A stretch of DNA of 64,000 bases from Polytrichum commune (Eukaryota > Streptophyta > Polytrichopsida > Polytrichales > Polytrichaceae): NCBI GenBank assembly GCA_950295325.1, contig OX485809.1, positions 1,986,001 through 2,050,000 of the forward strand, read 5' to 3'. Below the pieces are notes generated by a model. That model ran no database searches and was not told the DNA's origin. It saw only the letters and a list, made by a program, of their open reading frames with translations. Numbering within the stretch: the first letter of the stretch is position 1; each line of letters begins with the position of its first letter. The translations under genes were made by a program, and so were the position numbers. This document shows, piece by piece, positions 1 through 64,000 of the stretch.

Positions 1-764
1 ATTATGTATATCCGATCAAAACTTAGATAAATGATCTAGTAGAAGATGATATAACTTGGCAAGATAGTCTATCTTGTGATAGTTTATCTTGTGTTCATTA
101 TCACGTATATCTTATATCATATAGAATATATAGAATATTTATGAATTGCTATTAAATTTATATATTTAAAAAATTAAAAAATTCATTAATTTACGATGAT
201 ATTGTATTATTTAAAGGTTTTATCATAGGTTTGTAGAATGATAAACATGGTACGTTTAAGTCCGTATAATTAATATCATGTGATGTCATCTCATAATATA
301 ATCTATATGCATGGTGCATAGATATAGGATTTAGGGTTCAAAGTAATGAAGATTATGTTTCTACATTTTATTTGCCAATCGTTTTCTCATTCATCCAATA
401 TGTCTACTATATAAACTTCATTTTAGGGTTTTCAAGGTCTTTTTCTCTTGTACCACTTCCAAGGTATGTTTTCTCTCTATATTTTGCTTTTGTATTGGGA
501 TATGATGTCATTGGATAAGGTATATTTAAAAAAACATTTTAGTTACATGGATATTGGATTTAAAGACTATTTGTATTTTGTTAAAGATAAATTCCATATC
601 AGCTAAATATTTAATATATATTCAGTATATATATAAATATTTTATCTATTTGAAGTTATTTTTGTTAAGTTTGAATATGGATAACTCGTTAGATAAGGTA
701 TTGTAATTTATAGAATTTGTGGATAACATGTGTGATTTGTTCAGGATAGGTTATCGTCGAAATT
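1..764. other. AT-rich 5' flank of the MULE-like element
   Basis: No gene is visible here. The stretch is strongly AT-rich and carries the words GGATAAGGTAT (about 510) and AGATAAGGTATTG (about 692). The same words recur in the introns of the transposase that follows, in the satellite at 3784-4800 and in the accessory gene's intron, so this is probably the left part of the same transposon. Its left terminus may lie outside the window. A TTCAG acceptor-like site just before 744 suggests an upstream non-coding exon. Confidence 0.5.
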
Positions 765-3462
765 ATGGCTAACTCTATGGTCATTCAATCGCCCTATGTG
801 GGAACTTTCAACCACCGCCATTTGCAATGGGCAAAATCTACTCGCGGAATGCGACCTTGTAGGATAGCTCGCATTCCACTAGATCGTTTAGATGATTTCC
901 AAAAAGGAGAAAAAATTGGTGAAGGAGGCATGTAAATTTCTTGGACAATTCATAAGATTCGGAAGGTTTCTCCACACCTCCAAAAGCAAGTTCGATCCAC
1001 AACAAGTCTTGGACACATCACGTAAGATACCTAACTTGGATATGTATTTGGATAAGATATAGTCAGATATATGTATTTTCTTATAATATTGTTATATATT
1101 AACATTTATATATGTTATTTCAGATATCATTGTTCATATGGCCCTGAAGACCATAGAAACAGGAAGGAGTTGAGACAAAATCATAAACGGGGATTTCTTG
1201 CACGATATTCTATCAAGATTTTGGCTAAACCCGCGGATACGTTAGAGATAGCCTATTTCCATGAATAACATACCCGAATTGATGGAACACCGGCGCATGA
1301 CGTGTACGATCCGGATTCGTCGGCACGCCCTTCCGCTCTTGCTACACAATGGTCGGATTCATTGAAGACGTATATTGACAATAGGTTGAAGAGTGGCCTT
1401 AATGCTCGTCAAAATTATGATGAGCATCATCAAGTGTTTGCGGATCGATCACAGATGGGTTATTCAATGCGTAAAGATGATACTCTTCTTTTGAAGAACA
1501 TCCGAAACATTGAGTGTACATTTTTACGAGGTAAGTGGAAACGACACACTAACGAGGCAAAAAACGTTGATTCGTGGATTACGGAAAATAAAGATGATGT
1601 GTTTATTTTGCAAGAGTCAAATTGTATAGATGGCAAAAATACGGCATTTGTGTTGGGTTTGCAATCACCCGAACAATTCAATGCCATAATAGAGTATGGT
1701 GACAAATCCGCTATATCTATGAATGCTACATTTGGAACTAACGCTTTTCTATTATTTTCTCTATACACTTATGGTGTTCGATGCTTGCCGCAATGGGTTT
1801 CCCGGTGCGTGAATTATAACAAATAAGCAAGATTCCGAGAGTCTCATTGTCTTTCTAAAGCCTTTGGCGGATAAATTACGAGCGGCGCATTCGGAATGGC
1901 GTCCTAATGCTTTCATTGTTGATAATGATGAAGCCGAACACAACGCTTTGAGGTGGGTGTATCATATTCTTTTACTTGCATATCAATATACTCTATCCCA
2001 ATTTACTAATTTATTTTTTTACAACTTACATAATCAAAATCAAAATCAATTTTATTTTTGTCTAAAAATATAATCTATCCGAATATGTTATCCAAGCATT
2101 TTTTTTACATATAGTCTATCCTCATTTTGTTATCCTTATATATTTATTCATTTATTTTGCGTGTAGACGCGTATTTGGAGAGGACGTTCCCATATATTTG
2201 TATCAATGGCATGTTTTGGAGTGTTGGAAAGCAAATGCTTTGGCGAAAATGAGATTGGACGAGGAATCTCGGGATTGGATTTATTACAGCTTGCAGAACG
2301 TGATGTATATGGACATTATATGGAAAGAAACCGAAAATGATTTCATTGAGGGAGCAAAGGCAAATGGAAATTTTGTATTTGATACGGCAAAAGACTATCG
2401 GAGAACCCGGATTGTATCAACGATAGATGTTCGCGGAACACAACAAATAGCTTACGAATTGGAAAGAGACCTTCACAATATTGATGTATTTCAAGCATAT
2501 TTTGAGAGATGGTATGGAAATTATGGTAAGTTTCAACACTTTACAATGACATTACTTTGCATGATAAGGTATAGTGAATTGATAAGTTCATGGATATGAA
2601 TATTGGATAAGGTATCATCTAGATTCGAACTATAAGTATGTGCGTTGCAGCTATGTGGGTAAAATGAGTAAGAAGAATTCTTCATACCGGACAAGACACA
2701 AATTCATCCATAGAATCTTATCATGGAGCAATGAAGAGATGGTTAGGTTTCACAAGCAAGGGATTGCGGGGTCGACGGCTTGATTGGCTCATCACAATGT
2801 TGACAACTACGATTCATAATCATTATACGCACCGTTTGGTAATGAAGAAAGCGGGATTGATCAAGAATGAAATCATGACACTCAAGGTTCGAGAAAGTGT
2901 CAATTTGTCTTACTCCATCGACGAGGAATGGATTCTTGAACCGACCAATGAACGAGCACATTGGATGTGTCGAAGCGCAACGTATCCGGAGAATTGGTAT
3001 TCACTTACATACCCTCATCGTGATTATGCGTGTTGTGATTGTGAGTATGCAATTCGAGGAAATTTTTGGTAACATCAAGCCGCAATAATTTTGAAAACTA
3101 CGGATGTAGATCAAGATGCCATAGTTGAATATTGTGGCACATATTACGGGACGACTCGTGGAGTGTTATTTGAGATGTTTAAGGCGGAGAGAGGATTTTG
3201 TGACGAAGATGGATTGGATGAAGATATCATCATTGATTCGACCGATACGAATCACGATGCAACACCTAATCTAGATGATTTGGAGATTGGGGTGGAATTT
3301 TTACAAGAGAATGACGTGATTGAAGTGGATAAAGATGTTCTTCATACAAGAGTTATAAAAGAGCATGCAAAGGATTATAAGAAATTTCAAAGATTGATTG
3401 AAGGGCACGGACTACGAATGGCCGAGCATGCTACTTCCGAATTTCGTGTATTGTTGAATTGA
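765..3462 (+). pseudogene. Degenerate Mutator-like (MULE) transposase with SWIM finger
   Basis: These are pieces of a MULE-type DDE transposase, the enzyme that cuts and moves Mutator-like DNA transposons. Coding blocks lie at about 765-1020, 1126-1820, 1830-1953, 2167-2525 and 2655-3462, separated by AT-rich stretches that look like introns. Family marks are a first-Asp block ending NATFGTN (1722-1742), a second block VDNDEAEHNAL, the glutamate block NSSIESYHGAMKRW (about 2700-2745) and a C-terminal SWIM-like CxC...H motif (about 3030-3080). It is broken. The first catalytic Asp codon is AAT (Asn) at 1722-1724. Stops or frameshifts occur near 939, 1266, 1766-1820 and 3070, and in the SWIM motif a Trp and a stop replace the expected Cys-Lys. 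Motif order and C-terminal SWIM fit MULE/FAR1-related transposases. I infer a non-autonomous relic. Confidence 0.8.
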
Positions 3463-3783
3463 ATGTCGGAGTTGTGTTTCGCGGATTTCCAAGGCACTCT
3501 TCATCCGGACATTCAATTCGCGAATATGGATAGGGGTATAGGTAATTCAATTCGTAGAAAACAAGGGTGGTATGAAAGAATGCTTTCAAAAAGACCTCGT
3601 TCATGTTTCCCTTAGTAAAAATAATTAGTTTTATATTTATGATATTTATGATTATTATTAAAATCGTATATATGATTTTGATGTTTATTACAATTGGTGA
3701 AGATATTTAGCATCATATATAATAAAAATTTATATTGATTTTATTTTGTTAGTTTTCATGTGTTCATCACTGTTTTTGTATAC
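3463..3783. other. AT-rich spacer downstream of the transposase
   Basis: The first 150 bases still resemble decayed coding sequence (GAATTGTCGGAGTTG onward, with FPRHSS-like residues in one frame). After about 3610 the DNA is simple AT-rich sequence. It holds no open gene and ends where the 180-bp satellite begins. Confidence 0.4.
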
Positions 3784-4800
3784 AATACCTTATCCCTACT
3801 CTTATCTTTAAAATGTTAAATGATGATAATTATGGATAGACTATCTTAGCTTTGTATATTAGAGATAATATGTAAAATAAAAGAATAAGGTATACTCAGG
3901 AAATGAATAGTTTCTGACTATATCCTATTTTACAAACTTCAACTATATGATATTTGTGATCGATAGCTTATCCATATACTTATGTTCAAAAAAATAAAAT
4001 TATCATAAATATGGATAAAGTATCGTTATGTGACATTTTAAAGATAATATGAAAATCAATGATAATGTATATTAAAAAATTGAATAGTTACTGACTATAC
4101 CCTATCTCACAAACTTCAACTATATGATATTTGTGATCGATACCTTATCCATATACTTATCTTCAAAAGTGCAAAATGATCATAATTATGGATAAGGTAT
4201 CGTTATGTTACATTTTAAAGAAAATATGAAAAACAATGATAGGGTATACTCAAAAATTGAATGGTTACTGACTATAATCTATCTTAGAAACCTCAACCAT
4301 ATGATATTTATAACATAACGATACCTTATCCATATATTTATCTTCAAAAATGCAAAATGATCATAATTATGGATAAGGTATCATTATGGTATATTTTAAA
4401 GATAATATGAAAAACAATGATAGGGTATACTCAGAAATTGAATAGTTACTAACTATACCCTATCTTAAAAACCTCAACCATATGATATTTATAACATAAC
4501 GATACCTCATCCATATACTTATCTTCAAAAATGCAAAATGATCATAATTATGGATAAGGTATCGTTATGTTACATTTTAAAGATAATATGAAAAATAAGG
4601 ATAGGGTATACTCAGAAATTGAATAGTTGCTGACTATACCCTATCTTAGAAACCTCAACCATACGATATTTGTTATCGATACCTTATCTATATGTTTATC
4701 TTCAAAAATGCAAAATGATAATAATGATGGATAAGGTATTGTTATGTTATATTTTATAAATTATATGGAAAATAATGAAATAATGAATATTTATTTATAT
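3784..4800. repeat. Satellite of ~180-bp units, about six copies
   Basis: Successive copies of GATACCTTATCC start near 3784, 3960, 4138, 4319, 4500 and 4677, a period of about 176-181 bp. Each unit holds ATACCTTATCCATA followed about 50 bp later by TATGGATAAGGTAT, so each unit can fold on itself. The remainder reads as TATACCCTATCTTAGAAACCTCAAC-like sequence. The array lies exactly between the two convergent coding regions of the transposon-like segment and shares the GATAAGGTAT word with their introns. It is probably an internal array of the element, possibly of transposase-binding sites; the binding role is inference. Confidence 0.85.
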
Positions 4801-4839
4801 TTTAAAACAATACATATATGCTCGAAAATACCACAAATC

Positions 4840-6071
4840 CTAGTTTCCTAATGTTACTTCTTCTTCGTCGTCCACCGAGTTAGCTTCGTCATTATTTTCG
4901 GGACTTGGCACTCTCCAGTCAATGTCATCGTCGCTTGCTCGGGATTGCGTTTCACGAGCCAATGCCGCGGCCCGTTCCGCTTTGAGGGCGCGAATGCTCG
5001 AAGAAGATGCGCGAAGACGGGCTCTTAATTTAACATAATGCTCAAGAAATGCCTCAAAATTTCCAAAAGACTCTATTTTTTTATGGACATGCGCTACGGT
5101 GTTATATTCCGTGAGCTCACAAAAAACGAGTTCACGAATGTTTGCGGATTTCTTCAATTCATATCGTTCCCGGGAAAACGCGGGTACAAGCGTAGACATG
5201 TATTGCAATCTTGAAATCGCAATCCGGTTTCGAATGGATTTGCTTCGCTTGAAGGCCGTCCATGTGGCAGGATAAAAAATAACATCACCCCACGTGGAAA
5301 AGTCAAAATTAGTTTTGACTGACCGGATGAAAAACATGGCGAGGGGAGGCAATTCATCTGGCAAGGGGAGGCAATTCATCTGGCAAGGGATTCTCAACTG
5401 CATCTCGAAGCATATTCTCCCATTGTCGTTCGGCGGCGATGGCCCATTTAGATTTGGCCTTCGCGTCTTGCCGTTTTAGCCGGGCAACCGGATTGGATAA
5501 AGCCCGAAGATTTTTAGTTTTTATTTACTTACATAATTTGTTTTGCATTCCACCCAAAGACAATGAAACTTCTTCCGAGCACCTTCTCCTCGAATAGCCC
5601 AATGTACATCCAATTGAGCAACCCCGTCGACGGGGAGCTCACTTTCCCGTAGATGCGGTAAACCTTTGGAAACTTCATCTTCATCCATTGGGATGTAATT
5701 TGTTTGTTCTTCATCATCCATTGCATTATTCTCTCCTATTGCCTCAAGAAGAGATGATGGTGAAGCCAATCCCAAATGGAGGGGTGGAACATCTATAAAA
5801 ATCAAATAAGATAAGGTATTGTTAGTTTTCAATTTCATGGATTATTACAAACAATTAACGGGATAGGGTATTGTAAAAGAAAAAATGCAAAAAAAACCAT
5901 CTTTGCTACTCAAAGAGTAGCAAAGATGGTTAAAACATTACCTTGTGAATGGGTTGCAATGGTACATTCCGAAAGGACAATGTCCACCATTGTTGGGGGA
6001 AGCGGTTCAATGTTAAGAGCCATCCGAATTTCTGTGGTTAGTGGAGTGACAATAGTTGGAATATTTGCCAT
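4840..6071 (-). pseudogene. Three-exon accessory gene of the MULE-like segment, frame broken by a 22-bp duplication
   Basis: I do not recognise the family. Exon 1 is 6071-5942 (starts MANIPTIVTPLTTEIRM), exon 2 is 5792-5533 (ends ECKTNY) and exon 3 is 5458-4840 (ends EEEVTLGN). The introns are GT..AG (149 and 74 bp) and phases agree. The expected product would be about 328 residues: an acidic middle (DDEEQTNYIPMDEDE), a Lys/Arg-rich region with RSKSIRNR, then a helical tail (HYVKLRARLRASSSSIRALKAERAAALARE) likely to form a coiled coil. In exon 3 a perfect 22-bp direct duplication (5343-5364 and 5365-5386) shifts the frame and brings in a TGA; it is the only lesion I see. The gene converges on the transposase. 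It may be a transposon accessory factor or a captured host gene. Confidence 0.6.
5895..5931. repeat. Perfect 16-bp stem hairpin
   Basis: AACCATCTTTGCTACT (5895-5910) is followed by the 5-base loop CAAAG and then the exact reverse complement (5916-5931). It lies inside the first intron of the broken accessory gene. A fold this tight could stall polymerases or form a cruciform. No function can be read from it. Confidence 0.9.
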
Positions 6072-6559
<488 letters not shown>

Positions 6560-7325
6560 GATTAGTTACAGATGAACCTAATCTGTAAGATTACAGATTA
6601 GTTACAGATTAGTTACAGATGAACTTAATCTGTTATTGTAACTTATCTGTTACAGATTAGTCACTTAATCAGATTACAGATTTAGATTACTAGATTTAGA
6701 TTATAATCTAGTGATTAGATTTAGATTACAGATTACAGATTTAAATTACAGATTAGATTTAGATTACTAATCTGTAAATTAGATAACTTAGATATAGATT
6801 AGTAATCTGTAATCTGTAATTTATTGTAAATTAGATAACTATCTGTATCTAGAGTTATCTAAATCTGTATCTAGATTATAGATTATAGATTACTAATTAC
6901 AGATCTACAAATTACAAATTACAAATTACAAATTACTCTAGATATCTGTATCTAGAGTTATCTAATTTAGATATTTGTATCTAGAGTAATCTAATTTAGA
7001 TATCTGTATCTAGAGTAATCTAATTTACTAATCTGTATCTAGAGTTATCTAAATCTAGTGATTAGATTTAGATTACAGATTAAATCTAAATCTAGTAAAT
7101 CTAAATTTGTAATCTGATTAAGTGACTAATCTGTAACAGATAAGTTATCTAAATCTGTAAATCTATAATCTGTAAATCTGTAATCAGTAATCTAGTAATC
7201 AGTAATCTAGTAATCTGTAATCTGTAAATTACTAATCTGTAATCTAGTAATCTAAATCTAATCACTAGATTTGTAATCTACATATCATTAGAGATCACTA
7301 GATTTGTAATGAACCAGAGATTAGT
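6560..7325. repeat. Self-complementary array of GATTACA / TAATCTGTA words
   Basis: About 760 bp are built almost only from permutations of AGATTACAGATTAGTTAC and their reverse complement (TAATCTGTAATCTAGTAATC). The first half is richer in the GATTACAGATT orientation and the second half in the AATCTGTAATC orientation, so the whole stretch can fold into a long imperfect hairpin with its centre near 6950. The flanks GAACCAGATTAGTTACAGATGA (about 6557) and GAACCAGAGATTAGTTACAG (about 7311) are nearly the same in direct orientation. No coding potential is visible. Confidence 0.85.
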
Positions 7326-9866
7326 TACAGATGAGCAGGTTGAATTTAAGAATCAAGTATGTCCAAAGTATGAGTGACCTTTCTGCACGTGTAACACATA
7401 GCAGTTTGAATTCACAGAAGCAGAAGAAGATAGATAGCATGAGAAATTACTACATCCATTTAGCACTACAACAATTCCAAGGCCAAGGTCTAATACATTG
7501 AGCACCTAGTCTAAGCAAATGCACAACATTATATATACAAGAAGAAAAATGATTTCATAGATCAAAATACAAGTTGCAAGATTTCAAAAAAGTTGAGTGC
7601 TAACATTTTCTCCCTACATTTCAACTTTGCAATTGCTAAGCTATGATACACTAAACAATACATTGCCAAAATGAATGCAAGGTGAGTGATGTGAGAGAGA
7701 ATGTGAGAGTATGACAAAAGTGAGTGTAAGAGAAATAATGAAGAGGGGGGAGAAGAACCCGGGAGGTTGGGGGAAGAGCCGCTCACACAAAGATGAGAGG
7801 ATGAGGGGGCAAGGAGCCTTAAATGGCTTAATAAAATGACATGCTAATCTCTTAAAAATAACCGCATGAGTAGTGATGGGTTGGCAACCCATGATGCACC
7901 CACTTGCTCTTAAAAATATCCCAACTAATAGTGATGGGTTGCCAACCCATGATTCATCCACTTGCTCTACACTAGGCACTCAATTTTAGGTGCACAAAAC
8001 TTTGTATTTATCAACACCCTTTTAATTAGGTTGAGATGGTTTTAGACACAAAAGTTTAGTCACCTTGAGACAAGGTACCGACACCATAAGGGTCATTCTA
8101 AAGTGGTTGATCTCATTCAATAAGATGAATGAGCTTCTACGGATGATTTTACTTGAGTGCCACGAATCCCCGGCCGGGAAGGTCTCTGCTCTACTGAGCA
8201 TGTGTCAGAATACCACTTCTGACATGGGTACATACTGCATGAATACAGGTTTCAATTGTTTGTTGATGAGGGTAGGCTTATATTTCTTTAATAATGTTAT
8301 GTTTGTTCTATTCTTTAATAATATTCACTTTTCTTTTTGATGACATTGCTAATTGAGAATCAACCTCGTCAAGTCTCTTGGAGGTTTATTATTAAGTAAT
8401 GCATTTCATCATGGGAAAAAGCTCACTTTAATTTACTTTATCTTATAACATTGTTGTTGTCAAAGTGCCAAGAGTCGGACCCTTTGATCGTGTGGGCTTC
8501 ACAGGTATGTGTTTGGTTTGTGGAGGGTAGGGGGGATTAGGGTCTGGTTTATCTTTAACTTGTGTTTGTTGGGTTAAGTCAATGAATGCATTAAGCTTAG
8601 TGTTGAGCTTTTGGGTTTTAATGAATATGATTGGGTCGTTGGGATTGGTGAGATGTTTGATTGTAGACTCATGCAGTGATTACAATGTATAGCTGTAACT
8701 TACTTTGCAACCTATTTGTTGTAAGTGGCGATCAAGTGGATCTGACTTTTCATATTTCTTTATGTGGTCCTTTCTGGGAACATTTCATGGCAATCTTGAA
8801 GCAAATTGATTTATCTGGAACAATAAATCAAGGACATGTGAGAATGATTTATTTGAGGAAAGGCCACTGTGGCATAAAGAGTGTATGGACAGATTTAGAG
8901 GTGGTAATGACATATGCATCTGTATTCAATACATATGATTTGCTCAATTTGACAAATAAGAATGTCCAAATTGTGACATGTTGACATACATAAAGACTTG
9001 GTAATGGTAAATCTCATCACATAGAATTATATACTTACTTTGTCTTGAAAGCGAATGTGAAGAGAGTATTATCTTCAGATGCCTCAAGTATGAAAGGATG
9101 ACGAAAATGTGTGACATTGCAACCTCCTGCAAAACAAACAATAAATAGCATTACAAAAACTTGCAATGAAGAAGATACACGGGAGTCTCCTGTGGGTTAG
9201 TAATAGCACAAAGCAAGCACAGAATAAGTTATACATAAACAGCATGATGATTGTTGGTAAAATATAAACATACCTATTCAACATTGCTTTGTCTCACATA
9301 AAAGAAAGTACCTTTTGAACCTTAGAAAATGCAGGCTCCTTACATGTGGGCTGTTGTAGTTGAAGTTCCTGCTCTGAGTGACAAGAGTTGAGAGTTAAAT
9401 TTTGAAACAGGGTTTATTCCCCACTTCAAAATTGGTTATAATTTAACAAGGGAATAAAACTGGTGAAGCCAATTTGTGCCTGAGCCTAGCAGAAAAAAAT
9501 TCTATATTTCCAATCTACACACCTTGAATCCACTTACAAAAACCCAGAAATTGGGGGATTGATTCTACAAAAAGCACCCTCGAAAGAAGAGGTGGCATGC
9601 ATACAAATAAGTGCACACAAGGGACAGAAAGTGAGGCGATCCAAGCAAATTAATGTAGGTGAAACCCGAGCTTCTGATGAGAAGGTCAAGTGTAAAAATA
9701 TTGCATAACTTCAGTAATGGCCTCATGACAGATGTTTACATACCAGAAAACTGAAATAAACTCAAGAAGAGCACGAAGTAAATGAGCTCAATTCCTTGCA
9801 TGGCTTTAATTAACTGGATTCCAACATTTATAACGGTGCTTGGTCCTTTGTTTGTTTGTTTGTTTG
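7326..9866. other. Intergenic region with no supported gene
   Basis: Both strands hold only short readings without recognisable protein features. The direct repeat TGATGGGTTG(G/C)CAACCCATGAT occurs near 7875 and 7931. A short exon-like stretch at 8460-8511, ending in GTATGT, has no partner exons. The part after about 9290 is probably 3' UTR or downstream flank of the SET gene on the minus strand. Confidence 0.4.
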
Positions 9867-11114
9867 TCAGTCATCCTGAAGGTCATGCTCCTCCAAATCA
9901 CGATGGAATTCCTCATCTGATCTAACACGCCCGCAGAAATTGCATTCCATGGAGCCCTCCAAACCTTGCTCATCCAGTTTCCCAGGAGGGTAGGGAGCCA
10001 TGGTGCCTCCACATTCATCGGCGGGGCAGAGGTACTTCACAAAGAACATCGCATGTCCAAAATCATCATCATCATCACCATCATCATCTTCTTCAGATTT
10101 CTTCAAATCTTTCTTCCCAGCGCGAGCCTTGACATCATCATCTTCATCTCCTTCAACATTATCATCATCTTCTTCAGCTTCTTCGTCATCTTCGTCATCC
10201 TTCCATTGAGCCTCCACTTGGCACCTCAGGCACTTGCAATTGAATCCATACTCTTCCTCTAATTTCTTCTGTCGGTCGCCGTACGGCCAGTCCACAGGAA
10301 AATAACTCAAACATATCTCTGTGCCCTCCTCTACAGCATGCAAGGCGCGAATGTACACATCGGTATTGTTCTCTCCACATCGGTCTATGTACTCAAACCT
10401 GCATGCATTGGGTAAACAATCATGGTTGAACATGGCAGCCCTTGCATAGATGGCATACCCTCGAACTCGCCTCTCTCCATCACTGAAAGGCGACATGAGT
10501 CCGAATGTGTTGCAAGCATCCCTGGCCAGTAAACCTTTCGTCATGTCCATCGACATCATCGAAACCCTTGCAGAAACATCATCATTCGATGATTCGAACG
10601 CTCCTACCAAAAACTCATGCAACTCCTTCAACTCCTGCACCGATGAGCTTTTCGACTCCTGCCCCTCCAACTCCAGCAGCTTCTCAAACGCTTTAGGATC
10701 CTCGAAGGATAAGTTGTATGCAGCTATGAGGAAGCGAACTAGGGTTTTTCTCTCCACCGAAAACCCTAAACCCTTCTTCTCCAACGATGCGATCGCTTTG
10801 CACACACTGGATGTGTGGGATGTGCTCTGTGCAGCATCCATGCAATCGGGGCTACAGAATGTCGCAGAGCTACATGATGGGCAGAGAGTAGTAGTTGGGT
10901 GCGACATCAAAACACGCATACAATGTGCACAAAAGGTTTTGTTCTCAGCCGCTTCAGCTTCTTGGTACACCAAGAGCGGCGATTCTCGAAGAAGGATTTC
11001 TCCTCCTTGTAAATCTCGCGCTGCCACCATCCCTCGGCCCCGTCCCTCGATCTTCTCTTGCCGCAATGCGGTCTCCCAGTTGTTGCTGTCCGCAGGTTTC
11101 TCCGGTGAAGACAT
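9867..11114 (-). CDS. MYND-SET protein lysine methyltransferase (SMYD/ASHR2-like)
   Basis: This is a single-exon protein of 415 residues. SET enzymes transfer methyl groups from S-adenosylmethionine to lysines of histones or other proteins. A SET start (GRGRGMVAARDLQGGEILLRE, residues 24-45) is split by a MYND-type zinc finger (Cys62, Cys65, Cys78, Cys81, Cys87, Cys91, His100, Cys105). The SET catalytic core follows with NHDCLPN (230-236) and the GTEICLSYF motif (264-272), then post-SET cysteines CKCLRC (293-298). An acidic run from about 306 to 351 is rich in Asp/Glu and coded by GAT/GAA triplets. The C-terminus has a further Cys pair region (CPADEC...CNFCG). Plant ASHR2-type proteins are intronless and about this size. 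Its start lies next to a duplicated 5' region (11090-12070), and the GT8 gene runs the other way from the same spacer. Confidence 0.9.
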   Translation of the reverse strand: MSSPEKPADSNNWETALRQEKIEGRGRGMVAARDLQGGEILLRESPLLVYQEAEAAENKTFCAHCMRVLMSHPTTTLCPSCSSATFCSPDCMDAAQSTSHTSSVCKAIASLEKKGLGFSVERKTLVRFLIAAYNLSFEDPKAFEKLLELEGQESKSSSVQELKELHEFLVGAFESSNDDVSARVSMMSMDMTKGLLARDACNTFGLMSPFSDGERRVRGYAIYARAAMFNHDCLPNACRFEYIDRCGENNTDVYIRALHAVEEGTEICLSYFPVDWPYGDRQKKLEEEYGFNCKCLRCQVEAQWKDDEDDEEAEEDDDNVEGDEDDDVKARAGKKDLKKSEEDDDGDDDDDFGHAMFFVKYLCPADECGGTMAPYPPGKLDEQGLEGSMECNFCGRVRSDEEFHRDLEEHDLQDD

Positions 11115-12070
11115 GATGTCTGCCGAAATCCTGCGCGACCGAAGTGCAAATCAAAATGCGCAAAATCCAATAAAATCGAATTGGAATTCAATCTCGACTC
11201 TCCCCGCACGTTAATCGAAAGATGTGCACACAAGTGGCCCTTTACAATTAACTCCTTGGAATTCTTCGCCCATTACCTCTTCCAATGCCACTGTCAAGCC
11301 CTAAACTCCATAAACCCTTCATAAACCCTAGAGGGCCTGTAGAGGGCTGTATAGCGTTACCGATGGATGTGCTCAAAATGGACCAGGGGTAAGCCCATCT
11401 CCTATCTTAATTGGTCTAAAGACAGTTGTAATGGCTTAAGAACCCACTTGTGTGTGTGCACGTCGATTTGTTCGAATCACCAGGTTTCTCAGGCGAAGAC
11501 TTGCCTGCCGAAATCCTTTGCATATGTAGTGCAAACCCAAAATGCTTCAAACCAATCAAAAAGATAAAATTGCATCCAATCTCCACTTTCCTAGTCCCTC
11601 TAGATCCACATATCTCTAATACCCAACTCCCTAAATTCCGGGTCCTGCCACTGTCACGCCTAAAAGCCATTATCCCTTCGTAACCCCTTTCCAGTGTCCA
11701 GGGAGATTCTGGGCATAATCGGTAAAGAGCCTAGTGATTCCAAGTCCAACCGGTTGCAAGTTGACATCTTCCAGTTTTCTTTATTGATTCGAGGTATATT
11801 CTACAGATTCCTCTAAAATGATCGGTATTTTTCCTGAAGTCTTGAACTTCAGCCAGTTATTTCTCAAACTCAACCAGTTCATCTGTAACTAGCAGTTGAT
11901 TCTCCCCGTTCATTGGCCCTTCCAAAACCCTAAATCCTGTAGAGGGTTATATAGCGTTGCTGATGGTTGTGCCTGCAGAGAATTCACCAAAGTGCCCATC
12001 TCTGATCTTAATTAGGTATATGACAGATGGAAGAGCTCATGAATCCACTTGTGTGCACAAGCTCGGGAAA
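11090..12070. repeat. Tandem duplication of the SET gene's 5' end and upstream region
   Basis: The segment covering the first codons and 5' UTR/promoter of the SET gene (about 11090-11478) is repeated at about 11480-12070. Matching landmarks include CAGGTTTCTC...GAAGAC (11094 and 11484), TGCCGAAATCCT (11121 and 11508), the CTGTAGAGGG..TATAGCGTT block (11337 and 11938) and the block reading CCCATCTC...ATCTTAATT (11394 and 11994). The second copy is longer because an hAT-type MITE (11692-11915) sits inside it. The downstream copy carries a decayed version of the SSPEKPADSN start, so it is a non-functional copy. Confidence 0.85.
11692..11915 (+). mobile_element. hAT-type MITE, copy A
   Basis: A 224-bp element begins CAGTGTCCAGGGAGATT and ends TTCTCCCCGTTCATTG, imperfect inverted ends. 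Flanking 8-mers CCCCTTTC and GCCCTTCC agree at 6 of 8 positions, fitting an aged 8-bp target duplication. It has interrupted the second copy of the duplicated SET upstream region; the first copy (around 11310-11330) shows the unoccupied sequence. Confidence 0.8.
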
Positions 12071-12778
12071 ATGAACGAATCAACTCCAAGTTGACCCTTA
12101 ATGTGGGACCCGGTGAGCACCAAATCCGGCCCGAAAGGCAAGTGCATGAGTCTTTTAGTGAATTAGATTCCTCCCTGACCTAAAACATCGGATCCCCTGT
12201 GACTCCCACGAAAGCAAACCAAGGATTCGCCGGATTCCTTCGTGGAGTCCCATGACCTTGGAATCAAATCTCGATTCTTACGGAGTCACGGGGTTTGCTG
12301 CAACACTTTTCCTCCTTCCATACATCTTCTTTTTACACCTCCACTTTCACATTCAGCTCGCAAGTCACATACATGCACAGCTCTGACTCCTCTCTTCTCC
12401 TTCGCGGGGTTTTCGCAAAGTCGCAACTGAAATTTTGCTTCCGGGTTATGTGTTTGTGAAGTGGCTCTGCAGCTGTTAGCATTCAGAATGGAGGATGGGT
12501 GCGGGAGATATGATTCGGATGGTATTGCATGTGCCTCGCAGGTTGACGATGGGCGAAGAAGGAGCATATTAAGAAATTAAGAGATTGCATGCGTAGTGGG
12601 TTAAGGGGGAAGCTGTTCCAATTTCTGTGAGGGTTATGAATTGATCGAGTATTGTTTGTGCCCTGCAGTTCGAGAATCCTTGCCAAGGGTTTGGATTGAG
12701 CGATTGAGGGGTTAAGAGGAGAGGGCTAGGCTTGGAATTGGGGAACAGGTTTTCGGAGTGGTGGTTGCAGATTACTCC
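11916..12778 (+). promoter_or_regulatory. Divergent spacer and 5' region of the GT8 gene
   Basis: This is the remainder of the spacer between the SET gene and the GT8 gene. From about 12300 the plus strand is C/T-rich (CTTTTCCTCCTTCCATACATCTTC), as is common around plant transcription starts, and 12430-12778 is a plausible 5' UTR. No TATA box or transcription start can be fixed by eye, and no ORF on either strand is convincing. Confidence 0.4.
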
Positions 12779-15700
12779 ATGCCAGATTACAATCCCCATC
12801 CCACCTCGCAGGCCGGCATGAGGAGGCCTCTGAGGTATCAGGATGGGGAAACGTCGGATAGGCCGGGGGACTTGCGTGCGGATCTGGAGCCAGCTCCTAA
12901 GCCATGGCCAGGGATGCCATACTTAGCGGTGTTGCTGGTTTTCGGGTTCCTGGCTCTTCAGCTTTACCCTGCAACACATTGGCGGCACCCGAATGACAAA
13001 ACTCGGACATGGATCAAGCACTTGAAACCTGGAGAGAAGCCAGAGATCATTCAGGCCACAGGGAGGGATGCATTCTACAGTACCTTGGATGAGGTTCGAG
13101 GGCAGCAAGCTGAGGATTTAGCAGCCCAAGAGGGTGTGGTTCAGGTCTGGGAATTCCTCGCAACCTGTTTCTGTTTTCAAGACAAAAACCTAAATGGCAA
13201 ATTTCTGTTGTAGATTGCAGTAAAGCCAACAAGAGGCATTGTCCAAATTTGTGCTGGATAGGTTTATTAGTCTGTTGAAGCCACGTATATTGTGTAGACT
13301 CCGTAAGCAAGAGAAGCTCGTTTTGTCTGCTGCCTTGATGTTGTTTTGTTTTTTGAGGGCGGTTCCGTGTGGGTAATGCTTTTCATGTTCCCTATGTACA
13401 ACAACCTTCAATGAATTCCGCAGCATTTTCAAGGGGTGCACAAATCATGAGTTGAATTTCATGTGCCGAAGGATGTCGATGTAGATGTAATAGTTCTCCG
13501 AGATTGAGGTAGCTATTGAATCCAAGGTTGTTGCAACGTCTGGGTGGAGTTATCTTGAAGGTGGTCCGTGTGGGTAATGCTTTCGATGCTTCTCTATAGT
13601 CAACAAACTTCAATAAATCCTGAAGCATTGCACGAGGTGCACAAATTAAGGGCTGATTTTCATGTGCAGAAGGATGTCGATGTAGATGTAATAGTTGCCA
13701 GTATTTTGTTCTGAGTTTGAGGCACCCATTGAATTCAAGGTTGTTGCAACGTCTGGGTGGAGTTACCTATACAATATGATTCTTTCCATATTGAGTTCAA
13801 AAACACTCTTGCCATTCAAAACAGCACTTGAGTGAGGTGTCAACGTGCCCTCTTGGATTGGAAAGGAATTATGTATAGTTCATGGGAATTAGAAACCTTA
13901 CTTCCCTCATTGCATTATTGCAGGGTGAGGACCATGATGAAGAAACGATAGCGTTCCTGAAAAAGGCTGGCGAGCAACCAGTGCACATATTTATTTGTAC
14001 AGATGATACCGACTTCCGTCCTATTGCTGTACTTGTGAACTCCACCTTGTCTAATGCATTGTGAGAACTTCTCCCACTGTTTCTATTCTTTGCCATGATG
14101 TACATATTTCCATTCTTGAAATGTTGGGATGATTTTGTTAGATAAGTAGTAAGTGTGTCAAAGTATTGAATTACATCCAAACTGAATTCTTGGCACCTCC
14201 TGTCTGTGAACAGGCATCCGGAACGCTTGCACTTTCATCTGGTATTGCCATCAAGCCAACACAAAAAAGCAAGTCATTTGTCTGCAATCTTCCAAAATGC
14301 AAAAATTGATATAGCCAGGTATGGTTTCTGCACTGCAGTTAGTATGGCACTTCAAAAGCCCTCCCATTGGAGGGATGCGTTTCCTATTTCTGGTCACCTC
14401 TGGCCTTGTACAGGTTAAGAGCTGATCAAATCAATTTTTTTTTTGTATGATCAGTGAATCTATTGACATGAAAGAGCTGGAGCAACACATTTATTATCGA
14501 AAGAGCAGCAAGGCAAGGCCAGAACTGAAGAGTCCATACAACTTTGTGCCTTTCTTGTTACCCCGATACTTTAAAGATGTTGGCAGAATCATCTACCTTG
14601 ATGCTGACATTGTGGTCAAGGTATGACATTGTTCTTGTATCCTCATATATTGTACCTATGAAATAAAACACTTTCAGGTATAAATTTCCCTCCAACACAT
14701 TGTACTATTTTTCAGCAGCTGTGACAAGTCATCATGTTGTTGCTAATAGTATTGAGTACCTTTAAAGGAGCCAAACAGAAATGCTGGTGCTGAAACCTTT
14801 GCATCTGTTTTTATTACTGCAATATCTTGGCAATTCCTATTCACTTATTGAGCAATGAATACCATGCTGTATCACTAGAGGGGTCAGACATTTATCCACT
14901 CTTTTAGGTGTGTATCGTGAAGTCAACTGTATGTGGCTTTCAGTTATATTATGAATACTTTGGGTGGTTGGCAAAACTGCACGTTTGATCTGGTATATTT
15001 CTGGTGTGATTCTCTTCCAAGGGATTATTAAGTGGATTGTATATTGGTGCAGGGAAATATCGAGGAACTCATGCAAGTTAACCTTGAAGGTAAACCTGCT
15101 GCTGCTGTAGAGGATTGTTCTCAAAAACTTGGGACATACTTCGACTTTCACCAGCTTGAGAAAATTCAGGCAAGAAAAGATAACCCGGTGTGGGTTCCAA
15201 AGGACCCCATGAGTCGAGAGGCTTGTGTGTTTAACAGGGGTGTGCTTGTGATTGACACAAAGGAGTGGATCAAACAACAAGTGACAGAATCAATTTTCTG
15301 GTGGATGGATGAATTTCGCAATGCTAGTTCCGTGCTTTACAAGTATGTACCCATTCCTGAGGATTTTCCCTTGCAATTTTTATCTTCCTCTACTGACCCT
15401 CAAGCAATGCACATGTATGTACAATAATCTGATGTAATCGTTAAAACCTTTCTTAAACCCAATGGCCTTGGGTATTACTTGGTTCATTTAAGCCTACTCT
15501 TTTCAGGCCCAAGCCCTGAAAAGTTAGGGCTTCTAGATTCAGAAACCCCTCAAGTGAGAGATTTGTGATTTTCTTAAAGTGCCGGTCCATGGGCACCAAC
15601 AAATACTTAAAGTTGTTAATGTAGGTAGATTGTGTGATACTGTCTTGGTGTTAGTAACCACAATGTGCTCATATTAATTTTGAACAGTTTATGTAACAGT

Positions 15701-16394
15701 TGTAATATACCTTGTTTTAGAGAAGTTTAGCATGAGTATTATAATTCCCTGCAGCACAAATGCATATCAGGCCACTTTACACTATGGCCATGTGCTGTCA
15801 CCATGAAATTTTGAGGGCCCTTGAAACTCATCCAAAGGTCATACAATACACAATTGAAGTTTAATTCTGTGTAATGTAAAGACATTATGCAACAAGTGGG
15901 ATGCTCTAGGCATTTTCCACCAATGAGAAGTTTACTATTTAATGGTCACAGGCCCTCAAGCTCTAATGGAAAATGTCCCTAGAATAACCTTAAGCTTGTT
16001 GTGGCTTGGTCAGCATATGCTATGATTATTCATTGAAATGGGTTCCTTCTTCTACAGGTACGGGTTGTCACAACCACCCTTCTTATTGTCACTGTATGAT
16101 AATTACAAAAAGCTCGAACCATATTGGAATGTCCGTGGACTTGGACGCAATGAGTTCAGTGAACAGGAACGTGAATACATGCTGGAAAAGTACAAGTTCA
16201 AGCCACAGAGAAAACCTTTTATTTCCCTGGACGCAGATTCTGCCAAAATTCTCCATTTCAATGGCAAGTTCAAGCCTTGGAAGAGTGTGGCGGGGGCAGA
16301 AAAGGTCTCACTGTGTGGACAGAGAGGAGTGGAGTGTGCTAAGCTCTGGTGGGAGTACTTGGGCCATACCTCCGATATAATTCTTAGGGAGTGA
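12779..16394 (+). CDS. GT8 glycosyltransferase, galacturonosyltransferase-like, type II membrane protein
   Basis: The six exons are 12779-13144, 13924-14060, 14214-14318, 14455-14620, 15053-15342 and 16058-16394. All junctions are GT..AG, and the spliced CDS is 1,401 nt (466 residues). I chose the ATG at 12779; the frame is open a little upstream but has no other ATG. A cytosolic tail is followed by a membrane anchor (about residues 47-63) and a lumenal GT8 domain. The metal-binding DxD is YLDADIVV (Asp252, Asp254). The later HFNGKFKPW (His421) and NRGV, WWMDEF, QPPFL blocks match the GT8 family that includes GAUT/GATL pectin- or xylan-related transferases. Expected site is the Golgi, using a UDP-sugar donor. 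Most flowering-plant GATL genes lack introns, so this belongs to a different GT8 branch. The exact donor and acceptor cannot be told. Confidence 0.9.
13355..13769. repeat. ~205-bp tandem duplication in GT8 intron 1
   Basis: Two adjacent copies (about 13355-13557 and 13558-13769) share CCGTGTGGGTAATGCTTT, GAAGGATGTCGATGTAGATG and GGTTGTTGCAACGTCTGGG. Both lie within the first intron, so the protein is not altered. The copies have diverged noticeably, so the event is not very recent. Confidence 0.85.
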
Positions 16395-17261
16395 CGAAGA
16401 ACCTCCTACTTGCACCAACCTCAAAATTCCTGTTTACATGAGGCCTTCTCCACTACATTCAAAGGTAAGGCTTAGGGTTTAGGTTTTAGGATTCAATTAC
16501 TCCGAGGAGCATTTATTCTGTAAAATAAAACCTGCAGGTGTACCACATTTTAATAGCTTTGTAGAGAAATGATCATGTGGGATCCCATGTATCCCTTGTA
16601 TGGTTAGGTGTTGTGTTGGAATTCACAAGAGCTTTGTCAGAAAGTTGTATCATTTGCACTTCCAGGCTTTCAACATACGACCTTCATAGAGGAATTGATA
16701 GTGTGTGATCTCTTAACCTACCATCCTGCCTACATTGGGATGTAAACTTTTCATATCATGAAGTTGTCTTCCAGGATTACCAATTCCGGTTTTAAACAAT
16801 GGTTAAAGCAGAGGTTTGTTGGGTGGTTTTGGAATTATCTCACACATACATTGTTTTATCACCACCTTAACAAACTTTGTTTCTTCAAATATGGTACATT
16901 AGAGTTTAGAATAGGATATGAGAAGAAGAAAAACATTAGGTGAATTAGGTGAATTTGGGCTCTCACGATTTCATGGTCGTGGCTCTTGGCTCGTGTGTGA
17001 AGTGGCCCTTATATACACAGATCAATATGATCACCCACTAATACTTCAAGAAGCTTCCCACCCTCTCTCACATCAAGCCTCCCCTCTCTCCCCCTTTCTT
17101 GTATCCTCAATAGTTTCAGCGTCTAGAGTTGAATGTGCTTGCTTTAGAATTTCATAGGGGAGAAGACATTGCCTTGGGGCTTTAAATAGCTTCATTATTG
17201 AGGTTTATAACATACTGGATCGAATTAACATTTATTTAATACGTTAATAAACACCAAGTAA
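16395..17261. other. GT8 3' flank and repeat-derived DNA
   Basis: The GT8 3' UTR probably occupies the first few hundred bases (poly(A)-like AATAAAA near 16523). Around 16960-17010 the DNA ends in GTGTGTGAAGTGGCCC, a terminal-type sequence that recurs with variation near 15773, 30437, 30756 and 53751, which points to a dispersed repeat. No gene is visible. Confidence 0.4.
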
Positions 17262-17596
17262 CTACACTGAATACTGTCTTTTAGTGTCATATGGTATTTT
17301 TTTGTCACTGTGGTATCTTTTCTAATGACACTGCTCATGTCATCCTAACTAACTTTTAGTTCATCCACAGTTGGTATATTTTGCATCCTAACCATTATGT
17401 AATGAAACACTGTTATGAATGATTGAAATTTGGAGGAAAATCACTTGGTAAGCAACAATAATTACAACATTGTAAATCTATAATGCTGAAATCTTTTTAC
17501 GACGAATAGAAAATAATATCAATTAGAAGCAATTTATAACTAGAATTGAGCAAGAGAAATAGAATTGGTGGCACTAAATACAATATTTAGTATAGT
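17262..17596. mobile_element. MITE with CTACACTAAATATT ends, copy 1
   Basis: The left end reads CTACACTGAATACTGTC followed by TTTTAGTGTCA. The right end reads TGGCACTAAATACAATATT then TAGTATAG, the near reverse complement. A second copy with the same ends lies at 44469-44857. No open reading frame. A TA on each side may be the target duplication, but this is uncertain. Confidence 0.6.
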
Positions 17597-18959
17597 AGGA
17601 ATGAAGTCTAGGAATGCGAGGGGGTTTCCTCTATAAACTCAATCATGGAGGGGCTTCATGCCATTCATTAACTCATTTAGAGCCTTGAGCTTAGAGCTTG
17701 AGGGTTACAGCTTGGAACTTGGAGCTTACAAATATCTCTAACCATCATAATAACAAAAATCAGACATATTGGAGATAAATGTGTGTTGCTTAGGATATCA
17801 TATGCACATTGTATGTGTGCACTTTTATGTGTAGTTTCTTTATAAATATGCGCATTGTCATACATTGGCCTTGTATGTGACACCTTTGTAGTCAACTTGA
17901 CCACCCCAAGATGCTCATATTTATGTTCGTTATTACACCAATTAATTCAAAATTAAATATTTGATGGTAGTCAGTATATGACTTTCTTGCAAATAACAGT
18001 TGGCAATCTCACAAAGCTTTAAAAATTTGTAATTATTGGGAAAACATGTCTCAAGGTCACAACATATTTAAAGTTGAAAATGATAATGAAATGATTTGAG
18101 GATGCCACCAAACAAGACCGTGTCTTGAAGAACAAACTTGTGTTGTACTTGCCAAATATCTTTGTGTTTCAAAGATGTGAAACTATGTATTATACACAGA
18201 AGTCCAATGGTTGACAGTAGGATGATTAAGTTTCCACTCCAACAGAATGAGGACTTTAACATGCATAATATAGTCTTGAGTTGGTTTAGTTATGAATTCC
18301 TTCCATCCAATATGCTAGAAAAATGTGAAAAATCTAACGTCTTTCAATTGTGAGGGGTTAATGTAATACCTTTACCACTTCGGCACTTATTATACTATTT
18401 TGAAAGAAAAAAAATAGAAAAGTTTGGAAATTTTATTTTTGAGATCTCAAAAATTTATACGGAAACACCAATTTTTCCTTTGAATCTGTGATTGTTGAAT
18501 CTCAAAATAAAAATTATTATTATTATTTTCCTATAAATAACCAAAGTGGTAAAGGTACTATGGTATTTAGAGGTTGCAGACAACTTGTCTTATCTTGTGG
18601 AACCCTTCCAATGCCTATATGACATGTCAGCAAGCTAGCCAAAATGCAATGAGAAGGGAATGCCACATTGCCTTAGTTACTTAGCATAAACGTGCCTAGT
18701 TCAATGACCTAATTTAATCAAACACCTATATTTGAGTGATTGTGGTTAATTGTGGCTCCATGCACGGCTACCAAATATTAAATTTGGAAGTCAGAAGAAG
18801 GGCCTAGAATTAATTCAAAAAATTAATTCGGAATTAATTCTTCATTTCATGATGCCTTCCAAAATGGTTGTTAGTTTGTGACAGGTGCTAAATTCTTGTT
18901 CAACAAGGTGTCGAGAGAGTAAGGTTGCTTGATTCACCAACAAGAGAAGGATAAGAATT
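17597..18959. other. AT-rich intergenic DNA
   Basis: No coding features on either strand. The sentence-like phrase CCTTTACCACTT..GGCACTT near 18370 and CCAAAGTGGTAAAGG near 18540 are inverted relative to each other, enclosing about 170 bp, a possible small foldback element. A fragment related to the mariner-type MITE starts near 18722 (ACCTATATTTGAGTG). Confidence 0.35.
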
Positions 18960-19235
18960 AGTTTCCATGTAGGTCGCTCACCCACCAAATTCTAGTAGAA
19001 ATGTAGATTCCACATGGTCTACATAATTGGGGAACCCATATGACCATTTAATGAGCACAAGAATCTTCACTTTCATAATGAATGACATATTCACATGAGC
19101 TGCAAAATTTATGAGGAAAGTGGCTATGCCCTGGATTTGGGTTTGGTAACCATCTTGTCCTAATCTCATGTTTCATATCCCAGGAGAAGTGGGCTAGTCA
19201 GAAAAGGTCACCATTGAAGACCCATCTATGGTGCA
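18960..19235 (+). mobile_element. Partial mariner-type MITE with an inserted palindrome half
   Basis: 18962-19015 is a single-arm copy of the palindrome found at 61211-61322 (CCACCAAATTCTAGTAGAAA). It is followed by the right two thirds of the mariner-type MITE (GACCATTTAATGAGCACAAG onward, ending GACCCATCTATGG near 19230). The left MITE end is decayed. No coding content. Confidence 0.6.
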
Positions 19236-20064
19236 TTGCATGCATTGGGGGACTAAAGCTCATCTTGTAGATTTCAGGCATACACCAAGAAGAGGAGATT
19301 GTGTGCATCGATGAAAGGGTGTGTTGGTAGAAGAGAGCTTCTTGCAATTCAAGCCCCCATTTGTGTGCAATAAATCATGGAATAAAGCTTAGCATTCCCA
19401 TAAACTCTGCATGAAATTTGCTATGCAGACCACCGTTCTAAGAGCATATAAAGCTGCAAATTTCTTCACTTCCAACAACCTCAGAAGGTATTCCTCCCTC
19501 CAAACCTGACTCACTGGGATATTTGAAGGAGTGCAATTACAAAATAAAGAACACTGTCCTAAAGCACCACTAAGGATTCACGATTTCTGTGTTCTTTTTC
19601 TATGAAAGTGTGGAGGTTACAGATGGCTCCGTCGTGTGTGGCAGTCGAGCAGCTTGCTAGCCAATATGGAGTAGGGTGGGCTATATATGTGTGTGAGGTG
19701 TAATGGTTGGTTTTTCTTTATGTGTCCCTTCATTAGCTAGCATGTCAGCTCTTTCGTTCCCAATAATGCCCGAGTGTGCTCTGCACTTTGTGTATGTGGA
19801 TTTTGTGCGGGGTCCAATATATCTGATGAACAATTGCTGCTATTACAATCTGGCAATCACTTAACACAAATGAGAACAACGAGCAAGCAACTGTTGAAAA
19901 GATGAACTTAAAAATACAATTACTTGCAAGCATACTGACATCATGAGTGACAAAAATGTGATGGGTGCAGTCAATGCTCAGGTCGTGACAACCATGGAAG
20001 GATCAAGCAAGAAAAAGATTGCAACATCCACTGGACAAAGCCAGAGGAAATTGAAGCTTCCACG
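19236..20064. other. Intergenic DNA, nothing recognised
   Basis: No ORF of note and no repeat matched elsewhere in the window. Base composition is ordinary for the region. Confidence 0.35.
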
Positions 20065-20268
20065 GAGTGGAATGGAAGAACTGACCGCCAGTTACAAATG
20101 GCCCAGTTGAGTTTGAGAAATTACCGGTTCAAATTCAAGACTCCAGGGAATTCAGGGAATGCACCTCAGATGAATAAAGGAAAACCGAAAGATGCCAACT
20201 TGTAACCGGTTGGACGTGGAAACACTAGGATCTCAACCGATTATGCCCAATAATCTCCCTGAACACTG
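20065..20268 (-). mobile_element. hAT-type MITE, degraded copy B
   Basis: The internal blocks match the other copies (ACAAATGGCCCAGTTGAGTT; GTAACCGGTTGGAC; AATCTCCCTGAACACTG at the right end). The left end is degenerate (GAGTGGAATGGAAGAA) and flanking 8-mers no longer match, so this is an old insertion. Confidence 0.6.
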
Positions 20269-20300
20269 TCCCCAGTGGGTCTGTCCAAGTTCTTCAAAAT

Positions 20301-20591
20301 GTGCCAAAGAGAGACTGGATCTCAAAGACGAAGGAGAGGAACCCCACCCCACAGACACGAGCCCAGCAACTACAACAACTAACATTGCCGGATCGGACTG
20401 AAGAAATCGAAATGAAGAAAGCGGAGGAGGAGGTGGGCGGGACTGACGTGGAGTTGATGCATTTCAACTACGCGAGATGGGAGCGCTGCACCTATGGCTT
20501 CCACCCTTGTTACGATCCGCCTAGCTCTTATCGCCAAAGCTACCTCAAGCATGGGATGAAGTCTAACTGCACACGCATTGCAAGTTTTTGA
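20301..20591 (+). CDS. Unrecognised 96-residue ORF
   Basis: I do not recognise this. The reading begins directly after a degraded MITE. The part from MKKAEEEVGGTDVELMHF (about 20412) is higher in GC than its surroundings and has a plausible protein texture: an acidic start, then aromatic residues and two nearby cysteines (RCTYGFHPC), then DPPSSYRQSYLKHG. It could be a first exon that lost its partners, a small gene or chance. No splice partner was found downstream. Confidence 0.25.
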   Translation: MPKRDWISKTKERNPTPQTRAQQLQQLTLPDRTEEIEMKKAEEEVGGTDVELMHFNYARWERCTYGFHPCYDPPSSYRQSYLKHGMKSNCTRIASF

Positions 20592-22166
20592 GCAGGGAGC
20601 TCAAGTTTTTGTAGTGTCTGTGAGTCCTCCCGCTTCACAAATGCGAGAGTTCCCCAAATTTTCGGCCACAGTGAAACGGGGGCAAGTGGCGAGCTAGGAG
20701 CAGGTTGGTAGGCTTCACGCCCAAATGGCCACCGACTCGGTGCGAGTTTATGGTGTTGCCAATTGGAGGGTCCAAGTTTGCAATGGTGCGGAGTACTAAC
20801 CAGCAGCTGCAAGTCATGAATTGTGCAGGCTCAGCCATGAACTGTGCATCTCCACCAGTCAAGTGGGCCCGATGTTTTAACCCTCTGGAACAATCTAATA
20901 AGACCAAATAATGTTATGTCCAGTCTGTAGTTGTACCAATGCACAAAAACTATCCATTTTTCAAATAATTACTTCACATAAGAATAGCAATATAAAGATA
21001 AAAAAGAAAAATTGAGCTTGATGAATTTGTAAAACAGAAGAAATTTAAGCCATTTGCATTAAACTCAAAGTTCCTTCTTGCATACGTGCTCCACCAGAAG
21101 AACATACAATAATTAGCAACTTTCATATTGGAAAGTAAGAATAAAGTCCACAAGCATAAATATTGAGTATGAGGCATTTATAGTCGACCATGTCCACTTA
21201 AGCTCTCACTAGGATCATGTAATGTCGACATGGACAAAATCTATGTTCCTTAGGTGATTGGAGTTAAGGTTTGTGTGGTGGAAGCTTCTAATTGATTACC
21301 TTTACAAGAGTTTTGACAACTCCCATAGCCAATCATTAGCATTTAAATGAGCAATTGTGGGTTAACCTATAGATCGACCTTGTGTTAAGCTAACTTGACC
21401 GCTTTGAAATTTGTAGGAATTTCCATATTCATGAAAAATTTAATGAAAAAACTTCTATTCTCCCTAAAAATTGTTTCTCTTTGCAAGAAAATAATTCACC
21501 AATGTTACTCCTTAACAGATGCAAACTCTATAACTTTATGAGTTATGGAAGTGCCAACCTTGTATGTTTACACAATGGACATTGATTCTCGACATCCACA
21601 GGTGAGCTATAAATTTCGGGTTAAAATTCCACCTCTCAGATCTGTACACCTCGGTCTTGCAAAAAGCACCATAATTGCCTTGGAAAAGAATGGGTGAAGG
21701 TATCAAACATGTAATCACCTGTACTATTTACGAAATACTGAAATACCCTAAAATTGAAAATAGTAGTATAGCCTGGTAATTGCACATCAGGGGACAATCT
21801 CTTCCTAATAGAGGGCCTGCAGCAGCACGCTGTTCCAAGCCATCTCACCTAATCTTGAACCAAAAACAAATGTAGAAAGATACCACCTATCCACCAACCA
21901 GTCAACACCTGTACTTTGGTGACAAACTTGTATCATGAAGCTTCCCACGGATTTTTATACTGTTTGATCCAACTCTTCATGTGGAAAGGTAAGCCCAATG
22001 ATGGGCAGGTGAGGATCAGCCTAGGGCAAGGCACAGTGCCCTAAGCTGTCCTCCAATTTCATTCTAATTCTAAAGTGGGTTCTTAGGACAGTGTCTTCTT
22101 TGCCTACCCTGAACCCTCCATCACATTCCAAAATTGCAACTTTTTTGTTGCAAAGTGTGAAATGAA
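20592..22166. other. Intergenic DNA between the unknown ORF and the bZIP 3' end
   Basis: Nothing coding is supported. The last 300-400 bases next to 22167 probably include the bZIP 3' UTR on the minus strand. Short readings are unrelated to any family I know. Confidence 0.35.
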
Positions 22167-22301
22167 TCAACTGAATGCAGCACTACTCCCATGGTTCCCT
22201 GGCATGCTGGATCCTTCTGTCTTCATGAAGTTACTGGACAAATTATATGCACCACGTTGCATGAAATCAGAGTGAATTTGCTGCTGTGATGACTGCTGTT
22301 G

Positions 22302-22351
<50 letters not shown>

Positions 22352-25300
22352 TGTTGAGAGCTGTCTGAGCTTGTTGTAGTTGCTGCAACTGCTGAGGATT
22401 CAAAGACTGAAACAACTGTTCCGCACTGAGACTTCGATTGTGGCCACTGCCATTGCTGAGTTGACCAGTTGCCAATTTCAGTCGCTGCACCTCCTCTCGT
22501 AATGCATCATTCAAAGCTGAAGCATCATCACAAGAACTACATATTAGCCCAAAGAGTCTTTAAATAAATAAATAAATGACTCCAATGTCGCCACAACGTG
22601 AATCATGGTGTTCTTTCATCTTCAAGTCGGTCTGACACTATGTAATCCCAAAACAGGCATTACAGTTCAAAAGTGAGCACCTTAACCAGGCGCAGACAAG
22701 CCAGCCTGCACATATCTATCTCCCCCAAGGGCAAGCCTTTGGGTTCCCACATGATTGGTTCAAAATATTTGGTGCACCCAGATACCCCCACTATGAATGG
22801 ATGGGCAATAGTGGTAGGGTGCAATGGAAAATGAGGTGTTAGGAAGGCCACCTATCTTAGCACTGCTCGACCTCCGAGTTCCCCTGGGATTCAGGATTAA
22901 GGCCTTGGGTTGAAGGCATCCTTGCAGAGTCTTACAGCTTAAAGAGCGAGGAATTCATGCAGTTAGTAACAGATTGGAAATGCAAAAGATGTTGCGAATG
23001 CATACCATCACGGAGATGAGCCTGCTGCTCCATAGACTGCAGTCTCAACTTAAGCTCACTGTTCTCTGTGGTCAGAGAGGTAGTATCTTTCTGCAAGACA
23101 CAGACCCATTTTTAAAGCTGTCTCTTGATAGCAGTCTATCCACCCAGCTTAACAGAACTTAACTACAAGAAATTTCCTAACCAAATTACATGGACTTCAT
23201 TGAATGAACGTGATTCATCACGTACAAATCTGAAGGCAGTTTGGGTGGCAATAGTAGACTAGGAAACCTCTCTGGAAACACTGCATGCTTTTCCAACTGT
23301 TCACTGTTCAACCCTGAAATGCTTTCATCCTGAATTTATACTTAAAATATGTAGATTAAGCCACAATATATGTACTTTTTGCACCTTCTCATGTTAATCT
23401 CCCCTACAGTGTGAGTCTGTTACAGATGTACTGGCATGTAAGAGTCATGTACAGACATATCCAATAAAGGTTCCATATTGATTTTGGGAAGTTCAAATTA
23501 AAGCTTGAGATTAGAGACACAAAATACCCCTCAATGTAAGAGATGAGTAACTTTGGTCATATACATAGATTCATCGTCAGAGAAGACCACTTTGGTCATC
23601 AGAATCACTTAGGGATAAAGAGTTAAAAGCTCCTCGAGGGGCCAGAAAGTTTCTTCTGAATATAATATTAACTAGTCATAGCCACCAGGACTTGCTTCAC
23701 AGAACGCTCACAAGTCCATTATCTTTACTCTCAAGGGGGCTCAGGGCAGTCAAGAACAGATATCCATACTTAAACCATGAATAATATGTGGTTAAAAATG
23801 AATGTTCATTTTTTTTACAATATCAAAGCTAAGATAACACTTTTGACTGTTCACAGCATTTAATAGCACTTCAAACAACCTTCCAGACATATGCGCTGAT
23901 TATATCCAAGGCCATTCGAATCCTGAGGCAGATCATATTTCAGCAACTCATGTTTCTATCAACTTCTTAGCAAGGGGGTTGATGACATGGGTTTGCTTCC
24001 TTCAACCAAACTTGTTTTACTTTTTGAACATTTTTAGCTCCAAAGTTTCTGAAATTACACGAAGGAGAAAAGGTAGCATTCTACACCCATTTGTTCAACA
24101 AAGAAGCTTTCCTCTGGTGGGCACTATAGATCAACGGGTTTGTAGATTACCAATGTTGATTTTTCACTAGGCTCACTGCCGGGGTGATTTTTGGGCATAA
24201 TCGGTCAGAATCCTAGTATCTTAAAGTCCAACTGGTTACATGTTGTGATCATTCAGTTTTCTTTATTAATTTGAGAAATATTCTACAGATTCTTCTTAAA
24301 TGATCTGTTATTTTCGTGAACTCCTGAACTTCAACAGGTTATTTCTCAAACTCAACCGGTTCATCAGTAACTAGCAGTCAGTTCTCCCCACTCGGTGCCT
24401 AGGCTACAGGCTTGTAGGTTACAATAAATTTTATGGGAAAAAAAAACTAGTAATTGACCTAGGTAATTGAAAAAAACTAGTAATTGAACTTTCATTGACA
24501 AACCTGTAACATTGCGAGTTGTGCAGAGAATGTTGTAGCTTCTGTCTGCATGCCCTGCACTTTGCGTTCCAGTTCCGAAATATACCGCATCTTCCGCTCC
24601 TTTGAACGTGCAGCTGATTGGCGGTTGGCTAAAATCCTACACCAGCACACATCCCATTTGTCAGTCCATTAACCCATCACTACATTTTTATGGTTTCTCA
24701 TCGATATATATAACAATCTTCTGTTTTCATCAAAGAAGACAATGTAGACCATGTCAATGATTTTCAATCAATCCACTTCCCAGACAGACTCAATGAGGAC
24801 ACAATGTAGCATTATATATAAAGGGCACCACTATCACCACAAACCTCTATATTCACATATCAGCATTGATATCATATCAAACTACAGCTTTGAACCAATG
24901 CCTACCAAACATAAGGTTGTGGTTTTACATATTTCAGAACTACGAGACAAAAAAGATTGAACTGGAAGTTCAAGCAATGTGGAATGAATCATTAGCTAAA
25001 CATCGAGTTCACACTGGTAAGATATTAAGCGCTGAAGAGCATGTATGGACACTGACTCAACATTCATTAACAGCTGGTCACTTGCATTTGAAAGTGATAT
25101 CAAAGCTCTTTGACCACCATCTTTCCTCATGTCTTTTTACAGACAATTGACAATCTTACAGAGGGGGTCATGCTTTAAAGTATCCACCATAGGAAGGCAT
25201 AGTCTCAATCTTGATCATCGTCACAGCTTCACATTTTAGATGCAGCAGAGAAGAAAACAAAAAACCATGTGAATGTCTGTATAGAGTTTATAGAGATGAA

Positions 25301-26955
25301 TTATTACATGTTTCATTGCTGCCGGTTCGTAACACTGAACTTTGAAAAGGTTCACATAATCAGACCTATTTGCACAATTGGGACCAATGAGAGGTACGTG
25401 CTTGGGATAAACCATGGGCATGCCTTCAGAGTTTATAGACATAAATTATTACGTGTTTCATTGCTGCCACTTGGTACACTGAAACATGGAAAAGGTTCAC
25501 ATCATCAGACCTCTTCGCAACACTTAGGTTCAATGAGAGCAATGCTACATGCTTGGGAGGCAACAGAGAAGAAAACAAACCATGTGCATGCCTCCAGAGT
25601 GTATTTGTATGTGATGAATTATATGTTTCAATGCTGCCCAGTTGGTAACACTAAATTTTGAAAAAGGGGTTCACATAATCAGACCTTTTTGCAACACTTA
25701 GGTTTGATGAGCAATGTTCAGTGTTTAGGTGCAACAGAAGAAAATACAAACACAAACCATGTGGATGGCCCCAGAGTTTATTTAGACATGATGATTATAT
25801 GTTTCAATGCCGCCCAGTTGGTAATACTGAAATATGAAAAGGGTTCGCTCAATCAACGCTTAGGTTCGATGAGAAATGCTCTGTGTTTGAGATCCAACAG
25901 AGAAGAAAACAGACAAATACCATGTGCATGCCCCCAAAGTTAATTAACATATGGTAAATTACATGTTTCAATGCTGCCATTTGGTGACACTGACTGAAAT
26001 ATGAAAAGGGGTTCACATAACCGAACCTCTTTGCACGCTTGGGATCGACGAGAGCAATGTCCGCCAACTTGGCTGTGGCCATCACTTTCTTGGTATCGGC
26101 GCCCTCGTAGTCGCTGGACAGCATGTCGTGTTTGAAAGAAGTGGAACCATCCATTGAACTACTGTGCTGGTGCCTCGGCCGATGGGTTTGGGTTTCCGTG
26201 AAATTGTACCCTCCGCCACCACCCATTCCACCTCCTCCTCCCCTATTATTCCCATTCGGCCCTCCCAGACCTCCATCCATAGAAAGACTCCTAGAGTGAT
26301 GTGAAACAGCGGGTGGAACATCGCCAGCTGATCTTGAAGAAGGCGCCTGGTTGGATGTGGCACTGAAGCTGTTGATTTGCTCCATGTCAATGTACATGGA
26401 GAACAGATCCTCTCCGCCCTCGTCTGAAAGAGTAGGCATCTCCGAGCTCCGCACGCCGAGCTCTCGCTCGAAAGACGCGTCATCGGGCAAGCGGAATGCA
26501 ATCTCCGACTGCGCCCTCCGGTGGCCCCTTCGCCTTGGCGGGGTGTCTGGCATCTGGTTCACGTCTGTGCTGAAATTGCTATGATGATGACCCCCCGGCG
26601 GCCGAGGTGGCTGGCCGGAGATTGAGACGCTGCTCGGCCCCGGCGACGTGACCGCCGCAGCATCTTGCATGGAAACCTCCATAGAGTAGGACTCCCTGGA
26701 TCGCATTGAATTCTCCGACAAGGCGGGCGACGTCTCCCTCTTCACCGTGAAAGCGTGCGAGGTGGATGGGTAGCCCACGTAGCGTGACTGGTGCAGCTGC
26801 GACTGCGGCTGCGCGGAGGTGTTGGTGCTGGGGTGAGGTGGAGGCGTACCTGCTGCTGCATTGCCTCCTGCAGCCGATGATGATGGTGATGCGATGATGG
26901 TTCCCGAAGAGCTTTTGGTGAAATACCCGTCGTAGCCATCCCCAAGCTCATCCAT
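22167..26955 (-). CDS. Group I bZIP transcription factor (VIP1/RF2a/bZIP29-like)
   Basis: Exons, in coding order: 26955-26027, 24636-24504, 23090-23006 and 22516-22167. The spliced CDS is 1,497 nt (498 residues) and phases agree. Group I bZIPs bind DNA as dimers and act in osmotic or touch responses, cell division and vascular or gametophyte development. A Ser/Gly/Pro-rich N-terminus holds [15 protein letters not shown], a conserved group I block with a likely 14-3-3/phosphorylation context, and [11 protein letters not shown]. Then [20 protein letters not shown] forms the basic region. Lys322 replaces the usual Arg after Asn314, the mark of group I. The leucine zipper runs through exons 2-4 (ISELERKVQ...LREEVQRLK). 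Exon 4 has 19 consecutive glutamines (439-457). Start choice: the ATG at 26955; no ATG lies upstream in the same open frame. Intron 1 contains duplicated copies of the exon-1 end; introns 2 and 3 hold repeats. Confidence 0.93.
22293..22349 (-). repeat. CAG/CAA microsatellite coding 19 glutamines
   Basis: The run lies in exon 4 of the bZIP gene and encodes residues 439-457. It is mostly pure CAG on the coding strand with CAA codons near the 3' end. Such tracts change length easily, and in transcription factors they often modulate activation strength. Here only the tract is seen. Confidence 0.95.
22577..22940. repeat. Dispersed repeat R1, copy in bZIP intron 3
   Basis: Blocks such as GACTCCAATGTCGCCAC, GTGGTAGGGTGCA, GAGTTCCCCTGGGATTC and AAGGCCTTGGGTT match 58704-59530 in the same order. 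In the other copy a mariner-type MITE interrupts the sequence, so this copy shows the empty site (CACTATGTAA near 22636). No ORF of its own. What kind of element R1 is remains unclear. Confidence 0.75.
24174..24397 (+). mobile_element. hAT-type MITE, copy C, in bZIP intron 2
   Basis: A 224-bp element begins CACTGCCGGGGTGATTTTTGG and ends TTCTCCCCACTCGGTG. Flanking octamers ACTAGGCT and CCTAGGCT agree at 7 of 8 positions, a good target duplication. It lies in the second intron and does not touch the coding exons. Confidence 0.85.
25206..26060. repeat. Tandem array derived from the end of bZIP exon 1 and its splice donor
   Basis: Units of about 145-174 bp carry TTCACATAATCAGACCT at 25351, 25496, 25670, 25844 (degenerate) and 26012; an earlier partial unit begins near 25206. 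The last unit contains the true 3' end of exon 1 (27 bases upstream of the donor and more). The other units carry decayed copies, for example CTCTTCGCAACACTTAGG..GAGAGCAATG near 25515. On the minus strand several copies retain AGAG|GTCTGA or similar at the position of the real AGAG|GTTCGG donor. The array lies within intron 1. Confidence 0.85.
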
Positions 26956-27613
26956 CGTATCGTATTGTGTGCAGCCTCTTCTTATTCCTCTCGGTGTCTT
27001 TGCCTTGCGACTCAAACCCTAGCTCAAAAATGCACGATCAAGGTTTACCCCTCCGAATCACTTGGCTCGTTACCGAGTTACCGTTGTTGTTCTCACGCAG
27101 CAGCTCCTCCGGTACCTTGATATGCCTCCAAAGAGGCCAAATGCAATATGCACATCCTCTCCACGGATACTACAATCGATCGGCAGGAGAAACAACCCAA
27201 CCCCGTGTTTTCCACTCTTAGGTCAAAAACCCACCACTGATCCGACCCTTGTCATTCCTTCCTTCGCACCGCAGCTTTACCCAATCATCAGCACCAAATG
27301 CCACCCTCCAGTACTCACATACTACATACACCATCGCCCGCTACCCAGTTGAGCTCCCCCACATTCCAAAATCCAAACCCCCAAACAAACAAACAAACAA
27401 AACCCACCCTCAAATGGTCTTCAAAGCTCTCACCCCACCAACTACAACCCCACCAACTACAACCCCACCCACTGCACTCTTACACCATCACATCACCCAA
27501 ATGATGCCACCACCAACCAAGCTCCAAAAACCCGAACCCAAAGCTCCTACACCACAACAAACAAAACCCTACACAACCCCAACAATCACCCAGAGAAGTA
27601 GAGAGACTCAAAA

Positions 27614-27679
<66 letters not shown>

Positions 27680-27730
27680 GCCAGGAGCTCCAGGGGTAAA
27701 TTTGCGTTCTGAAAAGCTCTTTGTCCACCT
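26956..27730 (-). promoter_or_regulatory. bZIP upstream region with simple repeats
   Basis: This is the flank immediately upstream of the bZIP start. It holds a stretch rich in ACCAACTACAACCCC repeats (27430-27475), CAAA repeats (27383-27402) and a long TC run joined to an AC run (about 27617-27678). On the gene's own strand the last pair reads as GT then GA repeats, often seen in plant 5' regions. The forward reading at 27249-27734 is a product of these simple repeats and not a gene. Confidence 0.6.
27617..27678. repeat. Compound (TC)n(AC)n microsatellite
   Basis: About sixteen TC units pass directly into about fifteen CA units. It lies about 660 bp upstream of the bZIP start. Confidence 0.95.
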
Positions 27731-27777
27731 TTAAGTCATGTGCTTAGCAGGTTGAGGTTGATGACGATGACTAAAGT

Positions 27778-28083
27778 TTGACGGTGGAAAGTGATGAGGA
27801 TGGCAAAGCAAATGGAAATGCAGCTCGTAATAGGGTACCTGTTGATGAGTTAAGTAGGTGTATATGTGAGGGTTTGGGAAGCACATGGCTGGCATGGTAT
27901 TTGCCGTGTGCGGGGTTCGAGGGAGACGAGTGGAGTTGCATGCGAGCGAGTAACATAGTGAGCTATGGAGGCGTGCATCGCAGGGCGCCCAAAGCCATGG
28001 CCAACTGCCACGAAGCTGCTCGAGCAAGGGCAGGGCAGAGCAAAAGCAGGAGGCTCTCTCTTTCCTTCGCCTTACTTAATTGA
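27778..28083 (+). CDS. Unrecognised 101-residue ORF
   Basis: I do not recognise this product. The reading starts MTVESDEDGKANGNAARNRV and includes five cysteines and several tryptophans, with locally higher GC than the flanks. It merges into the first unit of the tandem array at 28080. It may be a fragment of a captured gene; without splice partners or a known motif I give it low weight. Confidence 0.2.
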   Translation: MTVESDEDGKANGNAARNRVPVDELSRCICEGLGSTWLAWYLPCAGFEGDEWSCMRASNIVSYGGVHRRAPKAMANCHEAARARAGQSKSRRLSLSFALLN

Positions 28084-28733
28084 GCTTCCGGCTTGCTTAA
28101 TTAAGAACCATTTTGGTTGGATGGGTGCCACATGGCATAGAAATCATCCCTCGTGGCATAGGTTTTGTGGGTGCGCATTTTCTTGTTCAAGAGGGAGGGT
28201 CAAGGGTACAAGTCTTCCTCTTTGGGTTGGCCTCCCACCAATCTTTACCATGGTAAACAAGGTCTAGTGAAAGAAAAAAAAATCTCATTAGGTTTGTGGT
28301 TTGGTTATCTCCATTGGGTCCCCTTCGCCTCAATTAAGCTTGTGGTTTGCTTAATCAAGTATCATTTGGTTGCCACATGGTTTTGAATCCAGCCTATGTG
28401 GCATAGGTTTCGTGGGTGCATGTGTGTGAGGGAAGTCCTAGAGGGTAGTCAAATGTCTTGCCCTTGAGTTGGGCCTCACCAATATTTACCTACATAAGCA
28501 AACAAAGTAAGTTGTAATCTTCCCTTTGCCTTCGTCAATCATGTGGTTTGTTTAATTGAGTATCATTTGGTTGGCGGGTCCCATGTGGCATTGACTTCAA
28601 CCTTTGTGCATGGTTACCAAAATGGACCGCCTCTGACACGAGACAATAGCACTTGTCCCATAGCCCTACTCGGTAAACCCGCTTCAAGTTCACATACAAG
28701 CTTGTGGCTATGATCAAGGTGAAGCAACCCGCC

Positions 28734-28772
<39 letters not shown>

Positions 28773-29070
28773 CCATGGGTTTCCACCAATTTGAGTTAGG
28801 CTCCCACCAACTTTTACCAAGGTAAAGAAGGTTCAATAAAAGGATATCCCCCATTATGTTTCTTGTTAATCCATTCCACTTGGGTCCTTCAACCATTAAT
28901 CAAGCATTATCTTTCTTCATTAAGTAACATTTGTTTGGTTGATTGTCACACGTCGTTGAATCCATCCCCCAGGGCACAACTTTCATGGGTTCACAATCCT
29001 CATTTGAGAAACCTAAGGGTACATGTCTTCCTGTGTGAGTTGACAATTTCCTTCATACAAGTTTGGGGTC
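28080..29070. repeat. Tandem array of ~200-230-bp units, four copies
   Basis: Units start near 28085, 28325, 28530 and 28880. Each contains a TTAATTAAG/TTAATCAAG block, CATTTGGTTG, a CATGTGGCAT..ATAGGTTT block, GGGTTGGCCTCCCACCAA and TTTACCATGGTAAA-like ends. The third unit is interrupted by unrelated sequence with a TC microsatellite (28739-28771). No coding potential. Confidence 0.8.
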
Positions 29071-29597
29071 TCTTGTACTAAATACAAAGACGTATCCTCT
29101 ATTATATATACATGTATACATGTATACATACATACATACATACAAAATATATTTTTAATTCATTTTACTATATTTTCTAAGCCGACAATCCTTACCAAAT
29201 TACTCAATGCAATGTGATGGACAATGTGTTAGGTTGTGATTTAAGGCTCTTGGGAGTTTGTGAGGCCTACCTCAAAGAATGGGCAGGTAGGAGAGGGGAG
29301 AGAGTGCAAGCTCGTTGAAACTAAGAAAATAGCACATGCTTTGCATCTTTGGGTTTAATATGGCTCTCGGGCTCTAACCTCTAGGTATATTCTTATGAGT
29401 TCATGTGAACATGTTTATGCGTTGATTATTGAAATCAACGTTGATCTCATAGTGGGATATTAGAAGTGAGCTCAGTTCAACCACATTCCCTTAGCCTAGC
29501 TTACCAAGTTGTAAGGGCCACTCTACACTAGAGATTGAGGACCCTTGACCTATGATACACAAAATTACGTGATTGGTCGAGAAGCAAGAGGTAGTAT
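29071..29597. other. Spacer with TACA/ATAC microsatellite
   Basis: A TACATGTATACATACATACA run lies near 29110-29143. The rest is plain intergenic sequence; TAAGGGCCACTCTACACTAGA at 29511 resembles the terminal sequence of a dispersed repeat. No gene. Confidence 0.4.
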
Positions 29598-29822
29598 CAA
29601 TGATCGGGGAGAACCGGCAGTTAGTTACAAATGAACCGGTTGAGTTTGAGAATAACCGGTTGAAGTTCAAGATTGCAGGAAAATTATCGATCATTTTAGA
29701 GGAATCTATAGAATGTACCCCAATTTAATGAAGGAAGACCGGAGGATGTGAACATGTAACCGGTTGGACTTGCAAACACTAGGATTTCAACCGATTATGC
29801 CCAAAAATCTCCCCGATCATTG
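29598..29822 (-). mobile_element. hAT-type MITE, copy D, with perfect 8-bp target duplication
   Basis: A 225-bp element starts CAATGATCGGGGAGAA and ends TCTCCCCGATCATTG, a near perfect 15-bp terminal inverted repeat. The flanking octamers are both GGTAGTAT (29590-29597 and 29823-29830). This is the best preserved copy and defines the family as hAT-like by its target-site length. No coding content, so it would have needed a transposase supplied elsewhere. Confidence 0.93.
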
Positions 29823-29855
29823 GGTAGTATGAGTTCACTTTGCACTAGACTATTT

Positions 29856-30056
29856 ATGGTATTTAGTGTCACTTACTATTCGGAGTTACGCAGTGCTATA
29901 ACATTTTTGCTAAGAGTGTAACTTTTTATCAAGTAAATTCACTTATGTTGTCTATAGTCCATATAACTTATTTAATCTTTGTTGGTAATAAACGAGATCT
30001 ATTGCGAGAAGTTATAGCATTGCATAATTCCAAATAATAAGTGACACTAAAACCAT
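29856..30056. mobile_element. Foldback MITE with ~46-bp inverted ends
   Basis: The left arm ATGGTATTTAGTGTCACTTA..GCTATAAC (29856-29902) is the near reverse complement of the right arm GTTATAGC..TAAGTGACACTAAAACCAT (30011-30056), enclosing about 108 bp. The word ATTT flanks both ends and could be a short target duplication. It lies 33 bp beyond an hAT-type MITE. Confidence 0.7.
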
Positions 30057-33000
30057 ATTTGGTGTAGATCTCAAAGGGCTTGAGGCCAAATAATTTTTAA
30101 TGGAAGAAAATTGTACATGGCATCCTACATGGCATCCAGTAGACAATGTTTCACAGTCTTCCGGATATTGCGTTAGGCCCATCAAAAAGAGGTGGGTCCA
30201 ATGCAAAACTAAGGGGCCACGTGACAAACAATTAAGTTGTTGATGGCTCTTGGAAATATTACATAACCACGGTGGGATCATGGATTACCTGTCGTTTCGG
30301 ATTGACCACAAAATGTGATGCAATCCCTCACATGATCCACTTTCACCTTACACTAAGCTTGAGGGCCCTTGACTTGCAAATTTGGATTTCTAATTCCCAT
30401 GGTATGGCCCTTGAATGATTCTCAAGGGGCCTTAGGGCCACTTCATACACAAGCCAAGGGTTGTGACCATGTAATTGTGAGGGCCATTGATTATCATCCA
30501 AAGGGTATCCAAAGGATGTACCATTAACATGGTTTGCCAAAATTTGCGTCATGCCTACCTCTTGGAGGTGGACATGATTGCAAATTCTTGCAAATCATTA
30601 AATATTATTTGTAGTATGCCATGTAGACTTTTCATCCAGGATAATTTCTTTGGGCCTTTAGGCCTTCACCTTCTAGTGTGAAGTGAACCTAGATAGTCTC
30701 GGCCTTTTCAACCAAGAAAAGATCTTAGAATGCAATGGTCACGGGCCTTCATTCTTGTGTGTGAAATGGCCCGTTAGTAGTAAACATAAGCACATCAATA
30801 TACTTGAATGAAAAATTTCATGAGTAAGTTAGCATGGGTTGAAGATCGGACCTTATAGTACCACACCTTTATGTATACAAATGGCTATCCATTGCTGACC
30901 TTCATAAAAAATGGCCCAATATATATCGGGATGCCCCATAGATTACTGATGCACAAATCATGTGAGTCTTTAAATTCCAATATGACAAACAACTAGGCCA
31001 TTAATGCAAAAAAAAAACATTATCAAACAAGGCATATCCCCATTATGCATTTGCCGTCAAAACGATGCATGCTTCCACATGCTAGCATGTTGCAAAAACA
31101 AACACATAAACAACCTAGTACGGACCAAATTGAGATAACAAAGCAATACACACACTAAGCCAACACATTGTTAGCCCACCCTACGACATGATGCATTACC
31201 CTAATAAATATTGGAAAAATGAAAGACAACACTCTTGAAAACATTGTACCCTCATGGCTATTCATGTGCACATGTTACCTACCTAGATGCAAATGCCCTG
31301 CCAAACTATGACCACACATACTATGCATCCTAGGAGCTCCCCCCCCCCCTCCCCATAGTCAAACCGCCCTTCGTTCCTAGCCCAAACCTCAAAGTACAAA
31401 TAATTGAGCTTACATATTCCAATGATAGATTCTCCACAGTAGCCACAACTCGAAAACTTGACAAATATGCCATCCTCCTCAATAAGGACGAACATTAAGT
31501 CGTTGTCCACCTATGGAAATAGGTACTAAGCCACCCCACCCCTCCATGTCCATGTGGACATGAATAGGAGATGGTGAACAAACATCGCATATCAATGTAA
31601 AAACATCAACGTTCCTTCTTCTTTTCTTTCTACCATACCTTGGCACTTAGCATTAATCCATCACTAATGGAATTAAGAAGAAGATTTTTCTTTCTCTCTC
31701 TCTCATGGTGGGGTCATGGAAATGTAAGTTATTGTAATGAAGAACACACACCTTTGTTTTTTTTGTCTTCCACAATACCGGTACTAGATAAGTTTCTCCG
31801 GTTCCCCCTCCCCCATAGCCTACCCACTCAAAGGTTGGCATTACACCCTAGCATTGATTGAACTCTTAAACATGCTAGGTTTGATAAGCTTGCATTCACA
31901 TTAGTCATAAACCAATGTGTGTGTGTGTGTGTTTTGTTTTCTCAATGTATGACATGTAGGCGCTTGTGATATGTCTCCAAATGTGCAACTTTGAGGTGCT
32001 CATGTCTAAGTTGGATGCATGTATCCACAAAATCCTCAAGGCCTAGTTGCAAGATGAAATAACTTACCTTAATAGTTGTGCATGATAACCCCTCCACCCT
32101 TCATAAAATCAAGGCATGCTCAAGTTTATTCAACAACGACATTGCCGGCAAACTTGCCAAGGCACGAACCAACGAATCCCCACAACAACAACAACACCTA
32201 CTACTACTACTACCCCCCCAAATACACATAACACTAGAAGAAAACTTGTTCATCACAACTAACACATCCATCTATCTTTTGAATCCCTACAACAATCTTG
32301 TAGCCCTTGTAGTAGTTGATGGAGCAACTTAAGTTTCTCACAAAGATGTGACACATATTGTTTCTTAAAAGGAGAGGGATGATTAGTTGGTCAAAGATGT
32401 TTGGATGGTCTATTAATGCTAAAACAAGTAGCGATCATTTTATTATTGGACACCATTTATGTCCTTCTAATGTGTGCAACATGCCAAAACCTAGGACCAA
32501 ACTACAACAATTCACCCAAAATATTCTCATGTACTTTTGTCATACTTTCATGAGTGCAAACTTGAAACACTCAAACCATTGCAACTTCTTTGGTGTCCAA
32601 CCTACTCTTATGACATTAGTAACCATTTAGTGACAAGTATAAGAGGATGAACATGTGGCAGGTGAACATGGCATAAATAGACAATGCAAGATAATTATAG
32701 TATGTCGTGGAATGGTTCAAAACTAAAAGATTACATGTGTGCCACAAATTCTTGATGTTATTATCTTGCAATTACAAATGTAAGTTTTTATTGTTGTTTT
32801 CCATACTATGCAAACAATCACAAGACATTACAAAAACACACCCTACTAGTATAATTATGCTTTTACAAAATAAGTGCAAAGTTACCAACATGTCTACCAT
32901 GAAATACATGCTCTTTATATGACGAATCACATGTGAACATACCAAATACTCTTGTGATGTATCCATAGGCAAACAATCAAGGTAGATGCATTTATTGTGA

Positions 33001-33139
33001 ACACTTTAAGCATTTTAAGATGTGGAGGGGTTTTGTATCAACATAGTTACATAAGTATATCAATGATCGAATGATAACACACTAATGCTTTTTTTTACCA
33101 TTGTTAAAGTATACACATATATCTTAGGAATTCTCTAAG
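30057..33139. other. Repeat-rich intergenic DNA, no gene supported
   Basis: 30340-30780 contains pieces of a dispersed repeat with GGGCCACTTCATACAC and TAGTGTGAAGTG-like ends. A poly(C) run is at 31339-31350, and a TG microsatellite is at 31917-31931. Scattered readings on both strands lack any protein feature; those across the simple repeats are artefacts. Confidence 0.4.
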
Positions 33140-33890
33140 TGAAACTCACAAATGACCTATAATGATTTCTTTAAGATATGCGCATTTAGACTTGGAGATG
33201 CACATATGCATTAGAAACTATTGTAGGTCATTCTTTGTATCATGTGAATGTCACTCCTATTTATATGTGTGTATATATATTATATTGTGTCACACACATA
33301 TTATTATGGTGGTTTGCACAAAGTGTACGTGGAAACAACATTTGGAGTTCATAAATTAGTAGGCATCCCAAGCTTTAAACTTCAAACCTTCCCAAATATC
33401 CTCTAACAAGAGCCATCACCAAATTCAAAGATGACCTACAATGAATTTCTTCCAAACATGTACAATTTAGACTTGGATATGTCCATATACATTATAAACT
33501 AGTATAGGTCATTCTCCATATTACCTAGGTGTCACTCCCACCTTGTGAGCATTAAGGAGGCATCAAGTTACACAAACAAACTAATATTGATGTGGGTTCA
33601 CATAAAAGCCTAGTAGAAAACATTTTTTTGGGGGTCATAAGTTATTAGGCAACTCAAGCTTGAAACCCTAAACCTTTCCCGAAGGTCCCTCAATAATCCT
33701 TCAATAGGAGCCATTGTGAGATTCATGGATGATCTATAACAATATTCTCCTAGATATGTACATTTTAAATGTGGGTTGGTACATATACATTAGAAATTGT
33801 TATAGGTCATTCTCCACATTATTTTGGTGTCATTCCCACCTTATGAGCATTAATGTTTTATGTGCCTAAATTGAACACGTAAAAAAAACT
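33140..33890. repeat. Tandem array of ~280-300-bp units, three copies
   Basis: Units begin near 33151, 33430 and 33729 with a GATGACCTA(C/T)A block. Each continues with a TTTAGACTTGGA-like block, ACATATACATTAGAAA, TATAGGTCATTCTCC and GTCACTCCCACCTT. A fourth partial unit appears near 35265-35390 (TGTGGGTTCACACAAAA onward), so an insertion of other repeats has split the array. Confidence 0.75.
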
Positions 33891-34145
33891 ATACACATGT
33901 ATATTTAGTGGTTTGTGACAAGGTGGGGCTCCATGAAGTGGCAAGAAAAAACACATGCTTTTAAAAGACATTGGTGTACATGCTCAAAATATGCTAATCA
34001 TTATACGTTTAATAGTCAACGTGCTTGGGTGGACAAGTATGGCTACTAAATAAGGCATAATAGTATTCACTTTGACAATAAACAAGATATCATAAGAGCT
34101 CTAAAACATCATGAGGCAAATGGCTACAAGCATTGCGGGGGAGGG
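33891..34145 (+). mobile_element. Partial mariner-type MITE
   Basis: Internal blocks agree with the family (GGGGCTCCATGAAGTGG; CTCAAAATATGCTAATCATT; AATAGTCAACGTG), but both ends are decayed and it stops at a poly(G) tract near 34137. No coding content. Confidence 0.5.
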
Positions 34146-34856
34146 GGGGGGCACTCTCTCTTATAATAAGTATACACCTACAATTGTGTAGTATTTATTG
34201 GGGGATATTTATTTCTTAGAATGAATAATAAGGCATGCAAATTTCAAAACGATGGTACATTGTTGTTAATACTAGCACCCTGTGGATAATTCTACATTGT
34301 TAAATGATTGATTTATTAGTACCCTATAATACTTACATGTAAATGAAATTCCTCAAATCCCCAAAGACCTTAAGTGTATTATGGACTAAAAGACACACTC
34401 AGTGGATGAACCTCTTCTGAAGATAGAGAATAATGAAACCCTAATCTAGAAGCTACATGATGATGATTTTGGAGTGATTTCATCCATCCCTCGACACTTC
34501 ACTTAAAGCCAACAATTATTTATCCGTTCTCCATAAAGGACATGCAAGAAATATGATTTTTCATATCTAGTGCTTTAATTCCATTGTATACTATGTGTAC
34601 CACTTAGGTAGTTTGATGATGGTATGTCAAATGCTATATTACATCACACACCTAAGCACCCTATGCTATATGTAATTAATTGACAAATTCTTTCCATAAT
34701 AAATATATTAGACCTCATATTTTATCGCATGTAGTTTCTACGTTTTCTGCTAGTGCCCTCCTGGGCAAGCACGACTTGGATTTGCTTATCATCTTGCACT
34801 AATTGCACATTTCATATCCTACAAGAAGCAGGTGCATAAAGAAAAATATTCATCTA
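34146..34856. other. AT-rich spacer
   Basis: No gene. 34760-34850 (GACTTGGATTTGCTTATCATC...) is a right-end fragment of the mariner-type MITE lying directly before the complete copy at 34857. Confidence 0.45.
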
Positions 34857-35227
34857 TGGTAGACGTGCCTAATTCCAACACAACAAATAATATGGACACA
34901 CATCTTTGTGTGGTACGTGGTTAAGTGTGGATCCAAGAATGGACACCAAAAAGACATGTGTTGCCAAAAAAAGATTGGAATGCGTCCTCAAAGTTTTATA
35001 GTCAACATGATTTGGGGGGGGGGGGGGGGACCTATATGACCACTTAATGAGCACGAGAATCTTCATTTTTGGTGATGAAGAAAATATTCATATGAGTTCC
35101 AAAATTTTTGAGACAAATGGTTACGTGCACAATTTGGAATTGCTAATCGTCTCACACTAATTTTGCGTTTCATCTCTTACTAGAGTAGGTGCAAAGAGAA
35201 AAGGATCCAAATTAGGCACATCTACCT
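34857..35227 (+). mobile_element. Mariner/Stowaway-type MITE, complete copy with TA duplication
   Basis: A 371-bp element begins TGGTAGACGTGCCTAATT and ends AATTAGGCACATCTACCT, an inverted repeat of about 18 bp. It is flanked by TA on both sides (34855-34856 and 35228-35229). The TA target fits Tc1/mariner mobilisation. A poly(G) tract (about 35015-35030) lies in the middle. It carries no transposase. Confidence 0.88.
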
Positions 35228-35789
35228 TACATACCCCCTAAAAATTGTGTTGGTGTGGGTTCACACAAAATCTAAGAGGAAAGCAACATTTGTGGTGCCA
35301 TAAGTTATCAGGCAGGCCTGAGCCTTAAACCCTAAACCCTTCGGAAAGGTCCTTCGATGAGAGGGAGGTATCGCCAGATTCATACATTCATTCATTCCTT
35401 GGCTCAACTTAAGTTATTGTTGGTGGAGAATGCAGAAATTGGGCGTTGTTATTCTTCAACAACACACTGTGATGATGCCTCCATTCTTCCCCTGACATTT
35501 GTTGCTTAAGAGTGTGGGCAAATGAAGACCTTTAGGTTACGAAGGGCCTTGCATGTTCTAAACCCTCTCAAGACAATCAAAGTCAACATTGTGGACAGGC
35601 CCCAATACTGTAAGAATCCTATTCGATGATGCTCCACAAGTTTCTCGCATGCTGAATTTGCCTCTATTTTTGCTATGGTCTGGTGTTAGATGTTGTGTTG
35701 AAAAACTTAGTTTCAATGAATTTAGGGCACCAAGTGGTTTCTTGCGATGAAGGGTTTTAGTTCCTCGCTCAACTGGTGTCCCCTCCATC
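35228..35789. other. Spacer before the nucleotidyltransferase upstream array
   Basis: It contains the displaced partial unit of the 33140 array (to about 35390). After that nothing is recognised on either strand. Confidence 0.4.
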
Positions 35790-36826
35790 GCTCTTAGTTG
35801 TTGTGTATATCCAGTGAAAGTTTATATCTGTATAATTTTGCTTCGGGCACCAGATTCTTCCCCTCTCTTTAGAACAAATAAAATTCCTTGATTTTCCTAA
35901 CAGCTGAACCTCAGCTTGGCAGAAAGAACTGGGAGATTGGATGTGCGAAAAATCCACGTTGTATATGGGAGAAGCTAGGAGGCAGTTTGGGTTAGGTCGA
36001 AATTTGGACTGTGATTTTTCAATAATCCGTTGATTCAATATTCCAATCTTCCAATCTTGTTGTGCAAGTCCAGTCAAGGTTTTATATCTGTATAATTTTG
36101 CTTTGGGCACCAGCTTTTTCCCTTCTTTTGCTTCAATAAAATCCTCAATTTTCCTGCTCTACACACATAAATCCCGCACAGCCCGAAGCTCAGTTTGGCA
36201 GAAAGAATTGGAAGATTGGATGTGCAGTAAACTCCACGGTGCATTTGGGAGGAGCTAGGAGGCAATTTGGGGCAAGTCGAAATTTGTATTGTGTTTTCTT
36301 CAACAGTGTGTTAGATTCAATCTTTTAGTCTTTCAATCTTTCAATGTTGTGGTGTATGTCCAGTCTATGTATTTTCATCTGTATAACTTTGCTTCGGCAT
36401 GAGCTTCTTCCCTTCTTTTACAAGTCCTCAATTTTCCTGCTCTACATACATGTTGCCCTCACAGCCTGAAGCTCAACTTGGCAGAAGTAATTGGGAGATT
36501 GGTCTTGTAGAGCACGGCGTGTTTGGGAGAGGCTAGGAGGAATTTGGGTTAGGTCGAAATTTGTACCGTGATTTCAACAATGTATCGATGCAATCTTTCA
36601 ATGTTGGTGTGTATGTCCATTTTAGATATTTATTTGGATACCAGCTTCTTCCCTTCTTCTTTTCCAAATCCCTAATTTTCCTGCTCTGTACACATGTTTC
36701 CCTCACAGCCTGTAGCTCTGCTTGGCAGAAAGAATTAGGAATTAGGAGGCTATTAGGGCTAGGCCGAAATTTGTACTGTGATCGCTTCAACCAAGTGTTG
36801 ATTCAATCTTCTGTGGGCCTTGATTG
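35790..36826 (+). repeat. Tandemly repeated upstream region of the nucleotidyltransferase gene, about four units
   Basis: The landmark TAGGTCGAAATTTG recurs near 35994, 36275 (variant), 36552 and 36760, spacing about 280, 278 and 209 bp. Each unit also holds ATCTGTATAATTTTGCTTCGG, CACCAGCTTCTTCCCTTCTT, a TTTTCCTGCTCTACACA block and AGCTCAGTTTGGCAGAAAGA. The last unit ends within a few bases of the gene's start codon at 36827, so the array replaces the ordinary promoter and 5' UTR. Minus-strand readings here are periodic consequences of the array. Confidence 0.85.
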
Positions 36827-39800
36827 ATGTCATCAGATTCTGTAGTGGATTCTTCAGCAGGCCAGAGTACTGCGCGGGTGCGTGTATTGAGGAAGGATGA
36901 GCATGGCCTGCGAGACAATCTCATTTCACCCTCTTCGTGGCGTGTACTTCACCGGCTAAAGGATGCAGGCAAAAACACTGGAATCATGTGACTGCTACTT
37001 GGATCATGATAATGAAGTTCAATCAATTTTTCATTAATGAGATAATAGACTCCACAACTTGAAATCGAACTTCGAATACCTTTGCATCTTACTATTCATT
37101 CTGCCTCCAATTTTTGTTGGAGGAATTTTGAGACGAGTAATCTTTGACCAGTACTTACATATCAGCTTTCATACTTGAAACTTCAAAGTTGCATGCACTT
37201 TTGCAGAAGCATTGTAAGGAAGAATCTCTGTGTGGAATCTTTAATTGCATTTTGGCTTCTGTTTAAATGTTACTATAGTTTCATAAAGGTCTCATGATGA
37301 ACTAAGAGGTCCGGTTAATAATCTGAAATGATCATCGAGTTGTCGTAGTCTTGTCTCTGTCATTCAAGAAACATAGGAGCACAGTAGAGATCCAATTTCC
37401 AAATGTGCGAGTTTGAATCAGCTGAAATGGTAGACCATTGTTATACGATTAGGAACTGCAGAAGAATTGATGTATCGGTGTCGTATTTGATGCACCTCAT
37501 GAAAATGTCTATGCTTTAAGTGGCACAGTGTGGCCACTCTTTCTGGTGCATTTAAACTCCCTTTCAGAAATTATAGATTGAGGAAGACCATATAGTTTTC
37601 AGCACCAGCTGCATGATGAGAAACTGGATAAATGTGACCTTCAATATTCATGAACTTTGAATTGCACTTGACCACCAGAAAGAACTTGAAGTGATCATTG
37701 TGGAAGTCAAAATTTCCTTTGAGCACTATTTAATCAAAGATGAATCAGAAATATAGTCAGGTTTGCAGGTATCCAAGTAGTTTGTTTGACTTTGTTGGGC
37801 AGGGAGTGATTGACATGTGTCAACGTGCAGGACACAAGAGTTACCTTGTGGGGGGTAGTGTGCGAGATCTATTGGTGAAGCAGACGCCAAAAGACTTTGA
37901 TATTTTAACTACTGCCGAACCAAAGCAGGTCGGTTGTGCAAAATTACTTTTTGGCGATTTGTTAATGTTCTGATAGAGTTATCTTCAACTTGACAGGACT
38001 TTTGGTTGGGAGTTGGTTGTATTCATATACAACACCTTCCAAGGTTGGTAAAATTTCAGTGCGTGCTTGGGTGTAGTGTGGAGGTTCGAACGAAGAACAC
38101 CCTATTGCAGTTTATTGAGGGTCAAACTCATTTTGGCATGCCAAGTGGTACTAAAATGAGTTTGACCCTCAATGAATGTGGAACACGTTGTATGCAAAAC
38201 AACCAACTCTCGACCAAAAGTCCCGTTGAATTAATAGATAACTCTATTACTTGCACATAGATCTGATGCTTTAAAGGCTTTTGCTGCCCCGCTACTAGTG
38301 TTCAGAGACCAGGTTTGAAAGTTTGAAAGGTTTGTGGTTGGCAGGTCAAACAGAGCTTTCCTGGCCGGTGCATCATAGTAGGAAGGCGCTTTCCAGTATG
38401 CCATGTGACTTCGTTGAACATGGTCATTGAGGTGATTTTTTAAATTATGGAAATAATGCCTCTGAGTGCCGGGTCAAAAATTGACATCGTGTTGTCCCAT
38501 GTAGTTTTCATTGGTGGGTTACAACGCTGAACCTTAAACCCTAAGGTTTGGAGAATCTCAGGTTTCACCTCTTGACTAATCACATTTGAACACAAAAGGG
38601 TGAATTTTGCAATCTCTTTACATATGAATTAGAAGGACATGGGCTATGTGCCTTTAATTTGCATCCAAGTAGAGTATCTAGGGATGTGTTTCCTTGAGGT
38701 AGTGTTGATGGAGGTCGTAAGTTACATGCAACCTTGAGGTCCCACCTCATCTCTAGTTCCTGTGCAATGCTAGCCTTAAGTCAATTAAAGCCTTGCAAGA
38801 CGTTTGGATTCATGAAAACAGGTCGCAGTTGAAATCTGGGATAGGACAAAACATTCCTCCAAAAATAACAATGCGCATGAAGTATTGTTTGTGCCGTCCA
38901 TACATGCATATCACAAAACAAATAATTTGGAGAAATAAAACTAGAATTATATGCTGGAAACCCTAAACCTACATACTTTGAGAAGCAATGTGGTTGAACC
39001 ACCACCACCCTAGATGCATATTTTTCACAAATGACACACTACATGCAACAAAATATCTTCACAACAAGAGATGCACCTCCGCATCTAAGACTAGTTTCTG
39101 TCAATTATATCATAGGATCCACCAATAGAACTATATGTATGCAATTCCATAATGTTTAGAATTCATCCATAAGTTTAGATTGACTTAATTCCTAGTTGAA
39201 TGTTTGCCATGTGTCTTTTGAAATCCCAAGGGAAAAGTATCCAGGTTTTATCGATTTGGGTGTCAAATCTTGCAAGCTGTTAGTATGTTTTGTAACAATT
39301 CATAGGTCATTTATGCATATTGCGTACAGAGTTCCCCACAATCCAAGGTCTGGCAAAGGGCACGAAGATACAACTCAAAGGTGGAGTTTATGTTCTCTTC
39401 CTGTGGTTTCAAGACATGGCTGATGTTTATGTTTCTGAATTAGGTGTCAAGCTTCAGCACAAAGTTAGAGAAAGATAAGGAGAATAAGGTTGTTGATGAT
39501 GCTCCAAAAGGGCCTGAGGGTTGGGATTGCCAAGATGTTGCTCGGTGGGAGAACTGCTTGAAGAGAGATTTTACCGTCAATGGGTATGTTATTCAACTCC
39601 TGATGGCCAAGCATATCATTGACTTAGAATGAAGTATGGAAGGTTTGAGACATAGATCTTCATAAAGCAAGATGTTCAAACTGTATTAGTGTTCTCATCT
39701 GTCCAGTGACTTAGTGAACCCTATCAAGCATTGCTCAAGTTGAAACTCTATAATTTTGCCATAAATCAAGATTTTATAAATTCAAAATGAAGTTTTCCAA

Positions 39801-42272
39801 GCTGTTTGTCTAACATGTTGGCCTATTGTTCAGCCAAGAGACAACAGTAAGGATTGAAAATTGTAAAATTAGTAAATACACTACTTTCCTTGAAGGTTAA
39901 CCAATCCATCCTTGGTGGACATCTATACGATTCTTACTAACTTCCACCCATCTAAGTATCATACTTAGTGTAGTTGGAGAGAAGATCACAATGATGAATA
40001 CATGCTTGCCTACCACGTTGAGGCTAGTGAAAAATGTGAAGGAGGCCGGAAGTGGTCTTTTGATCGTAGAGGTTAAAATGTGCATTGGTGCATCACTGTT
40101 GTCTCCTAATTGTGTGAATATAGAGAGGACCTCAGGAAGTAATTCTTGACAAACAATCTGTGGAGACTGCAGGCTTATGTACGACCCTTTCCAACGCATA
40201 GTGTACGATTATGTAGGTGGCCTAAGAGATTTGAGGAAATCTAAGGTAAATTTTTGTCCAACTTGTGTGTTTGATGCAATTTTGAATTGATGGTGTTCTC
40301 AATCCTCACTGACATTCCAGTGAGCCCATTATTATCTCAATCACCTAAGGAATCTCTGAGCAGACTGCTAGCAAGCATCACTGAGCTATCAACTAAATCA
40401 ACTAGAATTTTGCAAGGATTTATTGACCTCAGCCAGGGTTTAAATGGTCACTGTACAGATTCGAACTGTCATTCCTGCGGAAGAATCATTTCGGGAGGAC
40501 CCAGGTGTGCAATTTTTTTCTTATCCTTTACAATTATATGTTGATTTGAGATATGTTTGAAATTGGGGCACAAGAAAGGATCACATGTGCGTACTACATA
40601 GTACTGGAAACTTCAGAAGGAGGCCCAAGTTTGTCAGTTGTGCTCTGAATTGTTCAGAAAAGCATCCCAGGGTGATTACTTTGAGCATGCAATTACATTT
40701 CTTGGGGTTAGACTTCCTTAGGTTAACAAACTTCCTTCATTTGTAATGACATATGCAGCAAGAATATTGCGGGCCATTCGCATTGCGGCCCGTCTTGAGT
40801 TTTCTCTTGCAACCAGTACTGCAACTGCAATCAGACAACTGAAATCATCTTTACTGGGTTTGAACAAGGTCTATCTCTTCATCACGACCTATATATATCT
40901 CCCAGACTTGTGGTTAGAATTTGATGAGCTTCCGATCTATCTATATATTGTACTGAGAGTACTTTCGAGATCTGCAGCCACTTCTCCTAGGATATCAAAG
41001 ACAAGATTCGTTTGTGATGATTAGCAAATCCAAATTGAGGCTGTTCTTGTCCTCATAGTTTTTGGAGCTCATGTGTATGTCTGCTTATTCAAAGTGAAGA
41101 TTTATTTATTGATTTTATTCCCCTTAAATGATCACATCTGTCCTCCCAAGTATGTTCACTGTTGAACCTAGATTGGTTCGCAAAATTTGAGCACATAGTC
41201 ATATCTCTTTTAAACACATGCATTTTTGGTGCCCATTCTTAGATCCACACGCAGCCACACACCACTCAAATATAAATGTCTGATTAAAGTAACCAAATTA
41301 GGCTCACTTACCTTATGCTTAGCAGTATTTGGGAGTAATTCTACCTTTTTTGTCTTGGTCCTCAGACAAGATTGCAGTTAGAAGTGAATACAATGATGGC
41401 ATATGGTGCTTCAGAACGTTCAATAAGGCTTCAGTGGAGATATGGTCTTCTTGAGTACTTGCTCCCCCTTCAGGTAAGAATCTCTCGAATTATTCAATTC
41501 CTCATCCATTTAGTCTTGAATTTTTTTATTCAAAGGTTTCATGATCTCAAAAATTGATCTCAAATGCGTTGCATGGATTAGGCCCAGTATCTTCAAAGTA
41601 TAAACCTCAAACGGCATGGAAAAGAATCAAATCTACTTCTGGTGAGTTGTCCTCCTTCCTGTTCTTTCTTACTGAGAAACAAGTCTTAAAAAATCAAAAT
41701 AAAAAACAAGTCTCTTGGGACCGACGCTTGAATCTTAACCTCCACCCTGTAAAGAACGTAGACTTCCTACACTCAGTATACCCATATAGGAAAAAGCTTA
41801 GGAATATTTTATCTGTCATCCATGCAGGATTTGCTTCGGAATCTGGACAGGGTGACAGCACCCGATCGACCTTGCCATGGTGGCCTCTGGTGATCATACA
41901 CGTCATTTTCTCTCCTGTCTTGTCTATAAGAGCATTTACATATGTTTTGGCACTAGCATATCTCATCAAAAGTGGAGTGGGTCTTCCAAAACACACTTTG
42001 TGACACTTGAGGTTAAAATTAAATACTACTGATGATTTTTATGACTACTGTGTGGGTGGGGAATTAAATAGGCTATCTGTGTTAGCATTTCACATGGCCC
42101 TGAATGAAGTGCCAAGGAAGCCCATGGTGGTATCAGCTGTTGCAGTGGCCTTGTCTTTAGGCACAGGGCTACAGAAAGCTGTGGCCCATATGAGACAGTG
42201 TTGTGATTATGCAGATAAGAATGGCCCAAGCCTGTGGAATGAACTTGTGTAAGTACACTTTCGAACAACTCG

Positions 42273-42310
<38 letters not shown>

Positions 42311-43638
42311 CCATAATTTGTTTGTCTCCATTCCACATATTGCACCAATATGAGGTCCAATCCACTCTTCAACTACAACTGCACCGAGAATCGTAGTTGT
42401 GTGTAAATGCCCCTTTAGAGACGCTTCGTCCAACTTAAAGGATAACTTTAATAGGAGATATTTAAGAATGTGAGATTGTCAACCATGTGGCTTCAATATG
42501 TTCTTAATTGGGATATTTGGTGAAAATTATGGGTACAGACCTACTGTATTTGAAATGGATGACGCAAGCTTCCTAGAAGAGTGCCAGCTCCTGGTGCAGG
42601 CGGCAATTCACAATGTGTCTTTAATTTTCAGCCCTGTAGTCACTGTTGCGGCAGTGCGTGAGCTGACTGGTGAAAGTGCTCCTTCAGACTGGGTAGGCTT
42701 TCCTTTCAACCTTACACTTCTTATTGGCACGAGGTCAATGGTGCTAAAACCGTTGCTTTAAGCGGCAAATGTTTCTATAATTGTCACATCGATTGTGTTT
42801 TAGATATGCCTTGTTATTGAAAGTTTTATTTGTAGATGACCCAAAATCAACACAGGAGACTGATGTTAATGTGGTAGACATTTTTAAAATCAATATTTAC
42901 CTATAGTTTAAGATTATAGGGTTTTGGTTTTAACAATGCTCTAAGGAGTGGTATGTGGTTAGTTGTGAATCTAAGAACGGACACCAAGAAGAGATTGGTC
43001 AAAGAGATTGGACCACCTGCTCAAAATATGCTATCTATTCTAGGCTCAATAGTCAACTTGATTGGGAGGACCTATCTGACCACTTAATGAGCAGGAAAAT
43101 CTTCAGTTTCATAATGAGTAAGATATTCATATGGAGTCCGGAAATTATGAGGAACATGGCTATGGAAACAATTTGGATTTGTTAGTCATCTCACATTAAT
43201 GGCTTGTTTCATATCCTACGAGAACAGGGTGCAGAGAGAAACGTACCCAAATAACAGACATCTTCCTTAGATTACTCAGACTGCAGTTGTCTTTCATTCT
43301 ATGAATCCAATTTTTCTTAACACCAAGTTGGGCTTGTGGTGGATGTGAACAGGTTGTGATTACACGACCGTACTACTACATGGCTAACAGATTATTTAGT
43401 AGGGCATTAGTTGGTGAATTGGAGGATAGTTTACCTACAAATAATGAGGTTGACGACGCATCTGATAAGGTTTACGACCCAGCACAAAGTGCGCAAAGGG
43501 GCTGTGGAGACGAAGTTGGTCATGTGTTCTCCCATGTGGTACTGAGCACCTTGTTCCCTTCTGTTTATAGAAACAGTAACTAAATGCAGTGATTTCTCCC
43601 CTCTTGAATATTTTCAGGTTCTCAAATATCACTGGTGA
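36827..43638 (+). CDS. CCA-adding / poly(A) polymerase family nucleotidyltransferase
   Basis: The 14 exons are 36827-36943, 37803-37928, 38345-38431, 39444-39583, 40173-40245, 40459-40504, 40759-40868, 41366-41473, 41582-41641, 41828-41889, 42072-42248, 42539-42692, 43353-43538 and 43618-43638. The spliced CDS is 1,467 nt (488 residues) and every junction is GT..AG. The family adds CCA to tRNA 3' ends or adenylates RNA. The head domain shows LVGGSVRDLL (54-63) and the metal-binding DFD (Asp70, Asp72), then GRRF, RDFTVNG and the RNA-binding block ARILRAIRIAARLEF. These are class II tRNA nucleotidyltransferase/bacterial-type PAP hallmarks. I see no clear organelle presequence in the first 40 residues, so location is open. 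Whether it adds CCA or poly(A) cannot be decided; plant genomes carry several related copies. The last exon encodes only VLKYHW. Confidence 0.88.
38114..38173. repeat. Perfect 21-bp stem hairpin in intron 2 of the nucleotidyltransferase gene
   Basis: The arm 38114-38134 (ATTGAGGGTCAAACTCATTT plus T) is the exact reverse complement of 38153-38173, with an 18-base loop. It lies between exons 2 and 3. The perfect 21-bp pairing is striking but shorter than a typical plant miRNA precursor, and there is no sign of a longer paired flank. Confidence 0.93.
42277..42308. repeat. (GA)n microsatellite in intron 11
   Basis: A run of about 15 GA units just after the exon 11 donor (42249). It does not enter the coding exon. 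Confidence 0.95.
42872..43267 (+). mobile_element. Mariner-type MITE in intron 12
   Basis: The body matches the family from GTGGTATGTGGTTAGTTGTG (42950) to the right end ACAGACATCTTCCT followed by TA (43268-43269). The left end is probably the GGTAGACAT at 42873 but is decayed and lacks a clear TA. It lies between exons 12 and 13. Confidence 0.65.
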
Positions 43639-44192
43639 AGAAGGCCTTGTTGCTATAAAATGTATCTGGTGTTTATGAGATTTATCAAGACAATCTGCAA
43701 ACGACATGAGAACCAGTCAGAGTTGCTTGATTCCAGATGAAGTTGATAGCAGCTCAGGATGCTACACTAAACAGTCCTATTAGTGTGGACCACAGTAATT
43801 CTGTAGAACCCACATCAATTAGTTCTCACATTGAGAATCAATTTGGCTGTGTTGATTTTTAACCCCCACATCAATTAGTTCTCGCATTGAGAAGTAATGT
43901 GGGCCGTGTTGATTTTTAACCCATGCCAATCTCTAGTTTAAAGTTATCGTGGGCCATACTAATCAGTTTGCTACAAAATCGATGTGGGTGACTATTTTAT
44001 CTAAATTTATGATAACTTTTGATTCACAAACTATGGGCCAATACTCAGGTGGGGGCCTCATCTAACTCTGAATCTGATTATTTACACTTGGGGATTGAAG
44101 GGTAGCTGGCTGACTTCATGCTTCTTCAACTGACATTGTGGCGAGGCCTTGGGTTGGGGCCCATAATAGTTCATGGGTTAGAATAACCCAAA
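43639..44192. other. 3' flank of the nucleotidyltransferase gene
   Basis: This is probably 3' UTR followed by intergenic DNA. A short local repeat, CACATCAATTAGTTCTC(A/G)CA, occurs at 43811 and 43868. No gene. Confidence 0.45.
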
Positions 44193-44420
44193 CAGTGTCT
44201 GGGGAGATTTTTGGTCATAATTAGTCAAATTTCCAGTGTTTCCAAGTCCAACCGGTTACATGTTTGTGATCTTTCGGTTTTTCGTTATTAATTAGAAGTA
44301 TATTACATAGATTCCTCTAAAATGATCGGTGATTCTCTTGCAGTCCTGAACTTCAACTGGTTATTTCTGGAACTCAACCTGTCCATCTGTCACTAAGTGG
44401 TTGGTTCTCCCCGTTCATTG
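44193..44420 (+). mobile_element. hAT-type MITE, copy E
   Basis: A 228-bp element begins CAGTGTCTGGGGAGATTTTTGG and ends TTCTCCCCGTTCATTG. Flanking octamers AACCCAAA (44185-44192) and AACCCAAC (44421-44428) differ at one position. Non-coding. Confidence 0.9.
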
Positions 44421-44468
44421 AACCCAACTGTGTGTTAAGTGTGTGTGGAGGGGGGGAGGCGGCAAGGA

Positions 44469-44857
44469 CTACACTAAATATTTTATATAGTGTCACAATT
44501 TCTATTTGACTTGCTCAATACTAATTGTAAATTGCCTGTATAGTGTCACCAACACTAAATGTTAACCTAACATTCTTTCTCATTCCTTGTAAATTTTTTT
44601 GGGCAGTATAGATTTACAATTTTGCAAATACTGTCACTTATCAAGTGATTGTTCATTTAAATGTCAATCACTCATGACAAGACTTCATTACATAAATGTT
44701 AGAATGCAGAATATACCAAAAGTTTGTAAGTTTTACATTATGAATATTTTATGTTGGAATGACAGTACTTGGAAACTTATTCATACCAAGTGTCATCAGA
44801 ATAGTTACCATATTGACATAAATTCTTATATGACACTAAATACAATATTTAGTGTAG
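44469..44857. mobile_element. MITE with CTACACTAAATATT ends, copy 2
   Basis: Left end CTACACTAAATATTTTATA; right end TACAATATTTAGTGTAG. The left end continues TATAGTGTCAC and the right end begins TGACACTAAATA, as in the copy at 17262-17596. The interior is AT-rich without a gene. I could not establish a target duplication. Confidence 0.65.
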
Positions 44858-45195
44858 ACACCTTGCTCTTTGAATTTACAAACCCCTACAAACTTGTTCT
44901 TGACTCATCCCAATTTTATGTTTGTGGAATTTATTTTAAGATTGAGTTGTCTTAAAATATAATATCTTGAACTCCATATAGAAATCAACATTTTCACCCT
45001 CTCTTTGATAGGTGGTACATGCTAGATATTATACATGAGAAACCTTATTACAGCCCGTAGTAGGACAACATGTGCACTATATCAACCATACCGCTCACCA
45101 TTTTGCAAAGGTCATTTGCTATGATGTATATTTGACATGTTCATGTCCAATGAAGATTACCATGTTAACAAAATTTGAGAAGGTGATCCTACATA

Positions 45196-45715
45196 TTAGG
45201 TAATTGGTGTTTGGGGCCGATTATTGGTTGTAATGTGGGGTTGGTTTCTTGCCGAGTCATGTAGCGGTGAGGCATGAAATTTGTCCCACATGACAACGGG
45301 CAATTGGTTCCTAGACACAAATTACCTTCATGTAGTCAATTCTTAGAGCCTCGTTGCTCCCATGAAGACCAATTCAGCGAGTTATCTACAACATGTGAAT
45401 AAATATGGCTTATAATCCTTGCCCAAAAGGATTACTAGGAAATCATCACATCAACAATAAGGCTACAAAAGTCGACTACATATAAGGTAATTGGTGTTTG
45501 GGGGCTGATTACCGATTGTAGTGTGGGGTTCATTTCTAATTGTAGCGGCAAGGCATGAGACATGTTCCACATTACAACCGACAACTAGTTCCTAGCACCA
45601 ATTACCTAATACGTAGTTGATCTTGGGAGCCTTGTTGATCCCACGACGACGGGTTTAACATATTACCTACAACATGTGAATAAATTTCGCTTATAATCTT
45701 TGCCTAGATGGAGAA
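45196..45715. repeat. ~288-bp tandem duplication
   Basis: Two copies begin AGGTAATTGGTGTTTGGGG (45198 and 45485). They share GATTA..GATTGTA/GGTTGTA, GTGTGGGGTT, GGCAAGGCATGA-like, CACAT(G/T)ACAAC, TTGTTG/GTTGCTCCCA and ACCTACAACATGTGAATAAAT. No ORF. Confidence 0.8.
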
Positions 45716-45774
45716 TAAACAACCTAACACATCCACATTGGAACTCATGATATATACCTCAAGTTAGTAAAGAA

Positions 45775-45858
45775 AAATTGAAGGATCACAACATGTAACC
45801 GGTTAAACTTGGAAACACTAGTCTGACCGATTTTGCCCAACAACCTCTTTGAACATTG
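45775..45858 (-). mobile_element. Truncated hAT-type MITE, copy F
   Basis: Only one end remains: CATGTAACCGGTTAAACTTGG through AACCTCTTTGAACATTG. The other end is lost. Confidence 0.7.
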
Positions 45859-48210
45859 GTCAACAATAAGAGCATGACCACCTATTATCATTATACCCCC
45901 CCCCCCCCAAATGGCACAGTGCCTAGTATAGCCCACAAGTTGGATGTATGTGTAAGGCCTAACTACCAGTATACCGTTGGTAGGGCTCAAATCGCCATCC
46001 CCAACCATAGTAGCTTGGGTATATTTGTAGCTCAACTTTCAACTCCTTTATAAGAGAATCAAATATCAACACTTCACAATCTTTGACTACATAGATTATT
46101 AGCTTCAATTGTTTCTATATAAAGCCATGTGTATTGTAAGATCGTGGGACACATAATTTTATGAAACTCATATAGAGTGAACATAACATTATTCATCGCA
46201 ATAAGCATGTTCCATTCCACAAATAAGAAAGTTACATATTAAAACCAACAAAGGGGAATTGTATTTAAAATTTAGGAGACCTATCCTATTCGAAAGCCGG
46301 TCTCCTAGCCCATCACTATTAGTAAGCTAACAATATTAGTAGGAAGACAACCTTGATGCAAACAGTTTGCCTACCAAAACTAATCATTAACTTATAATAG
46401 GAAACGGTAGAATACAAGTTGTTCACTAGTTGTCGAGGGTGGACATGTGGGACCGATAGTTGGGAAAAGATAGATGCTAGTGTAATTATACAAGCAAAAT
46501 AATTATGATTCAAGCTGAACCTACACATTGAACAATCATAATGACATTATCCAGGAATAAACTCTAACATATTCCCCAGACCCAACAATCAAGCTTATTC
46601 AGTTGGATATTGTTATGAAGGTGTGGGACATATAATGAGACTAACTCCCATCTAGAAAAAAAAAAAAAAAAAAAAACTATTAGTTATGCCCGGTATAAAA
46701 TTTCTAGTACAATAAATATGCTCATAAAAATTATTAGGCCCATTTTATACACGGCTTGGGGCTGCTCTAAGCACTAGCTTAATTCATGTGAAATTAAGTC
46801 CTCAATCCGGCTCATTTTTTTATCAACTTTATGCAGGCCCAACCTTGTCACATGTAAAGTGATGAGGCCTGACTTTTGGTTCTGATGTTCTTGAGGGGAA
46901 AGTGTGGTGAAGAGAATGAGCCTTTTATAAAACAATTAGAGGATGTTCATTATCCAATGGATGAGCCCAATCTAACTCATGTTGAGAGTTTGGGCCTTGG
47001 AAAAGCTCGTCTTGATTTCTTTGAGCCGGCCCGAAGGTTTGGCGCCACAATTGTGCCACCCAAGACACCACATGAATTGAGTAATTGTTCAGGCCCAACC
47101 CCAGCATTAAGCCCTAGGGCCGGAGTCGATGAAACTAAGCGATCCTATTGGACCAAACCTTTAGAGTTTGGGCGGCCCTCAATTAGGTCCCATATATAAA
47201 ATGGACCTTAAATGTTACCCAATTTAGTGTGAGTGTTTGGTGTAACTCACAACGTGCTCTAATGCCCCTTCCACATGACTTCACCAAATAACCATAGTCT
47301 TTCTTGGAAACCCACTAAAGCTCTCTCGGTTATAGCGGAGACACCCTTCTATCCCAATGCACCTACAAGGACTTGCTTTGAAGATTTTCAAGTAGGTTTT
47401 AGTTAAGTAGCTTTCACACATGATAATTGTTTTATCTATCAACCAATGAATGTTGGATAAATTTTGTCCCATCGCCAAATGCCTTACCACTCATCTATCT
47501 TACCATCGGTTTTTGTTAACAAAGCTCTTCGTGCCCTCATAGCTAAGATTAAAAAGCAACCAATCACAAGGGCTGGAGGCCACACTTCAAAAAATCTAAC
47601 ATTCTTGCCTCATCTCTAGGTATCGATGGGAGGGTCGGTGCTTGAGGCTTAAAACCCCCGCTTGTAAACCATGCCACGTCATTTGCCAACTAGGCTCGGG
47701 ACTAGATAGCATTGATGGTGTGAAGGCCGTGTTTTTAGAACTAACCTTTTAGGCTAAGCTAAAGTCAGGTGGGAAGGGGCAGTGGTGATTTTTCACAAAG
47801 GTCCCCAACATGTCCAAGGACATGTTCATAAAAAGAAACCTTTCCAGTGAACGGGTTCTTAGAAAATGAATTGTTTTTTGGACATGTCAAATTCACTTTG
47901 GACGGGTTCTAAAAATAACAATTTTTTTGATAAAATTTTCCAAACAATATAATTGGTACAAATATCAATTACATTATGTCATATATGACATGTGAATATA
48001 AGCATAATGCAATCAAACCACTAATACCCAATCAAAATATCCATCTTGAAGTGCTTGATACACCTGCATACATTAATTCATCAACCACAAAATCTAGAAG
48101 CTTTTTAACATAATGCCAAAGATTATAATTGAAGGTAAACTTAGCAATTGAATAAGAATTAGTATATATAAACATGTTCAAAATTTTAAAAATAAAGAGC
48201 TACTCACTCT
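45859..48210. other. Intergenic DNA, no gene supported
   Basis: Poly(C) at 45898-45908 and a 22-base poly(A) at 46657-46678. A 107-residue reading at 46876-47199 has ordinary composition but no motif, splice partner or recognisable relation, so I do not call it. The phrase GGACGGGTTCTAAAAATAAC recurs in variants near 47850, 47898 and 48783. Confidence 0.4.
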
Positions 48211-48400
48211 TCAAAGAAGTGGATGAATTCTCCTATGCTTCATGTTTCTCCAAACAAGCATCACTGCATTCCAATTGATGTTTTCAACTGGAATATTTGC
48301 ACATAAAATGCACATCAAAGCATCTAAAGTCTCTAACTTCAAACTAGCACGTAGATGACTTTTGATTAGGTTTTGTCTAGAAAAACCCCTCTTGTGTAGG
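48211..48400 (-). pseudogene. hAT transposase C-terminal fragment
   Basis: Read on the minus strand, about 62 codons are open, from KRGFSRQNLIKSHLRASLKL (48393 downward) through ETLDALMCILCANIPVEN and a WRNMKHRRI block to a stop at 48213-48211. The order RGFS-x-N-IK, LxxETLDALM and W-x-NMK-RR is typical of the C-terminal dimerisation region of hAT transposases of the zinc-finger/ZBED kind. Nothing upstream continues it, so it is a remnant. It shows that full hAT elements once lived in this genome and could have mobilised the 225-bp MITEs, though kinship of the two cannot be shown here. Confidence 0.65.
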
Positions 48401-48884
48401 GAATGCGGGTGGTGACGGACGGGCGATAACGGGTGATGGAAACACCTTGAAGATAGAGTGTGGGGAAAGAAATGGGAGATTGAAGGACAAGAAATAAAAA
48501 GAAATGATGGTGGCAGAGGAAATTAGAATGGGGTGTATTGGAAAGATGAGAATCGACAGCAAAAGACAGATAACTGACGGGCATTGAAGGCATAATTTGT
48601 GAAGATCCTATTGTTTCCAAGTGCAAACAGTCACAGGTCAACATCTTTTGGTTTTTTTTTTTTGGTTTTTTAAAATTTTTTTACCAACATTGTAAGAGAC
48701 TTATTTATACGTATTGCAAGATGAGCATTTCATTTCCAAACCAGTTTTGGGATGAGTTGTTTTTTCTTTAACCTTTCCATGGACGGGTTGGTTTAGAAAC
48801 TACCGGTTTTGGGACGGGTTGCAATTTTTTTTGGCTTTCAATTCAAGGTTTTTGGACGTGGAGGGGCAAAAACTTTGTGAAAAA

Positions 48885-49415
48885 TCAGCCCTGGGAAGGG
48901 GGCACAAGGCTCGAACTTCGCCCGGCCGGCCGGCTAGCTTTGGCCGGGCGGCCACAGGGTGGCACTGCCAAAAAGTCTGCACTGCTAAAACCATGTGGAC
49001 TCTCCGTTGTTACTGTCCGACGACTCGTTCGTGGGTCTCCGAGGGTGACGAATCCTGCGACTGAGTTGTGATTTTCAGTAAATTTGGCAAACATCCGATC
49101 ATATGCACTTGGAAGAAGGAGAGACCATCGTGCCCACAAGAAATGAACATCGATTGCCTGCCTGCGGGCCCAGCGAAGACGTATTCTACAAACCCTAGGC
49201 GCACTAGTTTGTGAGGCAGATTGTAGAGCCATTGCATTCCAGCAAGGGAATCCCGCGCGACCCAAAATTCTAATGCCTTCCACCACAACTGGAGGATTTC
49301 CTTCGAGCGGCAATGTGACAGAACCTAAATGCAAGCAAGGGGGAAGGATTTCTATTTTGCGGCTAGAACTTGCACAATGAGCTCCCCCGATTTCGCAAAA
49401 CCCTTGAAACCACAT
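48885..49415 (-). CDS. Unrecognised GC-richer ORF region upstream of the ENTH gene
   Basis: Two overlapping minus-strand readings are open: 49415-48885 (176 codons) and 49288-49010 (92 codons; KALEFWVARDSLAGMQWLY, then VEYVFAGPAG, then SCGHDGLSFFQVHMIGCL). The second has a more protein-like texture, and a frameshift between the two is possible. GC content is well above the surroundings (GCCCGGCCGGCCGG at 48919). I recognise no family. It could be a decayed host gene fragment or an F-box/repeat-protein piece; this is a guess. Confidence 0.25.
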   Translation of the reverse strand: MWFQGFCEIGGAHCASSSRKIEILPPCLHLGSVTLPLEGNPPVVVEGIRILGRAGFPCWNAMALQSASQTSAPRVCRIRLRWARRQAIDVHFLWARWSLLLPSAYDRMFAKFTENHNSVAGFVTLGDPRTSRRTVTTESPHGFSSADFLAVPPCGRPAKASRPAGRSSSLVPPSQG

Positions 49416-50210
49416 TGATCAATTGCAATTTCTTTGTGTATCATAGAGGTGTGCTCCGTTTTTGCCCTAGTGCCTTCGCCCTGGTGTTTCTGGCAGTTCA
49501 ATTGTGTTGTTTAATTCGAAACGTCCTACACATGGCTTTCAGAGTCTTATGATGAATTATGTCCAGTGCAGTAGTCTTATGGAATGTCTTCGCTCGATTA
49601 CCAGATTGAGCCCTACGACTTTAGAAATATCTCGTACTAGATCAGCTCATCTTTTTCCAAAGAAAATATATCGAACATTGGAAGGAAGAGTCTTCCCCAC
49701 GGTTGGCCACCATAAATCAAATACGTAATATTTGGAGTAACCCCGAATGAATCACCCGACATTGAAGAGGGGGCACACACTGTGGTCTTTTTTTTTCACG
49801 TTTTTCTATTTTCATCCTTCAGAAGAGGCATACTTTTGCACTTGAAGGGTGCTCACTTATGGGTTGGGGTTTTTTTGTAAACGTGAAATTAATGTGAAGT
49901 CTACTGTGCAAGGGAGGGTTTAGGGCATATGAGTTTTGACTTTATTTGTGCATCGTGGTCAAGGTTACGCATTAGAACCGGAGCTATAGGCGTCGCGGAC
50001 TGGAATTCGTAGTAAGGAAATTTGTGTAAGATGTAGTACTTTTCTTTAAGATTGAGATTTTCTTAGGATTAGGAAGACGGGGAATAGAGAAGATAGGTTT
50101 GTTGAAGAGTGAAGCATTAACATTGGTTTGTTGATGTGTGGTGGCAAATGTGGGGTACAGAGGCAATATCACCAACATTCATATTCCAGGTTGTTTTCTG
50201 AAGCCACGCC
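49416..50210 (+). promoter_or_regulatory. Upstream region of the ENTH gene
   Basis: No coding features. 49560-49720 has short readings without motif. The last 200 bases, with TTCCAG just before 50190, could hold a 5' UTR intron acceptor. No TATA box can be fixed. Confidence 0.35.
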
Positions 50211-53200
50211 ATGGAGTACCTGGAGAATATAGGAGAGAAAGTAGGTCTGAGGAATGTGGACCTGGATAACATCAAGAAGCAGGCCTCTTTCTTTCTCAGG
50301 GACAAGATCAAGTCCGCACGCCTATTTCTCACAGATGCCACGAACTCCCAATTGTAAGTCTTAATGGTGCTTAAATATGTATATGCTTAAATATATATGT
50401 GTGTGTGTGTGTGTGTATGTGGATGAACTGGAATAACATTGCTAAGCTCCATCTGCCACTTACCCCTTGCCCTAGGCAGTCAAATAATTATTCGAGCAAG
50501 GGCCGGGAACGAATAAACGCATTGTGACTCTCAGAAAATGACAGCTTCAGTCTTAGTGCCGTGGCATCTCCTTTGTTTAGAAAGGGTGAGGGAGCATGAG
50601 CTTTAGTAATGTTATGGAGAGCGGCTCATTGTTTTATTAGGGTCACACCAAACTATCATAAGCTTTGGATGTTCGTGCACATGTTGATGCAGAATGACAG
50701 AAGAGGCTACAAATGATGATGATTGGGGGCCCTCCACAAAAACTATGGCTGCCATTGCTGATGCATGCTTTAGGACAGATGAGTATCCTCGAATCATGCA
50801 GGTTCTACATGTGAGGTCAGTTTAGCATTTCAAGTGCACTTTCCATACTCAGACATACTCATGAATGAATTCTATTCATCTGTAAGACTTGTTTTGTGCG
50901 CATGTCCTTTTGGAAAAGTTGGAATAATCTACATCCGACCAGGGCTACCTAAATTTCTGATAAGAGCTACTGGGTTGGCTTATTTGTGGCTGTACAGATT
51001 GGGATTGATAGGAAAGAAGCACTGGAAGCAGTTTCTGAAAACACTCACCATTGTAGAGTTTCTGCTGTTTCATGGCCCTGAACAGACTCTCATGGAGTTC
51101 GGTTCCGACAGAGATGTTATTGAGGATCTCACTCGCTTCAATTATGTTGATGAACGGGGGTACGATGCTTGAAAGTTAATTTGTCTTGTTTCCAGACTTA
51201 TATATAGTTGTGTCTACTTACACTAATAATGTTGTCGTAGCAGGCTTGTGATAAAAATATTTCTCATTTGGATTGTACTTCATCATGTGTTTAAAGAGTG
51301 GTCAATTCATTTGGTGTTTGTGCCCATTGAGGTCTCAATGAGTTTGTTGGGAACCTTCAGATGTCCAACTTAACCAGACTTGTACGCGAAAAGACCTCCA
51401 AGCTTCATGTAGCAGTTTCATACCCCTGACTTAAGACCATGTTTTGTAGGGTTGATAGGGGAATAGTTGTGAGGAAAAAAGCGAAGCAAGTTCTGAAGCT
51501 GCTGACAGAGGATGCTTACCTGAAGGACGAACGAGACAAAGCTAAAAAACTTACAAAGACCATTCTTGGACAAGGTAGTTCTCAATCAAGCAGTGGTCAA
51601 ACTAGTTCCTCACGTTATGGGGGATTTGGTAATACAGATATGTTGTCTTCAGGGAGGAAAGGCCGTGAATTTGATACAGAGTCTGAAGAGTTTCACATAG
51701 ACAAGAAGTTCACAGCTTTTGAAGAAAGGATTCTGTCAGAGAAGCGAGGGAATAGACCAGAGAAAAAAATGAATGCACATGCGGACAGCACAAATAGTGA
51801 TGGTTGGAGAGCATTTGAGGATGATGCTACACCAGTTCCATCTACAGCAAACGTCGATGAGACTAGTTGGGCGAATTTTTCTGTAAGGCTTCTTGATCTT
51901 GTCCTGGCTGGAAGGGGTGGAACTTTGAGGATTCTTGTTTGGGATTTATTCACTCACATCTCATCCTCACCACCTCAGTCTAATTCTTGTTTTCTTTTTT
52001 TGTATGATCTCCTGATCTCAAATATCTGTTGATATACTTGCTGGTGTGATACCTAGGCATTCTTCTCCAGTTCTTGTGACATTTCGCACTTTCCAATTCT
52101 GAGTGCATGGACCATGATATAAATGAGAGCTGTTTATTTCAATTTGGATTGAAAATCTATGGATGGGGCTTTCTTTTTTGCAGAATTCGGGCTCAGATTC
52201 TATCCCCAAGCTCAATGACTCAGCTTCTGGAAAGGACATTGAGATTGAATACGATACGCCATTGCAGCCTTCTCGGGTTTGGGTCTTTCCTTTCACATCT
52301 CATCCTCACTACCTCTTGGATCTTAAATATATGTTCTAACATTCTATACTTGCTGGTGTGATCATTAGCATTCTTCTCCAGGTGTTGCAACATTTGCCCC
52401 TTTCCAATTTGGAGTGCATGGAACCATAATAAATGAGAAACGTATTCTATAACTTGATTTGATAATCTCATCAATGGATGGGGGCTTTCTTTTTTGCAGA
52501 TTTCGAGCTCAGGTCTAATTCCCAAGCTCAATGGCTCATCTTCTGGAAAGGGTATTGGGGTTAAGACACCAAGTAAAACTAAGAATCAGGGGAGTACCTT
52601 TGTGCCAGTGACCTCTGTGGGCAACAACTTCAAGCTACCTCCTCCCCCACCACCACCGGGTGGCTCGAAGACCGTCAGTAATATTAAGCCATCAAAGATT
52701 CCACAATCAATGCAACCAGTTCCTGATTTGCTTGACATGTTTGATAGTACACCAATTGGCTCCTCTAATGTCCTCGAATCAGATCAAGGAGCTATGGATC
52801 AATTTCTGGATATTGAAAGCAGTACTACAACCGGCTCAACCCCTGTGGTTTGGTCTGTGGATGACCACTCATCACCTCAAAAGGTTCAAGCTAGCAACCC
52901 AGATATTTTTGCAGCTTTTCGTCGTGAATCGCCTCTAAGTTATGCATCAGCTTCTAACGATTCTGCATCGAAGAATTTAATGCCAGATTTTTTCAATTCA
53001 GGAATTGCAACTGCCAGTTTTGGTGTAGTGGGAGAGCAGATACCTCACAACTCTCCTGATATTTCCACTAATTTTGTGGCCTTTGAAGATCAGGTTCCTT
53101 CAAGCAAGCAAACAGATATTCCCACAGGATTATCAGAATTAGTCCCAGATTTCTTTGATGGGAGTGCTCCAGACTTTGCAGCCTTTAGTACTCCTGATGT

Positions 53201-53258
53201 ACACAGTAAGGAGTCAGTTGCCAAGCCATCTGATGGCTTTTTTAACCTTCTAGACTAA
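50211..53258 (+). CDS. ENTH-domain clathrin adaptor, epsin-like
   Basis: Six exons: 50211-50353, 50693-50815, 50998-51159, 51450-51882, 52184-52276 and 52500-53258. The spliced CDS is 1,713 nt (570 residues). The N-terminal ENTH superhelix (about residues 1-170) has the plant pattern ASFFLRDKIKSARLFLTDAT, LMTEEATNDDDWGPSTKTMA, HWKQFLKTLTIVEFLLFHGPE and VVRKKAKQVLKLLTEDAYLKDER. This family binds phosphoinositides and helps build clathrin-coated vesicles at the trans-Golgi network or plasma membrane. The rest is low-complexity and Ser-rich, with a poly-proline run (residues 365-371), DLLDMFDS (394-401) and a terminal FFNLLD, which resemble clathrin-box and adaptor-binding peptides. Exon 5 (NSGSDSIPKLNDSASGKD) is a duplicate of the start of exon 6 (ISSSGLIPKLNGSSSGKG). 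No frame error. Confidence 0.92.
50393..50418. repeat. (TG)n microsatellite in ENTH intron 1
   Basis: A short TATGTGTGTG run about 45 bp past the first donor. Confidence 0.9.
51955..52560 (+). repeat. Tandem duplication of an intron-plus-exon unit in the ENTH gene
   Basis: Unit 1 (about 51955-52276) and unit 2 (about 52294-52560) share CACATCTCATCCTCAC, ATACTTGCTGGTGTGAT, CATTCTTCTCCAG, TTTCCAATT, GAGTGCATGGA, ATGGATGGGG(C)TTTCTTTTTTGCAG and then exon sequence CCCAAGCTCAATG..TC(T)TCTGGAAAGG. Offset is about 315-340 bp. Both exon copies are in frame and both keep splice sites. Confidence 0.92.
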
Positions 53259-55150
53259 CCAATCAAGTAGATGATACCTAGTCCCTTCAATGGACTATTG
53301 GATTACATCGGCCAATATTGATTTGAGAAATAAAAAGGTGGATCATTAGTTAGACTTTGTATTATCCTTTCTTCTCAACTTAAGATGCATATTGGACAAT
53401 ATAATTTTCCTGCTCTATTGTGTAAACTTTCTTTGTAAGCCTTCAAAGGTCCAAGGGTGTTGATAGGTCATCTGTACTGTTGACATTCCAATGTGGACAT
53501 AGGTAAATGAATAATGTGATCTGGAACAGGCCTTGTGTCGTTTGCCCCTTGATTTATTATAACTAATTGTATGAGGGCCCACATGCGTACGATGGTAATG
53601 AAATAGCATTCTGTTGAGAGCTGGTTGTGTATGTCTTTCCACTACACTTGAAGGCCTGTGACCATACAAAATCCAATTTCAATTGTCTATGGCACAGCCT
53701 TCATGAATTTCAAGGGTTTCTATAATTTCATGGTCATGGCCTTTGGTCATAGTGTAAAGCAGCCCTCAGAACAGTTGCAAGCTCCTTTAACCACCAATCT
53801 GCTCCCCTGTATTCCCTTGCAGGATTTGAATAAATTTTTTGTAAGAAAGCAGAACCCAAACCTTCAAGTATTCGAACAGGACTCAAGCCCTTGAGATCTT
53901 GAGGTGATCGAGTAGACCCTGGAGGAGCAACTAGGGAGTCCACACCCTTTGTGAGTTCTTAGCCTCTGTTTGCCTGTTGGCTCCGCCCATCACAATGCCA
54001 TGTGTTTGCTTATGATGTTTCAGCACCGTAGATGTCTCTTCATTCTGACAAAAATGCATGATTGATGCTATGGTTGGTGCTATGAGAAACTATTGGCTGT
54101 GTTGGGTTAGCATGTTTTTAGGACTCCCAACATTACTCTGCAGTGGCTGAGCTCTTTGTAGGCCCTGGAATCTGGGCCACTTATGCTTGGATTGTGGGAT
54201 GTAAATGCTGCTAATGGCTGCTATACAGCTTGACAGTTCAATGGTGGCCACCCCGACAACTGGTTGCTTGAGGTGGATAATAGGTGTTGCCATAACTTCA
54301 CAATCTGGTGCTGCTGGTTTCATACATGTTTAGGGCTAGTTTAGACTATGGTGAAGAAGTGCACTGGTCGGTCAAGAATTTCTACCCAAGACAAGTTTAT
54401 TTGAGGCAACGGTTGGTATGGCATACAAGATGGAAAAAACAATGAAAAAAAATGCCTCAAGTTGGAGTTATGTGGAGGCTAAGTTCCTTGTTTGAGGGTT
54501 TGAGGTTGTCCAAGGAACTTGACCTAGAAACTTGACCTCCAGTGAACTCACCTTGCAAAAGTGTTGTCATGTTGGTAGTCATGTCATTCTTCCATCCATG
54601 CTTGAAGTTCTTCTCCGGAGAAGTCTTGGCCGTAGTGTAAACCCTACCCGGTGAAGAACCCATCATACTGCTAATCATATTGCTCCACTCCTTTAAAATT
54701 CTTCACTAGTGCACTTTTTCAATGTAGTCTAAACTGACCCTCTGCTCAGCAAAACTTGGAGAATATGCCTTGTGTGGGCTGGCCTGTGATGAGAGTTAGT
54801 TGTTTTATTTTATTTCAATCAAGACTTGCATTAATGAAAATAGGTGTTGTGCAACGTAGCTGACTAATGTTATGAAGACACTAGAAGCAACCCAAATCAT
54901 ACCAATTTAAAAATAATTGACAAGATTTTACTCTATAATTGAGAGGGACATTTCTCTTCTTCAGAATTTCCCCCTTTTCAGGTGAAGGCATTATGGATGG
55001 CTTGGAATTTCGCTATGCAACGTAAACGTCCCTCGGATTTTAAGTAAAGGAACGCTCTTTGTGTTGGCCTTCCCTAATATGTTGGGCCTTGCCCTTGGAA
55101 CGGCCCCTTTATTTTTAGAAATCCCTCCCCTCAGGGCCATCCCCAATGCA
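53259..55150. other. ENTH 3' flank and intergenic DNA
   Basis: A poly(A)-like AATAAAAAGG lies at 53328. 53690-53760 (TTTCATGGTCATGGCC..TAGTGTAAAGCAGCCC) is part of a dispersed repeat also seen near 16965 and 30437. Several short antisense readings lack features. Nothing else is recognised. Confidence 0.4.
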
Positions 55151-55303
55151 GCGGTGCCACGTGTCGTGCCCTAGTCCAAACAAGTGGTGTACATTAAAAG
55201 AATTCCGCAAATCTACGACAACAGTAGATCCCAGACTTATTGTGCATATGCTCTTGGCGTTCTGCCAGCCAGCAACTAGAACCGAGGAAGAGCTCAAGGA
55301 GCC
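55151..55303 (+). promoter_or_regulatory. G-box/ABRE-like element upstream of the DUF1499 gene
   Basis: GTGCCACGTGTCGTGCC at about 55153-55169 contains the palindrome CACGTG with a following TC (ACGTGTC), the classical binding core for bZIP and bHLH factors in light- or ABA-regulated plant genes. It stands about 145 bp before the start codon. That a plastid-protein gene would use it is reasonable; actual use is inference. Confidence 0.55.
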
Positions 55304-58300
55304 ATGGCGATGGCGATGTCGCAGATCATCTGCACAAGGCCTGCCAGCATTCTGCGCTCCACCGCAGCTCCATATCCCGAAACTAACTCGACGACAAAAA
55401 TTGAAACCGAATCAATAGCCAAAGCAGGAGGGCCCCTTGAGGATGCATCCATCTTACCAGTCGTGCGAGTCTGCTCACCTCCCTTCGCAGCGAGTGGGAA
55501 GAATTGGACTCGAGTTAGGGTTCGAGGAGGTAAAGCGGAGTTTGAGAGAGCGTGGGAGAATGTAGCAGCTGCGTGCGTAGTTGGCGTGAGCCTGGTGTTT
55601 GTGGGAAATGTGGCCACCGCTGATGCGGTGGATATGGCGGCAGGGAGATTTGTGACTTTCCCGTGGGAGCAGGCGAAGGCGCTGACACAAGAGGAGCCGC
55701 AGAGAGGTACATGCGCGACGTGCATTGGCGTCGTGGATGACACCCTCGGCGCTTGCAGTGCTACCACGAATTGCGTCTCGTCCTTCGATGACAGGTCTTC
55801 ATGCCTGTAGATTGTTCACTTTCCTAACGTCTTCTTTTAAAAAATGCTTGTTTCCATAAGGCTTCGATCTGGTTTTTGTGTCGGCGGTGTGGGCTGCTCT
55901 TACTTTCACCGAGCATAGTAGGGTTCTGGACATGCCCTGAACCCTGGAAATAAACTTTAGAATTGCTAGGTTTCGATCTAATTCACAATGTACAGAGACA
56001 AGGGTAAACATCCCTTATTCGGTTACTTTTTTTATTGGGACACCTACATTTGAGTGGTATGTGGTTTGGTGTGGCTCCAAGAATGGATACCAAAAACACA
56101 TGTGTTTGAGAGATTGTACTGAGTGCTCAAAATGGGATTCCTATTCTAGGCTCCATTTGTAGATAATCAACATAAATGAGGGGAGCCTATTTGATCATTC
56201 AATGAGTAGGAGAAACTTCACTTTGAAAGGATAAGATATTTGTATGAGCTCCACAAATATGAGAAAAGTGGCTAACCATTTCATACTAATCGCATATTTC
56301 ATATCATAGGATAAGTGGGCTAGTCGAATAAAGTAACCATTTAAGACCCATCTACCTTAGTTTGGGCAGTGCCCGTTGCAATGTGCATACAAATTAACAA
56401 CCCCTCCTTTTGGAGCTTTGGAACGATGACTGTGTCAACGCCCATGCGCCCTCCTCCTTGTTCCAAATTTCCAAAATGTATAGTAGGCAGTTTGGGCCTG
56501 TGCCTTGAGGCTGGTCCATTGCATCCGTGCATATCGATTAATGTTACGGGCCATTCCTGCACCATCCGCACAGAATGCCTCCATTGACGGCCAACCGTTT
56601 TGAAATTTTAGAACGGTGACTGCGTCGATGTATAGTCGCCCTCTCAGTTTCAAAGTGTGTAGTAAATAGAAGCCAGAGTATGGATGCCAAAAACCAGATG
56701 GAAGTCTGTGGAAGCTAGTATTAGAGATTAGAAACTTGATCCTATTAACTTAGACTTCCATCTAGTATTTGTTTTGGTGATATGGGCTACTTTTACTTCC
56801 ACTGAGCATAATGTGGTGTTGGACATGGTCTGAACCCTGGACAGAATCTTCAGTATTGCTTGTTTTCGATGTCATTCACCATGTACAAGATAGTAGCCGT
56901 ATTATGGACGCCAAACCCAGATAGAAGTCTATGTTTCTTCTCTCTACTGCTCGCTTCCATGGACTTCTATCTGGTTTTTGTGTCGGTGATATGGTTTTCT
57001 CTTACTTTCACCGAGCATAATTTGGTTCTGGACATGGCCTGAACCTATGACAGAAACTTTTGAAAAATGCACGGTTTCGATCTCGTTCACAATGTACAGA
57101 CATAGTAGCCATAGTATGGACGCCATATCCAGATGGAAGTCTATGTTACTAGAAACCGGTTCCAGACAGAAGAGGTTGGGAGCGTGGAGTATAGGTCTCA
57201 AATGCCCTGTTGTAAGACAAGCATGGCAAATAAAATGAGTAAGCACAGGAATCGTGTCAAAAGAACACTTCTAATTTCATGCTAGTCTGAAGTTCTGGGT
57301 TGGATTGGCTGACGTTGTCCATGTGTTATTCTGGCAGGCCAAAGTTCTTTGTTGCACCTTGGGAGTTTCCTGGTAAACTGGAGACTGCTGTTAGTAATCT
57401 AAAAGGAGAGTTGTTGCGTTCAGGAGCAACAATCAAAGACCAAGGTGAGAGGTATGTAGAACGCCTCCTTTAAGTATGTTGGAGGGCGTTCAAGTAATAG
57501 TGCATTCTTCGCATCAGATCGAATTCTAAGGGTAACCTGTATACTGATTTCTATCTAGAGAGGAATTGACCTAGTTTCTGTTCCTACTAAAGAAGTTGAT
57601 TCCTTCCTGTGATTCAAAGTGTAAGGGCTCAAGATCGGTGTTGAGGTGCAGGTACATATATGCTGTTTATAAAGGAGAAGATGGTATTTATGATGATGTG
57701 GAATTTCTGTTTAGTGAGCCTGCGCTTGATGCTACTGTAAATGTAAGGGCTGCCTCACGTGCAGTTGATTTTAAAGACAGTGGTAGAAATCGCAAGAGAC
57801 TGGAGGCCCTCCGAATGTCACTTGACTGGGAACAGGTTTGTATTGTCCATTGAATGCTTTTTATCTACATTGATATGTGCAATTAGGTTGCCTCACAGTA
57901 GTATATCCACATTGCACAGTATCTTGAATATTCACCACCACAATACAACATACATAAACAATGTTTTTTTCCGGGGTTTCTTTATGGATGAATACACAAG
58001 GTTGTAATTTTTTGTAATCTGATTTTGACCCAAAATAATTTGCATGGGTAAGGAGGCCACCTATTCACGAAGGCAACCTAATTGCACATGTCAGTGTAGA
58101 ATTTTGAGCATCAGATCAAACTTGTACGATTGCTCACTTCAATATTCTGGAGGAATATCACGGCAATAGGTACTCATGGAGACATGTGTATTTACTGATT
58201 GCAGGTGCCAATCTTGAGGAACAGGCAGCGGCGGCTATTTTTCATTGAGTCCCCATGGGACACCTTCGGCCCAGAGCCGCCCCCCACCTTCAATTACAAT

Positions 58301-58327
58301 GAGGGACTGGAGTTTGTGCCAGAGTAG
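55304..58327 (+). CDS. DUF1499 protein, probably thylakoid-lumen targeted
   Basis: Four exons: 55304-55794, 57338-57451, 57652-57835 and 58205-58327. Spliced CDS is 912 nt (303 residues). The first about 80 residues are Ser/Thr/Arg-rich and low in acidic residues at the very start, fitting a chloroplast transit peptide. A hydrophobic run (about 87-103) with ATADA (104-108) follows, as in a thylakoid-lumen signal and its cleavage site. The DUF1499 domain starts at the CSATTNCVSSFDD motif (about 151-163) and continues through PWEFPGKLETAV, YIYAVYKG, DDVEFLFSEP, VNVRAASR and GRNRKRLEALR. The C-terminus ends FFIESPWDTFGPEPPPTFNY and GLEFVPE. The function of the family is not settled; Arabidopsis relatives are found in plastids. 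The ATG has two close alternatives (residues 3 and 5). Confidence 0.88.
55850..57150. repeat. Three-copy repeat split by a MITE in DUF1499 intron 1
   Basis: Units at about 55850-55990, 56755-56890 and 56955-57100 share ATCTGGTTTTTGTGTCGG, CTTACTTTCACCGAGCATA, GGACATGGCCTGAACCCT, GGTTTCGATCT..TTCACAATGTACAG. Between the first and second lies unrelated DNA including a mariner-type MITE. All is intronic. Confidence 0.8.
56020..56357 (+). mobile_element. Mariner-type MITE in DUF1499 intron 1
   Basis: The body matches from TGAGTGGTATGTGGTTTGGTG (56052) to the right end GACCCATCTACCT followed by TA (56358-56359). The left end is degraded. Non-coding. Confidence 0.7.
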
Positions 58328-58703
58328 CTGGGCACAGATTGTAGAATTGTATCATCCTTGACAAATTTGTAGATGTATGTACAAGAGTGCCAATGAGATC
58401 AGATTATGTAAATACAAATCCATTGCATTGGAGTCATGGATGTAATGATTTGAAGCTTAGATGTTAACCAAAATTGGCCACTCTCGCAATACAAACGCAG
58501 TGTGACCAGTACCCATTCAGATCAATGCTTAACTATTGCATCGTTCATAGTGAAGCCAGTACCTCCATGTACTACAAATGCAGAGGTTCTGGCTTCTATG
58601 TAATATGAACATTGCAATATCAGAGCATTGATCTGAAAGCCTGAAGTTAATGGACACAAGCACTGGCCACCAGTTCAGGAGCTTTAGAAGCTATAAAGAG
58701 GAG

Positions 58704-59530
58704 ATGACTCCGATGTTGCCACCGGTGTGAATCATGACGTTTCTGCACTTAAAAAGTTGGTCTGGCTCTAAAGTAGACATGCCTAATTCCATCATAACCA
58801 TAATCTTGACACCAATTTTATTTGAGTGGTATGTGGTTAGGTGTGGTTTTAAGAACGGTCACAAAAAGCATGTTTTTATAAGAGATTGGACTATATGCTC
58901 AAAATATGCCAACCATTCTAAACATTAACATTATTGTGGAGACCTATGTGACCAGTTAAGGAGCACAAGAATCTTCAATTTGATAATGGATACGATAGTC
59001 CTATGAAGTTTGAAGATTATGAGGTAGATGATTACGAGTACGATTTGGATTTGTTAATCATCTTGCACTAATTGCATGTTTCATATTCTATGAGAAGGGG
59101 GTGCAGAGAGAAAAGTATTCAAATAACACACGTTCACCTTATGTGTTGACTTGAAGGGGATATCATGAGTATTAGAGGGCCCTTGAAGAAGATTTTCTCC
59201 TTTAAAAGGTGAACTTAGCACCCTTTTAAAAGTCCCTTTGTAAAGAACCAGTTGGGACAAATTGGAATGTACCTGTTTTTTGTTGAAGGCCCCTAGGTTC
59301 CCGCATGGTTTGTTGAAAAGATCTAGTGCATCCAGATAACCCCCGATATGATTGGGTAGCTTGTAGTGGTAGGGTGCATAAAAAAATCAAGTGTGAGGAA
59401 GGTCACCCATCCAAGCACGATTTTGGCCTCTAGGGGCGCTTCACATCAGGGTTCCCCAAGAGATCCGGATCAAGGCCTTGGATTTAAGCCACCCGTTTAG
59501 AAGCTCATGTCCAGTTAAAAGGAGCCGTTG
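58704..59530. repeat. Dispersed repeat R1, copy interrupted by a MITE
   Basis: It matches 22577-22940 in order (GACTCCGATGTTGCCAC; GGTAGGGTGCA; GGTTCCCCAAGAGAT; CAAGGCCTTGGATT). The mariner-type MITE at 58771-59139 sits inside. Lies about 380 bp past the DUF1499 stop codon. Confidence 0.75.
58771..59139 (+). mobile_element. Mariner/Stowaway-type MITE, complete, with empty site known
   Basis: A 369-bp element begins AAGTAGACATGCCTAATT and ends ACACGTTCACCT. TA flanks both sides (58769-58770 and 59140-59141). The R1 copy at 22577 has a single TA at the same place (GACACTATGTAA), which supports both the borders and the TA target. Confidence 0.9.
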
Positions 59531-60896
59531 AACATGTATTACTGATGGTGAGTGATAAATTGCACCATAATTGATGCCATCATGGATTCATTAATTTCTT
59601 GTATGCTAGGTTTCTCTCATGATGTTTCCATTTCTGGGATACTTGATTCATCAATTGAAAATTTGTCGTTTATAGGACCATTCAAGTTACAAGAGATATC
59701 CTCAGACATGAAACTGCAGCAGTCTTATATGAATATCTAATGTGTTTATGTACTACCTAGTGGGGACCTGATTGCTTTAGTTTTGGTGCAGTCTTTGTTC
59801 CTCAAATCCGGTGCAGGCAGCAGAGGAAGAGCTCTACAGTGTTATGAACAATGTGAATTCTACAAGTTAAAGACATTCTACAGTTCAAACATTACAAATT
59901 TTTAAAATAGTTGATTGATGTTCCTGGATTTTCTCATGAATCCTATTGTGAAGAAGACATTGCTTATGATGGTTGTTGCACAGATTCACAATATGGCTAA
60001 TCATGTGACAATTATTCACAAGCTGCAAATCCAAAAAATACCCAGAAATTGCTGGTCCCCAAGCCATAATTCTCTGTGGAATGCTGATCCTGTGATATAA
60101 TTGTCACTGTCCTGGTTGATTCTGGTGTGAAATCTGCCAGCACCATTTCCAAGAAGCTCTGTTCTGCTTATCGAGTGACCTAAAATATTGACACCATAAA
60201 GGAGTTATTCGCTTAGTTTTTTATGTCCTCCAACTCTACCAAATACAATTACAAAATGAAGCTTGTGTTACAATAGAAAATCTACGATGAGGCATCTGCA
60301 AAAATCGGACCTCCCCTGATTTAACTATGGTCACTGGAAGTGCACGTTTGTTGAATCGTTGATTGAGTATACATAGGTCCTCCCAATTGTGTTCAACATT
60401 AAGTGTGCAGTAGGTAATAAAATATGAAGACATAATCTAATCTTTTCTAAACATGTATCTTTATGATGTTTGTTCTTTGATCCTCATCTAACTACACACC
60501 AATCAAGTAAATTAGGTGTCTGATTAAGAAAATTAGTTGAACAACACTTGCATACCTTAGGTGTCCAAAAACAATTGTGATCATGTTCAACAAGCTTCTC
60601 TCACTATTGGCAAGTTTTTTTAGGCCCCCTATGGATCACGTGTTGCAAATAGGCAAGAGCATAATAACTTTGGTGGACATCCAAAATGTGGGAGTGTGGA
60701 ACTAGGGGAGTTCATTCTAAGGGGCACATTAGACTAGACCTTGAGGGCTCATGACCATTGAAATCTAATACTTCTCATTGGTGGAAAGGTCTAGTGGAAA
60801 GTGAAATATAGGATGGTCTCAACCTTCTCACAAATGGGAGATTTTAGACTGTCCCACTGCACTTTACACTAAGGTGGAAGAGTCTTAAGTGGCTCG
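59140..60896. other. Intergenic DNA with weak coding-like scraps
   Basis: After the R1 remainder, 59816-59872 reads QAAEEELYSVMNNVNSTS then a stop, preceded by an acceptor-like GTGCAG, so it could be a stranded last exon. 60100-60165 reads VTVLVDSGVKSASTISKKLC, which weakly resembles the active-site region of a retroelement protease, but the normal D[ST]G-[AS] surroundings are not otherwise present. 60706-60890 belongs to a dispersed repeat. Confidence 0.3.
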
Positions 60897-61075
60897 TTTT
60901 CTTCATCGGACCCCTATATTTGATTGGTCTGTGGTTTGGTGAGGATCAAAGACAACTATTTATAAAGACACATGTTTAAAAGAGATTGGACTATGTCTAA
61001 ATATAAATAACTACTCTACTCTCAATAGTGTACACAATTGGGAGGACCTGTCTATCCAATTAAGAAATCAACAAA
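60897..61075 (+). mobile_element. Left-part fragment of the mariner-type MITE
   Basis: TTTGATTGGTCTGTGGTTTG to GGGAGGACCTGTCTATCC follows the family's left half; the right half is absent. Confidence 0.6.
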
Positions 61076-61210
61076 CATGCACTCCCAACAATCATAACTA
61101 AATTAGGGGAGGTCCGATTTTCAATCCGACTTTAGCACTCAAAACCAGAGACATGTGACATGTCATGATTCCTTGGCGATACCATAACCAAAGTTGAAGA
61201 CTTATAATTA

Positions 61211-61322
61211 GTTTTCATGTAGGCCGCTTGCCCACCAAATTCTAGTGGAAATGTAGATTCCACATGATGGAATCTACATTTCCACTAGAATCTGGTGGGC
61301 GAATGGCCTACATGGAAAATAA
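61211..61322. repeat. Large palindrome, ~52-bp arms and 5-base loop
   Basis: Left arm 61211-61262 and right arm 61268-61322 pair over about 52 bp with few mismatches; the inner 24 bp pair perfectly (ending ATGTAGATTCCA). The loop is CATGA. One arm alone occurs at 18962-19015, so the full palindrome probably arose by inverted duplication of a dispersed repeat. Confidence 0.9.
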
Positions 61323-61838
61323 CCTTAGAAACAATGAAACATGGAACCTTATTTTAATCACCCACAAAAAAAGAAATTACAAAAAATTAGTCCCAACCTA
61401 ATCGAAATTATAACACCCTATAGATTCATGATGGGATCCTGATCGGGAATAGGTGCCTCTATTCCAATTGGTATATTTGATGTATCTTCTTGGTAATAAA
61501 TGGTGAAAATGCATGTTGGTACCCAAGGTTAAGGTCGATGCCAAGGGGTCCACAAATTATCCAAGTGGGTCGGCTCATACACAAAGGGGGGTTGGGATAT
61601 GTCATGCAGGCCCATCTGCAGTTAAAATGAAGGGCTAAGTGGGTAGACCCGATTGACAATAGGCACCACTAGACTCAGCTCATGATTAGAGTAGGTTGGT
61701 TTAAGGCCTTGCATGCAATGTGTATGTTTGACAAATCACATTTGATGTTCAACTTCAAATCCAAGGTGTCATGTGACGTTTTCAAAAAAAATAAAAAAAT
61801 TGTCAATTGATGTGTACATTTGATATGTACCAATATGT

Positions 61839-62320
61839 CAACTACTTGCACGATTCTCTGCTTATGTTTTCTTGTCACCCCTGATCGAATAAACCAGTCA
61901 TTTATTCACTGATCCGGACCAGCAGCCGCTCTCAGATTTCTCCATATATCTTCGTCAGTTGGCTCGGCAGTGTCTAATGCTCTTTCCACTTCTTCTAAGA
62001 ACTTTCTCTTCTTCTTGCTAGACTCCCACAATCTAGTAAGCTTCTCTACTAGCTAACAATGCAGCATGTGTACCACACGCAATCTTCAGACAAGTGAACT
62101 CCAGTCTACCTTCACAGAAATTTATCCCCTTGAAAGGAAACATGTTACGTATGAGCTCCATCTTCGTAAGACCTGCAAAACGATAAGGGGGCGTGGATGG
62201 ACATGTCAACTACTTGCACGATTCTCTGCCAACTTTCTTATCACCCCTGCCAAGTTACAAGCCCATCACTTTCTTCAAATGATCCGGCTCAGCTGCTGCT
62301 GTCAGATTTCTTCACTTTGT
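61839..62320. repeat. ~368-bp-spaced direct duplication
   Basis: CAACTACTTGCACGATTCTCTGC starts at 61839 and 62207. Both copies go on with TT(A/C)TTGTCACCCCTG-like, TCA(T/C)TTTATTC/TCTTC, TGATCCGG(A/C)(C/T)CAGC and CTCTCAGATTTCT/TGTCAGATTTCT. Spacing of 368 bp shows a tandem duplication whose second copy is shortened or ends near 62320. Confidence 0.75.
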
Positions 62321-64000
62321 GTGCTCACATGGTACTTGTAGGTCAAAGGGCTGCAAATTTGGTTTTCTTGAATGTTGAACACAACATTAGAGATGTGATG
62401 TTATGATCCTTTCACATCCATGTGCCGGCTCCGTCCTCGTTACGAAAACAATAAATGTTTGTCGAAGTGGCAATTAAAGCCTTCGTGCTGCTTGTACTTC
62501 GTGCTCAACGAAGCAACCGGTGCACCACATGAGAAATCAAAACATGGCACATGTATGTCTCATGTCCATGTCTCAATGATTTGTTTGATTTGGTTGATGG
62601 CCAATATGATCAACTAGCAGTTTACATGTAACATATGTGTAGAAATTGATATGATTCTTGGTAGAAGGAGTGCAGCCTAGTGAACCGTGAAAGAGCCATA
62701 TTTTCTGTAGTGCGGGATATAGGGTAGAAAAATTGGTAGCCCTTGGACAGGCAATGGAATGCACATTCCTATCACTTCAATAGAAGTGTGTAGTTGGGTG
62801 GACACAACTAGAGCTACAAAATTTGGACATTCTTGGCAGGAGCAGCGCTAGTGCATTATCAAATTGGCAGAATGTCCGTTAGTGCACGACATAGGGTAAT
62901 TATGAGGCAGTCTGCCAAGTACATCTTTCCACATAGTCACCAGGTTTCATGCAAAGATACAAGACTCATACAAGAACTGTTCTACCTATTGTTGCAACAC
63001 TTGCAAGTGATATCTACCTATTGTTGCTAGATTGTCCTCAATATCATGGACTCAATATCATTAACCAAATAAAATTGTATTTCAACGCTTGGTGGGGGTT
63101 CATGTAAATTGTCCCATACCTATTTCAAAACCCCCAGATCGTCAAAGGGTTAAGCTGTGTGACATCATTACAGATGACAAGGGTCGACAATTTTCTTGTG
63201 TTGCCATCAAGTTATATGTGTCTGTGTCAGATAGAAGGACGAGGCCAGCTCCGATTTTGAACACATGAATTATCTAAATCAAAGCCACAGTACTCCTCCT
63301 AACCATATCTTCAACACAGATGATTAATAGACAAAAAGGCTCATGAGACATGTTATTATCTTTTGAGTTCAGATAGTGAGGTGCAGGTCTGGCCTACCCA
63401 CAATGCCTTGATCATATCATAGCCTGCAAATCTCTGTTCTAATCTGCAATTTATTCCTGCTCCTTCCTATTCCCCCAAACAATATGGGCCGGGTTTTCAA
63501 AAGAATTGCTTCGATGCTCAATTTCAACACTTTGTTGGGGGGTTCATGTAAATCCTTCATGTATCTATATAACCATCATCAGTCTAGACCATCAGTCTTC
63601 AATCTAGATGGTCTAGATGATCTAAATTTTGTTTTGGATGTAGATTTCATGACCTTACATGTTCAATAGACTTACTTGCACACTACTTGCACTATCTTTG
63701 AAAATATGTAGACTTTTCTTGAAAACATTTTTTGTCAACATAAATTGCTTGGCTTTGTAGATCAATGTGCTTTTCAAATGTTTATGATTATTTCCTTTAT
63801 TAAATTCAAAGTTAGTATATAGTTTTGAACTACTTTCACTTAAACCTATATAGGATAATGAAATTGTGCTTAACAGTGCTTGCACCCTCCAGTGACATCA
63901 AAATTCATGTAAATTGACAAATTCTAATATAAATATAATGGTTTAAAGTGGTTTAATAAGAGAATTTTATATTATGGGGGGTCCTACTAGGCCAAACCTT
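62321..64000. other. Terminal intergenic region, no gene supported
   Basis: The short motif TTGG(T)GGGGGTTCATGTAAAT occurs at about 63090 and 63534 and could mark another diverged duplication. No readings show protein features. The right window edge cuts through AT-rich DNA. Confidence 0.4.

Follow-up and report, generated by a model that had tools for sequence, protein, structure and literature searches.

A 64-kb window of Polytrichum commune DNA (the whole stretch that was analysed), which is plant nuclear DNA, carries local tandem duplications at eleven listed places, raising the question of whether this window is exceptional, whether its repeats have one shared cause, or whether they simply reflect the genome around them. 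Plant genomes are known to grow in part through short tandem duplications. In rice, more insertions arise from tandem duplication than from any other source; these duplications are enriched at 50–200 bp and are attributed to patch repair of adjacent nicks (PMC7971508). A published survey of plant tandem repeats covers units of 1–50 bp (PMC3887541), and its densities are hence no yardstick here. A striking density in a single window loses significance once its own genome serves as the control. Here, we compare the window with other parts of the same genome and conclude that its arrays are probably an ordinary background of accumulated short tandem duplications, plus some mobile-element arrays.

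Results

Self-BLAST of the 64-kb window finds local direct repeats at all 11 places reported by the initial annotation, with an identity of the aligned parts from 65.9% (weakest pair, 28.1–29.0 kb) to 86.2% (3.8–4.8 kb). The real window gives 32 local direct HSPs compared with 0 repeat HSPs in six Markov-shuffled windows, and an ungapped-diagonal detector (period 81–1000, score ≥26) reports 0 loci in five further shuffles. Tandem Repeats Finder (default score, period >100) recovers only 4 of the 11 (3775–4778, 25409–26010, 35906–36581 and 45189–45704), the other 7 not being found at the default score. Two more loci of the same kind lie beyond the 11, at 34769–35184 (period 358) and 6705–7082. 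No tRNA and no Rfam family at gathering score were found in the window. The features are:

A1, 3775..4789, no strand: 5.6 copies of a 177–182-bp unit, located between the two convergent genes of a MULE-like transposon
MULE-like element (or larger duplicated segment), 1..8131, plus strand: collinear at ~92–93% with control stretch L009
Simple AATCTGTA block locus, 6705–7082: found with the ungapped-diagonal detector
A2, 11080..12055, no strand: two copies of ~375 bp
A3, 13349..13768, no strand: two ~205-bp copies, head to tail, between the frames of a glycosyltransferase 8 gene (putative intron)
A4, 25226..26060, minus strand: five copies of ~158–190 bp
A5, 28064..29060, no strand: about four weakly matching copies, spacing ~200–290 bp, upstream of a bZIP gene; the weakest of the set
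A6, 33139..33853, no strand: 2.5 copies of ~280–295 bp, units with an 82-bp imperfect palindrome; part recurs at 35250–35358
A12, 34768..35229, plus strand: 1.2 head-to-tail copies of dispersed repeat family 2, period 358
A7, 35784..36811, no strand: nearly four copies of 221–280 bp, upstream of a polyA-polymerase/CCA gene (PolyA_pol PF01743)
A8, 45189..45737, no strand: two copies, period 287, of a fold-back unit (183-bp imperfect palindrome, 45455–45637)
A9, 51939..52562, plus strand: two copies (339 and 285 bp) across an intron–exon boundary of an ENTH gene
A10, 55832..57150, no strand: three ~205-bp copies with inverted-repeat arms, between the frames of a DUF1499 gene (PF07386; putative intron)
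A11, 61835..62320, no strand: 112-bp direct repeat with copies 368 bp apart, which counts as tandem only given a truncated copy 2

MAFFT alignment of the units gives 57% identity for A2 and 39–63% for A5, low values that result from an inserted MITE and poor unit limits, and self-BLAST-based values are used for both instead. In the window self-BLAST no array unit matches another, which rejects one common satellite. The description of the arrays as independent does not hold fully: 3784–4800 lies in a transposon, and part of 33.1–33.9 kb recurs at 35250–35358. An inverted repeat in the unit scores above the best of 40 shuffles in A6, A8 and A10, while in A2, A3, A4, A5, A7, A9 and A11 no inverted repeat exceeds the 95% level of the shuffles. 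The listed set is mixed. These seven look like plain duplications, and three of them duplicate parts of genes, namely the region of a start codon, a 5′ splice site and an intron–exon segment (predicted in-frame second exon).

For comparison, the same detector was run on 22 control stretches, each of 10 kb, taken elsewhere in this genome (220 kb in total). They hold 37 loci (0.168 per kb) compared with 13 in the 64-kb window (0.203 per kb), a ratio of 1.21 (p=0.61). At least one such locus is present in 18 of the 22 stretches, and a 23rd stretch of the same genome adds 3 further loci. The density is approximately one locus per 5–6 kb in both window and control, and repeat spans, which take in DNA inserted between copies, make up 8.8% of the control sequence, compared with 13.8% in the window. 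The window is thus not significantly unusual within its own genome, and the initial annotation's ‘unusually many’ fails against a similar number of loci per kb in comparable sequence.

The smallest period is 81–150 bp in one of the 13 window loci, 151–400 bp in 11 and >400 bp in one; the last (11336–12055, period 600) comes to ~375 bp once an inserted 225-bp MITE is subtracted. The corresponding control numbers are 14, 19 and 4, so the common unit size noted initially is a feature of the window that is weaker genome-wide. For periods of 151–400 bp, a cut picked after the data were seen, the window has 11 loci in 64 kb and the control 19 in 220 kb, ~2.0-fold (p=0.078, binomial test). Point estimates of 1.21-fold and 2.0-fold are what a local duplication hot spot would give, but neither excess is significant and the window was singled out for its repeats, which inflates the estimate; we therefore reject a hot spot as very unlikely.

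When the 37 control arrays were searched against 284 kb, 23 had no match elsewhere, 6 matched only their own surroundings and 8 matched other places. At this depth most are therefore not satellites, bearing in mind that in a sample of ~0.07% of the genome (284 kb) a moderately repeated unit would appear unique. Similarly, a search of the 220-kb control, ~0.05% of the genome, gives no match for 9 of the 11 listed arrays, the exceptions being A1 and A5 and A2 being judged on copy 1 alone; a sample of this size could miss families with copy numbers below a few thousand. At this search depth A2, A3, A4, A7 and A9 consist of adjacent direct copies of otherwise local DNA; for A5 and A11 this is doubtful, and A1 is not of this kind. 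Copy identities are 66–86% in the window and 67–97% in the control (35 of 37 arrays; two L009 arrays left out); such a spread would be expected if the process had been operating for a long time.

Three arrays copy gene parts. Copy 1 of A2 contains the start codon and first codons of a SET/MYND gene (SET PF00856, E=4.1e-11) together with upstream DNA, and copy 2 is split by the 225-bp MITE (~11691–11915); a tblastn search of the SET protein against plasmids gave no match. The A4 units hold copies of the 3′ end of bZIP exon 1, of the adjoining 5′ splice site and of the first part of the intron, the exon end being placed at 26027 on the minus strand from the splice site as read in the sequence; the following exon carries bZIP_1 PF00170. 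In A9, the duplication contains a predicted second exon of 93 nt (52184–52276) with an AG acceptor at 52182–52183 and a GT donor at 52277–52278, in frame 0 on both sides and thus continuous in frame with either neighbouring exon. ENTH (PF01417) is found in an earlier exon of this gene, and the later exons were assigned by open frame. With the boundary spanned, a GT/AG intron and the frame kept, A9 has the features of a putative intron gain by tandem duplication. The frame would likewise be preserved if exon copy 1 were skipped.

For the gene at A3, Glyco_transf_8 PF01501 is found in later exons, and no solved structure was found for one GT8 exon. Four pairs of copies were laid out (A3, A8, L021 and L022), and a border is readable in A3 alone, where copy 1 directly abuts copy 2 with at most ~2 bp shared (by eye); the L021 border has a TTGTGG-type simple repeat.

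A1 belongs to a repeated element, given that L009 holds a second copy of both the element and the array. The match extends to the first base of the window and to the end of L009, and the outer ends of the element were not found. Window positions 2473–3177 are absent from the L009 copy, the A1 array differs in length between the two copies, and both copies look decayed. The element has transposase-like frames at ~766–3475 (plus strand), a second gene at ~4840–6072 (minus strand) and a AATCTGTA/TACAGATT block at 6588–7285. One frame matches PF10551 (MULE transposase, Pfam) with E=0.039 and 14.8 bits, below the cut-off of 27.6, and nine other element frames (six in the window, three in L009) have no MULE Pfam match. 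The second ORF in L009 has sub-threshold Pfam matches only (Integrase_1, E=0.015; Zap1 C2H2 finger, E=0.043; zf-C2H2, E=0.38). Allowing at most one mismatch, there are 20 GGATAAGGTAT sites in window 1–6600, 13 of them in A1; none of the 20 falls in the coding blocks, which cover 3273 of the 6600 bp and were drawn by hand after the sites had been seen. Elsewhere, GGATAAGGTAT occurs once in the remaining window, 15 times in L009 and 5 times in the other 21 control stretches combined. It is an element-specific motif, dense and tandem in the non-coding parts and rare outside, and A1 is an internal motif array of this putative MULE-like transposon.

Including A1, 5 of the 12 window arrays are tied to mobile-like units (A1, A6, A8, A10 and A12), so a single mechanism does not cover all arrays. 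Repeat family 2 has matches in 10 of the 22 control stretches, and the first copy of A10 is split by ~650 bp that include this family. The 225-bp MITE family ends in CARTG...CAYTG in most copies (the 24.2-kb copy starts with CACTG), and an 8-bp target duplication, GGTAGTAT, can be read from the sequence at 29590–29597 and 29823–29830 with the copies aligned. By its ends and target-site length, we take this family to be a hAT-type MITE.

Discussion

Taken as a whole, the arrays are mostly ordinary. According to our preferred reading, local pieces of DNA of ~80–400 bp would now and then be copied beside themselves, most likely in the repair of breaks or paired nicks, after which the copies would diverge and persist and old copies would slowly be removed. 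In A2 and A10, the duplication would have come earlier and the insertion afterwards. Some arrays would stem from mobile elements, A1 as a transposon motif array and A6, A8 and A10 as tandem inverted-repeat units. Break repair by patch copying is plausible as a cause, given that short tandem duplications in rice are proposed to arise in this way (PMC7971508). In that account the tandem share is high to ~125 bp and drops from 70% of events to 5% by 200 bp, which fits poorly with the 150–390 bp of most window units, and the array borders are too diverged to prove patch copying. The initial interpretation as a genome-wide tendency agrees with the 18 of 22 control stretches that hold a locus and with the spans in the 220-kb control; against one cause shared by all arrays, 1 of the 11 is transposon-internal and three more have inverted-repeat units.

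Most arrays could instead be mobile-element products, that is, tandem insertions or internal repeats of MITEs, fold-back elements or larger transposons, rather than repair duplications. A1 within an element with a second copy elsewhere, the inverted-repeat units of A6, A8 and A10, and A12 as a tandem of family 2 all speak for this, but the seven plain arrays lack such inverted repeats, A2, A4 and A9 hold gene parts, and A2 (copy 1), A3, A4 and A6–A11 are unmatched in the 220 kb sampled. We consider this origin quite unlikely for most arrays, and reject it for all of them on the results of the inverted-repeat test and the 220-kb control search. False expansion of single-copy DNA during assembly, for which no supporting evidence was found, has a negligible probability: near-identical copies would be expected, whereas the copies differ at 14–34% of sites, and a hAT-type MITE lies in one A2 copy and family 2 in one A10 copy. 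This level of identity and the insertions inside copies exclude an artefact, and the assembly has seven chromosome-size contigs, of which C1 begins in CCCTAAA telomere repeats.

The density of loci and the share of sequence that they span could also mean that short tandem duplication happens at an unusually high rate across the whole genome relative to other plants. This is rather unlikely, given that slow removal of old DNA would yield an equal density without a high rate, and that the density is known from this genome alone, the published plant survey being concerned with far shorter units (PMC3887541). Equally doubtful is the stronger proposal that this lineage duplicates 150–400-bp pieces well above the rate of other plants, with about a tenth of the genome consisting of old tandem copies and with start codons, splice sites and exons copied repeatedly to give new exons (ENTH).

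If the whole-genome density does exceed that of other plants, the lineage would offer a natural setting in which to study this outcome of repair. Old duplications with readable gene parts show what survives, here candidate decoy splice sites, a duplicated gene start and a predicted extra exon in frame.

The 225-bp window family shares with hAT-type MITEs the type of ends and the 8-bp target duplication. The A1 element resembles the Arabidopsis VANDAL elements with VANC target arrays, as described in PMC5735166 and PMC10398659: it is likewise MULE-like, with a short motif that is dense in non-coding parts and forms a tandem array of unequal length in the two copies. The motif differs, however, and both copies of the A1 element look decayed. 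Like the patch-repair duplications of rice (Vaughn and Bennetzen 2014, via PMC7971508), the window arrays are local head-to-tail copies, found genome-wide in introns, exons and intergenic DNA, but their units are mostly 150–390 bp and old. As in known intron gain by tandem duplication, A9 crosses an intron–exon boundary and inherits the 3′ splice site, giving a predicted new intron between the exon copies; it differs in that its donor, GTTTGG, appears to derive from the intronic start of the unit and not from the exon.

Results

The window is plant nuclear DNA, and its source assembly has seven contigs of 42.1-77.9 Mb (together ~406 Mb), the first starting with CCCTAAA repeats, followed by contigs of 147 kb and 67 kb. 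The genes were named from one or two frames each with a Pfam match, and their remaining exons were placed by open frame.

Intron-containing genes with Pfam matches (window positions)
9867-11114, minus strand: SET/MYND protein gene (MYND match below cut-off)
~12.76-16.39 kb: family 8 glycosyltransferase gene
~22.2-27.0 kb, minus strand: bZIP factor gene
from 37.8 kb: polyA-polymerase/CCA-type enzyme gene
50.2-53.26 kb: ENTH protein gene
55.3-58.3 kb: DUF1499 protein gene

Tandem repeats had been listed at 11 places in the initial annotation, and self-BLAST recovered direct repeats at all of them, with 65.9%-86.2% identity in the aligned parts. Shuffled windows gave no HSPs in six shuffles and no loci in five further ones, and Tandem Repeats Finder reported a period above 100 for just four of the 11 arrays. 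The repeats are real and old.

Their number had also been called unusually high, which comparison with the same genome does not bear out. A single detector (ungapped-diagonal matches scoring 26 or more at offsets of 81-1000, with low-complexity hits removed) was applied to the window and to 22 control stretches of 10 kb, with 7, 4, 3, 3, 2, 2 and 1 from the chromosome-size contigs C1 to C7. It found 13 loci in the window (the 11 listed, 6705-7082 and 34769-35184) and 37 in 220 kb of control, with none in 4 of the 22 stretches. This corresponds to 0.203 versus 0.168 loci per kb (p=0.61), the control value being slightly too low because stretch ends cut repeats, which are missed oftener there than in the unbroken window. 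The control stretches sat at round coordinates, one of them a chromosome end, with gene content unmatched to the window; a 23rd stretch added three loci. For periods of 151-400 alone, 11 loci in 64 kb compare with 19 in 220 kb (p=0.078), and repeat spans make up 13.8% of the window versus 8.8% of the control. Inverted repeats under the same scoring numbered 9 in the window versus 28 in 230 kb. The window is ordinary for its own genome and, given that the copies are old, the density may owe as much to slow loss as to fast gain.

The array set is a mixture of transposon arrays and plain local duplications. Set apart from the plain local duplications are A1 (3775-4789, in a MULE-like element), A6, A8 and A10 (33139-33853, 45189-45737 and 55832-57150, with inverted-repeat units) and the unlisted A12. 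Among 12 segments tested, inverted repeats within the unit beat the best of 40 shuffles in A6, A8 and A10, plus A1. A12 is a head-to-tail pair of family 2, a dispersed repeat that is matched in 10 of the 22 control stretches; the hAT-type MITE is matched in 4 of 22.

Dispersed repeat families (window positions)
29598-29822, 11691-11915, 20074-20268, 24180-24389, 44193-44420, 45752-45859: hAT-type MITE family, 225 bp
19014, 34853, 40971 (minus strand), 42946, 56027, 58767: family 2, each ~200-375 bp

The 29.6-kb MITE copy has an 8-bp target duplication, GGTAGTAT. Family 2 is tandem at 34768-35229 and in one control stretch (L017, 5463-6384); a search for clear ends of the family found none. Separately, a 115-bp fold-back lies at 61208-61322 (arms 88% alike; one arm again at 18956-19016; a copy in control stretch L002), and 60301-61121 is an inverted repeat with ~230-bp arms, 77% identical, spanning 820 bp.

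Instead of four arrays said to involve gene parts, we find three with exon sequence and two (A3, 13349-13768, and A10) that appear to lie within introns. At 11080-12055 (A2), the SET gene has its start-codon region duplicated, and a 225-bp MITE splits the second copy. At 25226-26060 (A4), the end of bZIP exon 1 and its 5' splice site are repeated, a direct reading of the sequence backed by the bZIP match in the next exon. At 51939-52562 (A9), the duplication straddles a boundary between intron and exon in the ENTH gene. Exon copy 1 (93 nt, AG before, GT at 52277 after) is in frame with both flanking exons; since skipping it would also keep the frame, it counts as a putative exon. Between the two copies, the intronic portion is 83% identical and the exonic portion 77%, giving no sign of better conservation in the exon copy.

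The MULE-like element (1-8131) is collinear with control stretch L009 (C2, 20.0 Mb) at ~92-93% identity, including the A1 array, parts of both element genes and the AATCTGTA block, but L009 lacks window 2473-3177. The array spans ~838 bp in L009 (3444-4281), and in the window it spans 1015 bp, implying different copy numbers. Allowing up to one mismatch, the motif GGATAAGGTAT has 20 sites in window 1-6600 and one elsewhere in the window, 15 in L009 and five in the other 21 control stretches combined. None of the 20 falls in coding blocks, which were hand-drawn once the sites were known. The element's lone Pfam transposase match was below cut-off, and nine other frames gave no transposase match. 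The window copy has MNATF at 1720-1734 (MDATF is usual at this place in MULE transposases), its reading frame breaks near 1825, and it looks decayed. In L009, the protein of the second gene matches a C2H2 zinc finger below threshold. Also within the element, 6588-7285 is a block of AATCTGTA/TACAGATT words forming large palindromes, with a 91% match in L009.

Discussion

Tandem duplications are described in rice as the commonest insertion source and ascribed to adjacent-nick repair (PMC7971508). In mouse and human cells, breaks that carry complementary 3' overhangs are reported to give rise to short tandem duplications by primase fill-in and end joining (PMC8355091). In kind, the window agrees with a process of this sort. 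Agreement in size is poorer: the tandem share in rice is down to 5% by 200 bp (PMC7971508), whereas most window units are 150-390 bp. A readable border occurs in A3 alone of four pairs compared, where copy 1 passes straight into copy 2.

The motif array of A1's element recalls the VANC target arrays described for VANDAL elements in Arabidopsis (PMC5735166, PMC10398659), a likeness in motif pattern. With its GGATAAGGTAT array and second gene, the element shared by the window and L009 is possibly a VANC-like anti-silencing system, and we regard it as a candidate.
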